This document shows, one piece after another, positions 1-64,000 of a stretch of DNA of 64,000 nt. The first letter of the stretch is position 1, and every line of letters begins with the position of its first letter. The stretch is from Halobacillus litoralis. GTDB taxonomy: Bacteria > Bacillota > Bacilli > Bacillales > Halobacillaceae. The position numbers and the translations under genes were made by a program. Location of the stretch: NCBI RefSeq assembly GCF_020524085.2, contig NZ_CP129016.1, positions 3,156,001-3,220,000 of the forward strand, given 5' to 3'. The notes beneath the pieces are model-generated. The model made no database searches and had not been told where the DNA came from. It worked only from the letters and a program-made list of their open reading frames with translations.

Positions 1-19
1 TAATCTGTTCAGCACTCAT
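1..19 (-). CDS. ftsL: Cell division protein FtsL, first codons only (partial)
   Basis: Only ATG and five further codons (M-S-A-E-Q-I) lie inside the window; the gene continues past the left edge. The ATG overlaps the TGA stop of rsmH in an ATGA arrangement, the usual coupling of rsmH to ftsL in Bacillaceae. The identification rests on this position and overlap, because too little protein is visible for a match. FtsL would be a short bitopic protein of the FtsL-DivIC-DivIB division complex. Confidence 0.6.
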
Positions 20-996
20 GTCTGTTTCCACCCTTCATTAAATTCGAATTCCTTATTCCAAGGTTTGACTTTCTCGACAATCCTCAGTTTCGCAGAACGT
101 GAACGACGATTCTCCTCAAGTTCTGACTCATCGGCTACAATAGGCTTTCGGCTGACCATTTGAAAAGGTGGCTGTTTATCTTCAGGGATCATTGGGATGT
201 TTTTCGGCAAAGGAGGGTTTGTACTCCATTTCTTGAACGCCTGCTTGCATAAACGATCCTCTAAAGAGTGGAAAGTGATGACGGCAATCCGTCCACCGAC
301 CCCAACGACTCTTGCTGCCTGATGAAGGCTGTCCTGAAAAGCTCCAAGCTCATCATTGACTGCAATACGGATGGCCTGAAAAACCCTTTTGCCAGGGTGT
401 CCGCCTTTTCTTCTGGCAGGTGCAGGAATCCCTTCCTTGATGAGTTCCACCAATTCTCCTGTCGTTTCAATCGTTTTCTCTTTTCTTGCTGCTTCAATCT
501 TTCTTGCAATTTGTTTCGAAAATTTCTCTTCTCCGTATTTGAAGAAGATTCGGACAAGGTCCTCGTAGGGCCACTCATTGACAACTTCTTTCGCACTAAG
601 TTCTGCTTCCTGGTTCATCCGCATATCGAGCGGAGCATCCTGATGGTAGCTGAATCCTCGCTCTTCTACATCCAATTGGGGACTGGAAACGCCAAGGTCG
701 TAAATAATACCATCGACTTCCGTTACCTCAAGTTCTGCTAATTTCTCTTCCAATTGACGGAAGTTGGCATGGACGAAAGTAACACGGTCCTGATAATCTT
801 CCAGGCGGTCCTTTGCAGCTTTCAAGGCAACCTCATCCTGATCGAAAGATATCAATCGGCCATTCCCCTTTAAGGCTTTGGCAATCGCTTCGGAGTGCCC
901 TCCGCCTCCTAAGGTGCAGTCGACATAAATGCCTTCTGGGTCCAAATCTAAATGTTGTATGGTTTCACTTTTTAATACACTGTAATGTTCAAACAT
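16..996 (-). CDS. rsmH: 16S rRNA (cytosine(1402)-N(4))-methyltransferase RsmH
   Basis: RsmH (MraW) methylates N4 of C1402 in 16S rRNA using S-adenosylmethionine. The 326-residue product begins [11 protein letters not shown] and has the SAM-binding glycine loop [14 protein letters not shown] at about residues 25-38, the family motif [11 protein letters not shown] near 100 and PLDMRM near 125. Length is typical (about 310). It starts 21 bp after mraZ and its stop overlaps the ftsL start, so it belongs to the mraZ-rsmH-ftsL start of the division/cell-wall cluster. The SD before the ATG is weak (GAGTG), which suggests translation coupled to mraZ. Confidence 0.97.
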
Positions 997-1017
997 GGTT
1001 TCACTCGTTTCTATCGA

Positions 1018-1449
1018 TCAGATATCAAAATCCAACATATTTTCTGCGATCTCTGAGAAGGAATCTTCAGATGCCTCGAAGTAACTTTCCCATTCATCAT
1101 GACTCCAAAACTCTATCCTATTGGATACGCCGATGACGACACATTCTTTTTCCAGTGATGCATATTTCCTAAGAGGTTGTGGAATGTTGATTCTTCCTTG
1201 CTTGTCTACTTCACATTCAACAGCACCAGAAAAGAAAAAGCGGGTGAAAGCGCGGGCATCTTTTTTTGTTAAGGGGAGTTTTTTCAGCTTCTCTTCAAGC
1301 AGCTTCCACTCGTTCATAGGATAAGCAAACAGACACTGATCTAAACCTCGGGTGAGAACAAAGCTGTCACCAAGGTCCGGGCGGAATTTCGAGGGTACGA
1401 TGATCCGTCCTTTTGTATCAATGTTGTGTTGAAATTCACCCATGAACAT
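1018..1449 (-). CDS. mraZ: Transcriptional regulator MraZ
   Basis: MraZ is a DNA-binding protein of the SpoVT/AbrB fold that usually heads and autoregulates the division/cell-wall cluster. The 143-residue protein has the expected two repeats, each with a D-x-x-G-R signature: [13 protein letters not shown] near residue 12 and [13 protein letters not shown] near residue 83. A strong SD (AGGTGGGGG) lies 6 bp before the first ATG; a second in-frame ATG is two codons further on and is less well placed. It is first in the visible operon and is followed closely by rsmH. Confidence 0.97.
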
Positions 1450-1479
1450 AGAGTTCCCCCACCTTCTAATTTCACCTTA

Positions 1480-1493
1480 CCACATCGCCCCAC
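1480..1493 (-). promoter_or_regulatory. Candidate MraZ-box repeats upstream of mraZ
   Basis: On the minus strand, 30-45 bp before the mraZ start, GTGG occurs twice with a 10-bp period (1490-1493 and 1480-1483), with a weaker GGTGA after it. MraZ is known to bind tandem GTG-rich boxes at about 10-bp spacing in its own promoter. Only two clean repeats are visible, so this is a weak candidate. Confidence 0.25.
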
Positions 1494-1611
1494 TTTTCTC
1501 CACTTACTTTTTTATCATTCTATTCCCATGAAAAAAATCCTGCCCGTAAAGGCAAGATTTTAAAGGGTTTGATCATATTTTTTCGTGGTGGGGGATGGTG
1601 GAGGACCTTCC

Positions 1612-3238
1612 CTACAAATATACGACATAATGATCGTTTCTAAAGCTCAAATGGTGTCTGTTCATCTGCTGAAACACCGTCGTTCCGTACTGATTCACCC
1701 ATGGGACGATGCTCCACATCCTCTCCTGCAGTCCCCCACCAGGATGAAGTGTCCATTCCATATTTTCAAACTGATCCATTTCATGTTGATGACGGGATTC
1801 CATCGAATGGTTGATCCGCTTCTCTAGAAAATCGATGTTTTCCAAAATATACTCCAAATTCTTTTCCGCCAGCTGACCGAGGTCTGCACCGAGTGTCGCA
1901 GATTTTTCGCGAAGTGGAGCATGGACGGCGTTTATTTCTTTCTTCACCTGCTCAGTTAGATGATGTATCTGAGGGGTGCTTTGGGAAGCGATCCAATTCA
2001 TCTTCTTTTCTCTCACTCCAGAGCGGATCGCTTCATCCGCTGGGATATGAAAATTTTTTAACTGCTGCCCTGTCTTCCTGTCAATCATCGTAAAGGATAG
2101 ACGCGGAAGAACAGGCGGCATACACAACTCCGCTGCTTCAAAAGCTGGTTTTAAAACAGACCAGTAATTGATTTCTCCCGGACCTCCGATAAAGGCGAGG
2201 ACTGGGAAAAGGGCCTCCTGCATCAACGGTCTTGTTACTACGTTATTGCTGAGAAGCTCCGGTGTTTCTGCTGCGATCTTCAACAGTTCTGCTTCAGTCA
2301 GGACGACTTCATTGTTCTTCCCTCGGAAATTCCCTTCTTCATCGCGTACAAGGAGAACCCTCTCTCCTTCGAAACTATAGAACAAGTGGGCGTCATCCAG
2401 CTCGCTGTCAAGGATGGTCTCATACCCTTCCTGACGGTTTTTCTGCAAGACCGCGTACACACCACTGGCCATTTCTCTATTTTTTTCAATCATCGTACTG
2501 AAGTAAGGCGTTTCAAGACGGCGCACTTCCGGGTCATGAGCATCCATTAACACGAGGCCTTCCTCAGGGAAAAGATGATAAACCACTTTGGCAAAAAAGT
2601 CACTGTAACTGTCTGATTCTTTTAATAACCTTTCCATTTCTTTATAAAAGTCCTGCGTATGCTCTGTTTCCTTCACCATTCCGAAAACGTCCTTCAGCCA
2701 GGAAGAAGCTTTTTGTTGATCGATGGTGATTTCAGAAACGGAAGCTTTTGTCTCAGGGGTATGATCGATGGTCATCTTTTCCATACCGCTTCCCTGCTTC
2801 ATCATGATATGGTGAATCTCATCAAAATCGTGATCTTCCCCAGCAATCCAAAAAAACAGGAATGACCGGTTTTCCAAGATCGCGTTCCTTTTCTTTTGTC
2901 AGCTGCAGAACGGATATGATTTTATGGACAGAATAGAGCGGACCCGTGAGCAGGCCGGCTTGCTGGCCAGCGATGACGACCACACTCTCTTCATCTTTCA
3001 GCTTTTCAATATTGTTAAGGGTTTCCTCAGGAGCTTCCCACCGTCGATTCATTCGATTCAGCACTTCAGAAAGCTCAGCCCTTTGATACGTTTGATTCCT
3101 TATTTCAGATAACCGACGCTCCCAAGTAGATTCTTCAAACGGGTGGTGGTTAAACCGATCAGCTATATTTTCATAATTGTTTTTATAGTCACGAAACAAC
3201 GTTTGTTTCGGTTCAAGTTCAATCGGTTCGATGCGCAT
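1612..3238 (-). pseudogene. bshC: Bacillithiol biosynthesis cysteine-adding enzyme BshC, frameshifted
   Basis: BshC is thought to add cysteine to GlcN-malate in the last step of bacillithiol synthesis. The protein is split into an N-terminal frame (start 3238, SD AAAGGAG, contains AGQQAGLLTGPLY) and a C-terminal frame from about 2877. The first frame reads VIPVFLDCW and the second FFWIAGEDHDFDE; removing one base from the seven A/T run at 2850-2856 restores the conserved VIPVFWIAGEDHDFDE. Corrected length is about 541 residues, the normal family size, and no other damage is visible. A C-terminal coiled coil is intact. The lesion is a single +1 in a homopolymer, so it may be a sequencing error rather than true loss. 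Confidence 0.88.
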
Positions 3239-3354
3239 CTCTATACGACTCCTTTATCGGCAATAATTACATGATTAATTATGTATCCTATTGTATTGTA
3301 CAAAAAACCACCACAGACTTCACATTATCTGTTTGAAACCTCTAAATTCCATAT

Positions 3355-3920
3355 AAGCTCCCAATTGTGGAAGACTCAGTTTCGAGATAACCGGGGTTCG
3401 TTTACCATATTGGGTGTCAGGGGTGGTTGGGAAGCTACTCGCTTTCCTGTGGGGGAGTCTCGCAGCTTCCCAACCACCCTATTCGATGTATGTGAGAAAC
3501 GAACCCATTTACCAAGTTGGGTTGTCTTCCGCTATCCCAATTGTTAAAAGTATATAACGCTCTGAATCAAGCTTGCAGGATTCTAATACCTGAGCATCGG
3601 AGTTTTATCCTTATGCTCCCATCAAACTAATAGCTAATTTTTTAGGAAGTGGTTTCGAGACACTGATATAGAAAAGGGGCGGAGGGGAATGGTGAGACTC
3701 CTGCGGGAAAAAGTGCAGGGTGAGAACCCACAGGACGCAGTCCGAGGAGGCTCAAAAGAATAGTGGAAGTTCGATTAAGTTCGGCACGTCCTGTGCCAAC
3801 ACCGAACGACCCCACCTCGTGTGGGGCCCCGCGGAAAGCGAGCTATTCTCCGCAGCCCCATCCACTCAACAAAAGTCTCGAAATCAAGTCTTCCACAATC
3901 CTGCCATATTCTTTAATAAC
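3355..3920 (+). repeat. Palindromic intergenic element, copy A
   Basis: Copy A of a seven-copy family. Terminal inverted repeats are 3369-3387 and 3876-3894 (GAAGACTCAGTTTCGAGA type, right arm with two changes). Outside them are the asymmetric family flanks AAGCTCCC (left) and ACAATCCTGCCATATT (right). The interior holds module 1, here internally deleted but with a perfect 16-bp inverted repeat (3421-3436 against 3464-3479), a spacer, an internal half-repeat GGTTTCGAGA (3651-3660) and module 2 with the GACTCCTGCGGGA and GCGGAAAGCGAGC core. Module 2 carries an extra nested hairpin of about 70 bp (3755-3830). It lies between the DUF3397 gene and bshC. Overlapping open frames have no recognisable protein features. 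Confidence 0.9.
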
Positions 3921-3960
3921 TAATAAGGAAAACTAACATGTGAAGAAGTCTTTAACATGT

Positions 3961-3995
3961 ATAAGCACAGCCTTTTTGATTTGGGCTGTGCTTAT
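3961..3995 (-). terminator. Hairpin after the panE-DUF3397 pair
   Basis: A 12-bp perfect stem (ATAAGCACAGCC with GGCTGTGCTTAT) with an 11-nt loop, about 60 bp downstream of the DUF3397 stop. It has no good U-tract on the minus strand, so it may be a weak terminator or an mRNA 3-prime end stabiliser. Confidence 0.45.
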
Positions 3996-4055
3996 CATTA
4001 GCTTTAATTATTTTATGTCGGACTGAAGAATTCATGTAAAAGCTTTGTTCAGACA

Positions 4056-4439
4056 CTAACTGAAAAAGACTCTTGTTACGAGTCCAAACGTACTCAACCC
4101 CATGTAAAAAAGAATAAACAAAAGGAAACTTACGCGCCAGAACCCTTTGAGTGCGCGGAAGAGGCGGACTTCTTCGTTTATTTTGTATTGTGCTACCATC
4201 GACATACCTAAGAGGATCAAAAGGAAGATAATGATGAACGGTAGAAAGCTGCGGTCAAACAAGACGATAAGGAGAACATGAACCGACATAATAAAGATAG
4301 GCGCGGTATAGTTCGCTGTACGGTGCAAGGCTTTTAACTTATGCTTGCTCCATTTTCTGGCACATAGGTAGAAAACCACCAGTAAAGGAATAGGCAGGGT
4401 AAGCAGAAACGCAATCGTATAGACGATCAGATCACTCAT
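4056..4439 (-). CDS. DUF3397 family membrane protein
   Basis: A 127-residue protein of unknown function with four predicted membrane segments (roughly residues 5-25, 45-62, 68-86, 105-124) and a basic loop ARKWSKHKLKALHRT near residue 30. It matches what I know of DUF3397 proteins, which sit beside bshC in many Bacillaceae. Its ATG overlaps the panE stop by 4 bp, so the two genes are translationally coupled and co-transcribed. Nothing in the sequence indicates a biochemical role. Confidence 0.8.
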   Translation of the reverse strand: MSDLIVYTIAFLLTLPIPLLVVFYLCARKWSKHKLKALHRTANYTAPIFIMSVHVLLIVLFDRSFLPFIIIFLLILLGMSMVAQYKINEEVRLFRALKGFWRVSFLLFILFYMGLSTFGLVTRVFFS

Positions 4440-5317
4440 CTTTTTCGAATCCCCCTTTCATATTCGAGTGCATGAATGGCATGCACGACGAAGTGATGGT
4501 AAGGAAGTGGGTATTTCCCATGATCGAGGATGTAGCCACTGATGCTGTCCACTTCTGTCAGCCTGTTCTCCGTGATGTCCTTCAACATCGAGGAATGATT
4601 TTCTCCTGTTGTTTCGGCGATTCTTTTCACCCGCTCCCATTCTTCAAGAAAGGAAAGGCCTAGAACGGAGCAAGCTTCTTTGCACAACATGCGGGCCAGT
4701 TCATTTATGGATGGATTCGTGAGGATGGAACGATTTGGTTGAGAGAAAAGTGCAGTAAGAGGATTAATCACCGTATTTATGATTAATTTGCTCTTTAACA
4801 TAGGCTCATATTGTTCTTTATAAACGACCGGAAAGTTTGCTGTATGTAATTCTTTTGCCAGGGATCTGCCATGATTGGGCTCCATTCTTCTATAAACGGC
4901 TATTTGAATATTTCCTATCCCTCTATGATCGACTTCGTTTGAACTTTTAGCTAATGCGCCGTGTTCGATGACACCGACAGCGCTTTTCAAACCAGTTTGT
5001 GATAGTTTCTCCAAATGCCCCATCCCGTTTTGAAGGAATAAATAGGGGGCGTCACTAGGAAGGTCTTGTTTTAAAAAGTCATCCATCGCATGTTGTTTGA
5101 TGGTAACCACCCATAAGTCGTAACCTTCTCTCATTTGTGTAACGAGATGCGCATAAACTGGCACAGGTTTTGTGAACTGCTCGCATATTATGCCTTCCTC
5201 CGCAAGGGTTTTTCTTTGTTCTTCCTTTTTAACAAACATATGCACTTCGTGCTGTTCACCTAAATAGGCCCCTGCCAATAATCCTATGGAACCAGCACCT
5301 ATGATACCGATTTTCAT
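4436..5317 (-). CDS. panE: 2-dehydropantoate 2-reductase (ketopantoate reductase)
   Basis: PanE (YlbQ) reduces ketopantoate to pantoate with NADPH in the pantothenate/CoA pathway. The 293-residue protein starts MKIGIIGAGSIGLLAGAYLG, a Rossmann GxGxxG dinucleotide site, and contains KSKLIINTVINPLTAL near residue 185, which carries the family catalytic lysine. The C-terminal ketopantoate reductase domain is complete. A strong SD (GAGGAGAG) precedes the ATG. The ylbQ position next to ylbP and bshC matches B. subtilis. coaD, another CoA-pathway gene, is 8 kb away. Confidence 0.92.
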   Translation of the reverse strand: MKIGIIGAGSIGLLAGAYLGEQHEVHMFVKKEEQRKTLAEEGIICEQFTKPVPVYAHLVTQMREGYDLWVVTIKQHAMDDFLKQDLPSDAPYLFLQNGMGHLEKLSQTGLKSAVGVIEHGALAKSSNEVDHRGIGNIQIAVYRRMEPNHGRSLAKELHTANFPVVYKEQYEPMLKSKLIINTVINPLTALFSQPNRSILTNPSINELARMLCKEACSVLGLSFLEEWERVKRIAETTGENHSSMLKDITENRLTEVDSISGYILDHGKYPLPYHHFVVHAIHALEYERGIRKR

Positions 5318-5476
5318 GATTCTCTCCTCATTTCGTACTAATCTGCTTCACTATTGTAGCAGATTCCTAAACGATATTGCAGTCGATTCTTGTCCAATGT
5401 ATTATTATTCATTTCATTCTGAAAATTTTTATATTATAATATGGATATAGACAGATATTTGAAAGGGGATTCTTTC

Positions 5477-5962
5477 ATGATGACGAAAACAAGAGTTCAA
5501 CCTTTATTGGTCAACTATAAGACACTTGAGGAGTTTAAGCGGTTCAAAGAATATGGGAACTAGGAACTTGCGATGCTCGAGGACTTAGAAAGCAATATTG
5601 TGGAAAACGATAGTGAGTCGCCATTTTACGGAGTGTATTATGGAAGCGCTTTAGTTGCCCGCATGAGTTTATATCGAGTGAAAGCGAAGTATGATCATTA
5701 TTTCACCCCTTCCCAGGACTACCTGGAACTGTGGAAGCTTGAGGTTCTTCCAGATTACCGCGGGCTCGGATATGGACAAGCACTCGTAGAATTCGCAAAA
5801 AGCTTTGATCTGCCAATTAAAACGAATCCTAGAATCAATTCTCATGGATTTTGGGAGAAGATGGGTTTTCAGAAAGCTAATTATGATGTAGAACGTGACC
5901 TCGGAGAGAATCCATTGATCTGGATGCCTTCAGGCGTGGAAGAAAGAGATGTAAACGCATAG
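5477..5962 (+). pseudogene. ylbP: YlbP family N-acetyltransferase with an in-frame TAG
   Basis: A GNAT-fold acetyltransferase of unknown substrate. From the ATG at 5477 (SD GAAAGGGG) the frame reads KTLEEFKRFKEYGN, then TAG at 5561-5563 (codon 29), then ELAMLEDLESN and the intact GNAT core with the acetyl-CoA loop LPDYRGLGYGQALVEFA near residue 100. As I recall B. subtilis YlbP, Gln is at the stop position (KEYGNQEL). The local sequence is CTAGG, so one C-to-T change from CCAGG explains it. An internal ATG at 5573 could start a shorter product but has no clear SD. It could be a real nonsense mutation or a base-call error at a methylated CCWGG site. Confidence 0.85.
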
Positions 5963-5972
5963 AACATGAATG

Positions 5973-6006
5973 AGGCCGCTACACAGTGTTGTAGGGGCCT
6001 TTGTTT
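5973..6006 (+). terminator. Terminator of ylbP
   Basis: Stem AGGCC-CTACA paired with TGTAG-GGCCT followed by TTTGTTT, in the gap between convergent ylbP and gerR. Confidence 0.65.
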
Positions 6007-6043
6007 ATGATGGTAAATAATATGAATGGCAGGTGATGATCCT

Positions 6044-6526
6044 TCAAACACCACTCTCACTTTTTCTTTTTTCTCTTACCCAATGCACAAGTTTATCCAT
6101 TTCATTCCACGCAGCTTCCCACTGTTTCAATTCTTCTCTAAGCTTCTCATTATCTTCGTTGAGTTTTTTTAGCTGGGTTTCTAAATTCTCTTTCCCATAA
6201 TCTTCAAACTGCTTGGATCTCATTTCTTTCAGAAACGAGATAGCCGCGTCCAAAGACATGGGTGCATTGTCAGAAGACTTAGAGGATGAATAAATCGTCC
6301 GTGTGGCTTTACGGCTGTTTTTCGCCTCCTGGATCTCTTTCTGATATTCTTTCCTTACAGTCGCATTCCATCTGAATCCACAGGCAGCCGGCGTCCTGTG
6401 CAATTGTTCAGCCACTTCATGGAAGGCTTCCAGCTGCGTCTTCCCTTCACGAATGTGCTTTAAGACCGTCGTTGCCAATAACAGGTCTTCCTCGTCCTTC
6501 AAGGCATCTTGTCTTGGGGCATCCAT
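6044..6526 (-). CDS. gerR: RsfA-family regulator, GerR (YlbO)-like
   Basis: A 160-residue protein with an N-terminal Myb/SANT-like DNA-binding segment ([36 protein letters not shown], then [13 protein letters not shown]) and a C-terminal coiled coil from about residue 105. This is the RsfA/GerR layout; in B. subtilis GerR is a sigma-E-dependent regulator that turns off some mother-cell genes late in sporulation. The position between ylbP and rpmF-ylbN matches ylbO. The SD AGAGGAGG precedes the ATG. The sporulation role is inferred from the family and position. Confidence 0.82.
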
Positions 6527-6590
6527 AGCATCCCTCCTCTATCGTTTGCTTATAGTTATGCAGGAGGAATGATTGATAGAATCGCATTTC

Positions 6591-7346
6591 TCATCTTTTT
6601 CTCTTAGCTTCAAAGTTTCGAACCGCTTCTTTATGCTCATCCGACTCCCATAAAAGGGAGCATTGTCTGACCTCACGCCCCATACGTTCAGAGAGTGTTT
6701 GGAAATCCATGTGATCCAAAAACTGCTGCTTAAAAATTTTCATTTGCTCAGTTGTTTTAGTAAGAAACGATGAGAAAATTTCTTCACTCCAGTTTACCGT
6801 AATCATCTTATGTAACCAACCAATTCGATAGACTTGCTCTGCTGTGTACATGTCAGCATCCATTAACCAATGAGCAGCTATGTCACTGTTTACCCGCTGA
6901 TATAGGAGTGTGCCTCCTCCCCACCCAGGGATAATGCCTAAATTAGCTTGGACGAAACCAAAAGAAGCGTCCTCTATTCCATATCTAAAATCGCAGGCCG
7001 TTGCAATTTCACATCCGCCTCCCCTTGCTTGTCCGTTTAATACGGCAATCGTAGGGACAGGAAACGTAGCCAATTCATACAGGACTTCTTTCATCGGATG
7101 CAACGTCGCGTAAGCTTGTTCAGCATTCATATCTCCATGAAGTTCACGCAAGTCTCCCCCTGCACAAAAAGCGCGGTCACCAGCACCCGTGACGACAAGG
7201 AACTTCAGGTTTTCCTTCTTCAACTCTATAATCGCTTGATAAAATTCTTTCGTCATTTGTTTCGATATGGCATTCATCTTTTCCGGTCGGTTCAATGTTA
7301 AAACCGCATACCCCTCTTTTTTCTCTACTAAAATTAGTTGTGACAC
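6591..7346 (-). CDS. Enoyl-CoA hydratase/isomerase family protein
   Basis: A crotonase-fold protein of about 251 residues. Visible motifs are the substrate/oxyanion segments AFCAGGDLREL (near 65) and NGQARGGGCEIATACDFRY (near 108), then ANLGIIPGWGGGTLLYQR (near 138). The substrate cannot be told from sequence; hydration or isomerisation of an acyl-CoA is likely. The SD AAGGGGTGG fits the second in-frame GTG at 7344-7346 better than the one at 7353-7355, which sits inside the SD. The gene is an addition relative to the B. subtilis ylbN-rpmF-ylbO order. Repeat copy B lies directly upstream. Confidence 0.85.
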   Translation of the reverse strand: MSQLILVEKKEGYAVLTLNRPEKMNAISKQMTKEFYQAIIELKKENLKFLVVTGAGDRAFCAGGDLRELHGDMNAEQAYATLHPMKEVLYELATFPVPTIAVLNGQARGGGCEIATACDFRYGIEDASFGFVQANLGIIPGWGGGTLLYQRVNSDIAAHWLMDADMYTAEQVYRIGWLHKMITVNWSEEIFSSFLTKTTEQMKIFKQQFLDHMDFQTLSERMGREVRQCSLLWESDEHKEAVRNFEAKRKR

Positions 7347-7398
7347 TACTTCCACCCCTTCCTATACTAATGTACCAGAAATTTATAGAATTTGTTCA

Positions 7399-7955
7399 AC
7401 TATATGGCAGGTTTCTTGAAGACTCAGTTTCGAGATGTTTCCGGGGTTCGGTGCTATGTTGGGCGTCAGGGGTGGTCGGGAAGCTACTCGCTTTCCTGCG
7501 GGGATGACGGCAAGCCTCCTCGTGCTTCGCACTGTGGGGTCTTGCCAGTCCATCCATTCCCGCGGGAGTCTCGCAGCTTCCCAACCACCCCTTTCGATGT
7601 AAGTGAGAAACGAACCCCTGCACCAAGTTGAAAGGTCTCCCACTATCCTGGTGTGATTAGTATAAAGCGCTCTATCACAAGCTTACAGTATGCTGGATAG
7701 CGTCCTTAGAAGTCCATTCCGTTCGAATGACAACGTGCAAAAGCAGCTTATTCCAGAAGTGGTTTCGAGATACTTATATGGCGAAGGGCGGAGGGGAATG
7801 GGGAGACTCCTGCGGGAAAAAAAGTGCATGGTGAGACCCCACAGGACGAAGTCCGAGGAGGCTCACCGCGCTCCCGCGGAAAGCGAGCTATTCCCCGCAG
7901 CCCCATCTACTCAACAAAAGTCTCGAAACTGAGTCTTCAAGTATAGGGAGCTTTA
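7399..7955 (-). repeat. Palindromic intergenic element, copy B (perfect 21-bp terminal repeats)
   Basis: The best preserved copy: terminal repeats 7415-7435 and 7921-7941 are exact inverse complements over 21 bp. Its outer flanks are reversed relative to copy A (ATGGCAGG on the left, AGGGAGCT on the right), yet the interior reads module 1 then module 2 in the same direction as copy A, so the interior is inverted relative to its flanks. Module 1 is full length here. Module 2 begins at GGTTTCGAGA (7761-7770) and lacks the nested hairpin of copies A and C. It lies between rpmF and the enoyl-CoA hydratase gene. Confidence 0.92.
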
Positions 7956-7975
7956 GTGGAAGAGTTTGCGGACAT

Positions 7976-8006
7976 AAAAAAAGACCTGACGGATGTCAGG
8001 CCTTTC
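7976..8006 (-). terminator. Terminator of ylbN-rpmF
   Basis: Stem CCTGAC/GTCAGG with flanking AAAG and CTTT, followed on the minus strand by seven T, 11 bp beyond the rpmF stop. Confidence 0.8.
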
Positions 8007-8016
8007 TTTGATGAAC

Positions 8017-8190
8017 TTAGTCGTTCACCACTTGTTTTCCATTATATTGTCCACAAGATTTGCAAACATGGTGTGGTTTTGAGTACTCTCCACAGTTATC
8101 ACACTGAACCATTCCTGGTGCGTGAAGTTTTTTGTGAGTACGACGTTGGTTTTTGACTTTCTTAGACGTTTTACGCTTAGGTACTGCCAT
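8017..8190 (-). CDS. rpmF: Large ribosomal subunit protein bL32
   Basis: A 57-residue ribosomal protein, start [19 protein letters not shown], with the zinc-binding pairs CDNC and CKSC, so it is the zinc-containing (C+) form. The start at 8190 is set by the conserved N-terminus and by AAAGGAGGTG at the right distance; an upstream in-frame ATG would add a 12-residue extension that bL32 does not have. It follows ylbN closely, the usual DUF177-rpmF pairing. Confidence 0.97.
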
Positions 8191-8237
8191 GTTGTACACC
8201 TCCTTTAAGGGATTTCTGAGAACCATAACATATTGTT

Positions 8238-8759
8238 TTACTCGTTCTCTTCTTCATTTAATAATGATTGCAGTTTAGCCATTCGAGGATCCACTTTCTT
8301 TTCCTCTGGTTCCTCTGTAACCACCTGCCAGCCTTTCCCTTCCTGGGGGGCTGCTTCATGAGCCTCATCATCATTGGAAAAAACGCGAGTCGGAATCTCC
8401 AACTGTACATTTTCCTTGATATAAGGCGTTAAGTCAAGCACTTCTCCATTCACGGAATGAACTTCAGAGTCATCTTCTTCTGTATGGTAAGGTGACAGAT
8501 TAAATGCCTCCAGAGCATCAATGTGAAATGGATAAGTCACATCAACTAACGTTCGGGCACAAGGCAACACCATTTCTCCATCAATCGAAAAAGTTACCGT
8601 TATATCGTTTCCTCGAGTCATTGCTTGACCTTTGACATGAACAGGGGAAATCCTGCGAATGTCATTGTTCAGTTGTGCTAATTCGCGAATATCTACGTCA
8701 TCCTCAAAGTAGAACGGCTCATCACCTGTCTGCTTGAGTTTTTGTAGAGGAAATTTCAT
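8238..8759 (-). CDS. ylbN: DUF177 / YceD family protein YlbN
   Basis: A 173-residue acidic protein starting [23 protein letters not shown]; the central segment [20 protein letters not shown] is typical of DUF177 (YceD). Relatives in plants and E. coli are linked to 23S rRNA accumulation; the precise role is unknown. It almost always precedes rpmF, as here. The ATG at 8759 has a good SD (GAGGTGATAACT); the longer reading from an upstream GTG would place the SD inside the gene. Confidence 0.9.
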
Positions 8760-8964
8760 AGTTATCACCTCATGGCAACAAGAGTTATTGTAAAAGGATT
8801 TCGCTGATTTGTCAATATTTTTTCTTTACAGCATATCCTTATTCTCGTGCGGTTTTAGTAAGATTCTCATATTTCACGGTCAGGAATGCGAAATTTCCAT
8901 AGTATCATGATAAAATAAACCAAACACTTGTTCAATAGTAAAGAATCAGATGGGAGGATCTTTT

Positions 8965-10179
8965 GTGAAATCCTGTGGAGTAGTTGTTGAATATAATCCT
9001 TTTCATAATGGACATCTTTATCATTTGGAAGAATCGAAAAAACATGCAAACGCTGATTGCATGATCGCTATCATGAGCGGTAACTTTTTACAACGTGGAG
9101 AGCCTGCCATTATTGATAAATGGTTTCGCACAAAAGCCGCCCTTCACGGTGGTGCCGACCTTGTGCTTGAGCTCCCGTTTCTGTATGCGGTCCAACACAG
9201 CGATTATTTCAGTAAAGGCGCCATTCAGACGCTTGCGGAAATCGGGGTCGATAGTATTTGTTTCGGCAGTGAGAACGGCAAAATCGCTGCATTCACAGAG
9301 GCGTTTGAACATATGAACAAACACCAGGAAGAGTATGATGTGACCGTGAGAAGATATCTGAATGAAGGATATGCCTATCCAGAGGCTTCCCGCCTTGGAT
9401 ATGAATCCATAGCTTTCCCCTCAGGTTCCATCGATCTTACTCAACCGAATAACATCCTTGGTTACAGTTACGTGAAACAACTTCTTACTTATGCTCCTGA
9501 TATCGAACCACTTACCGTCTTACGGAAAAATAATCACTACCATGATCAAGAGATCCATGGAAAGATTGCAAGTGCTACAAGTATTCGAAAAGAGTTGTTT
9601 GAAGAAGGTGTGATGACAGAAAAGGCTGGACAATCTCTTCCCCCTTCGACGATAGAGGTTTTACATCAGTACAAAAACAGCCATGGCCTCTGGCACGATT
9701 GGGAAGCTTATTTTCACCTGCTTCAATACAAGATCATGACGATGGAGGAAAGTACCCTCCGCTGTTTCCATGGGGTCGACGAAGGGTTGGAATATCGTTT
9801 AAAAAGGACAATTAAAGAAGCTACAACGTTCCATCAGTTTATTTCATCCTTAAAGACGAAGAGGTACACGTGGACAAGACTTCAGCGAACCCTTGCACAT
9901 ATCCTTGTTGGAACGGACAAGCAGGAGGCGCGCGTTCTTTTAAGAGAAACACCACCTCCTTACGCAAGGATCCTGGGCATGTCGGAAACCGGGAAAAAAT
10001 ATTTACGGACCATAAAAAAAGAAGCCTCTATCCCGCTTATCACTCAACCTCAGCAGTTGGATCATGAACTGCTAACTTTGGAAGCTAGAGCCGCTGCTGC
10101 TTATTATAGTGTCTTAACTCCTGAGCGTAGAGTGGATCAACTGAAACGAGAATACGGACCACCTGTGATCCATTCTTAA
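8965..10179 (+). CDS. ylbM: tRNA(Met) cytidine acetate ligase (TmcAL/YlbM)
   Basis: TmcAL makes N4-acetylcytidine at the wobble base of elongator tRNA-Met using acetate and ATP. The 404-residue protein starts (GTG)KSCGVVVEYNPFHNGHLYHL, with the nucleotidyltransferase HxGH signature HNGH near residue 15, and has CMIAIMSGNFLQRGEPAIIDKW near 35-55. I chose the GTG at 8965 because GGGAGGA lies 6 bp before it; the ATG at 8950 is upstream of and overlaps that SD. It is divergent from ylbN and convergent with ylbL. Confidence 0.93.
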   Translation: MKSCGVVVEYNPFHNGHLYHLEESKKHANADCMIAIMSGNFLQRGEPAIIDKWFRTKAALHGGADLVLELPFLYAVQHSDYFSKGAIQTLAEIGVDSICFGSENGKIAAFTEAFEHMNKHQEEYDVTVRRYLNEGYAYPEASRLGYESIAFPSGSIDLTQPNNILGYSYVKQLLTYAPDIEPLTVLRKNNHYHDQEIHGKIASATSIRKELFEEGVMTEKAGQSLPPSTIEVLHQYKNSHGLWHDWEAYFHLLQYKIMTMEESTLRCFHGVDEGLEYRLKRTIKEATTFHQFISSLKTKRYTWTRLQRTLAHILVGTDKQEARVLLRETPPPYARILGMSETGKKYLRTIKKEASIPLITQPQQLDHELLTLEARAAAAYYSVLTPERRVDQLKREYGPPVIHS

Positions 10180-10276
10180 CCGGGATAGCCTACATCTCCC
10201 CTGGGAGTGCTCATGATGCGGTTGCCCGGGAGCCTGTAACGAATTAAAGTTCACCGTATAGAATTTATTCAATGAT

Positions 10277-10312
10277 AAAAACAGCCGCTCCTCCTTCGGA
10301 ACGGCTGTTTTC
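10277..10312. terminator. Bidirectional terminator between ylbM and ylbL
   Basis: Stem AAAACAGCCG with CGGCTGTTTT, A-rich on the left and T-rich on the right, between the convergent stops of ylbM and ylbL. The 97 bp between the ylbM stop and the hairpin contain a GC-rich stretch (10183-10240) that I could not identify. Confidence 0.8.
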
Positions 10313-11344
10313 TTAAGCTTCCTGTTTCGGTTCTAGGTCTTGCAGGTAATCTAGTGCATCTTGGAACGTATCCACAGGAACGACTTTCATATCGGTATCG
10401 ATTTTATCCGCCGTTTCTTTAGCGACTTGATAGTTGGACCCTTCTCTTCCTTCTTCATTCGGAGCAAAGAAAATTTCGGCACCATGATCGGAAGCGGCTA
10501 CCACTTTCTTATCAATGCCTCCGATTCTGCCTACCTGTCCTTCATAATTGATTTCTCCAGTACCTGCAATTTCATATCCTTTAGTGATATCCGGTTCTGT
10601 CAATTGATCGTAAATTTCCAGTGAAAACATCAACCCGGCACTCGGTCCTCCGATTTCACCACTTTTGACATTCACTTTCGGATTTACATCCACCGTTCGG
10701 TCGGTCACAAGGGAAATGCCGACACCGACTTTGTCAGGGTTATCTGGGAAAGGAGCAAGTTCAAGTTCCCGTTCGATTGTTTCCTCATCTCTCACAATGG
10801 TGAGCATCACAGAATCCCCTTCGCCCTTGTTGCTCACATAGTCAATCAAGTCGCTCGTCTCTTGAATGTCCTGTCCATCGACCTTCACAATCTGATCGCC
10901 CGTCTCTAGAATTTCTTCCGCCGGCATGCCTTCGATTACGTTCATGACATAAACGCCTTCGTAGTTGATGTCAATCTCTTTGCCAGCTGCTTGATAGGCG
11001 ACGACTTTGGAGGCTTCTTGAGATGATTCCATCATTTGTAATTGGGCATGGAAGTACTCTTCCTCCGACACCCCTTCTGGACGGATGTCTTCTAACGGAT
11101 AGATTTGATGGAATGGACGTACCTGGGCAAGGACCCATTGGATGGGTGTCGCCTGTCCACCACGTACGGTTACAAGGTGCATGTCCCCTTCACTTTCGAA
11201 ACCACCTTCGACTTCGACTATGTCATTCAGCGCATCCGCTGTTCCCGGCTTATAAATATAATAAGGGAGGCGGAAAGCCCCCAGAAATGCCACGATAAGT
11301 ACGGTTATTATTCCGGTGATAATCAGTCTACGGTTTGTTTTCAT
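10313..11344 (-). CDS. ylbL: PDZ and Lon-type (S16) serine protease, YlbL
   Basis: A membrane-anchored protease of 343 residues: one N-terminal membrane segment (residues 8-28), a PDZ domain (about 128-190) and a Lon-like C-terminal domain with catalytic Ser in GGPSAGL (S235) and Lys in GGIDKK (K279/280). In B. subtilis YlbL degrades the cell-division inhibitor YneA after DNA damage; the same role here is inferred. Its ATG overlaps the ylbK stop by 4 bp, so the genes are coupled. Confidence 0.93.
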   Translation of the reverse strand: MKTNRRLIITGIITVLIVAFLGAFRLPYYIYKPGTADALNDIVEVEGGFESEGDMHLVTVRGGQATPIQWVLAQVRPFHQIYPLEDIRPEGVSEEEYFHAQLQMMESSQEASKVVAYQAAGKEIDINYEGVYVMNVIEGMPAEEILETGDQIVKVDGQDIQETSDLIDYVSNKGEGDSVMLTIVRDEETIERELELAPFPDNPDKVGVGISLVTDRTVDVNPKVNVKSGEIGGPSAGLMFSLEIYDQLTEPDITKGYEIAGTGEINYEGQVGRIGGIDKKVVAASDHGAEIFFAPNEEGREGSNYQVAKETADKIDTDMKVVPVDTFQDALDYLQDLEPKQEA

Positions 11345-12138
11345 TCGTTACTTGACTCCTTCCACGCAGCGAGCTTCTTTTTTATTTCTTCGATGACTTC
11401 TTCCGCTGCTTTCTCCCCCGCCTCTACAATTTCCTGGATCTTCGTAAAAGCCCGGGAGCTGAACTTCGATACATCCGGCTTGATCATCACATCTGCATCA
11501 GAGGAGACACCAATCGCTGTGACTAATTCATCCTGCATAATATCGATGCTCTGTGTGATGACATCATAGATGGAATTAATGTTTGGGTCGGAATCAAAAT
11601 GGGCACAATCCACAGCAATAATGAATGCGGCCCCCATATCTTTCACCACTGATACAGGTACACGGTCAATGACCCCTCCGTCAATATATAGACGATCTTC
11701 AATCTTTTCTGGAACGAAGATCCCGGGAATCGCAATGCTTGCCCTGACCGCTTCACTTGCAGGACCTGTCGTAAAGATTTTTTTCTCTCCGGCATAAAGA
11801 TCCGTTGCGACAATGGACATCGGCGTTTGAAAATCCTCGATGTTCTTTCCGAACGTGAAAAGCCGGATGTATTCTTTGATTCTTTTCCCTTGCACGAATC
11901 CCATTTTCGGAACGGTGAAATCCAAATAATACTTCCGTTTAAACGTAAAGGCGAGTTTATACATATCTTCGATTCTTTGTCCGGCAGCAAAAAAAGAGCC
12001 GACGAGCGCCCCCATGCTGCTTCCTGCAATGAAATCAACGGGAATATCATGTTCACGAAGGACCTTCAGAACACCCAAGTGTGCAAAACCACGTGCCCCT
12101 CCAGAACCTAAAGCCAATCCGATCTTTGGTCTCGCCAC
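11341..12138 (-). CDS. ylbK: Patatin-like phospholipase family protein YlbK
   Basis: A 265-residue patatin-fold serine hydrolase. The oxyanion loop GSGGARGFAHLG (residues 11-22), nucleophile elbow GSSMG (Ser41) and catalytic Asp in DGGVIDRVPV near 170 are present, which fits the Ser-Asp dyad of RssA/YlbK proteins. The substrate is unknown, probably a lipid ester. The start is GTG at 12138 with SD AAGGAGG. It is co-transcribed with ylbL and divergent from ylbJ. Confidence 0.9.
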   Translation of the reverse strand: MARPKIGLALGSGGARGFAHLGVLKVLREHDIPVDFIAGSSMGALVGSFFAAGQRIEDMYKLAFTFKRKYYLDFTVPKMGFVQGKRIKEYIRLFTFGKNIEDFQTPMSIVATDLYAGEKKIFTTGPASEAVRASIAIPGIFVPEKIEDRLYIDGGVIDRVPVSVVKDMGAAFIIAVDCAHFDSDPNINSIYDVITQSIDIMQDELVTAIGVSSDADVMIKPDVSKFSSRAFTKIQEIVEAGEKAAEEVIEEIKKKLAAWKESSNE

Positions 12139-12287
12139 TCGTCATTCCTCCTTCATCCATGTGGTTTATTTTATGGAATAAACCATTCCCTTATGAGCGT
12201 ACACATGGAATATAGACAACCTGTGAGCACGCGTCGAAATCTATACCCATTCTACTATTCCTATGATGAGAAGTACAGAAAACAGCC

Positions 12288-13499
12288 ATGTCTAAGGAGG
12301 CGTTCTCGATTTCCAAATTGAAAACCTTCGCATTGACGCTGCTCGCTTCGGCGCTTGCGGTTTCCTTGATTTTATATCCACGGGATGCCCTGTCCGCTAG
12401 TCTCAGGGGCCTTGATCTTTGGTGGGAAATCGTCTTCCCTTCCCTTTTACCATTTTTTATTACGGCAGAATTTTTAATCGGCTTCGGTGTTGTCCACGGG
12501 CTCGGCGCCCTTAGTGAACGGTTCATGAGACCATTGTTCAATGTCCCTGGTTGTGGCGGGTTCGTTTGGGTGATGGGGATGGCAAGCGGATATCCATCCG
12601 GAGCGAAATGGACAGCCGATCTGCGTAAGAAAGGACAAGTAACCCGTGCAGAAGCTGAGAGACTTGTCGCCTTCACCAACGCATCCAGTCCCCTTTTCAT
12701 TTTCGGGGCGATCGCTGTAGGCTTTTTCCACGATGCAAGTCTTGGAATTCTCATTGCCATAGCCCATTACGGCGGGAATTTCCTAGTGGGCATTGGTATG
12801 CGCTTTTATAAGAGGAAGGATCAGGAACGAAGCATGGACCGCGTTTCTGCTTCATGGAAGGATGCTTTCGGTAAAATGCACCAATCCAGGCTCGAGGATG
12901 GCCGGACGCTGGGGAAATTGATGGGTGATGCGGTAACACGATCAGTGGACACGCTTCTTATGGTCGGGGGTTTCATTATGCTTTTCTCCGTTCTCACAGA
13001 ATTGTTGAAGCAAACGGGAGCCATTCATATTTTTTCGCATTTGCTTTTTTATACTGGACTGCCGGAAACCTTTCATGTTCCCTTTACTGCAGGTATGTTG
13101 GAACTTACGACCGGCATCGGTGCGATTACAGAAACGCATGAACCTTTGCTCGCTCAGCTTTTGATCGTAAGCTTCATTCTCGGTTTTCACGGGTTTTCGA
13201 TTCAAGCGCAAATCGCAAGCATCCTCGCCGAAACGGATATTGGATTCAAACCGTATGCACTTGCAAGAATCGCTCATGGATTTATTGCCGCAGGCCTGAT
13301 TTATGTGTTGTATTTCATTTACCGTCCTTTTCAACAACAAAGCATGCCGATCTGGAACCCGAACGAAAACTTCACAACCCCCATTCTTGAATTTTTCAAT
13401 CATTATGGACCTCCGATCACATTGCTCATGATTATGCTCATGATCGGGGTGAAATGGAACAGTGAGCGGAAAACAAAAAAACGATCCCTACGCACATAG
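12288..13499 (+). CDS. ylbJ: Sporulation integral membrane protein YlbJ
   Basis: A polytopic membrane protein of about 400 residues with nucleoside-recognition (Gate-type) segments such as WWEIVFPSLLPFFITAEFLIGFG and GMASGYPSGAKWTADLRK. B. subtilis ylbJ is a sigma-E gene needed for normal spore formation. The annotated ATG at 12288 is doubtful: the only strong SD, TAAGGAGG (12293-12300), lies inside the reading frame, and the codon at the right distance is ATT at 12309, with TTG at 12318 as the alternative. The true protein therefore probably starts near ISKLKTFALTLL. Confidence 0.88.
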   Translation: MSKEAFSISKLKTFALTLLASALAVSLILYPRDALSASLRGLDLWWEIVFPSLLPFFITAEFLIGFGVVHGLGALSERFMRPLFNVPGCGGFVWVMGMASGYPSGAKWTADLRKKGQVTRAEAERLVAFTNASSPLFIFGAIAVGFFHDASLGILIAIAHYGGNFLVGIGMRFYKRKDQERSMDRVSASWKDAFGKMHQSRLEDGRTLGKLMGDAVTRSVDTLLMVGGFIMLFSVLTELLKQTGAIHIFSHLLFYTGLPETFHVPFTAGMLELTTGIGAITETHEPLLAQLLIVSFILGFHGFSIQAQIASILAETDIGFKPYALARIAHGFIAAGLIYVLYFIYRPFQQQSMPIWNPNENFTTPILEFFNHYGPPITLLMIMLMIGVKWNSERKTKKRSLRT

Positions 13500-13517
13500 T
13501 CCGTAGAGATCGTTTTT
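13475..13517. terminator. Bidirectional terminator between ylbJ and coaD
   Basis: Imperfect stem AAACGATCcCTACG with CGTAgaGATCGTTT flanked by A and T runs; the ylbJ stop lies in its loop and the coaD stop follows 11 bp later. Confidence 0.75.
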
Positions 13518-13527
13518 GTTATCGTTT

Positions 13528-14016
<489 letters not shown>

Positions 14017-14565
14017 TTACTCAAAAATCGATACACCAATATTACTCCCGTAATGATCGGTTTTCATACGTTTCAGACGCCCCACTTCTTCAGGTATTTC
14101 TTCTGAAGCATCGTGTTCACAAACGATAGTCGCATTTTCTGCAATCAGATCAAATTCTAAAAGCGCTTCCATTAGGTCCTGATAAGAAAACTTCTTATAG
14201 GGTGGATCCAGGAAAATATAATCGAACGTCAGTCCCCGTTTTCCAGCCGCCTTGATTGCGCGCATGGCATCGGTTTTAAAAACTTCTGTACGCTCATTGA
14301 TGTCGAGCGTTTTTATATTTTCATAAATGGTTTGGATCGCTTTTTGCTGTTGATCCACGAACACACAAGAATTCACACCACGGCTCAAAGCTTCAATACC
14401 GAGACCACCGCTCCCAGCGAATAGATCCAAAGCTTTACCGCCCTCAAAGAAGGGTCCAATTCCATGAAAGACCGCTTCCTTCACCTTATCTGTCGTCGGT
14501 CTGGTTTTATGTGTAGGGACAGATTTCAACGGACGTCCCTTAAATTCACCAGCAATCACTCGCAT
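14017..14565 (-). CDS. rsmD: 16S rRNA (guanine(966)-N(2))-methyltransferase RsmD
   Basis: RsmD (YlbH) methylates N2 of G966 in 16S rRNA. The 182-residue protein begins MRVIAGEFKGRPL, has the SAM loop LDLFAGSGGLGIEALSRG near residue 45 and the N6/N2-amino methyltransferase signature DPPY in FLDPPYKK near 118. The start at 14565 is set by the conserved N-terminus and the SD GTGAGGTG; the longer open frame upstream has no family support. It forms an operon with coaD. Confidence 0.96.
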   Translation of the reverse strand: MRVIAGEFKGRPLKSVPTHKTRPTTDKVKEAVFHGIGPFFEGGKALDLFAGSGGLGIEALSRGVNSCVFVDQQQKAIQTIYENIKTLDINERTEVFKTDAMRAIKAAGKRGLTFDYIFLDPPYKKFSYQDLMEALLEFDLIAENATIVCEHDASEEIPEEVGRLKRMKTDHYGSNIGVSIFE

Positions 14566-14883
14566 CCTGTACACCTCACTTGTCAGCATTCCCCATAATC
14601 CTACCACAAAATAGACGTCGCAGGGAAGTATAGGGTGCGTGTCAGGCCTTCCTCTCGGAACCGGATTGTCTAAAGCGGAAGTGCCCTGCAAGTCTGAAAC
14701 ATCATAAATCTTGCACATTTTTTTAAAACCAGTGAATAATCAGGTTCAGCAACGTACATACTAGCACTTGAAGCGGATGATACTGCTTCTGAAAACGGAG
14801 AAGGCTTACATCCCCATAAGCTCTTCCTCCGGTTTCTCCTCTCCCTTTACTTTTTTGTTTCATCTCTGATGAATCAGAAAAGC
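14566..14883. other. Intergenic stretch upstream of rsmD
   Basis: About 320 bp between rsmD and the convergent-side terminator of the next gene. Open frames here are short and lack SD sites and family motifs. I see no RNA structure, repeat or promoter that I can support, although the rsmD-coaD promoter must lie here. Confidence 0.5.
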
Positions 14884-14917
14884 AGGGTCGCCCGTGATGG
14901 GCGACCCTATTTTTTTG
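14884..14917. terminator. Terminator downstream of the 449-residue membrane-anchored protein gene
   Basis: Perfect 10-bp stem AGGGTCGCCC with GGGCGACCCT, 5-nt loop, then seven T on the plus strand; it lies 4 bp beyond the stop of the minus-strand gene and probably works in both directions. Confidence 0.75.
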
Positions 14918-14920
14918 CCA

Positions 14921-16267
14921 TTATTTCGCATTGGTCGTAGGGGTTGTATCAAACAACTCCTGAAAATCCTGCCACTTTATATACGGAGAATCTTCTACCA
15001 TGATCAATAACTCCTCCCCCATACCGAAATTTTCTTTATTGACGATAAACGTCGGCTGATCGACATAAAAGCGATACTCATTTCCGATAACCTCTAAACG
15101 ATAGACCGCCCTTTTCTCGATTTCCGTAAGTTCATAATCCAGTGCACGGCTGATATCGACTAATGAAACATAAGGAGCTCCATGGTAATGAACAAAATGA
15201 TCTGTGACAAGCTGCTCATTATAAAAAACACGTTTGTCTTCAACAAAGTAGAGGTTATCTTTTGTAGGAGCGACAAAGTCTTGAAAATAGGAGGTTTCTG
15301 CTCCGTAAACGGTGGACAATGCTTCATCAAGGAATAGTCCTAAATCCTCTACGTTTTCAGCTTCCAGCAGACGTTTCTTCCACAACATAAGCTCTTCATT
15401 TGATAGCGAGGCTGCTATTTCCCTTGCCATCGTTGTTTTCTTTTCTGTAAAAACATCTATGAGGGTCTTCAACTCCCAAGGTTTTTTCTCTCTAGTGACG
15501 TTTCTCAAATGTGCCACTACATATTCCGCCTGCATCCTCTTTACATTTCTTCCTTCCACCTTCATAAGGTTGTCCAATACTTTAGTATCGGACTGATCAA
15601 GCTGAATCAAAATAGGACCTGTGGACTCTAGGAAGGTTTGTAACTCCTGTTTGACTTCAGCCGAAAGCTCTTTTCCTGCTTCATATGTAACTATACTATT
15701 TCCTCTATTCCATAAGGAGGCTTCTCCTTTTCTTGTAAGAGGCAGCGATTCATCCATGGAAGTAAACTTATAATAACGCAGGTTCTCCAATGGGATATCA
15801 CTTTTTTTAGCTGAAGGAACAAGCCATGGGTCTTTCGTCTCGTCCAAATCCTGTATGGTCAATGAAAATGGGGGCTGCATCACACGATCCTCTTTTTTCA
15901 ATACAAGCATCCAATCATGGACCACCTCATTCTCAGGCATTGGCATTGTATAATCTACAAGAACTTCTCCTTCCTTTTCTAAAATCATATTAGGGTTTGC
16001 TTGATTGGTTATGCGACATGGCGACTCTTTTTGCGAACACCCGATTACTGCTGCTTTTTCCGGCATCTCAAGCGTGTAGATTCCTGGTTTTAAATGTTCA
16101 TATGTATACGTGAACTGCAGCTTGTTCTCACTGACAGTCATGGAAACGTCCAGATTTAAATAATGGCTGACCTCTTCACTATCCGCTTCTGCTTGGTCCC
16201 ACTGATAAAGAAGCATGAGGGTGGACACACTGAGAAGTAAAGTGAGCGGAATCCATAAGACCTTCAT
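14921..16267 (-). CDS. Membrane-anchored protein of unknown function with a C-terminal copper-amine-oxidase-N-like segment
   Basis: I do not recognise this 448-residue protein. It has one N-terminal hydrophobic segment (MKVLWIPLTLLLSVSTLMLLY) followed by an acidic extracytoplasmic region, with two cysteines in IGCSQKESPC near residue 80. The last 90 residues (YHGAPYVSLVDISRALDYELTEIE and FYVDQPTF) resemble the stalk/copper amine oxidase N-terminal fold often found in Bacillota surface proteins, with a final WQDFQELF. The start at 16267 fits AAAAGGAGGGG; the longer frame starts inside the SD. It replaces nothing in the B. subtilis ylb order and is probably accessory. Repeat copy C lies upstream. 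Confidence 0.7.
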   Translation of the reverse strand: MKVLWIPLTLLLSVSTLMLLYQWDQAEADSEEVSHYLNLDVSMTVSENKLQFTYTYEHLKPGIYTLEMPEKAAVIGCSQKESPCRITNQANPNMILEKEGEVLVDYTMPMPENEVVHDWMLVLKKEDRVMQPPFSLTIQDLDETKDPWLVPSAKKSDIPLENLRYYKFTSMDESLPLTRKGEASLWNRGNSIVTYEAGKELSAEVKQELQTFLESTGPILIQLDQSDTKVLDNLMKVEGRNVKRMQAEYVVAHLRNVTREKKPWELKTLIDVFTEKKTTMAREIAASLSNEELMLWKKRLLEAENVEDLGLFLDEALSTVYGAETSYFQDFVAPTKDNLYFVEDKRVFYNEQLVTDHFVHYHGAPYVSLVDISRALDYELTEIEKRAVYRLEVIGNEYRFYVDQPTFIVNKENFGMGEELLIMVEDSPYIKWQDFQELFDTTPTTNAK

Positions 16268-16370
16268 CCTGCTCCCCTCCTTTTCCAATTTACATGCACA
16301 AAGTTTCGTGCTACCTTTAATTTGATTGTTTAATAGACTGCTCTGTTACATCTCAATGTTTATTGAAGAT

Positions 16371-17001
16371 AAGCTCCCGATTGTAGAAGACTCAGTTTCG
16401 AGATGTTTCCGGGGTTGGTTTGCCATAATGAGACTCAGGGGTGGCTGGGAAACTACTCGCTTTCCTGTGGGGGAGCGCCGAGCTTCCTCGGACTGAGTCC
16501 TGCGGGATCTCGCCTATCTCCTTCTCCCACGGGAGTCTCGCAGCTTCCCAACCACCCCATCTCTTGTAAGGGGAAACGAACCCCTGTACCGAAAAGGAGA
16601 GGCTCCCGTTCTTCCCTCCTAAGCAGGCATAAAGCGCTCTGTATCAAGCATCTATGTTCTAAATGCCCACTGGGGATAGTTAATATAATCCACTTCCCAC
16701 AATCATATAAACTGATTTTTCCAGTAGTGGTTTCGAGAATCTTACTTGGGAAAGGGGCGGAGGGGAATGGGGAGACTCCTGCGGGAAAAGAGTGCTTGGT
16801 GAGACCCCGCAAAGCGTCAGCCTGAGGAGGCTCAAAAGAATATAGGAAGTTCGATTAAGTTCGGCACGTCCTGTGCCAACATCGAACGACCCCACTTCCT
16901 GTGGGGCCCCGCGGAAAGCGAGCTATTCGCCGCAGCCCCCCATCCACTCAATAAAAGCCTCGAAACTGAGTCTTACACAATCCTGCCATATACTTTATTT
17001 A
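16371..17001 (+). repeat. Palindromic intergenic element, copy C
   Basis: Terminal repeats are 16385-16403 and about 16958-16975; flanks AAGCTCCC (left) and ACAATCCTGCCATATA (right). Flanks and interior have the same relative orientation as copy A (module 1 then module 2). Module 1 arms GGGAAACTA/AGCTTCCC enclose a partly diverged core; the spacer holds the conserved CATAAAGCGCTCTGTATCAA. Module 2 carries the same nested ~70-bp hairpin as copy A (about 16830-16905), with AAGTTCGGCACGTCCTGTG. It lies between two divergent genes and so may separate or carry their promoters. Confidence 0.9.
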
Positions 17002-17049
17002 CAAATAATCAATGAGTATCAGAGCTGATAAGAAAGGATGTACATATCT

Positions 17050-17439
17050 ATGATACAAAAATTCATCGAACTTGGCGAAGGGTATGCGGATGTTTATGAA
17101 CTGATCGATCTCGGCACGCGGATGCCTGAACGCATCCAGCATGCCATCGCTTTTTACAGTGAAAAAAACGGCGTGCCCGTCGCTTCCTTATCTTTAGTGA
17201 TGAAGCCTGCGCATAACGATAAATTCCAGCCCATCTATATTTGCAGGGAAGGCGTCCCCAACCCGCATGAAAAGCCGAACCAACGCTTTGATATGTATAA
17301 AGAAATGGTTGAACAGGCAGGAAAAGAAATCGCCGAATTCACCATCAAACCTTCCAACCTTTTTCCTGAAACCGAGCTTTTTTACCAGCATCTAATTGGG
17401 ATTCTTCGTATGAATAAATTCATTGCCCCATTAAGCTGA
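17050..17439 (+). CDS. Small conserved protein (DUF7147-like), function unknown
   Basis: A 129-residue soluble protein, MIQKFIELGEGYADVYELIDLG, with conserved-looking segments IYICREGVPNP and RFDMYKEMVEQAG. I associate it with a short Bacillaceae family found beside ylbG (DUF7147, sometimes mislabelled methylthioribose kinase); it has no kinase motifs and is far too short for one. The ATG at 17050 is preferred because AAGAAAGG directly abuts the ATG at 17038 and is better spaced for the second. It is convergent with ylbG. Confidence 0.65.
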   Translation: MIQKFIELGEGYADVYELIDLGTRMPERIQHAIAFYSEKNGVPVASLSLVMKPAHNDKFQPIYICREGVPNPHEKPNQRFDMYKEMVEQAGKEIAEFTIKPSNLFPETELFYQHLIGILRMNKFIAPLS

Positions 17440-17468
17440 AGCCTCACAATCATGGACTTCACAGCATC

Positions 17469-17505
17469 AAAAAAGCGTCCGCTTAAGAAGCGGACGCTTT
17501 TTTTT
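17469..17505. terminator. Bidirectional terminator between the DUF7147-like gene and ylbG
   Basis: Perfect stem GCGTCCGCTT with AAGCGGACGC, flanked by six A and eight T, ending at the ylbG stop. Confidence 0.9.
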
Positions 17506-17783
17506 CAGATGCCCATCTTATAATCATACTGTTTGGCTTTGTCAGGCTTCGCCCCTTCATATTCTGTGCGAACCTCCGGTTTATAAGAGGGCACGACACG
17601 GGAAACGAATGGTAAGCGTTCGAGTTTTTCCATTTTATACTCGACATCTTCCTGATTCACATACAATAAGGCATACTTCATTTTCTTAGAGGCGTGGATC
17701 AAATGACCATGTTTCTTGATCTGCCTGATGTTTTTCATATGTTGAAAATATACGATTAGTCCTTGTCGTTTAGTTCGGATCAT
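17505..17783 (-). CDS. ylbG: YlbG family protein (UPF0298)
   Basis: A 92-residue basic protein, MIRTKRQGLIVYFQHMKNIRQIKKHGHLIHASKKMKYALLYV, full length for the UPF0298/DUF2129 family, with the characteristic MEKLERLPFVSRVVPSYKPEVRTEY segment. Function is unknown. It is normally adjacent to ylbF and rsmD (ylbH), as here, although an unrelated plus-strand gene separates it from ylbF. Confidence 0.92.
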   Translation of the reverse strand: MIRTKRQGLIVYFQHMKNIRQIKKHGHLIHASKKMKYALLYVNQEDVEYKMEKLERLPFVSRVVPSYKPEVRTEYEGAKPDKAKQYDYKMGI

Positions 17784-17870
17784 TGTTTGACTCTACTCCC
17801 CATCGAACATAATAGATTAACGTCAGTTTACCAAATATCCCCGCTTACGGCAATGAGGAGGTTGATGTTC

Positions 17871-18200
17871 ATGCTCACAGACCATGAACGAGCATCCCTA
17901 GTTTTTGAAGAGCTTTTACAGAAGTCGGAAAAAATCAATACGGTGATTTTAAAAAAGGTCGCTGGAATTCCTTTCGTCTATTTGCAACCGGGAGAAGGTA
18001 CAACAAAAAAAGATGTGGAAGAAACGTTAAAGTGGTGTGCCTCGAAGGCGATGAAAGGAAAACGCCTGACTCTTGCGATGAGCTATGTACGCAAGAATCA
18101 GGCGCTCTATGTTTATCGTGTCCGCTTTTTAGTTCCCCAGCGTAAAATGTTCTGCTGTGGGAACTTATGCGACGATTGTATTCGTTTCACTGAACCTTAA
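17871..18200 (+). CDS. Uncharacterised protein with a C-terminal CC-x3-C-x2-C motif
   Basis: I do not recognise this 109-residue protein (MLTDHERASLVFEELLQKS). It looks like a compact alpha/beta protein ending in RKMFCCGNLCDDCIRF, whose four cysteines could bind zinc or an iron-sulfur cluster. The ATG at 17871 lies 9 bp after GAGGAGG; an ATG six bases earlier is too close. It is divergent from ylbG, and its TAA overlaps the ylbF stop on the other strand in a shared TTAA. It sits exactly beside RicF, a protein with a cysteine-rich tail; a functional link is only a guess. Confidence 0.65.
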   Translation: MLTDHERASLVFEELLQKSEKINTVILKKVAGIPFVYLQPGEGTTKKDVEETLKWCASKAMKGKRLTLAMSYVRKNQALYVYRVRFLVPQRKMFCCGNLCDDCIRFTEP

Positions 18201-18640
18201 GAAGCACAACCACAGCTGCCGCCGCTTCCGCAACCGCCACTGCAACCTGAGTCCGTAAGTGCCATGCCATTTTTGGGCACTTTGATTTGCTCGCTTACAC
18301 TGAAGGCTACACTTTCGCTGATTTCATCCAACAGCTTTTGGATATTGCGTTCAGCTTTTTTGAAATGGGCTACCGTCTCATGCATATCCATCTCTCTTTT
18401 TACGGAGCGGACTTTTTTCATGATGGTATTATAGTCAGGGTGATAACGGCCGAAACGTTGCACGTCCTCATAGTGTTCTTTCATATCCGCAAAGTCTTTA
18501 ATGAGTCTTTGCGCCTCTTTATCGTTTTCAAGAGCATTCTTTGCCTCTTGGTACTCTTGCATGGTGTCTGAATGCATGACCATCTGGCCGATCGACTCAG
18601 AACGATCTAGCAGATCGACAATTTCCATTGTAGCTAGCAT
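18197..18640 (-). CDS. ylbF: RicF (YlbF), Y-complex subunit for RNase Y maturation
   Basis: RicF with RicA (YmcA) and RicT (YaaT) forms the Y-complex, which carries two 4Fe-4S clusters and helps RNase Y process operon mRNAs; it is also needed for competence, sporulation and biofilm in B. subtilis. The 147-residue protein has the YlbF/YmcA helical domain (residues 1-115, e.g. RLIKDFADMKEHYEDVQRFGRYHPDY) and the cysteine-rich tail CSGGCGSGGSCGCAS expected for cluster binding. Start at 18640; a second in-frame ATG four codons on is an alternative. Confidence 0.94.
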   Translation of the reverse strand: MLATMEIVDLLDRSESIGQMVMHSDTMQEYQEAKNALENDKEAQRLIKDFADMKEHYEDVQRFGRYHPDYNTIMKKVRSVKREMDMHETVAHFKKAERNIQKLLDEISESVAFSVSEQIKVPKNGMALTDSGCSGGCGSGGSCGCAS

Positions 18641-18722
18641 AGTACATGTCCACCTCCACTTTCTATCTTATCAAATAGGAAAGCAGATGGAAATGAAAGA
18701 TCTTTTCCACCTGCCCTGTTTT

Positions 18723-19088
18723 TTAGTAATAAGGGTATTCCATTTCCTTCTGGTTCTTTCCTGATTCTTTCTTGACATTAGTGATCAGCTGTTGAAATTG
18801 ACCTATTGCTCCGTTCAGTTCATCGATTTGCCTTGAAACCTCTTCCCAATTGATTTCTTCCATCAGTCCACCCAGCTGCTTGATCCAGTCCATCTTTGCT
18901 GTAGCACTTTCCTTTTTTTCAGATGGAAGAGAATCCCAAAAAGGGTCTTCTTCGCCGAGGATCATATATTTCTCGTAATAACTTTGAATCAATTTATGAT
19001 TTTTCCTCAACTGCCCCTTCACTTTTGGGTGTTTGTTGACAAAGGCTTTGAACTGCTGGACGCTCGGGTGCAATTCATTTGTACTCAT
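18723..19088 (-). CDS. ylbD: YlbD family putative spore coat protein
   Basis: A 121-residue helical protein, MSTNELHPSVQQFKAFVNKHPKVKGQLRKN, ending KNQKEMEYPYY, as in the YlbD coat family. The B. subtilis homologue is listed as a possible coat protein. It sits between ylbC and ylbF; ylbE, which lies between ylbD and ylbF in B. subtilis, is absent (only 82 bp separate the genes). SD GAGGTG precedes the ATG. Confidence 0.85.
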   Translation of the reverse strand: MSTNELHPSVQQFKAFVNKHPKVKGQLRKNHKLIQSYYEKYMILGEEDPFWDSLPSEKKESATAKMDWIKQLGGLMEEINWEEVSRQIDELNGAIGQFQQLITNVKKESGKNQKEMEYPYY

Positions 19089-19147
19089 ACCTTTTACACC
19101 TCACTGTAAGAACTACAGTATAGCCTATGCAAAAAAGAAACGGGCGT

Positions 19148-20164
19148 TCATGGGACAGTCAGGAAATTCTGTGTATAGTATCGCTGATGAACGCCGACGC
19201 CAAGGTGAGTATAAAGAGGATCAAGCAGAGCTTTCCTGTGTCCTGGACTGTTCAGCCAACCATGAACCGCTGCGGTAGCATCCACATATTGAGAAGCAAT
19301 ATTTTCACCAGCTCGCACATAGGGAATTTCACCCAGACGCTCTTTCAAACCTTCTCCATTCTGCGAATAGTGAGAGAAATAATTATTCTGATTCATATCC
19401 CGACTATGTGCGTAAGCAACGAAAGAGGCTTCTTCATGTGCCAAAAGGAGACCGGCTTCATGGAGAGCACGGACACCGTTGGTAATGGATAGGATTTGTG
19501 CTTCCATTCCATCTTCAATTCTTTCCCATGCTTTCTTGTCCAAAACCTCTTGAAGAGGAAGGGTACCTCGATAGATCACTTTGTAGGGTTGGTGTTTGAG
19601 AAGAACATCATTTCTCAACATCCGTATGGCAAAGATTTCATTGGTTACGTTGTCAAAGTATAACTGCGCTGTCCATCGTTCTCCTAAGGAGATCACAGGC
19701 CGTTCAGCGATATCCTTTTCTGTCAGCTTCAAGGTGTACGCTCCTTCACTATCCAGACGATAGGATGATTCAAAAGGATAAGACTCTGCGACCTCTTCGT
19801 AAGAATCTTGCACACGAACAGGCCCAGATTCTTTTTTAAAAAGAACCCCTGTCACCACTTCTCTGTCCTGAATACCAAACTGCATCTCAATCTCCTCTTC
19901 AGATCCATAAACCCACCAGTCATATCCATATTCACTAGGATCTTTCCTCAGCGGTTCCCCTATCTCCTCCAATAAAGCGTCAGAGGATAACCCGCGAAAA
20001 GAGAAAAAATCCGCTTCATTCTGGGCCTGGGGCTGACCAACAGTTTCTATGGTAGGTTCTGAAAACTCCTGGACCACCTGTTCTTCTAAAGGAGAGTTAA
20101 ATAGGAAGTACAATCCAACAAAAATAAAAGTAACCAAACATAAGATCACGGATTTTTTTATCAT
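19148..20164 (-). CDS. ylbC: CAP-domain protein YlbC
   Basis: A 338-residue membrane-anchored or secreted protein: N-terminal hydrophobic segment (residues 4-22), a CAP-associated N-terminal domain (LSSDALLEEIGEPLRKDPSEYGYDWWVYG, about 55-185) and a C-terminal CAP/SCP-PR1 domain (from about 205) with ARSRD-like AHSRDMNQNNYFSHYSQNG, RAGENIA and WLNSPGHRKALL. CAP proteins of Bacillota are extracytoplasmic; the biochemical function is unknown. It keeps the ylbB-ylbC-ylbD order. Confidence 0.92.
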   Translation of the reverse strand: MIKKSVILCLVTFIFVGLYFLFNSPLEEQVVQEFSEPTIETVGQPQAQNEADFFSFRGLSSDALLEEIGEPLRKDPSEYGYDWWVYGSEEEIEMQFGIQDREVVTGVLFKKESGPVRVQDSYEEVAESYPFESSYRLDSEGAYTLKLTEKDIAERPVISLGERWTAQLYFDNVTNEIFAIRMLRNDVLLKHQPYKVIYRGTLPLQEVLDKKAWERIEDGMEAQILSITNGVRALHEAGLLLAHEEASFVAYAHSRDMNQNNYFSHYSQNGEGLKERLGEIPYVRAGENIASQYVDATAAVHGWLNSPGHRKALLDPLYTHLGVGVHQRYYTQNFLTVP

Positions 20165-20262
20165 ATCGGACCCCTCATCAAAGACTATTTTATTTTATGT
20201 ATAAGCGGATCAGGTGGAGGCTATGATTAGAAAGAGATGATTGCTCTCTTTCATAAAGTGAA

Positions 20263-20290
20263 AAGAGCCTACTCCATTAGAAGTAGGCCC
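20263..20290 (-). terminator. Terminator of ylbB
   Basis: Stem GGCCTACTT/AGTAGGC with a 5-8 nt loop followed by TCTTTTC on the minus strand, just after the ylbB stop. Confidence 0.6.
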
Positions 20291-20296
20291 TTATAA

Positions 20297-20725
20297 TCAG
20301 TGAAGCTCAGGACGCTCGGAAATATCATGCAACGCAACACCTGCTGCATGGTCGGACATTTCTTCTGTCGATAAGTCACCAAGAGAAAGGATGCCGGAAA
20401 GTTTCCCGTTTTCCACAACAGGCAGACGGCGCACCTGGTGCTCAGCCATGATTCTGCTCGCCTCTTCTAGTGAACAATCGGGTGTACAGCTGTACATACG
20501 ATCACTCATCACTTGTTGAATCGGTGTAGAATCAGGTTTTTTCGCTGCATACCCACGAATGACTAGGTCACGGTCTGTCACCATACCCATGAGGTTGCCT
20601 TGATCGTCACAAACAGGAATAGCGCCGACATTCTTTTCTTTCATCATAGAAGCTGCGTCACTCAACTGGTCATTCGTATGACAGATGGAGACATCGCTTG
20701 TCATGATATCTTTTACACTTTTCAT
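20297..20725 (-). CDS. ylbB: CBS-domain protein YlbB
   Basis: A 142-residue protein made of two CBS domains: VKDIMTSDVSICHTNDQLSDAASMMKEKNVGAIPV and IQQVMSDRMYSCTPDCSLEEASRIMAEHQVRRLPVVE, each followed by a G-x-(V/L)-x-x-x-D-L segment (MVTDRDLVIRG, ILSLGDLS). Such free-standing CBS pairs bind adenine nucleotides; the partner is unknown. It has a strong SD (GAGGAGGATC). It is first of the ylbB-C-D series. Confidence 0.92.
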   Translation of the reverse strand: MKSVKDIMTSDVSICHTNDQLSDAASMMKEKNVGAIPVCDDQGNLMGMVTDRDLVIRGYAAKKPDSTPIQQVMSDRMYSCTPDCSLEEASRIMAEHQVRRLPVVENGKLSGILSLGDLSTEEMSDHAAGVALHDISERPELH

Positions 20726-20933
20726 GAAAGATCCTCCTCATTAATCATGATCAATGTTTATTGTCCCCGTTTTACCGAATTTATTACATGCATCCGGTTT
20801 CCTTTTATAGTATAATGAGAACGTAATCACAGATATTAAACGTATGGCAGGACGTTTGTCATGCCAAAATTGCAAGCATTACCTTTTCATACTAAAATGA
20901 GGTAAGATACATAACAATTGCGAGGTGGAACAA

Positions 20934-21414
20934 ATGAAATTAGAAGGTACTGGGATTGAAGGTCTCGTCGTTGACTACAAGCCATTGACAGAAATCATGG
21001 AAAGAAATGGGTTCATCCTTGGAGGATCCTGGGATTATGAGCGTGTCACATACGATTATAAAATTCCCGCTCCAGAAAAAAACATTACCTATTATATCCG
21101 CATCCAGGGGATTTGCCCTTGAAGGGGATGTAGATAAAGGCGATGCTGTTGTGCGTTTAATGAAACCGCTTCTAGGCCGCCACTATTACCCACACGGCAT
21201 AGAATATGGTCACCAGGAAGGGTTTACAGACAGCATCATCTCTAAAGCGAAATCATTGGTTTCCAAAGTGAGTGAACCTGCGAAAAAATACCACAGCCAA
21301 GTGCCGGAACATGTCGTCTTGGACAAGTTGAAAAAATGGGCGGAAGAGAATGAAAATGAGGAAGTTCTTAAGAAAGTCGAAGAACTATCCACGGATTCTG
21401 ATCGCCGTATATAA
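20934..21414 (+). pseudogene. yugN: YugN-like family protein, frameshifted
   Basis: A YugN-family protein (about 159 residues if corrected) of unknown function. The start frame from ATG 20934 (SD GAGGTGG) reads GGSWDYERVTYDYKIPAPEKNITYYIRIQG and stops; the +1 frame continues FALEGDVDKGDAVVRLMKPLLGRHYYPHGIEYG to 21414. Dropping one G of the GGGG run at 21107-21110 gives IQGFALEGD and a continuous protein. The run follows CCA, so the site is CCAGGGG. The rest is undamaged, including the C-terminal helix. Confidence 0.82.
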
Positions 21415-21444
21415 TCATTCATCCAAATCTTCCGGATGAACAAC

Positions 21445-21478
21445 AGTCGCACATCATTGTATGGTGAGCGACTTTTTT
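21445..21478 (+). terminator. Terminator of the yugN-like gene
   Basis: Stem AGTCGC with GCGACT (inner TCAT/ATG pairing) followed by six T. Confidence 0.7.
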
Positions 21479-21512
21479 AAAAGGAAGCAAAGAGTGAACT
21501 CATGATTGGTTT

Positions 21513-22598
21513 ATGGGGGAAAGGAGACTCATACATAAATTGTTCCGATATCTATCAAAAAAACAGTGGATTTTAATCTTAATATCCGCTCTACTCATCA
21601 TTGCAGGGTATTTCATTTTACCTGTCTCTATTCCATTGATACTCGCTTTCGTTACGGCACTATTCTTAAATCCGGCGGTAAGGTTCACCCAGTTTAAGTT
21701 CCGTATCAACCGGAAAATGTCCGTGACGATCGTTTTCTTACTGTTCCTTATCTTTCTAGGTCTCTTGGGAACATTCGCTGTGACCCGTGCCGTCACCCAA
21801 ATTGTACAACTGGCGGACAACGCCCCGCAGTACATCAATCAAATCAATAATGTGCTGCTGGATTGGGAAGATCACATGGCCAGTTTTTCACAATCGATGC
21901 CGAAAGAATTCGTAGATAAAGTGACAGCAGAAATGATGAATGCCATCGACCGGACGACGACAGCTATTTCTGAAAAGCTTCAACTTTCCAATATAGCCGC
22001 TGCTGCTGCAAAAATACCTGAGCTGCTTGTCAGTTTTCTCGTTTATTTGATCGCCTTGTTCTTGTTCATGCTTGAACTTCCGCGACTGAGGGATAAAATG
22101 CACGACCAGTTCACAGAAGCGACGTCAGAAAAAGTGAAATTCATGAATGCACGTCTCTCTTATGTCGTGTTCGGATTTTTAAAAGCACAGTTTCTTGTCA
22201 GTATTATCATTTTTGTCGTGTCATTAATCGGCTTATTATGGATTGCCCCAGATGTCGCTTTAATTATGTCACTGATTATTTGGGCCATCGATTTCGTCCC
22301 GATTATCGGTTCTATCGTCATCCTTGGGCCATGGTCTGTCTATATGCTTATTGTCGGGGATATTGCGATTGGGACAAAGCTTGGTTTGCTGGCGATCGTC
22401 CTGCTTGCCATCCGAAGGACCGTCGAACCGAAAGTGATGGGACGTCACATTGGTTTATCACCGCTTGCTACGTTGATCGCTATGTATTTAGGTTTACAAC
22501 TGATCGGACTCCTCGGGTTCATCCTCGGACCACTCGTTGTCATAGCTTTCAACTCTGCTAAAGAAGCGGGCATCATTCGTTGGAACTACAAATTATAA
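21513..22598 (+). CDS. AI-2E transporter family membrane protein (YtvI/YrrI-like)
   Basis: A 361-residue polytopic protein of the AI-2E/PerM family: paired N-terminal membrane segments (residues 18-50), another near 68-90, a soluble central region rich in helices (about 100-155), then C-terminal membrane segments with the family motif IIWAIDFVPIIGSIVILGPWSVY near 255. The substrate is unknown; relatives include the sporulation protein YtvI and sodium/lithium exporters. The SD GAAAGGAG lies within the first codons of the frame, so the true start may be TTG at 21540 rather than ATG 21513. Confidence 0.85.
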   Translation: MGERRLIHKLFRYLSKKQWILILISALLIIAGYFILPVSIPLILAFVTALFLNPAVRFTQFKFRINRKMSVTIVFLLFLIFLGLLGTFAVTRAVTQIVQLADNAPQYINQINNVLLDWEDHMASFSQSMPKEFVDKVTAEMMNAIDRTTTAISEKLQLSNIAAAAAKIPELLVSFLVYLIALFLFMLELPRLRDKMHDQFTEATSEKVKFMNARLSYVVFGFLKAQFLVSIIIFVVSLIGLLWIAPDVALIMSLIIWAIDFVPIIGSIVILGPWSVYMLIVGDIAIGTKLGLLAIVLLAIRRTVEPKVMGRHIGLSPLATLIAMYLGLQLIGLLGFILGPLVVIAFNSAKEAGIIRWNYKL

Positions 22599-22604
22599 GG
22601 AAGA

Positions 22605-22636
22605 AAAAAAGCCTGAAGCGACGCTTCAGGCTTTTA
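22605..22636. terminator. Terminator between the AI-2E family gene and the GNAT gene
   Basis: Ten-bp stem GCCTGAAGCG with CGCTTCAGGC flanked by A7 and T4; serves both convergent genes. Confidence 0.85.
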
Positions 22637-23173
22637 AATTTCTTTATTCATCGTATTTTCTTTTTGCTGGATTTTTTTCTCTTTCTTAAAAACGAGGATA
22701 TCCATACTTCTTCCTGTATGGTTGAATCCGTTATTAATCAGCACTTTTTGAGAAGGAATATTGTCTTTATCACACTGTGCTTCAATCCCATCTACCTCTG
22801 GATGCTCAAAAGCCCATTCACAGAGCGTTTGAACGGCTTCCGAAGCATAACCGTAATTCCTTTCTGAAGCGACAACATGATAACCGATCTCGACATTACC
22901 CTCACTGTCTGGCTTGCCTTTGAATCCGATATCCCCAATGACATGCTCACCGGCCGAATCAATCATGACCCATGGGCCAAATCCTAATTCATCCGAATCA
23001 TTCTCTAAGCGTTCCGCATACATGGGCATAAGTGCTTTTAAACCGTCATGTGGCCAGTTTTTATTCCATGGTAATTGAAACTTATAATAAAAAGCGAGTG
23101 AATTTTTCATCAGTGTCTGTGCAAGGTCTAAGGTAATCGGGAATAGCTGTAATCTCTCTGTCTTCAATTCCAT
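22634..23173 (-). CDS. GNAT family N-acetyltransferase (RimJ/RimL type)
   Basis: A 179-residue acetyltransferase, MELKTERLQLFPITLDLAQTL, with GDIGFKGKPDSEGNVEIGYHVVASERNYGYASEAVQTLCEWAF carrying the acetyl-CoA binding loop (R-N-Y-G-Y-A near residue 105) and the terminal KVLINNGFNHTGRS segment. This is the RimJ/RimL-like subgroup, which acts on protein N-termini or small amines; the target here is unknown. It has a good SD (GAAAGGGATGA). It is not part of the conserved cta or ylb order. Confidence 0.85.
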   Translation of the reverse strand: MELKTERLQLFPITLDLAQTLMKNSLAFYYKFQLPWNKNWPHDGLKALMPMYAERLENDSDELGFGPWVMIDSAGEHVIGDIGFKGKPDSEGNVEIGYHVVASERNYGYASEAVQTLCEWAFEHPEVDGIEAQCDKDNIPSQKVLINNGFNHTGRSMDILVFKKEKKIQQKENTMNKEI

Positions 23174-23258
23174 AGTGGGTCATCCCTTTCCTGTTTTTAT
23201 GTATATGGAAATTTATGCATCCATACACTCATTCCCTTTACCAACCCAAGATAAACCA

Positions 23259-23295
23259 AAAACAACGAATCGCTGATCAACGATTCGTTGTTTTT
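23259..23295 (-). terminator. Terminator after ctaM
   Basis: Perfect stem AAAAACAACGAATCG with CGATTCGTTGTTTTT directly after the ctaM stop. Confidence 0.88.
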
Positions 23296-23297
23296 CT

Positions 23298-23753
23298 TTA
23301 AGTTCCTAATATTGCTTTAATCATACTTGTCGTCGTACCACCATCATAGATGATGTATAACAGCATATAAACGGCGACACCCGTAACAGCTGTGAAAAAC
23401 CAGATGATACTTGTCACCGGACCGATTTTACGATGCTTTTTAATTTTGCGCTTGAAAGCGAAAGTCAAAGTCACTATTCCGAATACGGCTCCGACCGTCG
23501 CCAGGAAGATATGAAAAATCAAGAAGATCGTATAAAAGATTTTCACATCATCCGGTCCACCAAAGCTTGTGTTCCCAACAAAAATTGTCCGGCTTAAATA
23601 AATAATAAAAAAAGTCAGAGCACTGATGGCAGCTGCGATCATCACTTTACGATGCGAGCTTCTCTTATTTTTTACAATCAGTACCCAACCGATAGCGACG
23701 AGTACAGCGCTTAATACAATGAAAAATGTACTCAGTGTCGGCAATAACGGCAT
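23298..23753 (-). CDS. ctaM: DUF420 membrane protein CtaM
   Basis: A 151-residue protein with four predicted membrane segments and conserved histidines (KRSSHRK, FLIFHIFLA, KHRKIG), typical of DUF420 (YozB/CtaM). CtaM is required for maturation of heme-A-containing oxidase in Staphylococcus aureus; the same role is inferred here. It lies 29 bp after ctaG and ends the cytochrome oxidase locus. SD GAGGTGG precedes the ATG. Confidence 0.85.
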   Translation of the reverse strand: MPLLPTLSTFFIVLSAVLVAIGWVLIVKNKRSSHRKVMIAAAISALTFFIIYLSRTIFVGNTSFGGPDDVKIFYTIFLIFHIFLATVGAVFGIVTLTFAFKRKIKKHRKIGPVTSIIWFFTAVTGVAVYMLLYIIYDGGTTTSMIKAILGT

Positions 23754-23782
23754 ACTTCCACCTCTTCCCCTCTAGCAAATCT

Positions 23783-24682
23783 CTAAGATTCTGTCTGTAC
23801 TTGACTTGGCAGTGGATCAATCGTATCTCTTTCCCTGTTGAACCAACTAAAGAATATATAAGCGATGATCGCACCGAAGATCACTTCCTGTGCAATCTTC
23901 ATGATAATACCGCCTAATTGCTGATCTTCAATCAAAGGCATCGGAGTAAAATAATTCGGTCCATTCAAATTCGATGCTAGGCCATTCAAGACATCCGCTG
24001 GTACACATAAACTCATCGCCTGCATCCATGCTCCAGCTTCTGAGTATGTTTCATAAAGCGGTGCTCCAGCAAAAATGATCAAACCACACGCCGGAGTAAT
24101 CAGCACACCATTGGCGAAAATAAAACCGATTTTTAAGATGGGGCTTAACCTGTCCAAATGCTCCAATGGAGGAAAGACAGAAACCCACATACAAAAAGCG
24201 ATAAACAATATGATTGTTGTAATCACTGTGTGTGCCAGGTCACTTGATTTTGCGTAATCAAAAATGACAGGCATGTGGTACAAGGAAAATAGTCCATTGA
24301 AAAGCAGCAAGGAAATCAATGGTCGTGTAAGTAGATCTAGCACATTCTTTATTCCTTTGGCTGCAAAAACTTTCTCCCATATCCATAAAGGGAGCCCCTT
24401 GATGACCAGGATCGGAAACAGTAAAAAGTAAATTGCCATTTGCGTCATGTGAGCTGTGAACATGATGTGCCCAAGCAAGTCTACAGGAGATCCTTTGACG
24501 ATGTATAAAAGCACCATCCCGCTATAAAACATGAATTGCTGAAAAGCACTCGGACGGTCCATTCCCTTCTTGCGTCCAGGTCCTGTTATGTAGAAATATA
24601 AGGCCGATAATAACAGAACGAATACGAAATAATACGGGCTCCATAAGGCGCGGAAGCCAAAAATTTGAAGTTCTAACCACAT
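23783..24682 (-). CDS. ctaG: Cytochrome c oxidase assembly factor CtaG
   Basis: A 299-residue polytopic protein of the Bacillus CtaG family (caa3_CtaG), with about seven membrane segments and conserved FTAHMTQMAIYFLLFPILVIKGLP and SLYHMPVIFDYA segments with histidines. It is needed for copper-A or general assembly of caa3 oxidase in B. subtilis. SD GGGGTGAG before the ATG. A 350-bp gap with a repeat-like element separates it from ctaF, so it may have its own promoter. Confidence 0.93.
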   Translation of the reverse strand: MWLELQIFGFRALWSPYYFVFVLLLSALYFYITGPGRKKGMDRPSAFQQFMFYSGMVLLYIVKGSPVDLLGHIMFTAHMTQMAIYFLLFPILVIKGLPLWIWEKVFAAKGIKNVLDLLTRPLISLLLFNGLFSLYHMPVIFDYAKSSDLAHTVITTIILFIAFCMWVSVFPPLEHLDRLSPILKIGFIFANGVLITPACGLIIFAGAPLYETYSEAGAWMQAMSLCVPADVLNGLASNLNGPNYFTPMPLIEDQQLGGIIMKIAQEVIFGAIIAYIFFSWFNRERDTIDPLPSQVQTES

Positions 24683-24689
24683 TGGTGTC

Positions 24690-24985
24690 TCACCCCAGAT
24701 TGTTTTACTTGTACTTCTCCATTTTACCTAATTATCGCCGAAAAAACGAGCGGACATAAGGAATTCTTCCATTGTTCATAATTTAGTCATATATCTTACG
24801 GAGAACAAAGGCGCAGGCACCCTTGGAGCTCCGACACGCTTAAGCAAAACGTCCTGCGGAGGGTGTTCTTTCCTTCCGTAGGGTGGGTTGATTATGTCAC
24901 GAGTGGCTGGTCGCTTGCGCCGTGGAAGATTAGGGATGTGTTATCCACAGAGCCCCAATTTTATAGTTTCCTAAGTAAAAATAAA
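24690..24985. repeat. Possible second repeat-type intergenic element (ctaF-ctaG gap)
   Basis: The 350-bp gap has no credible gene. It contains imperfect inverted ends GGCGCAGGC (about 24810) and GCTTGCGCC (about 24911), with CCCTTGGAGCTCCGACACGC between them. This style of sequence resembles GC-rich intergenic repeats I associate with Bacillaceae, but it differs from copies A-G and is single copy in the window. It could also hold a ctaG promoter or leader. Confidence 0.4.
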
Positions 24986-24986
24986 G

Positions 24987-25016
24987 AAAAAAGACCGGAG
25001 CACCGGTCTTTTTTTC
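24987..25016 (-). terminator. Terminator of ctaCDEF
   Basis: Stem AAGACCGGAG/CACCGGTCTT (GACCGG paired with CCGGTC) flanked by A-rich and T7 tracts, 17 bp beyond the ctaF stop; ends the ctaC-F transcript before ctaG. Confidence 0.85.
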
Positions 25017-25032
25017 TTTGTCTCGTATTCAC

Positions 25033-25359
25033 TTACCACCAGATAATAGATGTGAACGTGATGATGGTCAAAGCAGCAACAGCCACGCCGCCATACATCA
25101 TGACAGCAACCATATTATGACCTTTATTCTTCATGTGCATGAAGTAATAAAGTTGAAAGGCTACCTGAACGACAGCAAGGATAATCAATGTCGGAATGAT
25201 GAAGTAGGAATTCACTTCAAAAATAACCATTCCAAAAGCAATCAACGTGAACAGAATCATCAACCCGAAGGTAAGGACCTGCTGTTTCATTTCTTCACGA
25301 TGCTGCTTTTTCTCATATTCCTGGTGATGAATGGGTTTGGAATGTGTTTGATCTGCCAT
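25033..25359 (-). CDS. ctaF: Cytochrome c oxidase subunit IV (CtaF)
   Basis: The small subunit IV (IVB) of caa3 oxidase, 108 residues, with three membrane segments (about 28-46, 54-74, 84-106) and the family segment VVQVAFQLYYFMHMKNKGHN. It starts 3 bp after ctaE, so it is coupled to it. Full length for the family (about 110). Confidence 0.95.
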   Translation of the reverse strand: MADQTHSKPIHHQEYEKKQHREEMKQQVLTFGLMILFTLIAFGMVIFEVNSYFIIPTLIILAVVQVAFQLYYFMHMKNKGHNMVAVMMYGGVAVAALTIITFTSIIWW

Positions 25360-25362
25360 GGA

Positions 25363-25986
25363 TTAACCCACCTTTCCCATAAGATACACTACTGTAAAGA
25401 TGAATACCCATACAACGTCAATGAAGTGCCAATAAAGGCTTGCAATATAAAACTTCGGCGCGTTATAAAGGTTCAATCCACGCTTCTGGTTACGGATCAT
25501 GAGCGTCACAATCCAGCAGAGTCCAAAGAGAACGTGTCCTCCGTGGAAACCGACAAGCGTGTAGAAAGCTGATCCAAATGCAGAGGAACGGAACGTGAAT
25601 CCATATTCATGGATGTAATGATAAAATTCGTAAAGTTCCATGCCAAGGAATCCGAGTCCTAAAACTACAGTGATTCCCAACCACATTTGCATTTTCCGGA
25701 AGTCCTGATTCTTCATATGGTACATCGCATAAACACTGGTTAACGAGCTTGTCAAAAGAAGCATCGTCATGATGAACACGAGCTCTAAACCAAATAGATG
25801 CTCAGGCGTATTCTCCCCTTGCGTTGAACCATTCAAAGCAAGGTACGTACCGAATAGGCTTGCGAACAATACGGTTTCTCCACCGAGGAAAAACCAGAAG
25901 CCAACGAATTTATTTTTTCCTTCAAGGGTGGCTTTTTCAGGATCGTGCGGCATACGTTTTGGATTGAGTACATCTTCAGAACTCAT
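25363..25986 (-). CDS. ctaE: Cytochrome c oxidase subunit III (CtaE)
   Basis: Subunit III of the caa3 oxidase, 207 residues counted from ATG 25986 (MSSEDVLNPKRMPHDPEKATLEGKNKF), the same length as B. subtilis CtaE. It has the family segments FLGGETVLFASLFGTYLALN, FYTLVGFHGGHVLFGL and ASLYWHFIDVVWVFIFTVVYL. In the sequence as given it is read in frame with ctaD, giving an 831-residue fusion, but an SD (AGGGGGG) and an ATG sit exactly where a separate gene should begin and the lengths match separate subunits. Confidence 0.9.
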   Translation of the reverse strand: MSSEDVLNPKRMPHDPEKATLEGKNKFVGFWFFLGGETVLFASLFGTYLALNGSTQGENTPEHLFGLELVFIMTMLLLTSSLTSVYAMYHMKNQDFRKMQMWLGITVVLGLGFLGMELYEFYHYIHEYGFTFRSSAFGSAFYTLVGFHGGHVLFGLCWIVTLMIRNQKRGLNLYNAPKFYIASLYWHFIDVVWVFIFTVVYLMGKVG

Positions 25987-27858
25987 GATTTGCCAACCCC
26001 CCTTCTTAATATCTTCTTCCAGTTCTTCTTTATGAATATGGTGACCCAGGTCGTCTTTAACAGATCTTGTTAACATGGACCCGAGTAGAATTCCCATACC
26101 TACGAACACAGCGATCAACCACATTGGATCATCGGTTTGGTAAATAAATCCGAAACCGGCGATAAATAATCCAAAGGACATCATAAATGGCAGAATAGAT
26201 GCATTCGGCATATGAATGTCACCGAGCGGCTCTGCAGGTGTCATGCCTTCTTTCCCATCCATTTTCTCTACCCATAGTGGATCAAGTCCACGTACGAGTG
26301 GTGTCTGTACGAAGTTGTAGTGTGGCGGTGGAGATGGAATGGACCACTCAAGGGTACGACCGTGTTCCCAAGGATCTGCATCCGCTTTCTTCTCTTTTAC
26401 TGCTGTATACACAATGTTAATTAGGAAAATAATCGTACCGATCGCCATTAAGAAAGCACCGATTGTACTGATCAAGTTTCCTGTAGCAAGCCCCTGTCCT
26501 TCAAGGAAGACCCAGTAACGACGCGGCATTCCCATAAGACCGAGGAAGTGCTGGATAAAGAAAGTCAAGTGGAAACCGATAAAGAATGGCCAGAATGCCA
26601 GTTTACCGAGTTTCTCATTCAAAACTTTACCGAACATCTTCGGCCACCAGTAGTGTAGAGAAGCGAAGAGTCCAAAGGCTACCCCACCGACGATAACGTA
26701 GTGGAAGTGTCCGACAACAAAATACGTATCGTGATACTGGAAGTCAGCAGCTGCAACCGCCAGCATAACCCCTGTCATTCCACCAATTGTAAAAGATGGA
26801 ATAAATGCGATCGACCACAGCATTGCGGAAGTCATACGAATTTGTCCGCCCCACATCGTAAATAACCAGTTGAAGATCTTAATTCCTGTAGGTACGGCAA
26901 TCGCCATTGTCGCAACAGCGAAAATGGAGTTTGCAATCGGCCCCATACCAACCGTGAACATGTGGTGGGCCCATACCATGAATCCTAAGAAACCGATCAA
27001 TACGGTTGCAAATACCATTGCGGAATAACCGAAGAGACGTTTCTTAGAGAATGTTGGAAAGATATCACTGAAAGCTCCGAACAACGGAAGAATCAATATG
27101 TACACTTCCGGGTGACCGAAGATCCAGAATAAGTGCTCCCAGATGATGGCATTACCACCAAGACCGACATCAAAGAATGCAGATCCGAACATACGGTCGA
27201 ACATCATAAGAAATAGTCCTACTGTCAAAGCTGGGAAAGCGAAAAGAATCAACGTACTTGTGACGAACACAGACCATGTGAACAATGGCATACGCATATA
27301 CGTCATCCCCGGCGCTCTCATGTTTACTATGGTTACAAGGAAGTTAATTCCACCAATTAACGTTCCGGCACCGGATATTTGCAAACCCATGACATAATAG
27401 TCTACCCCATGGCCGGGTGATGTCGTTGACAACGGTGCATAGTTCGTCCAACCCGCATCTGGAGCACCACCTGTGAACCAGGATACGTTCAGCATAAGTC
27501 CTCCAAACAAGAACAACCAGAAACCCAGGGAGTTCAAGAATGGAAAGGCAACGTCCCTTGCCCCGATCTGTAAGGGGACAACGGCGTTCATTAAAGCAAA
27601 GATGAGCGGCATGGCCGCTAAGAAAATCATCGTTGTTCCGTGCATGGTGATCATTTCATTATAAAGTCCAGCAGAGATGAAATCATTGTCTGGTTTCATC
27701 AACTGGATACGAATTATCATGGCTTCGAGCCCACCGATTAGGAAAAACAGCCCACCAGAGACCAAATAAAGATGCGCAATCTTCTTGTGGTCTACTGTTG
27801 TCAGGTAATCCCAAATCACAGCGCCGAGCCCACGTTTTTGTGCTACTGCAGTACTCAC
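25983..27858 (-). CDS. ctaD: Cytochrome c oxidase subunit I (CtaD), apparent read-through into ctaE
   Basis: Catalytic subunit I with heme a, heme a3 and CuB. The copper/heme ligands are present: MHGTTMIF, FGHPEVYILILPLFG, WAHHMFTVGMG and TYFVVGHFHYVIVGG. The start is GTG at 27858 with SD GGGAGGTT. As sequenced, six G/C at 25997-26002 keep the frame open into ctaE. Removing one gives the end KKGVGKS and a TGA at 25983-25985 that overlaps the ctaE ATG as ATGA; the protein is then about 624 residues, matching the family (B. subtilis 622). I therefore treat the fusion as an indel, though a real fusion is possible. Confidence 0.9.
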
Positions 27859-27896
27859 GCTTTAACCTCCCTTTTCAACCTCTTTCTCATAAATCC

Positions 27897-28961
27897 TTAC
27901 TCTTCAACTCTTTGCATCTCAAGATCGTTTCCTACATCTGAGTGATCCAACTCTAGAAGGTAATCAGCAATTTTCGCTGCATCTTCTTCAGAAACCAGCT
28001 CTGCAGGCATTTGGTTCCCCGGCTTGATTTCATCCGGATGGACAATCCAATCCACAAGATTCTCTTTCGATGGCTGCAGGATTCCTGCAATTTTCTCGCG
28101 GTTCGCTAAGTTGCCTAAGTTCGGTCCTACACCAGCTGACGCGCCACCAATAGCGTGACAACTCATGCAGTTGTCGTTGAACAACTTTTGACCTTCCTGA
28201 GCGGTTGTAGTTTCAGGCGTTGCTTCAGGATCAATGTTCTGCATGTCTTCTACCCATTGATCGAACTCGTCAGGGCTGACAGCGATTACTTTGAAGTACA
28301 TCAGGGAGTGGGAAGGTCCGCAAAGTTCAGCACAAAAGCCTTCGTAAATCCCTTCTTCATAAGCTTCTAAGTACATAGTGTTCATGTTCTCACCAGGGAT
28401 GGTATCCATCTTACCCGCGATTGCCGGTACCCAGAAGGAGTGGATCACGTCACTGGCTTTCATGTTTAAGTATACCCTTTCATTTGTAGGGATGTAGATT
28501 TCTTGACTTGTAGAGATCTCTTGATCTGCATAGTCAAACTGCCACCAATATTGGTTACCTGTGACATCGACCGTTAAAACGCCTTCATCTCCTTGCGTCG
28601 ATTGATCGGCGAGGTCGAAAGTCGCCTGCACAGTAGGGATTGCCAGCACAAGTAGCAAAATAATCGGAATGACTGTCCAAATCACTTCCAAAGCCTTATT
28701 CCCTTCTGTTTGTTTCGGAACGATGTGTTCCTGCCCTTTCTTCTCACGATAACGGAGAAGAACGAAAGCATAAATGGCCATAACGATCACGAAAACGAAA
28801 ATCATTATCGCAATACTGATCAACATAAGATCAAATAATAATTCCGAGCTATATCCTTTTGGTTTCAGTGCACTGATGTTTTCAATACCACATCCGGTAA
28901 GGAGCATGGTTAGCGCACCAAATAAGAATAATGAACGGAATTTTCCCATCCAACCTCTCAT
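27897..28961 (-). CDS. ctaC: Cytochrome c oxidase subunit II with fused cytochrome c (CtaC)
   Basis: Subunit II of caa3 oxidase: a lipoprotein signal (lipobox LTGC, Cys24), two membrane segments (about 40-65 and 90-108), the CuA domain with CAELCGPSHSLMYF near 213, and a C-terminal cytochrome c domain with the heme motif CMSCH near 263 and a distal Met in PGNQMPAE. 354 residues, the normal size. It follows ctaB after a 76-bp gap with a hairpin, and starts the ctaC-D-E-F series. Confidence 0.96.
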   Translation of the reverse strand: MRGWMGKFRSLFLFGALTMLLTGCGIENISALKPKGYSSELLFDLMLISIAIMIFVFVIVMAIYAFVLLRYREKKGQEHIVPKQTEGNKALEVIWTVIPIILLLVLAIPTVQATFDLADQSTQGDEGVLTVDVTGNQYWWQFDYADQEISTSQEIYIPTNERVYLNMKASDVIHSFWVPAIAGKMDTIPGENMNTMYLEAYEEGIYEGFCAELCGPSHSLMYFKVIAVSPDEFDQWVEDMQNIDPEATPETTTAQEGQKLFNDNCMSCHAIGGASAGVGPNLGNLANREKIAGILQPSKENLVDWIVHPDEIKPGNQMPAELVSEEDAAKIADYLLELDHSDVGNDLEMQRVEE

Positions 28962-29006
28962 GCGTCATACCTCTCTTTCTCTTGTAATGCATTTTTTTAT
29001 TTAGAA

Positions 29007-29034
29007 ACTGACCTCCTTGTTTTAGGAGGTCAGT
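29007..29034 (-). terminator. Hairpin between ctaB and ctaC
   Basis: Perfect 11-bp stem ACTGACCTCCT with AGGAGGTCAGT, 6-nt loop, directly after the ctaB stop. The minus-strand downstream tract is only TTTCT before A-rich sequence, so it is a weak or partial terminator, suited to lowering read-through from ctaB into ctaC or protecting mRNA ends. Confidence 0.6.
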
Positions 29035-29037
29035 TCT

Positions 29038-29973
29038 TTAAAATGGGAATGGCAATGTGACGATGACCATCATAAAGAACATGATCGTCAGATAGTTCAA
29101 AGAAAAAATGAACATCCATGTCGCCCACTTGTAGTCATCTTTCATGAAAAAGCCTGCAATCCCTAAAGCCAACCAGCCGATAGAGAGTACATAAGCCGTG
29201 ATTAGAAAGACTGTTCCAAGAGAAGCCAAATAAATCGGTAATGGGAGCAAACAAGCAACATATACGACAATTTGACGTTTTGTCATATCGAAGCCGTGAA
29301 CAACAGGCAGCATCGGAATTCCAGCTGCTTGATATTCATCCTTTTTCTTCATGGCTAGTGCCAGGAAGTGAGGAGTTTGCCAAATGAACATAATGAGAAA
29401 CAGAATTAAAGCTTCTAGTTGCAAACCTGGATCAACAGCAGCCCACCCGATTAATGGTGGAACAGCTCCTGAGAAGCTTCCTACCACTGTATTAATCGTG
29501 TACTTTCTCTTTGTCCACATCGTGTATAGGACGACGTAGACGAACCAACCAAATGCGCCCCACAAGGCCGCTTGCCATGTTGTGAGGAGCAATGTGACAA
29601 ATCCGAGAATGGATACGCTGATCCCCAATGTTTTTATAAATGATAAAGACATCGTTCCTGTTACAGTCGGACGATTGTTTGTCCGTGACATGATCGGGTC
29701 AATGTCTCTGTCATACCAATTGTTAAGAATACAACCGCCGGCGATTACGAAAGCGGTTCCGAGCATTGTCAGCAGGAAAGTGACCCACTGATCAAAAAAT
29801 AATGTACCAGTATAATGGAGAGCTAGCCAAAATCCTGCAAATGTAGTAATCAAATTAGAGTTAATGATACCGACTTTGATCAAGCTCTTTATATCAGCTA
29901 ACAAAGAATGGTCATTGGTTTTTGTTTGGATCATTTCTGTAGAAGCAGATTCGACTGTTCTTGGATTGTCCAT
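29038..29973 (-). CDS. ctaB: Heme O synthase (protoheme IX farnesyltransferase) CtaB
   Basis: CtaB adds farnesyl to protoheme to make heme O, the precursor of heme A. The 311-residue membrane protein has the UbiA-type prenyl-diphosphate site [20 protein letters not shown] near residue 85, plus [19 protein letters not shown] near 215, and about eight or nine membrane segments. The strong SD AAGGAGGAAG precedes the ATG. It is divergent from ctaA across a 415-bp gap, as in B. subtilis. Confidence 0.96.
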
Positions 29974-30388
29974 CGTATTATCTTCCTCCTTCTACCACCT
30001 TCATATCAAGAATCATGTGTTTCATAATTCATGAACGGATTCTAATGAAGGCTATTTCCATTCTTGCCTCATAAAGGATGACAAGAAACATCAAAATAAT
30101 TGTATCATGTAATTGTAGTTGTATCTATTTAAACTCAACAATTTTATTTATTTGTGACAACTTTGTGAAACGCCAATCACTCTTAGTATCTACCATTCTC
30201 AACGATTTTAACGATACTGGTTGGATTCCCTCAGAAAAAGGGACAGCGTTCACTTAAAACACACCCTTTATTTCTAGCAAACCCTGTCACACATTGCAAG
30301 TTTTTTCAAGACTTTAGTGATTTTAAAGAGGTAAAATGGTATGATATCCTCCGTGTTCTTTTGACAGGAATGGAGGTGGCTTCATGCC
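29974..30388. promoter_or_regulatory. Divergent ctaB/ctaA regulatory region
   Basis: A 415-bp AT-rich gap between divergent ctaB and ctaA with no open frame worth reporting. It must carry both promoters; in B. subtilis this region is controlled by ResD and CcpA-linked regulation. I see a possible -10 (TATGAT, 30340-30345) 40 bp before ctaA but no convincing -35, and no clear cre or ResD site. Confidence 0.45.
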
Positions 30389-31309
30389 ATGCGTTTATTA
30401 AAGTGGTTATCGGTTTTTGCCACATTAGGGATGCTTCTCGTTTTATTAGGTGGAGCACTCGTCACAAAAACAGACTCAGGGATGGGGTGCGGAAACAGTT
30501 GGCCGTTATGTCACGGCGAATGGATCCCATCAGAAATTGATATCGCCTTAATCATTGAATTAAGTCACCGGCTTGTTTCTGGAGGTGTAGGTTTACTAGT
30601 GCTTGGCCTTTCCGTGTTTGCTTGGGTGAAAGTTGGTCATATACGAGAGGTTAAGTTCCTTTCCTTTCTTGCCTTCTTTTTCTTGCTCGCTCAAGGTTTG
30701 ATTGGGGCCGCTGCCGTAAAATGGGGACAATCCGACTTCGTACTGGCGCTTCACTTTGGAATTTCCCTTGTATCCTTTGCAGCAGTCCTTCTACTGATGC
30801 TTATTATATTTGAGATCGACCGGAAATTTGATGCACATTCACTACTCATTCGTAAACCATTCAGGCTTCATATTTATGCTTTAACTACATACACATTAAT
30901 CGTTGTATATACAGGCGCACTTGTCCGTCATACCTACTCATCAATGGCTTGTTTGGACTGGCCGCTTTGCACAAATGCATCCCCTTTAGACTTTTCATCG
31001 TATGGCTCAGCTCAATGGATTCAAATGGGACACCGTGCTGCTGCAGCCGGGGTTTTAATATGGACGGGGTATCTCATGATGAAAGCTTTGAAAGCTTACA
31101 AGAGCAGTCCAATCATGAGAAAAGGCTGGATCCTTGCAGCAAGTCTTATGGCCACTCAAGTTCTCGTAGGTGCTTTCGTTATAATGACCTATGTGCATTT
31201 GGGTCTTGCCCTCCTGCATGCGTTGATTATTTCGCTATATGTTGGTCTCCTATCATACTTCCTATTACTTTCTTCAAGAAGCGCTAAATATGAACGTTCG
31301 GTGAAATAA
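30389..31309 (+). CDS. ctaA: Heme A synthase CtaA
   Basis: CtaA oxidises heme O to heme A. The 306-residue protein has eight predicted membrane segments and the Bacillus-type features: cysteine pairs SGMGCGNSWPLC (near 35-42) and MACLDWPLC (near 190), and conserved heme-ligand histidines in ELSHRLVSGG, LALHFGIS, QMGHRAAAAG and LLHALIISLY. The SD GGAGGTGG serves the ATG at 30389; an ATG five bases earlier is out of frame. It ends in a strong terminator before repeat copy D. Confidence 0.96.
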   Translation: MRLLKWLSVFATLGMLLVLLGGALVTKTDSGMGCGNSWPLCHGEWIPSEIDIALIIELSHRLVSGGVGLLVLGLSVFAWVKVGHIREVKFLSFLAFFFLLAQGLIGAAAVKWGQSDFVLALHFGISLVSFAAVLLLMLIIFEIDRKFDAHSLLIRKPFRLHIYALTTYTLIVVYTGALVRHTYSSMACLDWPLCTNASPLDFSSYGSAQWIQMGHRAAAAGVLIWTGYLMMKALKAYKSSPIMRKGWILAASLMATQVLVGAFVIMTYVHLGLALLHALIISLYVGLLSYFLLLSSRSAKYERSVK

Positions 31310-31316
31310 ACCAAAC

Positions 31317-31352
31317 TAAAATCTCAGAGCCCATGCCTCTGAGATTTTTTTA
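31317..31352 (+). terminator. Terminator of ctaA
   Basis: Stem AAAATCTCAGAG with CTCTGAGATTTT followed by a T tract. Confidence 0.9.
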
Positions 31353-31355
31353 TAT

Positions 31356-31740
31356 AAGCTCCCAATAGTGGAAGACTCAGTTTCTAGATGTTTGTTGAGT
31401 GGATGGGGCTGCGGTCACTTGCCGAAAGAGATTCTCGAAACTACTTTCCAGTTAAAAGAGCTTTTATGACTAAGAATCCTATATCGATGCAGATTAAGCT
31501 TGAATTCACAACACAACCAGGCAGTAATTATAAGAGGGATTTCGAAAACCTCACTTGGTAAAGGGGCGGAAGGAAAAGGTGAGACTCCTGTGGGAAGTGC
31601 GTGGTAGATGAGACCCCGCAGAGCGTTAGCTCGAGGAGGCTCATCACTCGCCCACGGAAAGCGAACTTTTTCCTGGAGCCCCTTTCTTCCAACAAAAGCC
31701 TCGAAATCGAGTCTTCAACAATCCTGCCATATTGTTTAAC
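31356..31740 (+). repeat. Palindromic intergenic element, copy D (mosaic, degenerate)
   Basis: Flanks are as in copy A (AAGCTCCC left, ACAATCCTGCCATATT right), with a left terminal repeat at 31371-31388 (one change) and a right one at about 31699-31716. After the left repeat it has the beginning and end of an inverted module 2 (TTGTTGAGTGGATGGGGCTGCGG, then ATTCTCGAAACTACTTT) with the middle deleted, then a diverged spacer, then a forward module 2. So it carries two oppositely oriented module 2 sequences and no module 1. It lies between convergent ctaA and pycA. Confidence 0.82.
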
Positions 31741-31745
31741 AAATC

Positions 31746-31787
31746 AAAAAAAGAGAGGAAGGCTCCCATGAGCTTCCTCTCTTTTTA
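31746..31787 (-). terminator. Terminator of pycA
   Basis: Stem AAAGAGAGGAAGC with GCTTCCTCTCTTT, flanked by A and T runs, just beyond the pycA stop. Confidence 0.9.
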
Positions 31788-31789
31788 AG

Positions 31790-34700
31790 TTATTCAAATT
31801 CGATCAGTAAATCGCCGACGTGGATGGCTTCGTTGTTTTCTACATAAATATCCTTGATCACACCATCGAAAGGAGCTTGGACGGTCGTCTCCATTTTCAT
31901 GGCTTCTGTAATCATCAGGTGATCGCCTTTTTTCACATCCTCACCTTTATTAGACAACACTTTAATAACCGTTCCCGGCATAGTTGCTCCGATGTGTTTA
32001 CTGTTCGCTTTGTCCGCTTTCGGACGCTGCTGAACAGCCGCTTTCACGTTTTCATCCTTCACTACGACTTCACGAGGCTGCCCATTTAACTCGAAGTAGA
32101 CAGTACGGGTCCCATCGATCTGCGGCTCACCAACGGAGACAAGCTTCACGATCAACGTTTTCCCTTGTTCGATATCCACTTCAATTTCTTCGCCAAGCCT
32201 CATTCCGTATAAGAATGTTGGAGTGTCGAGAACAGACATATCGCCAAACTGCTCCCTGAACTTATGATGATCCATAAACACTTTTGGATAAAGAGCGTAG
32301 CTGATCATATCAAAACTAGTTACTTGGCGGTCAAGGGAATGAAACAGTGTTTCCTTCAAGTTGTTGAAGTCTACCGGCTCCAAAAGCTCCCCTGGTCTCA
32401 CCTTAATCGACTCGCGGCCTTTCAATATAATCCGTTGTAGTTCCGCCGGAAAGCCTCCGTATGGTTGTCCGAGATACCCTTGGAAGAATTCCACGACGCT
32501 GTCAGGGAAATCAAGAGAATCCCCTTTTTCATAAATATCGTCTTCATTCAGCTCATTCTGGACCATGTACAGCGCCATATCCCCAACAATCTTGGAAGAC
32601 GGAGTTACTTTGACGATATCGCCGAACATATCATTCACCCGGCGGTACATGGACTTGACTTCATCCCATCTGTGACCTAAACCGACCGCTTTTGCTTGTT
32701 GCTGCAGGTTGCTATATTGTCCTCCAGGCATTTCGTGTTCATACACTTCCGTATGCGGGGCCATCATTCCGCTTTCGAAATCCTGATAGTACTTTCTAGT
32801 ATCTTCCCAATAGTGCCCGAGTTCTTCGTAAGCAGAGATGTCCAAATTCGGCTTGCGTTCACTACCTTCAAGGGCATAATAAAGGCTGTTTGCGCTTGGT
32901 TGAGAGGTCAATCCTGCCATTGAACCCGTAGCAACATCGACGACATCAACACCTGCTTCTATTGCTTTGGAATATGTGAACAAACCATTTCCACTTGTAT
33001 CATGTGTATGAAGGTGGATCGGTATGTCGACGGTTTCCTTCAATGAGCTAATCAGCTGATAAGCTGCTTCTGGTTTAAGAAGTCCTGCCATATCTTTAAT
33101 ACCAAGGATATGTGCTCCTGCTTCCTGAAGTTCAAGAGCAAGTTTTTTATAGTAAGCGAGATCATACTTCGGTCGACTGCTATCAAGGATGTCCCCTGTA
33201 TAACACATAGCGGCTTCAGCTACTTTCCCACTCTCCCGCACAGAATGGATAGCAAGCTTCATACCTTCCACCCAGTTTAAACTGTCAAAAATCCGGAAGA
33301 CATCAATGCCTGCGGTTGCACTTTTTTCTACAAATTCACGAATGAGATTATCGGGGTAGTTTTTGTACCCGACTGCATTAGAAGCTCTTAAAAGCATTTG
33401 GAAGAGCACATTCGGTGCTTTCGCTCTCAACTTCAACAGGCGTTCCCATGGGTCTTCATTTAGGAAACGATAAGAAACATCGAATGTCGCTCCACCCCAC
33501 ATTTCCAATGAAAACAGGTCAGGCAAAAGTCGGGCGGTCGGTTCTGCTATATTTTCTAAATCCTTTGTTCTTACACGGGTAGCCAGTAACGACTGGTGAG
33601 CATCCCGGAAGGTCGTATCTGTGAGCAGCACTTCATTCCTCTCTTTCAACCATGAAGCGAGACCCTCAGGACCTCTTTCATTTAGAATTTGTTTCGTTCC
33701 ATCTGGAATCGGTTCCGAATGCTTAATGATTGGAATTCTTGGCTTCGAATAGTTCGGTTTCTTTCGATTGCCGTATCCTTCGAAGCCATTGACGGTACGA
33801 TCAGCAATATACGCCAACATCTTCGTCCCGCGGTCTTTTCGTTTTGGAAAAACAAAGAGCTCTGGAGAACGATCAATGAACGTTGTATCATACTCTCCGG
33901 ATAAGAACTGTTTATGCTGTACCACATTCTCTAAAAAAGGAATGTTTGTTTTGATTCCGCGGATACGGAATTCTTTCAAATTCCTGACCATCTTATGAGC
34001 GGCTTGATCAAAACTTAGGGCCCATGTAGAGAGTTTAACAAGTAAAGAATCATAGTATGGAGAGATGACCGCACCCTGGAATCCATTCCCGGCGTCAAGC
34101 CTTACCCCGAAACCACCACCAGATCGATAGGCCATGATTTTTCCTGTATCAGGCATGAAATTGTTCAGAGGATCCTCCGTCGTCACTCGAGATTGAATGG
34201 CATAGCCGTGGGTGACAATGTCTTCTTGTTTCGGAATGGCAATCCGGTCGTTATGTAATCCATACCCTTCCGCAACGAGAATTTGTGTCTGTACAATATC
34301 AACGCCGGTAATCATCTCTGTAATCGTATGTTCCACCTGTACACGAGGGTTCACTTCTATAAAATAAAATTCATCCCCGGTCACTAAGAATTCTACCGTT
34401 CCTGCATTGATATACTTCACGTTATCCATGAGTTTTACAGCTGCATCACAAATGGCCTCTCTCACTTCATCTTTCAAACTGACACTCGGAGCGATCTCCA
34501 CAACCTTTTGGTGCCTACGCTGTACCGAGCAGTCCCTTTCATACAAATGAACAATGTTTCCGTCCCGATCCCCGATGATTTGAACTTCGATGTGCTTCGG
34601 TTGTTCAATCAGCTTTTCGACATAAACTTCATCACTACCAAAAGCTGCCCGCGCTTCCGACCGGGCGCGGTCGTAAGATTCTTCTAGGGTGGTAGCGCTT

Positions 34701-35233
34701 CTGACTACACGCATACCTCTACCACCGCCGCCCATCGCTGCTTTAATCATCAATGGATAGCCATGATTTTCACCAAATTCGCGTATCTCTTCCAGTCCAC
34801 TCACAGGACCATCACTTCCCGGTATGACAGGAATCTCTGCTTGTACTGCTTGATCTCGTGCCTTAACTTTATCTCCAAACATATTCAAATGTTCACTGGT
34901 CGGCCCGATAAAAGTAAGCCCTTCTTCTTCACACCTTCTCGCGAACTCAATGTTTTCAGATAAAAATCCATATCCAGGGTGGATGGCATCAACCCCCACA
35001 CTCTTAGCAATTTCAATGATTCCTTCAATATCCAAATACGCATCGATCGGTTTTTTCCCTTCACCAACTAAGTATGCCTCATCAGCCTTATAACGGTGGT
35101 AGGACCCCGTATCTTCTTGAGAATAAATGGCGACGGTACGAATATTTAATTCTGTACACGCTCGAAAGACCCGAATAGCAATCTCGCCACGGTTAGCGAC
35201 TAATACTTTATTGATTTTCTTTGTATTTGTCAT
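31790..35233 (-). CDS. pycA: Pyruvate carboxylase
   Basis: PycA makes oxaloacetate from pyruvate, bicarbonate and ATP with biotin as carrier. The 1147-residue protein is full length: biotin carboxylase domain (about 5-455, ATP-grasp glycine loop MGGGGRGM near 170), carboxyltransferase domain (about 535-810, starting DTTFRDAHQSLLATRVRT), allosteric linker, and biotinyl domain with EAMKMETTV, biotin Lys1113. SD GGGAGTGG before the ATG. In B. subtilis ftsW lies between ylaN and pycA; here it is absent. An 11-bp inverted repeat lies about 125 bp upstream. Confidence 0.98.
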   Translation of the reverse strand: MTNTKKINKVLVANRGEIAIRVFRACTELNIRTVAIYSQEDTGSYHRYKADEAYLVGEGKKPIDAYLDIEGIIEIAKSVGVDAIHPGYGFLSENIEFARRCEEEGLTFIGPTSEHLNMFGDKVKARDQAVQAEIPVIPGSDGPVSGLEEIREFGENHGYPLMIKAAMGGGGRGMRVVRSATTLEESYDRARSEARAAFGSDEVYVEKLIEQPKHIEVQIIGDRDGNIVHLYERDCSVQRRHQKVVEIAPSVSLKDEVREAICDAAVKLMDNVKYINAGTVEFLVTGDEFYFIEVNPRVQVEHTITEMITGVDIVQTQILVAEGYGLHNDRIAIPKQEDIVTHGYAIQSRVTTEDPLNNFMPDTGKIMAYRSGGGFGVRLDAGNGFQGAVISPYYDSLLVKLSTWALSFDQAAHKMVRNLKEFRIRGIKTNIPFLENVVQHKQFLSGEYDTTFIDRSPELFVFPKRKDRGTKMLAYIADRTVNGFEGYGNRKKPNYSKPRIPIIKHSEPIPDGTKQILNERGPEGLASWLKERNEVLLTDTTFRDAHQSLLATRVRTKDLENIAEPTARLLPDLFSLEMWGGATFDVSYRFLNEDPWERLLKLRAKAPNVLFQMLLRASNAVGYKNYPDNLIREFVEKSATAGIDVFRIFDSLNWVEGMKLAIHSVRESGKVAEAAMCYTGDILDSSRPKYDLAYYKKLALELQEAGAHILGIKDMAGLLKPEAAYQLISSLKETVDIPIHLHTHDTSGNGLFTYSKAIEAGVDVVDVATGSMAGLTSQPSANSLYYALEGSERKPNLDISAYEELGHYWEDTRKYYQDFESGMMAPHTEVYEHEMPGGQYSNLQQQAKAVGLGHRWDEVKSMYRRVNDMFGDIVKVTPSSKIVGDMALYMVQNELNEDDIYEKGDSLDFPDSVVEFFQGYLGQPYGGFPAELQRIILKGRESIKVRPGELLEPVDFNNLKETLFHSLDRQVTSFDMISYALYPKVFMDHHKFREQFGDMSVLDTPTFLYGMRLGEEIEVDIEQGKTLIVKLVSVGEPQIDGTRTVYFELNGQPREVVVKDENVKAAVQQRPKADKANSKHIGATMPGTVIKVLSNKGEDVKKGDHLMITEAMKMETTVQAPFDGVIKDIYVENNEAIHVGDLLIEFE

Positions 35234-35356
35234 GATTCCACTCCCTGATTATCTATGTTTTAGGAATTTGTCCGTTCTGTACATAGTTTTCTACTAGAGG
35301 TCCGAAAATTCCTTTAAATCTGACAATTTTAGTTGTAAAAATCATAAACAAACAAA

Positions 35357-35381
35357 TATACATACACCCTGTGTATGTATA
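35357..35381 (-). promoter_or_regulatory. Perfect 11-bp inverted repeat upstream of pycA
   Basis: TATACATACAC (35357-35367) and GTGTATGTATA (35371-35381) are exact inverse complements separated by CCT, between the ylaN terminator and the pycA start. It has no U-tract and is AT-rich, so it looks more like an operator than a terminator. The regulator is unknown. Confidence 0.45.
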
Positions 35382-35393
35382 AAAGTGAAAACA

Positions 35394-35432
35394 AAAAAAC
35401 CCAAATCACAACAAACCGTCGCAATTTGAGTT
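35394..35432 (-). terminator. Terminator of ylaN
   Basis: Imperfect stem CTCAAAT with ATTTGGG around a 16-nt loop, then seven T on the minus strand, directly after the ylaN stop. Confidence 0.65.
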
Positions 35433-35438
35433 CTTATC

Positions 35439-35720
35439 TTATGACTTTTGTGCAGCCTCATGCAGCACATTCAACTGTTTTTCAAGGTTATCCAAAAGTG
35501 CTTTTCCTTCTTCGTCGCTGATTAAATTCAAGCGAACCGCAAAATGAATTTCGCGGGATAATCCAAACATTTGTGTATCTAAAACTTCCTCGTAGAGCGG
35601 ACACTGAGGCATCGTCAAGTTGTCCATCTGTACTTTTATTAACCTTAATATTTTATCAGCGTCAGCTTTTAGAAGGGCATAGGCTTTTTCACGATGATCC
35701 ACAGCCACATCAGACAACAT
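35439..35720 (-). CDS. ylaN: YlaN family iron-response protein (UPF0358)
   Basis: A 93-residue helical protein with the highly conserved core [29 protein letters not shown]. YlaN is essential in B. subtilis under iron limitation; recent work describes it as an Fe(II)-binding partner of Fur. The start at 35720 ([14 protein letters not shown]) fits GGAGGGG and the family length; the longer frame adds a non-conserved extension. It follows glsA and precedes pycA without the usual ftsW. Confidence 0.93.
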
Positions 35721-35801
35721 CAAAATCCCCTCCAATGTACAAGTCTTTCTTCTTTTTATCTTATCGTTTAACACAATAAATTGCAAGATAGGAATGAACA
35801 A

Positions 35802-36731
35802 TTAGAAGATTGACAAATCGTAACGATTGGACAGAATTTCTAACAGCTTCAAACCGACAACACTATTCCCCTTTTCATCAAGGCTAGGCCCATAAACTGC
35901 GATCCCCCCAAATTCGTTCAACGAAGCAAGAACGGAACCCGACACTCCACTTTTTGCTGGTATACCAACCTTGATGGCAAAAGACCCTGAAGCATCATAC
36001 ATGCCGCACGTGACCATAAATGTTTTACAGATTCTTGCAAGATGCTTCGGTATGATCCTGCGCCCCGAGTGGATGTCCTTTCCACCATTCGCAAGCAGCG
36101 CACCAATCCGCGCCAGTTGACAAACATTCACTTCAATCGCACATTGTTTTGTATAGGCATCAAGAGTCTCCTCTACACTACCGGTGACAATCTGATGCTG
36201 TTTCATGTAAAAAAGCAGGGACCGGTTCAAAAATGCGGATTCAAACTCCGATGTGGCCACTTCTTCGTTGTACCCGATGGAATGATCATCGGTCAAGTCA
36301 TGAATAAAGCTCAACAACCGCCCGACTTTCTCATCTGGCGTATCTCCGTGGATCATATTTGTCACCGCAAGCGCTCCAGCGTTGATCATCGGATTGAGCG
36401 GTTTGGATGGTATTTGTTCTAAACGGTAAATCGAATGAAAAGGATCCCCCGTTGGTTCCATACCTACACGGTCGAACACATAACTTTCCCCATTATCCAT
36501 AAGAGCAAGAGCGAGTGAGATGACTTTCGAAATACTTTGAAGTGTAAACCTCACTTCTGTTTCTCCGGCCTCCACTGTATTCCCATCTAAGTAGTGGATG
36601 GCAACAGCGAGATCTTCTGGATTGCTGCGAGATAGCGCAGGGATATAATTGGCCACCTGGCCATCGTATGCATAAGGTCGTACATTATCTAACCAATCTT
36701 CCAGTACACTTTCTGTAATACCTTTAATCAA
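35802..36731 (-). CDS. glsA: Glutaminase (GlsA/YlaM type)
   Basis: Hydrolyses glutamine to glutamate and ammonia. The 309-residue protein is of the beta-lactamase-like glutaminase family: catalytic Ser66-x-x-Lys69 in FTLQSISKV, NPMINAGALAV near 140, and KSGVSGSVLA near 258. The start is TTG at 36731 with SD AAAGGAGG. Its stop lies 81 bp before the chosen ylaN start, in the same direction, as in the ylaM-ylaN pair of B. subtilis. Confidence 0.95.
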   Translation of the reverse strand: MIKGITESVLEDWLDNVRPYAYDGQVANYIPALSRSNPEDLAVAIHYLDGNTVEAGETEVRFTLQSISKVISLALALMDNGESYVFDRVGMEPTGDPFHSIYRLEQIPSKPLNPMINAGALAVTNMIHGDTPDEKVGRLLSFIHDLTDDHSIGYNEEVATSEFESAFLNRSLLFYMKQHQIVTGSVEETLDAYTKQCAIEVNVCQLARIGALLANGGKDIHSGRRIIPKHLARICKTFMVTCGMYDASGSFAIKVGIPAKSGVSGSVLASLNEFGGIAVYGPSLDEKGNSVVGLKLLEILSNRYDLSIF

Positions 36732-36821
36732 TGGATCATGCCTCCTTTAATGAAATCGAATTCATTTTTTGCTATGATTTTGGATGGATGACTTTTTATT
36801 AATCGAAAGGTGGCCACAGCC

Positions 36822-37316
36822 ATGATTGTTCAAATAGCAGGAAATGTTAAATTCCCAATTACTCTCGATCCGACTGTCTGGATCTTTGACGATCGAAAAC
36901 AGACGTTCTCAGAAGTATTTGAAGGCGAAGAAAATCCAACAGAATCAACGCAAGAAGACGAGTTAAAGCGCCAGTCTACTCGTTTTGACAGAGAAGTCTA
37001 TCAACAAAAAATCAACCCGCCAGTCAACAAGAGCATCAATCGTTATGAAAAACAAAGGATTTTAAAAGGCACATTTCTCATGCCGTTGAAGCCTTTTCTA
37101 CATACCAGCGAACCAGCAGCTGATGTACAAAAAGCGGCTCTGATCACGGATGAAGGCGAAGAAGTGATCGATGCCGATGTTTTATCCGAATCGCTTCTAC
37201 TTTTCGCTGAAAATGGGAAGCCTTTGCAAGAGCATGGCCCCGTTCACCTTTATTTCAAAGACGGATCCAATCGTTCTGAGCCAATCAAAGGAATTAAAAA
37301 AATCGTATTGCAGTAA
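36822..37316 (+). CDS. ylaL: YlaL-like protein, function unknown
   Basis: A 164-residue soluble protein, MIVQIAGNVKFPITLDPTVWIFDDRK, with a charged middle (EGEENPTESTQEDELKRQ) and a compact C-terminal half (LKGTFLMPLKPFLHTSEP). The name rests on its position beside ylaM-ylaN and on the MI-x-I-x-G-x-V-x-F-x-I-T-L-D-P start I recall for this group. No catalytic motif is visible. The ATG at 36822 has SD AAAGGTGG; the GTG at 36810 overlaps that SD. It is divergent from glsA. Confidence 0.65.
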   Translation: MIVQIAGNVKFPITLDPTVWIFDDRKQTFSEVFEGEENPTESTQEDELKRQSTRFDREVYQQKINPPVNKSINRYEKQRILKGTFLMPLKPFLHTSEPAADVQKAALITDEGEEVIDADVLSESLLLFAENGKPLQEHGPVHLYFKDGSNRSEPIKGIKKIVLQ

Positions 37317-37322
37317 GGATAT

Positions 37323-37350
37323 GGGCAGCTTTTTAAGCTGTCCTTTTTGT
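37323..37350 (+). terminator. Terminator of the ylaL-like gene
   Basis: Stem GGGCAGCTT with AAGCTGTCC and a 3-nt loop, followed by TTTTTG. Confidence 0.8.
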
Positions 37351-37401
37351 ATATTATCTGCAAGCTGACACAGGCTATAAATAAAAAAAGTGGTGATTCC
37401 C

Positions 37402-37980
37402 TTGAAAAAATTTATTTTGTTAGCAGCCCTTTTGGCCTTAGTTGCGTGTCAGCAAAACGGCGGTGAAGAGTCACTGCTTCAAGAGCGACAAAGTGACCCT
37501 GAGTTGAAGTATGTCACGGATTCAGATCCGGTGGAAAAGAAAAACATGACGAGCCAGCAGGCAGCCAGGCACCTCGCTAAGCTTGCCGTCCAAGTTCCGG
37601 ATGTCCATGATGCTACCGCCCTTGTCCTAGGCAACTATGTAGTTGTAGGAATTGATGTGGACAAAGATTTGGATCGCTCCCGCGTCGGTGTCATCAAATA
37701 TTCAGTAGCTGAAGCTTTAAAGCATGACCCTTACGGAAAACAGGCGGCTGTTATTGCAGACGCAGACGGTGTGGAACGAATCCGGGGGCTTGGCCAAAAA
37801 ATGTCTGAAGGCCACCCTGTGGAAGCGGTCACCGATGAACTGAGTCAAATTGTCGGTCGTTATATGCCAAGTGGTTCAGTTGATGAAAAACCACAGTCCA
37901 ATTCCAATCAAGAATCAGTCCCGCAGAAAGAACAAGAACAGCTCGAGCAAATTGAAAAAGAACAATCAAAGCAAAACTAA
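37402..37980 (+). CDS. ylaJ: YhcN/YlaJ family sporulation lipoprotein
   Basis: A 192-residue lipoprotein: signal MKKFILLAALLALVAC with lipobox Cys16, then the YhcN/YlaJ domain (about 50-155) with VPDVHDATALVLGNYVVVGIDVDKDLDRSRV and a low-complexity Q/E-rich tail. Family members are found in the spore inner membrane or outgrowing spores. The start is TTG at 37402, preceded by AGTGGTGATT; an upstream GTG would extend the signal by four residues. ylaK (phoH), next to ylaJ in B. subtilis, is missing. Confidence 0.87.
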   Translation: MKKFILLAALLALVACQQNGGEESLLQERQSDPELKYVTDSDPVEKKNMTSQQAARHLAKLAVQVPDVHDATALVLGNYVVVGIDVDKDLDRSRVGVIKYSVAEALKHDPYGKQAAVIADADGVERIRGLGQKMSEGHPVEAVTDELSQIVGRYMPSGSVDEKPQSNSNQESVPQKEQEQLEQIEKEQSKQN

Positions 37981-37988
37981 ACGAACAG

Positions 37989-38028
37989 AAAAACAGCTAA
38001 ATCCTCGCGGGGATTTAGCTGTTGCTTT
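37989..38028. terminator. Terminator between ylaJ and the YtxH-like gene
   Basis: Stem AACAGCTAAATCC with GGATTTAGCTGTT, 5-nt loop; the convergent 38015 gene ends inside it. Confidence 0.85.
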
Positions 38029-38299
38029 TCTCAAGGATTTCTCTTTCTTTTTCTGTCAATTCATTATAGTATTGGACACCGAATTGAGATCCTTCTGCAA
38101 CCATGTCTGAATTATCCAGCGATGCTGTTTCAGGTTTGCCAGCTTCTTCAACCGGAAGATCCTCTGATTTTCCTAAGTTGCTTTGAATGGATTTTGCTTT
38201 GTCTTTAACTTGTTGACGGTTGTCCTCATCTTTCAAGAAATAAGCAAGCGTTCCTCCGAGAGTTGCACCAATTGCTGTAAAAATCCAACGTTTTCTCAA
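38015..38299 (-). CDS. Small YtxH-like protein
   Basis: A protein of about 94 residues with one N-terminal hydrophobic, glycine-rich segment (RWIFTAIGATLGGTLAYFLKDEDNRQQVKDKAKSIQSNL) followed by an acidic tail. This is the layout of YtxH-type general-stress proteins, but similarity beyond the layout is not certain. Start choice is open: AGGAAAGG abuts the ATG at 38308 and better suits the in-frame TTG at 38299. It is an addition relative to B. subtilis. Confidence 0.6.
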   Translation of the reverse strand: MRKRWIFTAIGATLGGTLAYFLKDEDNRQQVKDKAKSIQSNLGKSEDLPVEEAGKPETASLDNSDMVAEGSQFGVQYYNELTEKEREILEKSNS

Positions 38300-38436
38300 A
38301 CAAATCATCCTTTCCTCTACTTCTGTAATTACATTTCCCATTCATAATTGAAGTCAAACGTGGAAATCTCATCTATTTATAAAAAAGTTATTATGTTAAA
38401 CTATATGTAATCGAATGGAAAATAGAGGTGAAAAAG

Positions 38437-38640
38437 ATGCGTGTACAATGCGTCATTTGTGATGAAATTGAAAAAATTGACAGCTACTGTTTACAAGCAA
38501 AACGCCTTCGGAATCGCCGGATTCACACGTACATGTGTCAATCCTGCCACGATCGTATAGAAGACAACACCAAAAGACGTTTAGCAACCGGGAATTTCCG
38601 GTTCAACAGAGAGCGTAAAAAAGAGAAGCATTTAAGTTAG
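38437..38640 (+). CDS. ylaI: YlaI family zinc-ribbon protein (DUF2197)
   Basis: A 67-residue protein with two CxxC pairs, CVICDEIEKID and CQSCHDRI, which probably bind zinc, and a basic tail. It matches the YlaI family of unknown function. The ATG at 38437 has SD GAGGTG six bases upstream; an ATG three codons earlier overlaps the SD. It is convergent with ylaH across repeat copy E. Confidence 0.88.
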   Translation: MRVQCVICDEIEKIDSYCLQAKRLRNRRIHTYMCQSCHDRIEDNTKRRLATGNFRFNRERKKEKHLS

Positions 38641-38646
38641 TTACCG

Positions 38647-38678
38647 AAAGAGAGAGGTTCTTCCTCTCTCTTTTTTTT
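38647..38678 (+). terminator. Terminator of ylaI
   Basis: Stem AAAGAGAGAGG with CCTCTCTCTTT, 5-nt loop, then eight T in total. Confidence 0.9.
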
Positions 38679-38695
38679 ATCCTCAAATGAAACAT

Positions 38696-38920
38696 AAGCT
38701 CCTATTTCTGAATGCTCAGTTTCAATACTTTTGTTGAGTGGATTGGAGGCTGCGAGACTCCCGTGGGAGAAAGGAGATCGGCGACAGCTGGAGGAAGCTC
38801 GCCACTCCCCCACAGGAAAGCGAGTGGCTTCCCCCACACCACTGACTCTCAGCACATCAAACGAACTACGGAACATTTCGAAACAAAGTCTTCAAGAATC
38901 CTGTCATATTCTTTAATAAC
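38696..38920 (+). repeat. Palindromic intergenic element, copy E (single module)
   Basis: The shortest copy, 225 bp. Flanks are AAGCTCC (left) and AATCCTGTCATATT (right). Degenerate terminal repeats (GAATGCTCAGTTTC, TTCGAAACAAAGTCTTC) enclose a single inverted module 1 with GCTGCGAGACTCCCGTGGGA and CACAGGAAAGCGAG. It shows that one module between the terminal repeats can exist alone. It lies between convergent ylaI and ylaH. Confidence 0.82.
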
Positions 38921-38963
38921 AAAAATTAGAAAACACTCTTGGTTAAAGGAAAATATGTAAGCA

Positions 38964-38998
38964 AAAAGCCCCTTTCCTTAGTAAGGAAAGGGGCTTTT
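38964..38998. terminator. Terminator of ylaH
   Basis: Perfect stem AAAAGCCCCTTTCCTTA with TAAGGAAAGGGGCTTTT, essentially loop-minimal, adjacent to the ylaH stop. Confidence 0.88.
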
Positions 38999-39001
38999 AA
39001 A

Positions 39002-39382
39002 TTAGGATGATTCGTTTTGTTGACGGGCTCCGCGTTCTCTATGAAGCCGGATCCGGTAAATTCCAAGAATTAAAGCCGCAACCACTAAACTTTCTGGAAG
39101 CGGTAAATTCAATCCAAGGATCAAGGTTAATACGAATGTACCTATGATAAGAACGGAATAAACAACAATCGTCTTCATCAAAGGTAATTTTCTGGCGAAT
39201 CCCAGTTTGAATGTAATGATAGCAAGAGCAACAGTCGTTAAGTATAAAAGCATGAAAGAACGAAAGAGCATGGTCACTTCGCTTTCATCGTTTAAATTCA
39301 CTTCACTCCCGAATCCGCGGAAAAAGAAATCCGCCACAGGCCATAGATCCGTCGGCACAGGTAGTGTGGACATATCGTTCAT
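39002..39382 (-). CDS. ylaH: YlaH-like membrane protein
   Basis: A 126-residue protein with three predicted membrane segments (about 42-62, 69-90, 93-110) after a soluble N-terminus (MNDMSTLPVPTDLWPVADFFF), ending in a basic tail. It matches the YlaH family of unknown function. The start at 39382 fits GAGGAGG. In B. subtilis typA (ylaG) lies between ylaF and ylaH; here ylaF follows directly, so typA is elsewhere or missing. Confidence 0.85.
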   Translation of the reverse strand: MNDMSTLPVPTDLWPVADFFFRGFGSEVNLNDESEVTMLFRSFMLLYLTTVALAIITFKLGFARKLPLMKTIVVYSVLIIGTFVLTLILGLNLPLPESLVVAALILGIYRIRLHRERGARQQNESS

Positions 39383-39512
39383 GGTGTTCCTCCTCATGGA
39401 TACCCTATTCTGTTATCTATCATACTAGAAAGCCTCTCTTGATGCTACCCGTGAAACCATTTTCATTATATAGACAAATCCTATATAATAGACCTGAATA
39501 GAGGTGAGCCTT

Positions 39513-39692
39513 TTGAAAAACTTTCATATGAACACAGCACTATTAGCCAGTCTAGTTATTTTATCGTTTATATCCGTTGGATTTGCTATCGGCCAAGAAA
39601 TCTTCTGGCTTGCAGCCGTCCTTTTCTTTTCCGGATTCGCTCTAATGAGTGTAGGGTTGAGAAGAAAAAGAAAACATCAGCAAACATCCTGA
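39513..39692 (+). CDS. ylaF: YlaF family small membrane protein (DUF5325)
   Basis: A 59-residue protein with two hydrophobic segments (LLASLVILSFISVGFAIG and FWLAAVLFFSGFALMSVG) and a basic C-terminus (RRKRKHQQ). It fits the YlaF/DUF5325 group in size, topology and position; function is unknown. The start is TTG at 39513, six bases after GAGGTGAG; the GTG at 39504 lies within that SD. Confidence 0.75.
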   Translation: MKNFHMNTALLASLVILSFISVGFAIGQEIFWLAAVLFFSGFALMSVGLRRKRKHQQTS

Positions 39693-39699
39693 ATCATGC

Positions 39700-39731
39700 A
39701 GAAAGCGACCTCGATCGAGGTCGCTTTCTTT
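39700..39731. terminator. Bidirectional terminator between ylaF and suhB
   Basis: Perfect palindrome AGAAAGCGACCTCGA with TCGAGGTCGCTTTCT, followed by T-rich sequence; the suhB stop is adjacent. Confidence 0.88.
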
Positions 39732-40540
39732 TATTTCTTTAATCGGACATAATCATTCGAAATTTCTTCATGAATGTTGGAACGGCTCGCGAGTACAGTC
39801 GTCTTGTTCAACAAGTCCAATTCTTCACGATCCGCACGGGTAACGATTCCACCCACTTCACGGACGATGATACTGCCAGCTGCGTAATCCCATGGCATCA
39901 ACGTCATCGTCAAGTACCCATCAAGCAGCCCTTCTGCAACAAAAGCAAATTCCAAAGCGGCCGATCCATAAGATCTGGTGCTACGTAATTTTTTCACTAG
40001 ATCTTCCATGCCTTTATGATCTACGTGTGGATTTTCGGGAATTAACCAAGAAGTATTGAGCGCGAGGATCGATTGATTCAACGGACGCTCATCATTAAGC
40101 TGTGGCAACTTTTTTTCGTTCTTAAAAGCGCCTTCCCCTCGTTTAGCCGTGTACAAAGTACCGTCCATAACGTTGTAAATCAATCCGATTTCACCGACAC
40201 CATCATAATACACCCCAACAGAAATGGCGAAATTCCTTTTTTGATGAACAAAGTTCATTGTTCCGTCAATGGGATCTACAATCCAGACCGTACCTCCGAG
40301 GTCTTCTATTTCATCACCGAACCCCTCTTCTCCTAACAAGTAATGGTCAGGATACGTATCATTGATTTTATTTGCGAAAAATTGTTCTGTTGCCTGATCC
40401 ATTTCTGTGACCAAGTCGTTCGGGTTGGATTTCGTTTCAATGGATCGAGGCGAATCAATGTTGGTTTTGATCCGTTCACCAGCTTCCAAGACCCAAGCTT
40501 TTGCATTTTCAAAAATCTCGTTCTTTTTCTGTTGATCCAT
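39731..40540 (-). CDS. suhB: Inositol monophosphatase family protein (YktC/SuhB)
   Basis: A 269-residue magnesium-dependent phosphatase with all family motifs: NDLVTEMDQATE, LGEEGFGDE (metal-binding E), VWIVDPIDGTMNFVHQ (DPIDGT) and MPWDYAAGSIIVREVGG (WDxAAG). It probably removes phosphate from myo-inositol phosphate or a related sugar phosphate (some homologues use fructose-1,6-bisphosphate or NADP). The position next to ykzI and yktB matches yktC. Confidence 0.93.
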   Translation of the reverse strand: MDQQKKNEIFENAKAWVLEAGERIKTNIDSPRSIETKSNPNDLVTEMDQATEQFFANKINDTYPDHYLLGEEGFGDEIEDLGGTVWIVDPIDGTMNFVHQKRNFAISVGVYYDGVGEIGLIYNVMDGTLYTAKRGEGAFKNEKKLPQLNDERPLNQSILALNTSWLIPENPHVDHKGMEDLVKKLRSTRSYGSAALEFAFVAEGLLDGYLTMTLMPWDYAAGSIIVREVGGIVTRADREELDLLNKTTVLASRSNIHEEISNDYVRLKK

Positions 40541-40628
40541 AACATCGTACCCCTTTTATAAGTATCAATCTTTATCGTACCAAATCCAACCAAACATTGC
40601 ATCAAATCCGCCCCCCCTTGTCCAACCA

Positions 40629-41190
40629 TAGCTCCTTTTACTTGAAGACTCAGTTTCGAGATGTTTGTTAGAGTTTAGGGGCTCCGGGAAAAGGTTCGCT
40701 TTCCATGGGGCGGGCGGTGAGCCTCCTCAGGCTACGCCTTCCGGGGTCTCACCTGTCCCACTCGTCCCATAGGAGTCTCACCGTTTCCCTCCACCCCTTT
40801 ACCATGTAAGTGTCTCGAAACCACTTCCGGATAAAGATGCTTTTACGCACTAGGAAAGTCGAGGAGTATCAGCTTCCGTGGCCGCTATTCTGAATGCAAA
40901 AGCTTAATATAGAGGGCTTTATTCTTATAACACCAGGCTAGTGGAAGACACCCTTACACGGTAAAGGGGTTCGTTTCTTACCTACATCGAGAGGGGTAGT
41001 TGGGAAGCTGCGAGACTCCCGCGGAAATGGATTGGCTGGCGAGACCCCGCAGTGCGAAGCACGAGGAGGCTTGCCGTCATCCCCGCAGGAAAGCGAGCTG
41101 CTTCCCAGCCCCCCCTAATACTCAACATGGCGAAAGACCCCCTAAACATCTCGATACTGAGTCTTTCACAAACCTGCCGCATACTTGAAT
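40629..41190 (+). repeat. Palindromic intergenic element, copy F (inverted interior)
   Basis: Terminal repeats 40641-40661 and about 41149-41168 (right arm diverged: TCGATACTGAGTC). Flanks are AGCTCC (left) and CACAAACCTGCCGCATA (right), the same orientation as copy A, but the interior reads inverted module 2 then inverted module 1. Module 1 keeps GGGAAGC/GCTTCCC pairing (about 41002 and 41099). It lies upstream of suhB and downstream of ykzI. Confidence 0.9.
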
Positions 41191-41218
41191 AAGCCGTTTA
41201 AATTTCGAAGGCAATAAA

Positions 41219-41250
41219 AAAGACGAGCAACTTTAGTGTTGCTCGCTCTT
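41219..41250 (-). terminator. Terminator of the ykzI-like gene
   Basis: Stem GAGCAAC with GTTGCTC, 6-nt loop, followed on the minus strand by GTCTTTTTT. Confidence 0.78.
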
Positions 41251-41437
41251 ATAAGGACCATTCAATCAATTGCTTACGAAGTTCAGAGAGTCTTCTCTTT
41301 GTCTTTTTCATTTGTTCGACATCTCCGGCGATCATGGCATCGTGCAAGGTCACCAATTCGTAATCAATCTCCATACGGATTACCGGGAGCTTCTCTTCAG
41401 CTTCTCTTTTACGCAATGCTTCCATGACATGTTTCAC
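41249..41437 (-). CDS. Small helical protein (YkzI-like)
   Basis: A 62-residue protein predicted to be two amphipathic helices: KHVMEALRKREAEEKLPVIRMEIDYELVTLHDAM and EQMKKTKRRLSELRKQLIEW. The start is GTG at 41437 with SD GGGAGGG. Its place between yktC (suhB) and yktB suggests it corresponds to B. subtilis ykzI, a protein of unknown function; I did not confirm this by sequence beyond general similarity. Confidence 0.7.
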   Translation of the reverse strand: MKHVMEALRKREAEEKLPVIRMEIDYELVTLHDAMIAGDVEQMKKTKRRLSELRKQLIEWSL

Positions 41438-41615
41438 TGCTAATCCCTCCCTCTCAAATCCTTACTATATATATATGTGACTTTTACGGAAGAAGTTTCA
41501 ATTAGATTACTTATATGTAACCCATTTTTACATCATTCAAACCACCCGAACACATCACTTAGTAAGCTTGGTTACTTGTGGTAGAATAAGGGCGAGAAAT
41601 GAAGGAGTTGATCGA

Positions 41616-42254
41616 ATGACGACATTTAGTGGATTTACACAAGAGGACTTTGACGTTTTTTCCATTCCCGGATTAGTAAATAGAATGGAAGCTTTAAGAG
41701 ATCGTATTTCCCCAAAGCTTGAAGCTGTAGCGACAGAACTTGCGGCAGATGTCACTGGGATGACTGGTGACGAAATGTTTGTACATGTAGCGAAACATGC
41801 GCGACGTAAAACAAACCCTCCGAATGATACTTGGGCAGCTCTGGCTTCAAATAAACGCGGCTACAAGAAGCTCCCCCACTTCCAAATCGGTCTGTGGGAG
41901 ACTCATGTTTTCATTTGGTTTGCTGTGATCTACGAAAGTCCCATTAAACAGGACTTTGCTTATAAATTGGAGCAGAACAAGGATGAAGTTCTTAGTCATA
42001 TTCCGGAGGACTTTGTGTGGTCCATCGATCACACGAAGCCTGACCGCATTCCTCAGTCTAATGTTGATAAGGACAAGTTTTTGAGTATGACAGAGCGTCT
42101 GAAGACTGTGAAAAAAGCAGAGATCTTGTGTGGCAGAAACATTGAACGTGGAGATGCACGTCTGAAAGATCCGGATGCTTTCATAGAGCTTTGTAAAGAG
42201 ACATTCCAAACCCTTGAACCTTTATACCGCTACACAAAACAACTGGATCAGTAA
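41616..42254 (+). CDS. yktB: YktB family protein (UPF0637, DUF1054)
   Basis: A 212-residue soluble protein, MTTFSGFTQEDFDVFSIPGLVNRMEALRDRISPKLE, with the conserved segments HVAKHARRKTNPPNDTWAA and GYKKLPHFQIGLWETHVFIWFAVIYE. It is a full-length UPF0637 member; function is unknown. The ATG at 41616 has SD AAGGAG; the upstream in-frame extension has no support. It is divergent from the ykzI-like gene and convergent with yktA. Confidence 0.93.
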   Translation: MTTFSGFTQEDFDVFSIPGLVNRMEALRDRISPKLEAVATELAADVTGMTGDEMFVHVAKHARRKTNPPNDTWAALASNKRGYKKLPHFQIGLWETHVFIWFAVIYESPIKQDFAYKLEQNKDEVLSHIPEDFVWSIDHTKPDRIPQSNVDKDKFLSMTERLKTVKKAEILCGRNIERGDARLKDPDAFIELCKETFQTLEPLYRYTKQLDQ

Positions 42255-42285
42255 AAAAAGGCGCCCCTAAGGGAGCGCCTTTTTT
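42253..42285. terminator. Bidirectional terminator between yktB and yktA
   Basis: Stem AAAGGCGCcCCT with GGGaGCGCCTTT flanked by A and T runs. Confidence 0.87.
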
Positions 42286-42288
42286 CGT

Positions 42289-42561
42289 CTACATTTTAAC
42301 TTTATCGCCTTTGCTCAAACCTTTTGCCTGTTTGACAGCTCTGTAGCAAGAATAGCCGGATTCTTTTTCAAATTGTCCGCACAGCGTTTTTTCTTCACTT
42401 TTAGATGGGACGATCTGTTTGAACCGAGTATAAGCAAGCATCAGCTCATCACGGTCGATTCCTTTTTCATAGGCTTGTTCAACCATACTGTAAAAATTGA
42501 CGACATCGATAATTTCTTCTTTTGACCAATGCATTTCATCGATTGGATACGTATAACTCAC
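42289..42561 (-). CDS. yktA: UPF0223 family protein YktA
   Basis: A 90-residue helical protein, (GTG)SYTYPIDEMHWSKEEIIDVVNFYSMVEQAYEKG, with the family end FEKESGYSCYRAVKQAK. Function is unknown. The GTG at 42561 follows AGGAGGAAGATGA. It lies 12 bp after the nitronate monooxygenase gene in the same direction, so the two are probably co-transcribed. Confidence 0.92.
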   Translation of the reverse strand: MSYTYPIDEMHWSKEEIIDVVNFYSMVEQAYEKGIDRDELMLAYTRFKQIVPSKSEEKTLCGQFEKESGYSCYRAVKQAKGLSKGDKVKM

Positions 42562-42573
42562 TCATCTTCCTCC

Positions 42574-43533
42574 TTACTTGCTCCACCGGGTGCGGATCTC
42601 TTCCGCTTCCGTGACGATGCGTTTGAACAATTCATCCACTGATGGAACGTCATGGATCCTTGAAGCCACCTGACCAGCCCAGCCGAACCCGTAAGCTTGT
42701 TTTCCATCATAAATAAACTTTTTATTCGCTTCGCCGTTGATGTATGTTTTCAAGTCTTCATAACCGGCTTGTTTGTCTTCCAATTCTAAAATACGTGCTG
42801 TCCAATCATTTTTCAAGGCTCGAGCCGGTGCCTTCAAACTCCTTTTGATGACGGTGGTGGATGTTTCATCCGCCTGAATCAAAGCTTCTAAATAAGCGGG
42901 ATGGGCGTGAACACACTCTTTGGTTGCGATAAACCGTGTCCCCATTTCCACTCCTTCCGCTCCTAAAGCAAGTGCTGCCATCAAGCCTCTTCCATCTCCT
43001 ACTCCTCCTGAAGCGATGACAGGTATATCCACGGCATCCACAACTTGTGGCGTCAAGACGAATGTACCAACATCATCACGTCCGAGATGTCCGCCTCCTT
43101 CATGACCGACGACCATTACAGCGTCAGCTCCCAGTTCTTCCGCTTTAACGGCCTGTCGTCTTGCCGCTACAAGTACGAGGGTTTTAATTCCAGTGTCTTT
43201 GACAAGCTCAAGGACTGGGGCAGGATTTCCTCCTGTCACAGAGATGACCGGCACCTTTTCCTCCACAGCCACTTGAACCATCTCTTCAAATGGACGACCA
43301 TGCTGACCAATCGCGAAGTTCACACCAAACGGTCGGTTCGTTTTTTCTCTTACAGCCTCAATTTCTTCTTTCAGTTGATCAGGACTTTCCATACTCATCG
43401 CCGTTATTTGACCGAGCCCCCCGGCGATTGACACCGCAGCCGCCAATTCAGAATAAGCGAGGTGGGCAAGTCCTCCTTGGATAATCGGGTATGTAATGCC
43501 TAAAGCTTCTGTAACGCGAGTTTTCCATTCCAC
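42574..43533 (-). CDS. Nitronate monooxygenase family FMN enzyme
   Basis: A 319-residue TIM-barrel flavoprotein: VEWKTRVTEALGITYPIIQGGLAHLAYSELAAAVSIAGGLG, VMVVGHEGGGHLGRD (near 145) and PVIASGGVGDGRGLMAALALGAEGVEMGTRF (FMN phosphate loop, near 180-210). This is the nitronate monooxygenase/FabK-like group; sequence alone does not separate alkyl-nitronate oxidation from enoyl-ACP reduction. The start is GTG 43533 after AAGGGAGGGG; the longer frame has no SD. It is divergent from speA. Confidence 0.87.
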   Translation of the reverse strand: MEWKTRVTEALGITYPIIQGGLAHLAYSELAAAVSIAGGLGQITAMSMESPDQLKEEIEAVREKTNRPFGVNFAIGQHGRPFEEMVQVAVEEKVPVISVTGGNPAPVLELVKDTGIKTLVLVAARRQAVKAEELGADAVMVVGHEGGGHLGRDDVGTFVLTPQVVDAVDIPVIASGGVGDGRGLMAALALGAEGVEMGTRFIATKECVHAHPAYLEALIQADETSTTVIKRSLKAPARALKNDWTARILELEDKQAGYEDLKTYINGEANKKFIYDGKQAYGFGWAGQVASRIHDVPSVDELFKRIVTEAEEIRTRWSK

Positions 43534-43657
43534 ATGAACCCCTCCCTTTTGTTTCATTTTAGCATGATTGGAAAAAGGATACACAAAAGACTAGCAAGGG
43601 AACGCGGAAACTGCTATAATTCATTTGCTTTTCTAAATTAAAGAGGTGGAAACACAT

Positions 43658-45128
43658 ATGAACCAACAGGAAACTCCCCTGTTTACAGGGTTAAAAAAAC
43701 ATAGAGACCGAAAGCCCGTCCAATTTCATATCCCAGGACACAAAGGCGGAAAAGGAATGGATGAAGAATTCCGATCGTTTATCGGTGAACAAGCTCTTTC
43801 AATAGATTTGATCAATATTGAACCACTGGATGACCTGCACCACCCTCAAGGCATGATCAAACAGGCGCAAGACCTTGCTGCAGAAGCCTTTGGTGCAGAT
43901 TATACGTTTTTCTCCGTCCAGGGCACATCCGGTGCGATCATGACGATGATCATGAGTGTCTGTCATCCTGGTGATAAAATCATCGTGCCTAGGAACGTCC
44001 ATAAATCTGTAACTACAGCGATTATTTTTTCAGGAGCGAAGCCTGTCTTTATCCATCCCGAACTTGACGACCGCTTCGGAATCTCTCACGGCATTACTTC
44101 AGATGCTGTGCAGAAGGCTTGTGAAGCTCACCCGGATGCGAAAGGTCTGCTCGTCATCAACCCGACATATTTCGGTGTGTCTGCCGATTTGAAAAAGATT
44201 GTCAACATTGCCCACGGTTTTGATATTCCCGTACTTGTCGATGAGGCACACGGCGTCCACATTCACTTTCATGAGCGTCTTCCCCTTTCTGCCATGCAGG
44301 CAGGTGCTGATATGGCAGCTACGAGTGTGCATAAGCTTGGCGGGTCGTTAACCCAGAGCTCCGTATTAAACTTACGAGAGGGGCTCGTGTCCCACGAAAG
44401 GGTTCAGTCCATTTTGTCCATGCTCCATACGACTTCAACTTCGTACCTTTTGCTTGCTAGTCTTGATGCAGCCCGGAGACATCTCGCCATTCATGGCAGG
44501 GAATTGATGGAAGAAACGCTGCGTCTGGCGGATCATGCAAGAAGAAGATTGAATGAGATCCCGGGCATTTATTGCCCTGGAAGCGAAATATTGACGAGCG
44601 ATGCTACCGTAGACTTTGACCCTACGAAATTGATCATCTCTGTGAAAAAACTTGGATTGTCTGGCTACGATGTAGAGGTTTGGCTTCGGGAAAAGCATAA
44701 CATTGAAGTAGAACTTTCCGATTTATATAACCTCTTATGTATCGTCACTCCTGGAGACAGGGTAGAAAACATCGATCAATTAGTATGCGCACTTGAAAAC
44801 CTTTCAGAGGAGCGATCCACAGAAGAAGAAACAGAAAACATCCGCGTGAAAGTGCCGGACATTCCTGTTTTGGCTCTTTCTCCAAGAGAAGCCTTCTACT
44901 CTTCGACGGAAACGATCCTCTTGAAAGAAGCTGTCGGGAGAATCAGTGCCGAATTCGTCATGGTGTACCCCCCCGGGCATTCCTATTTTTATACCAGGAG
45001 AAATCATTACTCAAGAAAACATCGACTATATCCATGAAAACGTGGAAGCCGGCCTGCCTGTACAAGGCCCAGAAGATGACACTCTCGAAACGATCCAAGT
45101 CATTCGTGAGCAGCGTGCGTTTAAATAA
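43658..45128 (+). pseudogene. speA: Orn/Lys/Arg decarboxylase (SpeA-like), frameshifted near the C-terminus
   Basis: A fold-type I PLP decarboxylase of the short Bacillus SpeA group (arginine to agmatine, for polyamines). The first frame runs from ATG 43658 (SD GAGGTGG) through FHIPGHKGGKGM, DEAHGVH and the PLP-lysine segment TSVHKLGGSLTQSS to about residue 437. A run of seven C at 44968-44974 then shifts the frame (VYPPGHS). With six C it reads VYPPGIPIFIPGE and joins the second frame ending at 45128, giving about 489 residues, the family length. The catalytic core is intact; the C-terminal domain would be lost if the indel is real. Confidence 0.88.
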
Positions 45129-45157
45129 AAAAGAAGCCCAACGTGGCTTCTTTTTTG
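45128..45157 (+). terminator. Terminator of speA
   Basis: Stem AAAAAAGAAGCC with GGCTTCTTTTTT, 6-nt loop, at the speA stop. Confidence 0.88.
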
Positions 45158-45284
45158 TTTCTATTCTTGCGTGCGTTTCTCTCTTCTCGCGGAAACAAAA
45201 AAGAGCCAGGTCTTAGACCTGGCTCTTCCTCTTTTTATGCTTCCTTCACAGAAAGGATGCCCCCGTTTAATAGTACATACTCTT

Positions 45285-45398
45285 TATTTATCTTCTGGTT
45301 TGTTGCAAGTAGGACAGGTGCTGTAAAGAGTAGAAACCTTCTCATTTTCGTAGTGCTCAATTACCTTCTGACAGTCTTGACATACGATAGTACCCATT
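45285..45398 (-). CDS. sr1P: SR1P-like GapA-binding peptide
   Basis: A 37-residue peptide MGTIVCQDCQKVIEHYENEK followed by VSTLYSTCPTCNKPEDK. It closely matches the SR1P peptide as I recall it (MGTIVCQDCNEAIHYFEDEK...), which binds the glycolytic GapA and promotes its interaction with RNase J1. Two cysteine pairs (CQDC, CPTC) could bind zinc. The SD GGGGAGTGG precedes the ATG by 6 bp. rnjA, encoding RNase J1, is also in this window. Confidence 0.9.
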
Positions 45399-45418
45399 CA
45401 CATCCACTCCCCATATTT

Positions 45419-45432
45419 GTAATCGTTTTCAA
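45419..45432 (-). promoter_or_regulatory. CcpA cre site in the sr1 leader
   Basis: TGAAAACGATTACA on the minus strand matches the cre consensus TGWAANCGNTNWCA at every position. It lies about 4-17 nt after the predicted transcription start and 20 bp before the sr1P ATG, a position suited to CcpA roadblock or repression, and would make the RNA respond to glycolytic sugar. Confidence 0.8.
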
Positions 45433-45442
45433 CGTAATTTCA

Positions 45443-45471
45443 TTCTAATATGGCACAATCGAAAAATCAAG
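45443..45471 (-). promoter_or_regulatory. Predicted sigma-A promoter of sr1
   Basis: TTGATT (45466-45471), 17-bp spacer, TAGAAT (45443-45448) on the minus strand, directly upstream of the cre site. Confidence 0.65.
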
Positions 45472-45556
45472 CCCAAAAGTATAACTTTTTATAAAATGTG
45501 TCATACTAATAAATTCGTTACCTACTAGTATATGATCCGGTTTCATCCTTAAGCCC

Positions 45557-45590
45557 AAAAAAAGATCACTCGGGGAGTGATCTTTTCTTT
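45557..45590 (-). terminator. Terminator of the polysaccharide deacetylase gene
   Basis: Stem AAAGATCACT with AGTGATCTTT, 4-6 nt loop, followed by seven T on the minus strand. Confidence 0.85.
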
Positions 45591-46437
45591 ATGGTGTTTG
45601 AATGAGCGCTGGATCCAACAGCTCATATCCTTTGTCTCTCAGACCATCCGTGATAGAACCCAGTGCCTTGTTTGTCCATTCCCGGTCATGCATAAGCAGG
45701 TTTGCCCCGTTATTTAGCAGCGGTGTGTTCACCATAATGTCTGCAAGTGCTTGAGCGTCCTGGTAATCACTTTCCCAATCATACCCATACGTCCAGTTCA
45801 TCACGAGCATCCCTTCTTCTTCTGCCAACTGCTTAGAAAAATCGGTATTCTGACCAAATGGTGCACGGAAAAAGACGGGGCGTTCGCCTATAATTTCTTC
45901 AATTTTATCATTCAAACCAACAATTTCTTTTCTTTGTTCTTCTTCACTGAGATCAGGCAAGCTTGCATGTGATTCTGTATGGTTCCCGATTGGAAAGCCC
46001 ATGTTATAAATCTGTTTTAATTTTTCTTTCCCTTCTGCTGTATTGATGAAGTGGCCGTTTACAAAGAAGATCGCCGGTGCCTCTTTCTCTTTCAACGTTT
46101 CCGCCATTTCTACTGCGTGAATATCTGGTGCATCGTCAATTGTAAGAAGAGCGACTTTTGGATTTGCATCCTCAATCGGCTTAAATGACCAGTTTCCTGT
46201 CAATTCATATTGTGGCTCTACATTCCTCGCTTCGCCTTCCTCTACAGACTCCTGAGCCGCTTCTTCTTCCTCTGCATTCGTGTCTTCAGAATCTTTCTCA
46301 TCCTCACTAACTACTTCTTCTGTCTTGTCTTTTTCAGCTTCTTCTTCCTCAGAATTCTGGACTTGTTCACTATTCGCTCCAGAGCAGGCAGAAAGCAGGA
46401 AAATAAGTACCAACCACATAATTGACCATTTTTTCAT
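45589..46437 (-). CDS. Polysaccharide deacetylase family lipoprotein
   Basis: A 282-residue extracytoplasmic protein: signal MKKWSIMWLVLIFLLSAC (lipobox Cys18), an acidic linker rich in E/D/S (residues 20-75), and a NodB deacetylase domain with VALLTIDDAPD (catalytic Asp pair), NHTESHASLPDLS (metal-binding His pair H-x3-H), FFRAPFGQN and LLMHDRE. Probable substrate is peptidoglycan or another surface glycan N-acetyl group. The start at 46437 fits GGAGGG. It is an accessory gene between sr1 and an exporter. Confidence 0.9.
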   Translation of the reverse strand: MKKWSIMWLVLIFLLSACSGANSEQVQNSEEEEAEKDKTEEVVSEDEKDSEDTNAEEEEAAQESVEEGEARNVEPQYELTGNWSFKPIEDANPKVALLTIDDAPDIHAVEMAETLKEKEAPAIFFVNGHFINTAEGKEKLKQIYNMGFPIGNHTESHASLPDLSEEEQRKEIVGLNDKIEEIIGERPVFFRAPFGQNTDFSKQLAEEEGMLVMNWTYGYDWESDYQDAQALADIMVNTPLLNNGANLLMHDREWTNKALGSITDGLRDKGYELLDPALIQTP

Positions 46438-46575
46438 AGGTGTTCCCTCCACTGTTATGTATTTCCACTTCCTTCATTATAAAAGAAAATTCAACATTTT
46501 TTCTATCGTTTTCGGGTAAAATATTATATAATGTTTTATCGTGGTCTCATGACTTCTTACATATGGGTGATTTAA

Positions 46576-47652
46576 ATGCTACATTCATTGAAAAAATTCA
46601 AATTTTTAGGAAGCCGAACGTTAAAAACGGGGATTTCTGTCTTTTTGACTGCATTGATTTGCGGTTTTTTTAATTTACCCATTATATTTGCTGTCATCAC
46701 AGCTATTGTAACGATTGAACACACAGCTGCAGATTCGATTAAAAAAGCCGCCGTTCGTTTTCCTGCCTCGGCCATTGGAGCGTTGCTCGCTACAACTTTC
46801 TATGGGCTGTTGGGAAAAGGTGCGTTGACTTTCGCTCTTGTAGCTATGGTGACGATCGCCGTCTGTCACAAGTTGAAACTGGATGATGGAATTATCGTTG
46901 CTACCATTACAGCGACCGCAATGATTCCTGACTTCCAAGATCAATACGTGGTTTCGTTTTTCACGAGATTGGGTACAACCTCCATTGGAATCATCATCTC
47001 GACTTTTGTGAATTTTTTCCTTTTGCCACCCAATTATTCGCCGATGATTTACAAAAACATCAACGATTTGTATAATCATGCTGGTCTGCTTTTAAAGCGA
47101 ATAATTTCTGAGGTAACGGCAGAATCTAAAGAGAAAACTCGTGCTATCCAGAGGTCCTACCGGCAATTGACGGCCCATCTGGAAAAGACAAATCAGCTTT
47201 CTCAATATCAAAGAGAAGAGTGGAAATATCACCGGCACTCAGAAGAGTCGATGGTCGCTTTTCAACTATCTCAGCGGAAATTGGCGGCATTCCAACAAAT
47301 TGCTTATCATCTCGGAAACTTACAGTACGTCCAAACAAAAGCCTCTGATTTTACGAAAGAGGAGAAAGAGCTTTTGCTTGCACTTACAGAAGAATTCACC
47401 AAAGTACTTAGTGACCCGACCCACTCGATTAATGAAAGACAATTCGAGATGGTAAATCAATTGGATGATGCATTCTGGAAATGGAAAGAAGACCATGTCG
47501 TAAAGCAGACAGGTTATCGACACCATTTACCACCGCAGACGATCTTAATTTACGAATTGCTTTGTTTTCACGACGTCTTGGAAGAATTGCAAAATTTGTC
47601 AGAAAAACAAAAACAATTAGTAAAAAAATGCTATCTACCGGATCAGTCATAA
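46576..47652 (+). CDS. Aromatic acid exporter family membrane protein (FUSC-like)
   Basis: A 358-residue protein with an N-terminal membrane domain of about five or six segments (residues 14-150, e.g. TLKTGISVFLTALICGFFNLPIIFAVITAIVTIE) and a C-terminal cytoplasmic helical domain rich in Gln/Lys/Glu. This layout is that of the ArAE/FUSC-like family (DUF939-type). The substrate is unknown. The SD GGGTGATT precedes the ATG. It is only 38 bp from the BCCT gene and in the same direction, so they may be co-transcribed. Confidence 0.83.
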   Translation: MLHSLKKFKFLGSRTLKTGISVFLTALICGFFNLPIIFAVITAIVTIEHTAADSIKKAAVRFPASAIGALLATTFYGLLGKGALTFALVAMVTIAVCHKLKLDDGIIVATITATAMIPDFQDQYVVSFFTRLGTTSIGIIISTFVNFFLLPPNYSPMIYKNINDLYNHAGLLLKRIISEVTAESKEKTRAIQRSYRQLTAHLEKTNQLSQYQREEWKYHRHSEESMVAFQLSQRKLAAFQQIAYHLGNLQYVQTKASDFTKEEKELLLALTEEFTKVLSDPTHSINERQFEMVNQLDDAFWKWKEDHVVKQTGYRHHLPPQTILIYELLCFHDVLEELQNLSEKQKQLVKKCYLPDQS

Positions 47653-47690
47653 TGCGGTGAAAAAATCTTTTATTAGGAGGGAAGTCAGTA

Positions 47691-49226
47691 ATGAAACAAG
47701 TAACAAAAGTGTTTTACATTTCAGTTGTTGTCGCATTCTTATTTATTGGCTGGGGAATCATCCCTGAAGCTACATTGCCGACTTGGAACTTAAAAAATGT
47801 AACATCAAACATTCAAGGTTTCCTGACAGAAAAGTTTGGATGGTTCTATTTATTGTCAGCCACAGGATTTTTAATTTTTGCTATCTTTTTGGTCTTCTCG
47901 AAATATGGAAAATTAAAGCTGGGTAAACCGGATGATGAACCGGAGTATCCTTATATCACATGGTTTGCCATGCTCTTTAGTGCGGGTATGGGAATTGGCC
48001 TGGTCTTTTGGGGAGCAGCAGAACCGCTTTCCCACTTCCATACTCCACCGATCGTCGGACAGGAATCGATGAGCGAAGAAGCCGCTCAATCAGCCATGAA
48101 GTACACGTTCTTCCACTGGGGTTTCCACCCTTGGGCTATTTATGCGGTTCTTGCCCTAGCTCTTGCCTACTTCAAATTCAGAAAAGATGCACCAGGAGTT
48201 ATTAGTGCCGCTTTAACACCTGTTCTAGGTGAAAAAAGAGTCAAAGGCCCACTTGGTACACTTATTGACTTCATTGCTGTATTTGCAACGATTTTCGGTG
48301 TTGCCACTTCTTTAGGGTTGGGTGCTTTGCAGATTTCAAGTGGACTTGCTTTCACCATCGATGGTTTGGAAGATACATTCGGTCTACAACTAATCATCAT
48401 CGCCGTGGTCACCGTACTATTTATGGCATCTGCGATGACTGGATTGAATAAGGGAATCAAGTATTTAAGTAACACGAACGTTGTCCTTGCCATCGTCTTA
48501 ATGGTGTTCATGTTATTTGCTGGTCCTACGAACTTCATTATGGATTACTTTACAACCTCATTCGGTTCATATCTGCGTGACTTGCCGTACATGAGTTTCC
48601 GAATGACTCCATTTGCTGAAGATAATTCATGGGTTCAAGGATGGACGATTTTCTACTGGGCATGGTGGATCTCATGGGCTCCATTCGTAGGTACGTTCAT
48701 AGCCCGTGTATCCCGCGGTCGTACAATTCGTGAGTTCATCCTGGGTGTTCTTTTAGTCCCTACCGTCTTTGGTGCTTTATGGTTCTCAGTGTTCGGTGGA
48801 ACAGCAATCTCCCTAGAATTCTTTGACGGAGTCGACCTCTATTCTGATGTCAGCGAATTAGGTACAGAAGTTGCTTTATTCTCTATGTTGGAAAATGTAC
48901 CTCTAGGTGCCATCATGTCCGTCATCGGACTATTGCTTATCAGTACATTCTTCGTTACATCTGCCGATTCAGCGACATTTGTACTTGGAATGCAGACGAC
49001 AAACGGAAGCTTGAATCCTAGAAACCAGGTGAAGTTCACATGGGGTGTCATCCAAGCCGGTGCAGCAGCCGTCCTGTTGTGGCAAGGTGGATTAGGTGCC
49101 TTGCAAACGGCAGCGATCATCGCAGCGTTCCCATTCACATTCATCATGATTCTCATATGCTTCTCCTTGTTCAAAACGTTCCAGGAAGAAGCGAAGAAAG
49201 TCGATCTTAAGAAGAAAACAAAATAA
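47691..49226 (+). CDS. BCCT family glycine betaine/choline-type transporter (OpuD-like)
   Basis: A 511-residue secondary transporter with twelve predicted membrane segments. BCCT signatures are clear: ITWFAMLFSAGMGIGLVFWGAAEPLSHF (glycine-rich TM3) and the TM8 tryptophan box WTIFYWAWWISWAPFVGTFIARVSRGRTIREF. OpuD-type members take up glycine betaine with sodium for osmoprotection, which suits a halophile. Exact substrate is inferred. Strong SD AGGAGGG precedes the ATG; a good terminator follows. Confidence 0.94.
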   Translation: MKQVTKVFYISVVVAFLFIGWGIIPEATLPTWNLKNVTSNIQGFLTEKFGWFYLLSATGFLIFAIFLVFSKYGKLKLGKPDDEPEYPYITWFAMLFSAGMGIGLVFWGAAEPLSHFHTPPIVGQESMSEEAAQSAMKYTFFHWGFHPWAIYAVLALALAYFKFRKDAPGVISAALTPVLGEKRVKGPLGTLIDFIAVFATIFGVATSLGLGALQISSGLAFTIDGLEDTFGLQLIIIAVVTVLFMASAMTGLNKGIKYLSNTNVVLAIVLMVFMLFAGPTNFIMDYFTTSFGSYLRDLPYMSFRMTPFAEDNSWVQGWTIFYWAWWISWAPFVGTFIARVSRGRTIREFILGVLLVPTVFGALWFSVFGGTAISLEFFDGVDLYSDVSELGTEVALFSMLENVPLGAIMSVIGLLLISTFFVTSADSATFVLGMQTTNGSLNPRNQVKFTWGVIQAGAAAVLLWQGGLGALQTAAIIAAFPFTFIMILICFSLFKTFQEEAKKVDLKKKTK

Positions 49227-49245
49227 AGTGTCAAACAAGAACCCA

Positions 49246-49271
49246 GAATTTATTTTCTGGGTTCTTTTTTC
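49246..49271 (+). terminator. Terminator of the BCCT transporter gene
   Basis: Stem AAGAACCCAGAA with TTCTGGGTTCTT and T6. Confidence 0.9.
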
Positions 49272-49566
49272 ATTCTTATTTAACCAATTGTCTTTTATAT
49301 CTTATGAGATGTACTGACAGCATTTTTCCCTCTTTAACTAACTTCCCCTCTCTTCAGTTCTTTCTCGGCTCACACACTCTTTTAAACGGCGTTGTAAGCA
49401 TCTAATTTTTTGTAGACCTAAATAAGAATATGTAAATGATTTTACATGAGATGTCACAATACAACATGAGACTATCATTTACATGACAAAACAATAACAA
49501 CCATTAAATATCCTCGGTTCCTTGTTACACTGAGAATGGATTAAAGACAAGGGAGTGGGTCGGACC
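49272..49566. other. Intergenic region with a TGTAAA-N4-TTTACA dyad
   Basis: About 295 bp without a gene between the BCCT transporter and a lipoprotein gene. It contains the dyad ATGTAAATGATTTTACAT (49430-49447) and a further TTTACATGA about 30 bp on (49478-49486), with ACATGAG between them. This looks like an operator for a repressor acting on the lipoprotein gene, but I cannot name the regulator. It is one base short of the TnrA/GlnR spacing. Confidence 0.4.
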
Positions 49567-49941
49567 ATGATGAATCGTATTATCCTATCTTTCTTAGCTA
49601 TATTCTTACTTGCAGGATGTCTCCAGAAAGGCGATACTGTCCAAGTACTTACAGCTACACCCGAAAATTATGAATTATACTTATACTCAGAAGCGGATAA
49701 GGAAGAGTCTGCACAGGATTACTTAAGTGCCCTGCTCGATTGGAAATTGAAACAGGATGATGGTACTGAATTGCAGTTCGAACAAACCGAAAAGGACAAA
49801 AACGACTTGAATATCCCGACGGAGGAATTACCTGTTCTCGTAGTTAAAGAAGAAGGTAAAACGGTTACCACGATCTCTGGAAAGAACCCACGTGAAAAAA
49901 TATTAATGACATTAGAAAATCATATAGCGATGGTTAGATAA
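49567..49941 (+). CDS. Small lipoprotein of unknown function
   Basis: I do not recognise this 124-residue protein. It has a lipoprotein signal (MMNRIILSFLAIFLLAGC, lipobox Cys18) and a small acidic extracytoplasmic domain with TPENYELYLYSEADKEESAQDYLSALLDWK. The ATG at 49567 follows GGGAGTGG. It lies alone between two terminators, preceded by a possible operator, so it is probably independently regulated. Confidence 0.68.
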   Translation: MMNRIILSFLAIFLLAGCLQKGDTVQVLTATPENYELYLYSEADKEESAQDYLSALLDWKLKQDDGTELQFEQTEKDKNDLNIPTEELPVLVVKEEGKTVTTISGKNPREKILMTLENHIAMVR

Positions 49942-49949
49942 GCCTTTAA

Positions 49950-49984
49950 GCCTTCCCCGTAAAACATGTGGGAGGTTTTTTTGT
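49950..49984 (+). terminator. Terminator of the small lipoprotein gene
   Basis: Stem CCTTCCCC with GGGAGG around an 11-nt loop, followed by seven T. Confidence 0.75.
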
Positions 49985-50083
49985 AGGCAAAAAAGAATAA
50001 GGCAGTTCCAATTAGAGTTCACTCGATGACTGCTACAGTGCATAATAGGACAGGTAGAGGCCATCTACCTTCCTGTACCATGC

Positions 50084-50126
50084 AAAAAAGCCCGGCAGAC
50101 TCATGGGAGCCTGCCGGGCTTTTTAT
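50084..50126 (-). terminator. Terminator of the pdhABCD operon
   Basis: Ten-bp stem AGCCCGGCAG with CTGCCGGGCT, flanked by A6 and T5, close to the pdhD stop. Another hairpin, ACAGGTAGA with TCTACCTTCCTGT, lies just beyond at about 50049-50076. Confidence 0.88.
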
Positions 50127-50135
50127 ATCTTTTCT

Positions 50136-51545
50136 TTATTTAACAATATGGATCGGTTGGTCAATGGCAACTTCAGCTGCTTCCATTGTGATCTCACCTA
50201 GTGTCGGGTGAGCGTGGATAGTTAGAGCTAAATCTTCGGCAGTCATACCGGACTCAATAGCCAAGCCAAGCTCAGCGATCATGTCACTAGCATTCGCACC
50301 AGCAATTTGAGCACCGATAACAAGGCCGTCTTCTTTACGTGTCACGAGCTTCAAGAAGCCGTCACTTTCGTTAAGAGATAGCGCACGTCCGTTTGCTGCA
50401 AATGGGAATTTGGATGCTTTCACATCGTAGCCAGCATCTTTTGCTTCTTGCTCTGTGTAACCAACAGAAGCTAGTTCTGGATCAGAGAAGACGACAGCTG
50501 GAATTCCAAGGTAGTCGATCTCAGACTTCTCACCAGAAATCGCTTCTGCAGCGATTTTACCTTCATAAGAAGCTTTATGAGCAAGTGGTGGTCCATCAAC
50601 GATATCACCAATCGCATAAATGTTATCAATGCTCGTGCGGCACTGTTTATCGATTTCAATGATACCTTTATCTGACATCTTGATGCCTAGATCTTCAAGA
50701 CCGATTTCGTCTGTGTTCGGACGACGACCAACTGTGACAAGTACGTAATCCGCATCGATGGATTTTTCTTCACCTTTAGCTTCATACTTAACAGTTACGC
50801 CGTTTTCTGTCTCTTCAACACCTTGGGCCATAGCTTCCGTTACAACGTCTACGCCTTTTTTCTTCAGACGCTTCTTAACGATGGAAGACATTTGCTTCTC
50901 GAAGCCGCCAAGGATGTCTTTTGTACCTTCAAGGATGGTTACTTTTGTACCGAAGTTTGCATACGCTGTACCAAGTTCAGTACCGATGTAACCGCCGCCG
51001 ATTACGACCATTTTCTCTGGGATTTCATCCAGGTTTAAAGCACCTGTAGAATCTAGCACACGATCAGAGAATTTGAATGAAGGGATCTCAATCGGACGAG
51101 AACCTGTTGCAATGATGCAATTGTTGAACGTGTATGTTTGAGAGTTTTTCTCATCCATAACACGGACTGTGTTTTTATCTACGAAGTAAACTTCTCCTTT
51201 TACGATGTCTACTTTGTTTCCTTTAAGAAGACCTTCAACACCGCCAGTCAGTTTGTTTACAACGCCACCTTTCCACTCTTGTACTTTAGAAAAGTCGACG
51301 GTTGTGTTTTCTGACTTGATTCCCATGTCTTCAGCGCCTTGAGCGTGTTCGTAACGGTGACCCGCCTGGATCAACGCTTTGGAAGGAACACAGCCGACGT
51401 TCAAACAAACGCCACCAAGGTTACCTTTGTCGACAATGGTTACATTTTGACCGGATTGTGCAGCACGGATGGCGGCAACATAACCGCCAGGACCCGCACC
51501 GACAACTAACGTATCTAGTTCAATTGGGAAATCTCCTACTACCAT
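50136..51545 (-). CDS. pdhD: Dihydrolipoyl dehydrogenase (PDH E3)
   Basis: E3 reoxidises dihydrolipoamide on E2 with FAD and NAD. The 469-residue protein has the FAD site [17 protein letters not shown] (residues 14-30), the redox disulfide [13 protein letters not shown] (Cys47, Cys52), the NAD site [20 protein letters not shown] and the C-terminal His-Pro active-site segment [10 protein letters not shown]. Last gene of the operon; 3 bp after pdhC. It may also serve other 2-oxoacid complexes. Confidence 0.98.
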
Positions 51546-51548
51546 ACT

Positions 51549-52859
51549 TTACGCCTCCATCATGATTAGTTGTGGATCGTTCAGTAAACGCTTGATGTTG
51601 TTCATTGCGTGCTGAGCTGTTGCGCCATCGATAATACGGTGGTCGAAGCTTAGGGAAATCGCAAGAACTGGAGCTACTACAACTTCACCATCGCGTACGA
51701 TTGGCTTATCTGCAATGCGTCCGATACCAAGGATCGCCACTTCTGGGTGGTTGATGACCGGTGTGAACCACTGGCCACCGGCAGATCCGATATTCGTAAT
51801 TGTAGTGGAAGCACCTTTCATTTCTTCAGATGATAGTTTACCGTCACGAGCTTTCACAGCTAGTTCGTTGATTTCGCTTGAGATTGAGAAGACGGACTTG
51901 CGGTCTGCGTCTTTAACGACTGGAACCATTAGACCTTTCTCTGTATCAGCAGCGATACCAATATTATAATAGTGTTTCTGAATAATTTCATCCGTATTGT
52001 CGTCAATTGACGTATTAAGAACAGGATATTTTTTCAGAGTAGAAACAAGAGACTTCACAACATATGGAAGGTAAGTCAACTTGATGTCCTGCTCAGCTGC
52101 AACAGCTTTGAACTTCTTACGGTGAGCAACTAGTTCAGATACATCCACTTCGTCCATCAACGTTACGTGAGGAGCTGTGTGCTTGGAGTTCACCATAGCT
52201 TTGGAGATCGCTTTACGGATTCCGCTCATCTTCTCACGAGTTTCAGGGTAAGCTTCACCTGCAGCTGGAGCTGCTTGTTGCGTAGAACCTGCTTCTTCCT
52301 GCTTCTCTTCAGCCGGAGCTTCTGTCGCTGCTTCTGCTTGTCCGCCGTTCATGAAGCTTTCAACGTCTTCTTTAAGAACGCGGCCGTTTTTGCCGGATCC
52401 TTGAACTTTACGGATGTCGACATCGTTATCACGAGCGAATTTACGCACAGAAGGCATAGCTACAACGCGGCGGTCTTCGTCAACGTCACCATCGTTTGCA
52501 GATGCTGCTGGTTGTTCAGCTTTTTCTTCTTTGCTTTCTTCTTTCGATGCTTCCTCTTTTTCTTCTTTAGGCTCTTCTTTAGGCTCTTCTTTAGGCTCTT
52601 CAGAAGCAGGAGCATCTTCAGATCCATCATCGATTGTGATGATAACTGTTCCGACAGTCGTTGTTTCACCTTCGTCCACGTGGATGTCTTTGACCGTTCC
52701 ATCTACTTGGGAAGGGATTTCTACTACTGCTTTATCGTTTTGTACTTCACAAAGTACATCGTCTTCTTTTACTTCGTCGCCAGGCTTGACGAACCACTTC
52801 GCAATTTCACCTTCGTGGATACCTTCACCGATATCAGGCAGTTTAAATTCGAATGCCAC
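51549..52859 (-). CDS. pdhC: Dihydrolipoamide acetyltransferase (PDH E2)
   Basis: The core of pyruvate dehydrogenase, 436 residues: lipoyl domain (1-80, lipoyl Lys43 in [12 protein letters not shown]), an acidic repetitive linker of E/K/P-rich units (about 82-118), peripheral-subunit-binding domain ([34 protein letters not shown], about 132-168), second linker, and the acetyltransferase domain with DHRIIDG (catalytic His). The start is GTG at 52859 with SD TAGGAGG. The low-complexity linker creates long spurious frames on the other strand. Confidence 0.97.
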
Positions 52860-52887
52860 GGTTATTACCTCCTAGTATTAGAGATGA

Positions 52888-53865
52888 TTAAAAGTTCATA
52901 ACGTCGTTGACTTTTTCAACGATCGTGTTGTGATTTGGCAACCATACTTCTTCTGCTTGTGTGAATGCATACACTGTGTCTGGTGCTGCTACACGCAATA
53001 CAGGAGCTTCAAGGTGAAGGATGGCTTTCTCTTGAATTTCAGAAACAACGCTCGCTGCGATTCCTGCTTGTTTTTGAGCTTCATGGACAACAACAGCGCG
53101 GTTTGTTTTCTTAACAGATTCAAGGATTGTTTCGTAATCGACTGGAGATACAGTACGAAGGTCGATGACTTCAGCACTGATTCCATCTTTTTCAAGCTCT
53201 TCTGCAGCTTTAAGAGAAGAGTGAACCATTGCACCATAAGCAACAAGAGTAACGTCTGTACCTTCGCGCTTAACGGCAGCTTTATCAAGATCTACTGTAT
53301 ATTCTTCTTCCGGCACTTCTTCACGGAATGAACGGTAAAGTTTCATGTGCTCAAGGAAGATGACAGGATCGTTATTACGGATGGAAGAGATCAAAAGACC
53401 TTTCGCATCGTATGGATTGGATGGAATAACTACACGAAGACCAGGCTGTTGAGCCATTAGACCTTCAAGGCTGTCTGCGTGAAGTTCTGGTGTGTGTACA
53501 CCGCCGCCGAAAGGAGAACGAACAGTAATCGGCATTGGACGAGTACCACCAGAGCGGTAACGATAGCGAGCCATTTGACCGCTGATTGCGTCCATAACTT
53601 CGTATACGAAACCGAAGAATTGAATTTCAGGTACCGGACGGAAGCCTGTAAGAGCAAGCCCGATGGACATACCGCCGATTCCGGATTCAGCTAGTGGTGT
53701 ATCAAATACACGATCTTCGCCGAATTCTTTTTGAAGACCTTCAGTCGCACGGAATACTCCGCCGTTTTGACCAACGTCTTCACCGAAAACAAGCACGTTT
53801 TCATCATTTTTAAGTTCTGTGCGCATCGCGTCTGTGATGGCTTGGATCATTGTCATTTGTGCCAT
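52888..53865 (-). CDS. pdhB: Pyruvate dehydrogenase E1 component, beta subunit
   Basis: E1-beta, 325 residues, full length, with [66 protein letters not shown] (TPP-site Glu region) and [17 protein letters not shown]. With PdhA it decarboxylates pyruvate and loads acetyl groups onto E2. It starts 3 bp after pdhA and has SD AGGAGTCG. Confidence 0.98.
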
Positions 53866-53868
53866 GAT

Positions 53869-54957
<1,089 letters not shown>

Positions 54958-55460
54958 TCACCCTTTCCTTTCGTATTTTAAAATGGATGCTGTGAGTAGC
55001 TTTCCCAATTATGAAAAAAAAACTGTACCGATTTGCTCTTTACGTTTTACCCTGAACACTTCTTTATTAATCATGCAGGGGCTTTTATAGAAACTGTTAC
55101 ATTCTTCAAGTAAGATTCAATGGTACAATGTCAATCCATTATGTAGTTTAGCTCAAATCGTCATCATTCGTCAATCACTTAGCTACATAATATCTATACA
55201 TAGTCATAGAGGCTTCTAACAGCGGTCGAAAAATGACTTATTTTGTTATTTCAGAACACAATACTGTATCACCACAAAATTAAGCCTGTATTAATCTTAC
55301 GTTTTTTTCCCTTTACAATCAAATGAATTGTTTAGTGCAGAGCCTTCACTTGTCCATGTACAAATACTTCATTAGTGAAGATGAGCAATAAAGGACCTCC
55401 CTCACCACTAAACACTTGAGATCTATTTCACTACACCTTTCACAATCATCCTTTAAAAAC
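54958..55460. other. Long AT-rich region upstream of pdhA
   Basis: About 500 bp with no credible gene. It must contain the pdh promoter and a long leader; the clearest element is the dyad at 55138-55191. The part at 55200-55450 shows nothing I can support. Confidence 0.5.
55138..55191 (-). promoter_or_regulatory. Inverted repeat overlapping a possible pdhA promoter
   Basis: ATTATGTAG (55138-55146) and CTACATAAT (55183-55191) are perfect 9-bp inverse complements. Between and overlapping them on the minus strand is a possible promoter, TTGACG (55169-55174), 18-bp spacer, TAAACT (55145-55150). Arms flanking a promoter suggest an operator pair; the regulator is unknown and the predicted start is about 180 bp before pdhA. 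Confidence 0.4.
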
Positions 55461-55497
55461 AAAAAGCCGTGGACGACTATGGTCGTCCACGGCTTTC
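55459..55497 (-). terminator. Terminator of ykyA
   Basis: Stem AAAGCCGTGGACGAC with GTCGTCCACGGCTTT, 4-nt loop, followed by a T-rich tract on the minus strand. Confidence 0.9.
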
Positions 55498-55500
55498 CTG

Positions 55501-56187
55501 TTATTCTTCTGAAGAAGATGATTCTGATTGTTCCTCATAAGTTACATCAAGTTCCATCGCTTTATAAAGTTCTTTTTTCAGTGCATTATACTCTTCGGTG
55601 TGTTTGTTGAACGTTTCATTATGTTCAATCACTTCATTATACTTCTGATTGATCTTATCGATTTGTTCCTGCAGTTTTTCTTCTTTCAAATCTTCGTTCT
55701 GCATCATTTCATACAGTTCGGCATCGAGAGTCAAAGCTTCGTCATAAGCCGTATATAAATTTTGATAGGAATCGTACCTTGCATTCATTGTTTCAACTAA
55801 TTGATCTGCTTTTTCTTTTGCCTCTGCATTTTCTTCCTCTATATCTTCGATTAAAGGTTCAATCTTATCGAATTCCTCTTTTGCCGTATCGATGCTCTCT
55901 TTTTCAAGTTCAAGCTTTTCTCTGCGTTTTTCAACAATAGAGGCCGCCTGCTTGGATTTTTCTTTGATTTCATCAAACTGATCCATGTTCAAATTGATGA
56001 TTTCTTCATATAACTTTTGTTCTTCTGTCTCAAGATCCACCATCGGCTGCTGTTGTTCGCGAAAAGCATCTTCCAACGTCACTGCTTTTTCAAGATGTTC
56101 ATAAATCTGTTCTTGTGCTGACTGACCTGTGCAGGCAGATAAGAAAGCTGCAACGGCTAGGAGCACCACTAGCTTATGTAATCGCAC
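55501..56187 (-). CDS. ykyA: YkyA family cell-wall-binding lipoprotein
   Basis: A 228-residue lipoprotein: signal with lipobox LSAC (Cys19), then an almost entirely helical, charged coiled-coil region typical of YkyA. B. subtilis ykyA lies beside pdhA and def, as here. Function is not known beyond surface location. The start is GTG at 56187 after GAGGGGGAAAAGG; the ATG at 56217 would add ten residues upstream of the SD. The extreme Glu/Lys bias is normal for the family. Confidence 0.88.
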   Translation of the reverse strand: MRLHKLVVLLAVAAFLSACTGQSAQEQIYEHLEKAVTLEDAFREQQQPMVDLETEEQKLYEEIINLNMDQFDEIKEKSKQAASIVEKRREKLELEKESIDTAKEEFDKIEPLIEDIEEENAEAKEKADQLVETMNARYDSYQNLYTAYDEALTLDAELYEMMQNEDLKEEKLQEQIDKINQKYNEVIEHNETFNKHTEEYNALKKELYKAMELDVTYEEQSESSSSEE

Positions 56188-56413
56188 ACCTTTTCCCCCT
56201 CGAATTCCGTGAAACATTATTGTAATCTAAACGTATCTACAATAGTATAATAAATGATATCAAATTGAAAGCACCTTTTTCACATATGTTACCATTGACA
56301 TGGATAGGAGAAAGGTCTATTGGCGAGAGCTCATTTATTCCATTCATTATAGATACTGAATCCAATGAGTTAGAGCTGTTTGAAAATGTCTAGTTTGAAA
56401 GGATGTTGCTTAA

Positions 56414-56968
56414 ATGATCACAATGGACGATATCGTTCGTGAAGGTCACCCCGCTTTGCGTAAAGTGACAGAGGAAGTGACCCTCCCCCCTTCTGAGGAG
56501 GATAAAAAAACATTGGAAGAAATGATCCAATACTTGAAGAATAGCTAGGATGAACAAGTTTGTAACCGATACGGACTCCGTCCTGGAGTCGGCTTAGCTG
56601 CACCGCAAATTAATGTAAATAAACGGATGCTGGCTGTTCATTTCACTGATATGAAAGACAAGTTATATAGCTATGGCTTATTCAATCCTCGTATTGTTAG
56701 TCATTCAGTGGAAAAAACCTATCTTACTACAGGAGAAGGATGTCTTTCCGTCGATCGTGAAGTGCCTGGATATGTTCCACGCTATCGCCGTATTACAGTG
56801 AAAGCTACGGACCTTGAAGGTAATGATGTGAAGCTGCGCTTGAGAGATTATGCAGCCATCGTGTTCCAACATGAAATTGATCACCTCCACGGGGTCATGT
56901 TCTACGACCACATCGATCAGGAGAACCCTTTCAAAGAGCCGGAAAACGCTACACCTGCCGATCGATAA
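56414..56968 (+). pseudogene. def: Peptide deformylase with an in-frame TAG at codon 45
   Basis: Deformylase removes N-formyl groups from new proteins. From ATG 56414 the frame reads [18 protein letters not shown] and on to LKNS, then TAG (56546-56548), then [28 protein letters not shown]-type [14 protein letters not shown] and QHEIDHLHG, so all three metal/catalytic motifs lie after the stop. As I recall, the B. subtilis homologue reads KNSQNPE, so Gln is expected. The local CTAGG would be CCAGG with one C instead of T. Corrected length is 184 residues. Deformylase activity is essential, so either a second def exists elsewhere or the base call is wrong. Confidence 0.87.
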
Positions 56969-56973
56969 AAAAC

Positions 56974-57010
56974 AAAAGCTCCACCGTCCTAGGACGGTGG
57001 AGCTTTTTTA
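56974..57010 (+). terminator. Terminator of def
   Basis: Stem AAAAGCTCCACCGTCC with GGACGGTGGAGCTTTT and a minimal TA loop, followed by T. Confidence 0.9.
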
Positions 57011-57044
57011 ACTTTCTCCGTAGAGCTTCCGTTTATTGAAAAAA

Positions 57045-57821
57045 TTACTTCAACAAGCCTATTTCATAAATCGCATGAGAGAGGCCGTCTTCACCCACAT
57101 CTTTTGTTACAAAATCACTGACGGCTTTCGTTTCAGATACTGCATTCCCCATCGCGATTCCTGTTCCTACCTCACGGATCATTTCGATATCGTTCAAACC
57201 GTCGCCAAAAGCGTAAGTATCCTCCATCCTTAGACCAGCTGCTTCAATCATCTTCTTGATTCCTTCCGCTTTCGATCCACCTTTTGGAAGAACATCACAG
57301 GAAACGGGGTGCCAACGGATGTAATCGAAAGATTCGTAGGCGTCTCTGTACTCTTCGATTTCATCCCCTTCACAAAACAGGAGGGACTGATAAATATTTC
57401 TTCCTTTAAAAAAGGCGGCGTCCGCACTAGGGTGATCAATATAAAGCGTTCCAAGACTTTCTTCTATATGATCGTGATCTGGTACAGAAGCTTTCATTTC
57501 TTCATGGTTCATGAAGACCATTGGATGGTCGTTCTGCTCTGCGTGTTTATGAAGTCGTTCTAACTCGGGTTCAGATAATGGATTCGTGTAAATTTCTTTT
57601 CCTTCAAAAACGACATATTGTCCGTTGAAACTTACAAAGGAATCGATTCCAAGTTCCTCTCTCAACTTCTTGTACATGAAAGGAGCACGACCGGTTGCAA
57701 TGGCACAGTACACTCCTTCATCTTGTAGTGCTTGAATCGCTGCCTTCGTTTTCTCTGGCAGTTTTTTTTCATGATTCAGTAGTGTTCCGTCAATATCAAA
57801 AAAAGCAATTTTTTTCGTCAT
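57045..57821 (-). CDS. Cof-type HAD family phosphatase
   Basis: A 258-residue HAD-superfamily IIB hydrolase. Motif I FFDIDGTLL (Asp9, Asp11), motif II ATGRAPF, motif III KGGSKAEGIKKM (Lys) and motif IV FGDGLNDIEMI are all present. It likely dephosphorylates a sugar phosphate or flavin precursor; the substrate is unknown. B. subtilis ykrA is in the same place. The start at 57821 has SD GAGGAGG; the upstream extension to 57932 is not conserved. Confidence 0.92.
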   Translation of the reverse strand: MTKKIAFFDIDGTLLNHEKKLPEKTKAAIQALQDEGVYCAIATGRAPFMYKKLREELGIDSFVSFNGQYVVFEGKEIYTNPLSEPELERLHKHAEQNDHPMVFMNHEEMKASVPDHDHIEESLGTLYIDHPSADAAFFKGRNIYQSLLFCEGDEIEEYRDAYESFDYIRWHPVSCDVLPKGGSKAEGIKKMIEAAGLRMEDTYAFGDGLNDIEMIREVGTGIAMGNAVSETKAVSDFVTKDVGEDGLSHAIYEIGLLK

Positions 57822-58054
57822 TTCCTTGTCCTCCTCGTCGGCCTGCGTACAATTTCTCTTATGTATCATAGCATACCCCACTCTTTGGCTATACTGTAGC
57901 ATGAGTGGATAGGTTTGAGAAGAAAAACACACGATATATACAAAATCTAATATGTAAATGTTTCATTCTTCCACAAACCGTATTATACTAGAGATAACAG
58001 GGATTGGGCGGTTTAACGTTTTTTTGTTTTCTTCTTCAGGATGAAAGGGGATAG

Positions 58055-58132
58055 ATGCCAATGATGAAGCGTCTACGAAGGAAGCTTAGAAAACGTTGGA
58101 AAAATTTCATGAAACGAAAAACATACGCGTAA
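58055..58132 (+). CDS. Candidate 25-residue, highly basic peptide
   Basis: A short frame with a proper SD (AAAGGGG, 4 bp before ATG 58055): MPMMKRLRRKLRKRWKNFMK followed by RKTYA. About half the residues are Arg or Lys. I do not recognise it. It lies in the leader region before rpoY-rnjA, followed by a GGGGTG/CACCC hairpin, so it could be a small RNA-binding or membrane-active peptide or a leader peptide. Coding is not proven. Confidence 0.4.
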   Translation: MPMMKRLRRKLRKRWKNFMKRKTYA

Positions 58133-58259
58133 ACCATTGTTTTAGGGGTGTACCGAGCACCCGCACATACCATTATCATTCCCATACAGGAAACAAACGT
58201 GCTATGATGATGACAGGACAAGAATGTGGAAATTATATCTAGTTAGGAGCGATAGAGTA

Positions 58260-58469
58260 ATGATATTTAAAGTACTTTATCAGGAACTTGCGAGCGAAGT
58301 TCCTGTCCGTGAACGTACAGACAGCATGTACGTGGAAGCGGAAACAGAAAGACAAGTTCGTGAAAAATTAAAAAATGAAGGATTCAATATCGAATATATT
58401 CAGGTGCTTGATGAGGATCACCTTGAATATGAGAAGCAATCCGAAGATTTTAAAGTGGAGAATTTTTAA
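58260..58469 (+). CDS. rpoY: RNA polymerase epsilon subunit RpoY
   Basis: RpoY (YkzG) is the small accessory epsilon subunit of Bacillota RNA polymerase. The 69-residue protein [20 protein letters not shown], with [28 protein letters not shown], is full length. The ATG at 58260 follows TTAGGAG; a longer frame from 58224 is not conserved. It precedes rnjA by 3 bp, the standard pairing. An extended -10-like TGCTATGAT lies at 58200-58208, without a clear -35. Confidence 0.96.
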
Positions 58470-58472
58470 CCG

Positions 58473-60143
58473 ATGAAATTCGTGAAAAATGACCAGACAG
58501 CCGTATTCGCCCTTGGCGGACTCGGTGAAATTGGTAAAAACACGTACGGAGTACAATTCCAAGACGAAATCATCCTCATTGACGCTGGTATCAAATTCCC
58601 GGAAGACGAGCTGCTCGGTATCGACTATGTTATTCCGGATTATACGTACCTCGTCCAAAATCAAGATAAAATCAAAGGGCTATTCATTACGCACGGTCAC
58701 GAAGATCACATTGGTGGAATTCCGTACTTGCTGCGTGAAATTAATATTCCGATTTATGCGGGCAAACTGGCGCTCGGCCTTATCCGCAATAAGTTGGATG
58801 AACACGGCCTACTGCGGAATGCGAAACTGAATCCGATCCAGGAAGACGATGTCATCAAATTCCGTAAAACATCCGTTTCCTTCTTCCGTACGACGCACAG
58901 TATTCCTGACTCTTACGGAGTTGTAGTTAAAACTCCACCAGTAAACGTCGTACACACAGGGGACTTCAAATTCGACTTCACCCCTGTTGGAGAACCGGCT
59001 GACCTTGCCAAGATGGCCGAAATCGGTAAAGAAGGCGTGCTAGCCCTATTGTCCGATAGTACCAATGCAGAAGTTCCTGGTTTTACAAAATCAGAACGTG
59101 TGGTTGGACAGAGCATTGACGACATCTTCACGCGTATGGATGATGGTCGATTAATCTTTGCAACCTTTGCATCCAACATCCACCGTCTACAACAAGTGGT
59201 AGAATCTGCAGTAAAAAATGGCCGTAAAGTGGCTGTCTTCGGACGAAGTATGGAATCTTCCATCCGAATCGGTCAGGAACTTGGATATATCCGTGCCCCT
59301 AAGGATACATTCATTGATGCCCAGCAGATCAACCGACTTCCAGCAAATGAAGTCGTGATCCTTTGTACAGGCTCACAAGGTGAACCAATGGCTGCCCTGT
59401 CACGTATCGCCAACGGAACTCACCGTCAAATTCAAATTCAACCAGGCGACACCGTCGTGTTCTCTTCTTCCCCAATCCCTGCAAACACGATCAGTGTCAG
59501 CCGTACCATCAATAAACTCTACCGCGCCGGTGCCGATGTCATCCACGGCCCATTGAATGACATCCACACATCCGGTCACGGTAGTCAGGAAGAAATGAAG
59601 CTCATGCTTCGTTTGATCCAACCGAAATTCTTTATGCCGATTCACGGGGAATACCGTATGCTGAAGGAGCACACGAAGCTCAGCCATGATTGTGGCGTCG
59701 AGCCTGAGAACTGCTTCGTTATGGATAATGGTGACGTTCTTGCTCTTGGTAAAGAGGAAGCTACTGTCGCAGGTAAAATCCCTTCCGGATCTGTCTATGT
59801 CGACGGAAGCGGAATTGGTGACATCGGTAACATCGTCCTTCGTGATCGTAGAATTCTTTCTGAAGAAGGTCTTGTCATCGTAGTCGTTAGCATCAACATG
59901 AAAGAATTCAAGATCGCATCAGGTCCTGATATCATCTCCCGTGGATTCGTCTACATGAGAGAATCAGAAGACTTGATTAAAGAAGCACAGAATCTCGTCA
60001 GCTCCCATGTTGAAAAAGTGATGGAGCGTCGTACGACTCAATGGTCTGAAATCAAAAATGAAATTACAGATACCATTGCACCGTTCTTGTTTGAAAAGAC
60101 AAAACGTCGTCCGATGATTCTTCCAATCATTATGGAAGTGTGA
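58473..60143 (+). CDS. rnjA: Ribonuclease J1
   Basis: RNase J1 is the 5-prime exonuclease/endonuclease of the RNA degradosome. The 556-residue protein has the metallo-beta-lactamase motif HGHEDH (His74, His76, Asp78, His79), GDFKFDFTP, the beta-CASP segment with [12 protein letters not shown] and [13 protein letters not shown], and the C-terminal domain. It is coupled to rpoY. In B. subtilis, GapA with SR1P interacts with RNase J1; both SR1P and RNase J1 genes occur here. Confidence 0.98.
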
Positions 60144-60147
60144 TCAT

Positions 60148-60189
60148 AAAAAATCCCCGCTGGGAACTCCAGCGGGGATTTCTTTTTTT
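60148..60189. terminator. Bidirectional terminator between rnjA and the pyruvate oxidase gene
   Basis: Stem AAATCCCCGCTGG with CCAGCGGGGATTT, 4-5 nt loop, then T-rich. Confidence 0.9.
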
Positions 60190-61910
60190 ATGTCAGGCGT
60201 TTCAATGCTTTTTTCATGTCTGGTAAGTCGAGGTTTCCTGACTCGAAGAATTCTTTAACGATATACTTGGAAAAATTCACAGCTGATTGATAGTCAATTT
60301 TTCCAGGAAGTGGCGCCTGGTCTTCAATGACGACATCGATCAATACAGGTTTCTCGGAAACAAAGGCCTGCTTCATCTTTGTAGAGAGCTCCTCATACGA
60401 CTCAATTCGATAACCTTCTCCCCCACAAGCTTCTGCAAATTTAGCGAAGTCCACTTCCCCCTAAGTTCGTGGCATAATTCAAATGCCCCATCTGTTCTTG
60501 TTCGTACTTAATCATTCCAATCTTACTATTGTTCAGCACAATCATTTTAATTGGCAATTCATATTTGACGGCGGTCACAAAATCATGCATCACCATGGAG
60601 AATCCACCGTCTCCGGAAACTCCAATCACTTGTTTATCCGGATATGCTTTTTTCGCTGCAATCGCGCCAGTAAGACCACTTCCCATGGTTGCAAGCCATC
60701 CAGACAAAACGAACTTCTGGTTCACAAGGTGTAAAAAGCGGGAAAGCCATACGGTCACGTTCCCTACATCTCCGGATATAATGGCTCCTGGTTCCATATG
60801 CTTCTCAAGTTCATACATCACTTGTGGTGCATGTAATGGGTTCTCCGTAGATCGTTTCTCTTCTTGTAGAGCGATTCTCCAATCATTCATTTTTTCCTGA
60901 TAATACTCAAGGTACTCTCGCTTTTCGACAGGAGCAGTAAGCTTCTTCAAAGCGGCGAGGGTCTCTTTACTATCCCCAGCCAATCCGACTTCAATAGGAT
61001 AATACTTCCCAAGGTTCTCAGGTTTATTGTCAATTTGAATGGCTGTGACATCTTCAGGAAGGAAATCACGGTAAGGAAACTGTGTACCTACTAGAATCAA
61101 TAGATCCGTCTCCTTCATCGCATGGTAAGCAGGCTTCGTTCCGATTTGACCATGCTGCCCTAGGCAATACGGGTGGTTATCCGGAATTACTCCCTTAGCA
61201 AGCAGACTTAAAATGATCGGGGCTTTAATGGACTCTGCAAAATCGATCAATTCATTCGGGGCATTTCTCGTTCCCTGTCCTGCCAGAATGATCGGTTTTT
61301 CTGCTTTTTCAATCAGCTGTCTCGCTTCATTCAATTGATTCTGTGCAGGGAAAATTTCTGGACGATAATAGTCTCCAGATGTGAGGCGGACCTCATCTGT
61401 CTGTTTGGCTGCAAATAGATCATCCGGGACGATCAAGACAGAAACACCCTTATGGGCGTAAGCTTCTTTGATTGCCTGATCGAGTAAATCCGGAAGCTGA
61501 GCTTCTGTCTCCGCCCGACGATTGAAGACAGCAACATCATCGAACATTCTTTCCAAGTTGATTTCATGGAACGCTCCCGTCCCCACTTCTTCACTATGCA
61601 CTTGTCCGACAATCGCGAGCACTGGCGCGCTGTCTGCTTTTGCATCATAAAGCCCATTAAGTAAGTGGACAGCTCCTGGTCCAGCAATCGCTGCTGTGAC
61701 ACCAATCTTCCCTGTCAATTTCGCATAGGCCGCCGCTGATAAAGCACCAGTCTCCTCATGGCGGACTTGGACGAATTCAATTTCTTCCTGCCTTTTTCTT
61801 AAGTCATCAATCAATTCATTGATGGAGTCGCCCGGCATTCCATATATGTGATCGACACCCCAATTGATGAGTTGTTGTGTCATGACTTCTCCTGTTCGCT
61901 TATTGAACAT
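60188..61910 (-). pseudogene. Pyruvate oxidase-type thiamine-diphosphate enzyme, frameshifted
   Basis: A YdaP-like TPP enzyme (pyruvate oxidase/acetolactate synthase superfamily): N-terminal PYR domain (LINWGVDHIYGMPGDSINELID, VRHEETGALSAAAYAKLTGKIG), middle domain, and PP domain with GDGGFSMVMHDFVTAVKYELPIKMIVLNNSKIGMIKYEQ. The first frame ends NYATNLGGSGLR; the second resumes VDFAKFAEACGGEGYRIES. Removing one of five G/C at 60457-60461 gives NLGEVDFAKFAEA and a continuous protein of about 573 residues, the family size. The SD GAAAGG suits ATG 61910. FAD-dependent pyruvate oxidation is inferred. Confidence 0.87.
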
Positions 61911-62037
61911 CCAAATCATCCTTTCAAGCTCCTTAAATTATCTCCTATAACCCTTCTTATTTCCTTTTCCTGCTTTTCTTAAACAAACATATCAATGTTC
62001 ATGATGCGGAAAGACCATTCTTTTATTGTAGAAAATA

Positions 62038-62077
62038 TAAAATACCCTCTGGCCTTCTACTGACCAGAGGGTATTTC
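62038..62077 (-). terminator. Terminator of ktrC
   Basis: Stem AAATACCCTCTGG with CCAGAGGGTATTT, 11-nt loop, just beyond the ktrC stop; A and T runs on both sides. Confidence 0.88.
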
Positions 62078-62086
62078 TTGTTCTTT

Positions 62087-62752
62087 TTAATCTTCTAATA
62101 CGAGGTTCTTTTCGAAACGACTAATATCCTTATCTGCTCCAATAACAATAAGCACGTCACTCTCTTTGATTTCTTCCGTGGCCATCGGGGATACAATCAC
62201 ATCTTTCCCTCGTTTAATAGCAACAACGTTACATCCATACTCGGCACGGATATCAAGGTCTACAAGCGTTTGTCCGCCCATTTTGCTTCCAGCTTTCACT
62301 TCGACGACACTATGGTCATCAGAAAGCTCGATATAATCTAGAATATTGTTGGATATGATGTTGTGAGCGATTCGTTTCCCCATGTCACGTTCGGGGTGAA
62401 CGACTTGATCGGCTCCTATTTTATTGAGGATTTTCTCATGGTAATCATTTTGGGCTTTGACCGTAATCATTTTGATGCCCATTTCCTTCAATATTAATGT
62501 CGTCAGCATGCTGGCCTGGATATTATCCCCGATGGCTACGATGACGTGGTCGATGTTGCGGAACCCGAGCTCTTTCAGCACATTTTCATCTGTAGAATCG
62601 GCAATAACAGCGTGTGACGCGATATCACGGTATTCATTTACTTTATCTTCATCAAGGTCGAGGGCAAGAACTTCCATTCCCTCTCGGCTCAACTCACGGC
62701 AGATGCTGCCTCCGAATCGGCCTAAACCAATGACAGCGAATTCTTTTTTCAT
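62087..62752 (-). CDS. ktrC: Potassium uptake regulatory subunit KtrC
   Basis: A 221-residue cytoplasmic gating subunit of a Ktr potassium channel: RCK-N domain with VIGLGRFGGSICREL (GxGxxG, residues 9-16) and acidic ALDLDEDKV, which bind ATP/ADP or NAD, then RCK-C (about 135-221), which can bind c-di-AMP. No membrane partner (KtrD/KtrB) is next to it. It lies beside rnjA as ykqB/ktrC does in B. subtilis, which favours KtrC over KtrA. Confidence 0.92.
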   Translation of the reverse strand: MKKEFAVIGLGRFGGSICRELSREGMEVLALDLDEDKVNEYRDIASHAVIADSTDENVLKELGFRNIDHVIVAIGDNIQASMLTTLILKEMGIKMITVKAQNDYHEKILNKIGADQVVHPERDMGKRIAHNIISNNILDYIELSDDHSVVEVKAGSKMGGQTLVDLDIRAEYGCNVVAIKRGKDVIVSPMATEEIKESDVLIVIGADKDISRFEKNLVLED

Positions 62753-62857
62753 ACGTCAACCCCCAACTGTCTCGCAAAATCTATGCTTATTCTATCACAT
62801 AAATCCCCACCTCAACATATAGATTCACCATATTCATCAAAGAAAAGATCTTCAACT

Positions 62858-63420
62858 AAAGCTCCCTTTTCTTGAAGACTCAGTTTCGAGACTTCGTTGA
62901 GTGGATGGGGCTGCGGGGAATAACTCGCTTTCCGCGGGAGCGCGGTGAGCCTCCTCGGACTGCGTCCTGTGGGGTCTCACCATGCACTTTTTTCCCGCAG
63001 GAGTCTCGCCATTCCCCTCCGCCCCTTTGCTATATCAGTGTCTCGAAACCACTTCATGAATAATCAGCTATTCTATTTGATGAGAGTATAAGGAGAATAC
63101 TCCCAAGCCGAGGTACTTGAACCCTGAAAGCCTGATACAGAGCGTTTTATGCCTACAACAACCGCGATAGTGGAAGACCATCCAACTTTGGTAAAGGGGT
63201 TCGTTTACCCCCTCTTGGAATGGGGTGGTTGGGAAGCTGCGAGACTCCCGTGGGAGAAAGGAGATAGGCGAGATCCCGCAGGGCGTTAGCCAGAGGAAGC
63301 TCGCCACTCCCCCACAGGAAAGCGAGTAGCTACCCGACCACCCCTGACGCCCAACATAGCAACGAACCCCGGAAAAATCTCGAAACTGAGTCTTCCACAA
63401 TCCTGCCATATTCTTTAATA
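62858..63420 (+). repeat. Palindromic intergenic element, copy G (inverted interior)
   Basis: Terminal repeats 62871-62891 and 63378-63396 are perfect over 18 bp. Flanks match copy A (AAGCTCCC left, ACAATCCTGCCATATT right) but the interior is the inverse of copy A: inverted module 2, spacer, inverted module 1 (GGTTGGGAAGCT with AGCTACCCGACC). Both modules are full length. It lies between ktrC and cydB. Two open frames across it have no protein-like features. Confidence 0.92.
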
Positions 63421-63424
63421 AAGA

Positions 63425-63459
63425 GAAAAAGCATAGAATCCGTAGATTCTATGCTTTTC
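63425..63459 (-). terminator. Terminator of cydB
   Basis: Stem AAAAGCATAGAATC with GATTCTATGCTTTT, 4-nt loop, just beyond the cydB stop. Confidence 0.88.
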
Positions 63460-63470
63460 AGGTAGCTCGA

Positions 63471-64000
63471 TTATTTTTTTCCTTTTACATAATCCGCATC
63501 GAATAGGAAGAGTCTCATTAAGAGAATGAGTGATGGAATCAATAATAACAGTCCTGCAATAAAGACGATGACCAAAGCGATGGCCATTGAGTCGTTGGTC
63601 ACACCACTCGTAATGGTAACGTAAGGATAAAGCAGGTACGGCAAGTGAGAAGCTCCGTAACCAAAGAAGGCTATGAAGAACTGAATCATGACAGCAACGA
63701 ACGCCCAGCCATAATACTTCCCTTGATATACGAGAAAGACAGCAATCATGAAAAAGGCTACGGATATCCCGAAGACCCACCATAATTCAATAGCCCTTTG
63801 AAAGTGATCCATATTTTGCTGGCTAAGTGCGATAAACGTCGTGAGACTTGCAATGATGGTCGGAGAACTCCAGAACAACGCGTATTTTCTGAGGATCTCG
63901 AGCGCTGGCTTATCCCCTGCCCGATTAGCATAATAGGTAAGGAACATGGCGCTGATATAAAGGACACTGACAATAGCAAGGAAAACGACACTCCAAGAGT
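63471..64000 (-). CDS. cydB: Cytochrome d ubiquinol oxidase subunit II (CydB), C-terminal part
   Basis: The frame is open to the right edge (SWSVVFLAIVSVLYISAMFLTYYA and onward), giving 176 residues of the C-terminal half. At least four or five membrane segments are visible, and the ending LLIPSLILLMRLFLFDADYVKGKK fits subunit II of the bd quinol oxidase (CydB/YthB). CydA should lie just outside the window. The gene adds a second terminal oxidase to the caa3 system encoded here. Confidence 0.87.
   Translation of the reverse strand, partial: SWSVVFLAIVSVLYISAMFLTYYANRAGDKPALEILRKYALFWSSPTIIASLTTFIALSQQNMDHFQRAIELWWVFGISVAFFMIAVFLVYQGKYYGWAFVAVMIQFFIAFFGYGASHLPYLLYPYVTITSGVTNDSMAIALVIVFIAGLLLLIPSLILLMRLFLFDADYVKGKK

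What the first reader, a model, noticed from the sequence alone, without database searches (positions are those of the whole stretch)
7399..63420. Interior of the repeat is inverted relative to its own flanks in some copies
The outer flanks are asymmetric, so orientation can be read independently of the interior. Copies A and C have AAGCTCCC-side, module 1, module 2, CCTGCC-side. Copies F and G have the same flanks but module 2 then module 1, inverted. Copy B has reversed flanks and an A-oriented interior, so it belongs with F and G. The interior between the 18-21 bp terminal repeats has therefore flipped. This could come from homologous recombination between the terminal repeats or from a site-specific invertase, and if active would be a genome-wide set of switches.
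Basis: seen in the sequence. Interest (0 to 1): 0.74.

Follow-up and report, generated by a model that had tools for sequence, protein, structure and literature searches.

The report
Repeats whose interiors are swapped
In the salt-loving bacterium Halobacillus, about a hundred non-coding repeats sit at fixed chromosomal sites but seem to have had their middles replaced again and again by middles from other sites, sometimes the other way round, so the apparent 'flips' are mostly swaps and not an on/off switch.

Summary
The window (genus Halobacillus) holds seven copies of a ~570-bp non-coding element: asymmetric outer flanks (C, ..GCTCCC; G, ..GGCAGG), an inverted 18-bp terminal repeat (TIR) and two hairpin modules. 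In 1.26 Mb of this genome, 95 TIR pairs include orders C21G 50 and C12G 26.

Sites and flank orientation are conserved between species; interiors are not. At 12 syntenic sites another species' interior finds the orthologous interior as best match among this genome's 95 sampled copies in 2 of 39 cases. At least seven of the 12 sites carry both orientations in different species. The most similar interiors lie in very different flanks.

Orientation is largely inherited with the interior: 51 of 54 nearest neighbours agree, and no discordant full-length pair is under 12.6% divergent; the tree needs 8 switches (3 firmly). Single modules are, however, shared across orientation classes. The change from flank-linked to module-linked sequence lies mainly inside the TIR.

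Most likely, ectopic recombination (gene conversion) pours interiors into standing flanks, and the inverted TIRs occasionally reverse them. Rival: site-specific cassette exchange. An active switch is not supported, though strains could not be compared. Similar end sites bracket genes elsewhere (GNAT; Gabija).

The parts
3345..3919 (+). Copy A, C-flank to G-flank, interior order 1-2 (C12G); module 2 contains Bacillaceae-1 RNA 3759-3825
7392..7963 (-). Copy B; flanks reversed on + strand, class C21G; interior 95% like sampled copies at two other loci of the genome, 80% like its orthologue in G002
16361..17001 (+). Copy C, class C12G; Bacillaceae-1 RNA at 16839-16905
31346..31742 (+). Copy D, chimeric interior with module 2 ends on both sides (C22G), 346 bp TIR to TIR
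38685..38919 (+). Copy E, deletion derivative (184 bp TIR to TIR), C21G
40619..41192 (+). Copy F, C21G-type (right module diverged, unclassified by the script)
62849..63421 (+). Copy G, class C21G
7418..7435 (+). TIR of copy B at the G flank (GAAGACTCAGTTTCGAGA); partner at 7921-7938 (-). Across 179 ends the main change from flank-linked to module-linked columns lies between TIR positions 10 and 19
57011..57032 (.). Short remnant or empty site with a single core-like motif where G002 and G011 carry an element and G007 a decayed one

Best explanation
A family of ~570-bp non-coding mobile-element-like repeats whose sites and asymmetric flanks are old and fixed, while the interior (from inside the TIRs inward) is repeatedly overwritten by interiors, or single modules, of other copies through ectopic homologous recombination, i.e. 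gene conversion. The conserved flank + TIR stretches (about 43 bp a side) are the anchors. Flank-to-flank pairing keeps the interior's orientation. Occasional pairing of a TIR with the opposite, inverted TIR reverses it. Shown: fixed sites and flanks, non-orthologous interiors, largely inherited orientation, change point mainly inside the TIR, young interiors in old sites. Inferred: that the agent is general recombination and not a dedicated enzyme, and that reversal is a by-product without function.
For: Other-species interior best matches the orthologous one among this genome's sampled copies in 2 of 33 and 0 of 6. Flank orientation at these sites is the same wherever classified; I turned minus-strand loci by hand. 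Youngest interior pairs (<3% divergence; 4 pairs from five copies): C-side outer flank 48% and linker 46% mismatched, as in the most diverged 1222 pairs (46%, 41%); G-side 21% and 17% against 34% and 21%. Six sites carrying interiors only about 1-6% diverged from copies elsewhere (B, L009_7909, L014_6888, L022_6554, L045_5401, L068_16217) are each occupied in at least two other species. Columns at TIR positions 1, 8, 9, 10 follow the flank, position 14 and most columns from 19 on the module. Partial tracts: of 457 segments of >=94% identity and >=100 bp between copies, most end inside the interior on at least one side, and 148 join copies of different order in opposite sense; a 129-bp 100% patch in G008's copy E matches the L009 lineage. 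Orientation concordance 51 of 54, 8 tree changes.
Against: At the site of one of the youngest interiors (L009_7909), other species hold interiors only 77-89% alike over 150-220 nt; replacing such residents is what general recombination with mismatch repair should resist (the actual resident is unknown). In the youngest cluster the similarity ends near both TIRs, which also fits a dedicated enzyme. In the 3-7% class (17 pairs) C-side flanks are somewhat more alike than background (outer 35% against 46%, linker 26% against 41%), so flanks may at times travel along. Inner columns 21, 24 and 27 keep a flank signal. The empty-site scan is not a clean negative: 10 hits without a TIR against 3 in the control. 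One interior is 98.95% identical between two species (G000, G008) at one site although 4-fold sites are 70% identical, which needs DNA exchange between species as well.
Confidence: 0.55

Rival explanations
1. Dedicated cassette exchange: an unknown transposase or site-specific recombinase moves interiors between standing end sites, integron- or RMCE-like. The non-coding interior is then only one kind of cargo; genes are others.
For: Change point mainly within the TIR; flanks of the youngest interiors differ. Ends can be read as half of a 56-bp hairpin 'H' (TIR - about 20 nt with core CCTGCC - TIR) that stands alone in Halobacillus, on a Salimicrobium plasmid and in another genus of the family. 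Similar end sites (C-sites with 2-5 mismatches to the TIR) follow genes in three arrays, C-sites all in one orientation, 23-62 nt after the stop codon in 6 of 7 cases and 225 nt in one: L052 (unknown ORF, GNAT), L214 (P-loop, DinB-like), and L223, where GajA/GajB lie between a G-site and a C-site. A single-core remnant in two species at one site.
Against: No enzyme identified, and no systematic search for one beyond Y1_Tnp. Only a weak sign of empty sites (10 against 3 in a control whose best score, 24.0, beats all). Linkers do not follow interiors in the youngest pairs. Partial tracts and module mosaics. The gene arrays were not shown to be mobile.
Confidence: 0.28
2. In-place inversion of the interior by recombination between the inverted TIRs, an active genome-wide set of switches.
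For: Inverted 18-bp repeats; orientation change point mainly inside the TIR; both orientations at at least 7 of 12 orthologous sites; modules shared between opposite-orientation copies at 94% identity or more.
Against: None of the opposite-orientation orthologues has the orthologous interior as best match. Closest opposite-orientation pair among 54 full-length sampled copies is 12.6% diverged; 51 of 54 nearest neighbours concordant. Promoter-like sites not above chance in the two copies scanned, B and C. Gene contexts close to background with a crude ORF caller. Some true inversions (at least 3 on the tree) probably did occur.
Confidence: 0.08
3. Independent insertion of different elements into the same target sites in each species, with flanks belonging to the target.
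For: Flanks conserved per site and, for the youngest interiors, not shared; one site with a single-core remnant in two species.
Against: Flank consensus is shared by unrelated sites. In the outgroup sequences that could be read at such places (parts) the motif is missing. Same place and orientation in up to six species.
Confidence: 0.06

Closest known systems
REP / BIME repeats (mosaic extragenic elements)
   Same: Many intergenic palindromic units, mosaic arrangement. Evolution of REPs by gene conversion was raised as a question by Higgins 1988 (seen only as a title in the reference list of PMC3733652).
   Different: Much longer (570 bp); fixed asymmetric C/G ends; interior swapped at standing sites; no linked RAYT found.
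Bacterial MITEs (bcr1, NEMIS, RUP; named in passages of PMC3733652)
   Same: Terminal inverted repeats, no coding capacity, high copy number, intergenic.
   Different: No target duplication seen for the long form; in the six sites tested recent spread was by interior replacement at old sites, not by new insertion.
Bacillaceae-1 RNA (RF01690)
   Same: Module 2 contains it above the gathering score in copies A and C.
   Different: It covers only 67 nt of one module; the passages of PMC2864571 that I saw name it in a table only and do not describe the composite element.
Invertons (phase-variable invertible DNA; general knowledge)
   Same: Segment between inverted repeats found in both orientations.
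   Different: Not the same segment in two orientations at one site in the comparisons made; no promoter signal in two copies; orientation largely heritable.
Integron cassette arrays / CALIN
   Same: Constant end sites, exchangeable cargo, and gene arrays with a site after most genes (L052, L214, L223).
   Different: Integrase and attC criteria not tested; cargo orientation relative to sites is not fixed; integrons are reported as extremely rare in Firmicutes (PMC9024848 passages).

Membership tests
Inverton / DNA inversion switch | Segment flanked by inverted repeats | tested here: met
Inverton / DNA inversion switch | Same segment in both orientations at one locus | tested here: not met
   between species only: opposite-orientation orthologues carry non-orthologous interiors; within-strain data not available
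Inverton / DNA inversion switch | Promoter or regulatory read-out inside segment | tested here: inconclusive
   1 promoter-like site per region against 0.7 expected, copies B and C only
Inverton / DNA inversion switch | Linked invertase | not tested
   no systematic search for recombinases was made
REPIN / RAYT | RAYT gene flanked by the same repeat | tested here: not met
   20 Y1_Tnp loci: no TIR end within 2.5 kb in 18; one C-end 1.9 kb away (3 mismatches) and one unclassified 4-mismatch hit in the other two; several show other repeats beside the gene, judged by eye
MITE | Terminal inverted repeats without a transposase gene | tested here: met
   of ORFs of 120 aa or more only one (140 aa, in copy C) lies inside an element of the window
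MITE | Target-site duplication | tested here: inconclusive
   long form: none seen; stand-alone H: TA on both sides in 6 of 9 (a tenth, L226, with 5 mismatches in one arm, left out)
Bacillaceae-1 RNA (RF01690) | Covariance-model match above gathering score | tested here: met
   copies A and C, 60.5 and 69.6 bits against cut-off 35; the other five window copies do not reach it
Integron / CALIN | IntI integrase | not tested
Integron / CALIN | attC sites by covariance model | not tested
   no attC model was run
Integron / CALIN | Array of different genes each followed by a like-oriented site | tested here: inconclusive
   three arrays read (L052, L214, L223), C-sites with 2-5 mismatches; mobility not tested

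The most novel reading that the evidence does not exclude
Halobacillus and related genera have a dispersed cassette-exchange system: hundreds of standing docking sites (C and G half-sites derived from a 56-bp palindromic, often TA-flanked hairpin) between which cargo is exchanged by a still unknown enzyme. Most cargo is a non-coding two-hairpin RNA-like cassette that can dock in either orientation, but some is genes, including a GNAT acetyltransferase and a Gabija anti-phage operon in ordered arrays: an integron-like system in Firmicutes.
Probability: 0.2. Interest if true: 0.85.

Novelty: new variant of a known kind. Interest (0 to 1): 0.58.

Why it matters
Dispersed bacterial repeats are usually thought to spread by inserting at new sites. 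In the sites tested here, recent spread is visible as replacement of interiors inside old sites, nearly erasing orthology of the interiors between species with 90% coding identity. That makes a natural, genome-wide record of ectopic recombination (tract ends, orientation, barriers) that can be read from sequence. It also warns that orientation differences at orthologous repeats need not mean a switch. If the gene-bearing arrays use the same sites, a cargo-exchange system in Firmicutes is within reach of a test.

Tried and rejected
RAYT/REP origin: a Y1_Tnp gene of ~190-200 aa seemed, by eye, to track copy number across the genus, but 18 of 20 such loci have no TIR end within 2.5 kb and several show other repeats beside the gene; set aside as agent. 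Hairpin coupling of outer arm and linker: no covariation (286 of 500 and 393 of 500 shuffles reach the observed score). Excision and re-insertion through empty sites: the scan gave 32 hits, 22 of them ordinary C ends; the other 10 stand against 3 in reversed sequence, whose best score (24.0) exceeds all, so the test is weak and not decisive. Spread on phages, viruses or plasmids: no exact TIR in viral contigs, no phage match, only module-like pieces and one H on plasmids. Autonomous parent with a transposase between TA-flanked TIRs: one 1.1-kb candidate in the loci held, which proved to be a UPF0489 gene. Gene direction: elements 28 --, 27 ++, 14 divergent, 14 convergent of 83 placed; background 186, 206, 163, 119. 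The first flank script failed through a range error and was corrected. Ends seen singly (44 of 234) were left out of the orientation counts; orthologous sites with only one recognisable TIR were left out of the 39. Paper searches for a prior description; no title or abstract start listed describes this element, and the library holds open-licence papers only.
Full report
WHAT IS THERE. The window lies at G000:C1:3156001-3220000 of a 3.95-Mb genome. Its HIGH_NTase1 protein (the name tmcAL is recalled) is 92-95% identical to that of five Halobacillus genomes, so the genus is Halobacillus. Seven dispersed repeats lie between genes. Each is bounded by GAAGACTCAGTTTCGAGA (TIR) facing inward; 13 matches with up to 3 mismatches against 0.12 expected. 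Outside the TIR are two different ends: C, consensus about TTCCACTAAA-GCTCCC-7 nt, and G, consensus about TTATTnAAnnATAT-GGCAGG-6 nt. The linker is 7 nt in 85 of 89 C ends and 6 nt in 87 of 87 G ends whose core could be placed. Similarity between copies stops about 25 bp outside the TIR. Inside are module 1 and module 2, both G+C-rich hairpin sequences separated by a variable middle. Module 2 contains Bacillaceae-1 RNA (RF01690) above the gathering score in two of the seven copies. In an alignment of 58 interiors, 16 of 43 predicted pairs have at least one two-sided change, most of them in module 2; part of this is the difference between subfamilies, and no tree-aware control was made.

In the window plus 60 stretches chosen around listed hits (1.26 Mb, so not a random sample) there are 234 TIR ends and 95 facing pairs. 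Where both flanks are classified, 89 of 90 pairs are C..G. Interior order read from C to G is 2-1 in 50, 1-2 in 26, 2-2 in 7, 1-1 in 2, and unclear in 10. Window copies A and C are 1-2; B, F and G are 2-1 (F with a diverged module 1, unclassified by the script); D is 2-2; E is a 184-bp remnant of type 2-1.

WHERE THE ORIENTATION CHANGES. For 179 ends, each column was tested for association with side (C or G) and with the adjoining module (1 or 2). Most columns outside the TIR and TIR positions 1, 8, 9 and 10 follow the side (0 of 200 stratified shuffles as high at these four positions). Position 14 (1 of 200) and most columns from 19 on follow the module. The border is not perfectly sharp: columns -11, -7 and -3 carry a weak module signal, and inner columns 21, 24 and 27 a side signal. 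So interiors have mainly been turned relative to flanks by exchange inside the inner half of the TIR, while the outer TIR and the linker stay with the side.

ORIENTATION IS LARGELY INHERITED WITH THE INTERIOR. Among 54 full-length sampled copies of this genome the nearest neighbour has the same orientation class in 51. The closest discordant pair is 12.6% diverged. On a maximum-likelihood tree of 69 interiors (own genome and relatives) the label needs 8 changes (bootstrap 7-9), at least 3 of them forced by well-supported branches, against a shuffled mean of 20.2 (0 of 500 as low). Against a simple reading: the interiors are mosaic, so one tree is an approximation. At the scale of single modules exchange crosses the classes: of 457 segments of at least 94% identity and 100 bp, 148 join copies of different order in opposite sense, for example 94.9% over 254 bp between L037_5012 (1-2) and L068_18812 (2-1).

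SITES ARE OLD, INTERIORS ARE NOT. Syntenic regions were read in H. aidingensis (G002), Halobacillus sp. Nhm2S1 (G008), H. faecis (G013), two H. litoralis genomes (G007, G011) and more distant species; the names follow from matching contig lengths. Coding identity to these five is 0.88-0.90, and 4-fold sites are 0.64-0.70 identical. Sites A-G and five further sites are occupied at the same place, with the same flank orientation wherever classified, in several of these species. Their interiors are mostly not orthologous. Asked which of this genome's 95 sampled copies matches best, the other-species interior picks the orthologous one in 2 of 33 and 0 of 6; when both are full length, 1 of 18 and 0 of 4 (my count). 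Orientation differs between species at A, B, C, F, G, L009_7909 and L014_6888 (7 of 12 sites; D may be an eighth, with one flank unclassified), each time with an interior whose best match lies elsewhere.

INTERIORS MOVE LARGELY WITHOUT FLANKS. Copies with interiors under 3% diverged (4 pairs from five copies) have C-side linkers 46% and outer flanks 48% mismatched, like the most diverged 1222 pairs (41% and 46%). On the G side they are 17% and 21% against 21% and 34%. In the next class (3-7%, 17 pairs) the C side is moderately more alike than background (26% and 35%), so flanks may sometimes come along. Six sites whose interiors are about 1-6% diverged from copies elsewhere were checked, and all six are occupied in at least two other species. 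One interior (L009_7909) is 98.95% identical between this genome and G008 at the same site, while G002, G007, G011 and G016 hold other interiors there. In one search G008 has only that one full-length copy above 87% among those scored (29 of 113 candidates), so material has probably also passed between species. Interiors are in general more alike across species (best matches mostly 77-90%) than 4-fold sites, so constraint also acts on them. A 129-bp patch in G008's copy E is 100% identical to this lineage, a partial tract.

MECHANISM. The simplest account is ectopic gene conversion between copies, anchored on the conserved ends. Pairing in the parallel sense keeps orientation; pairing through the inverted TIRs turns it. 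Partial tracts give the chimeric 2-2 copies and module mosaics. Against it stand the low identity of interiors held at the same sites by other species and the ending of similarity near the TIRs in the youngest cluster, which leave room for a dedicated exchange enzyme. I found no candidate, but tested only Y1_Tnp genes. TIR numbers (up to 2 mismatches) vary from 0 to 355 per genome among the 22 genomes of the genus, so a recombinase that tracks this number could be found by comparing complete genomes.

A WIDER PATTERN. A 56-bp hairpin, TIR - about 20 nt with core CCTGCC - TIR, with the TIRs pointing outward, stands alone in this genome (L052, L061), in G002 (L225), on Salimicrobium plasmid pSJ52 (L179) and in G023, another genus of the family. 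Six of nine such hairpins have TA on both sides. Element ends look like halves of it, and in G023 the G end is in several copies a complete hairpin. In three places C-sites follow genes in one orientation: L052 (unknown ORF; GNAT), L214 (P-loop protein; DinB-like) and L223. In L223 GajA (821 bits to the PADLOC model) and a GajB split in two ORFs lie between a G-site and a C-site. The C-sites have 2-5 mismatches to the TIR; 6 of 7 lie 23-62 nt after a stop codon and one 225 nt. This resembles cassette arrays. It was not tested for mobility, integrase or attC structure, and I keep it as a lead.

LIMITS. One genome per species, so strain-level switching is untested. The orientation census is a sample enriched for good TIRs. 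Small-number results (4 youngest pairs) should be repeated on whole genomes. Papers: passages only of PMC2864571, PMC3733652, PMC9024848 and PMC8049555; all others as listings.

Noticed in passing
L223 (G023, another genus of the family) 1371-4844: Gabija genes gajA and gajB (gajB split into two ORFs) between a G-type and a C-type end site of this repeat family, next to other genes followed by C-sites.
   Followed up: partly
L052 7688-8902 (own genome, ~2.54 Mb): Array: 56-bp hairpin, 150-aa ORF without Pfam match, C-site, GNAT acetyltransferase, C-site; both C-sites (4 mismatches each) in one orientation.
   Followed up: partly
L214 1338-3834 (G023): Hairpin followed by a P-loop kinase-like gene, C-site, a 102-aa ORF and a DinB-like gene, C-site.
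   Followed up: partly
L179 4002-4057: Stand-alone copy of the 56-bp hairpin on Salimicrobium jeotgali plasmid pSJ52.
   Followed up: partly
L159 9932-10264 (own genome C1:1466932-1467264): Single RAYT-like Y1 transposase gene with another repeat beside it (..ATGACCTGGTACACC..), seen by eye also in several relatives; a second RAYT in G002 and G011 sits among GGTGCCAGGCACT repeats.
   Followed up: partly
window 45252-45444 (-): Match to SR1 antisense sRNA (RF02376), 47 bits against cut-off 45.
   Followed up: no
window 14793-14916 (-): ylbH leader (RF00516), 78.8 bits.
   Followed up: no
G011, many places: At least 20 listed places share an 88-92% match to only the first ~214 nt of the L009 interior: looks like a species-specific expansion of one module.
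   Followed up: no
G008 copy at locus A: C flank is followed by a G flank in the same direction and then TIR and module 1: a rearranged copy with one flank turned.
   Followed up: no
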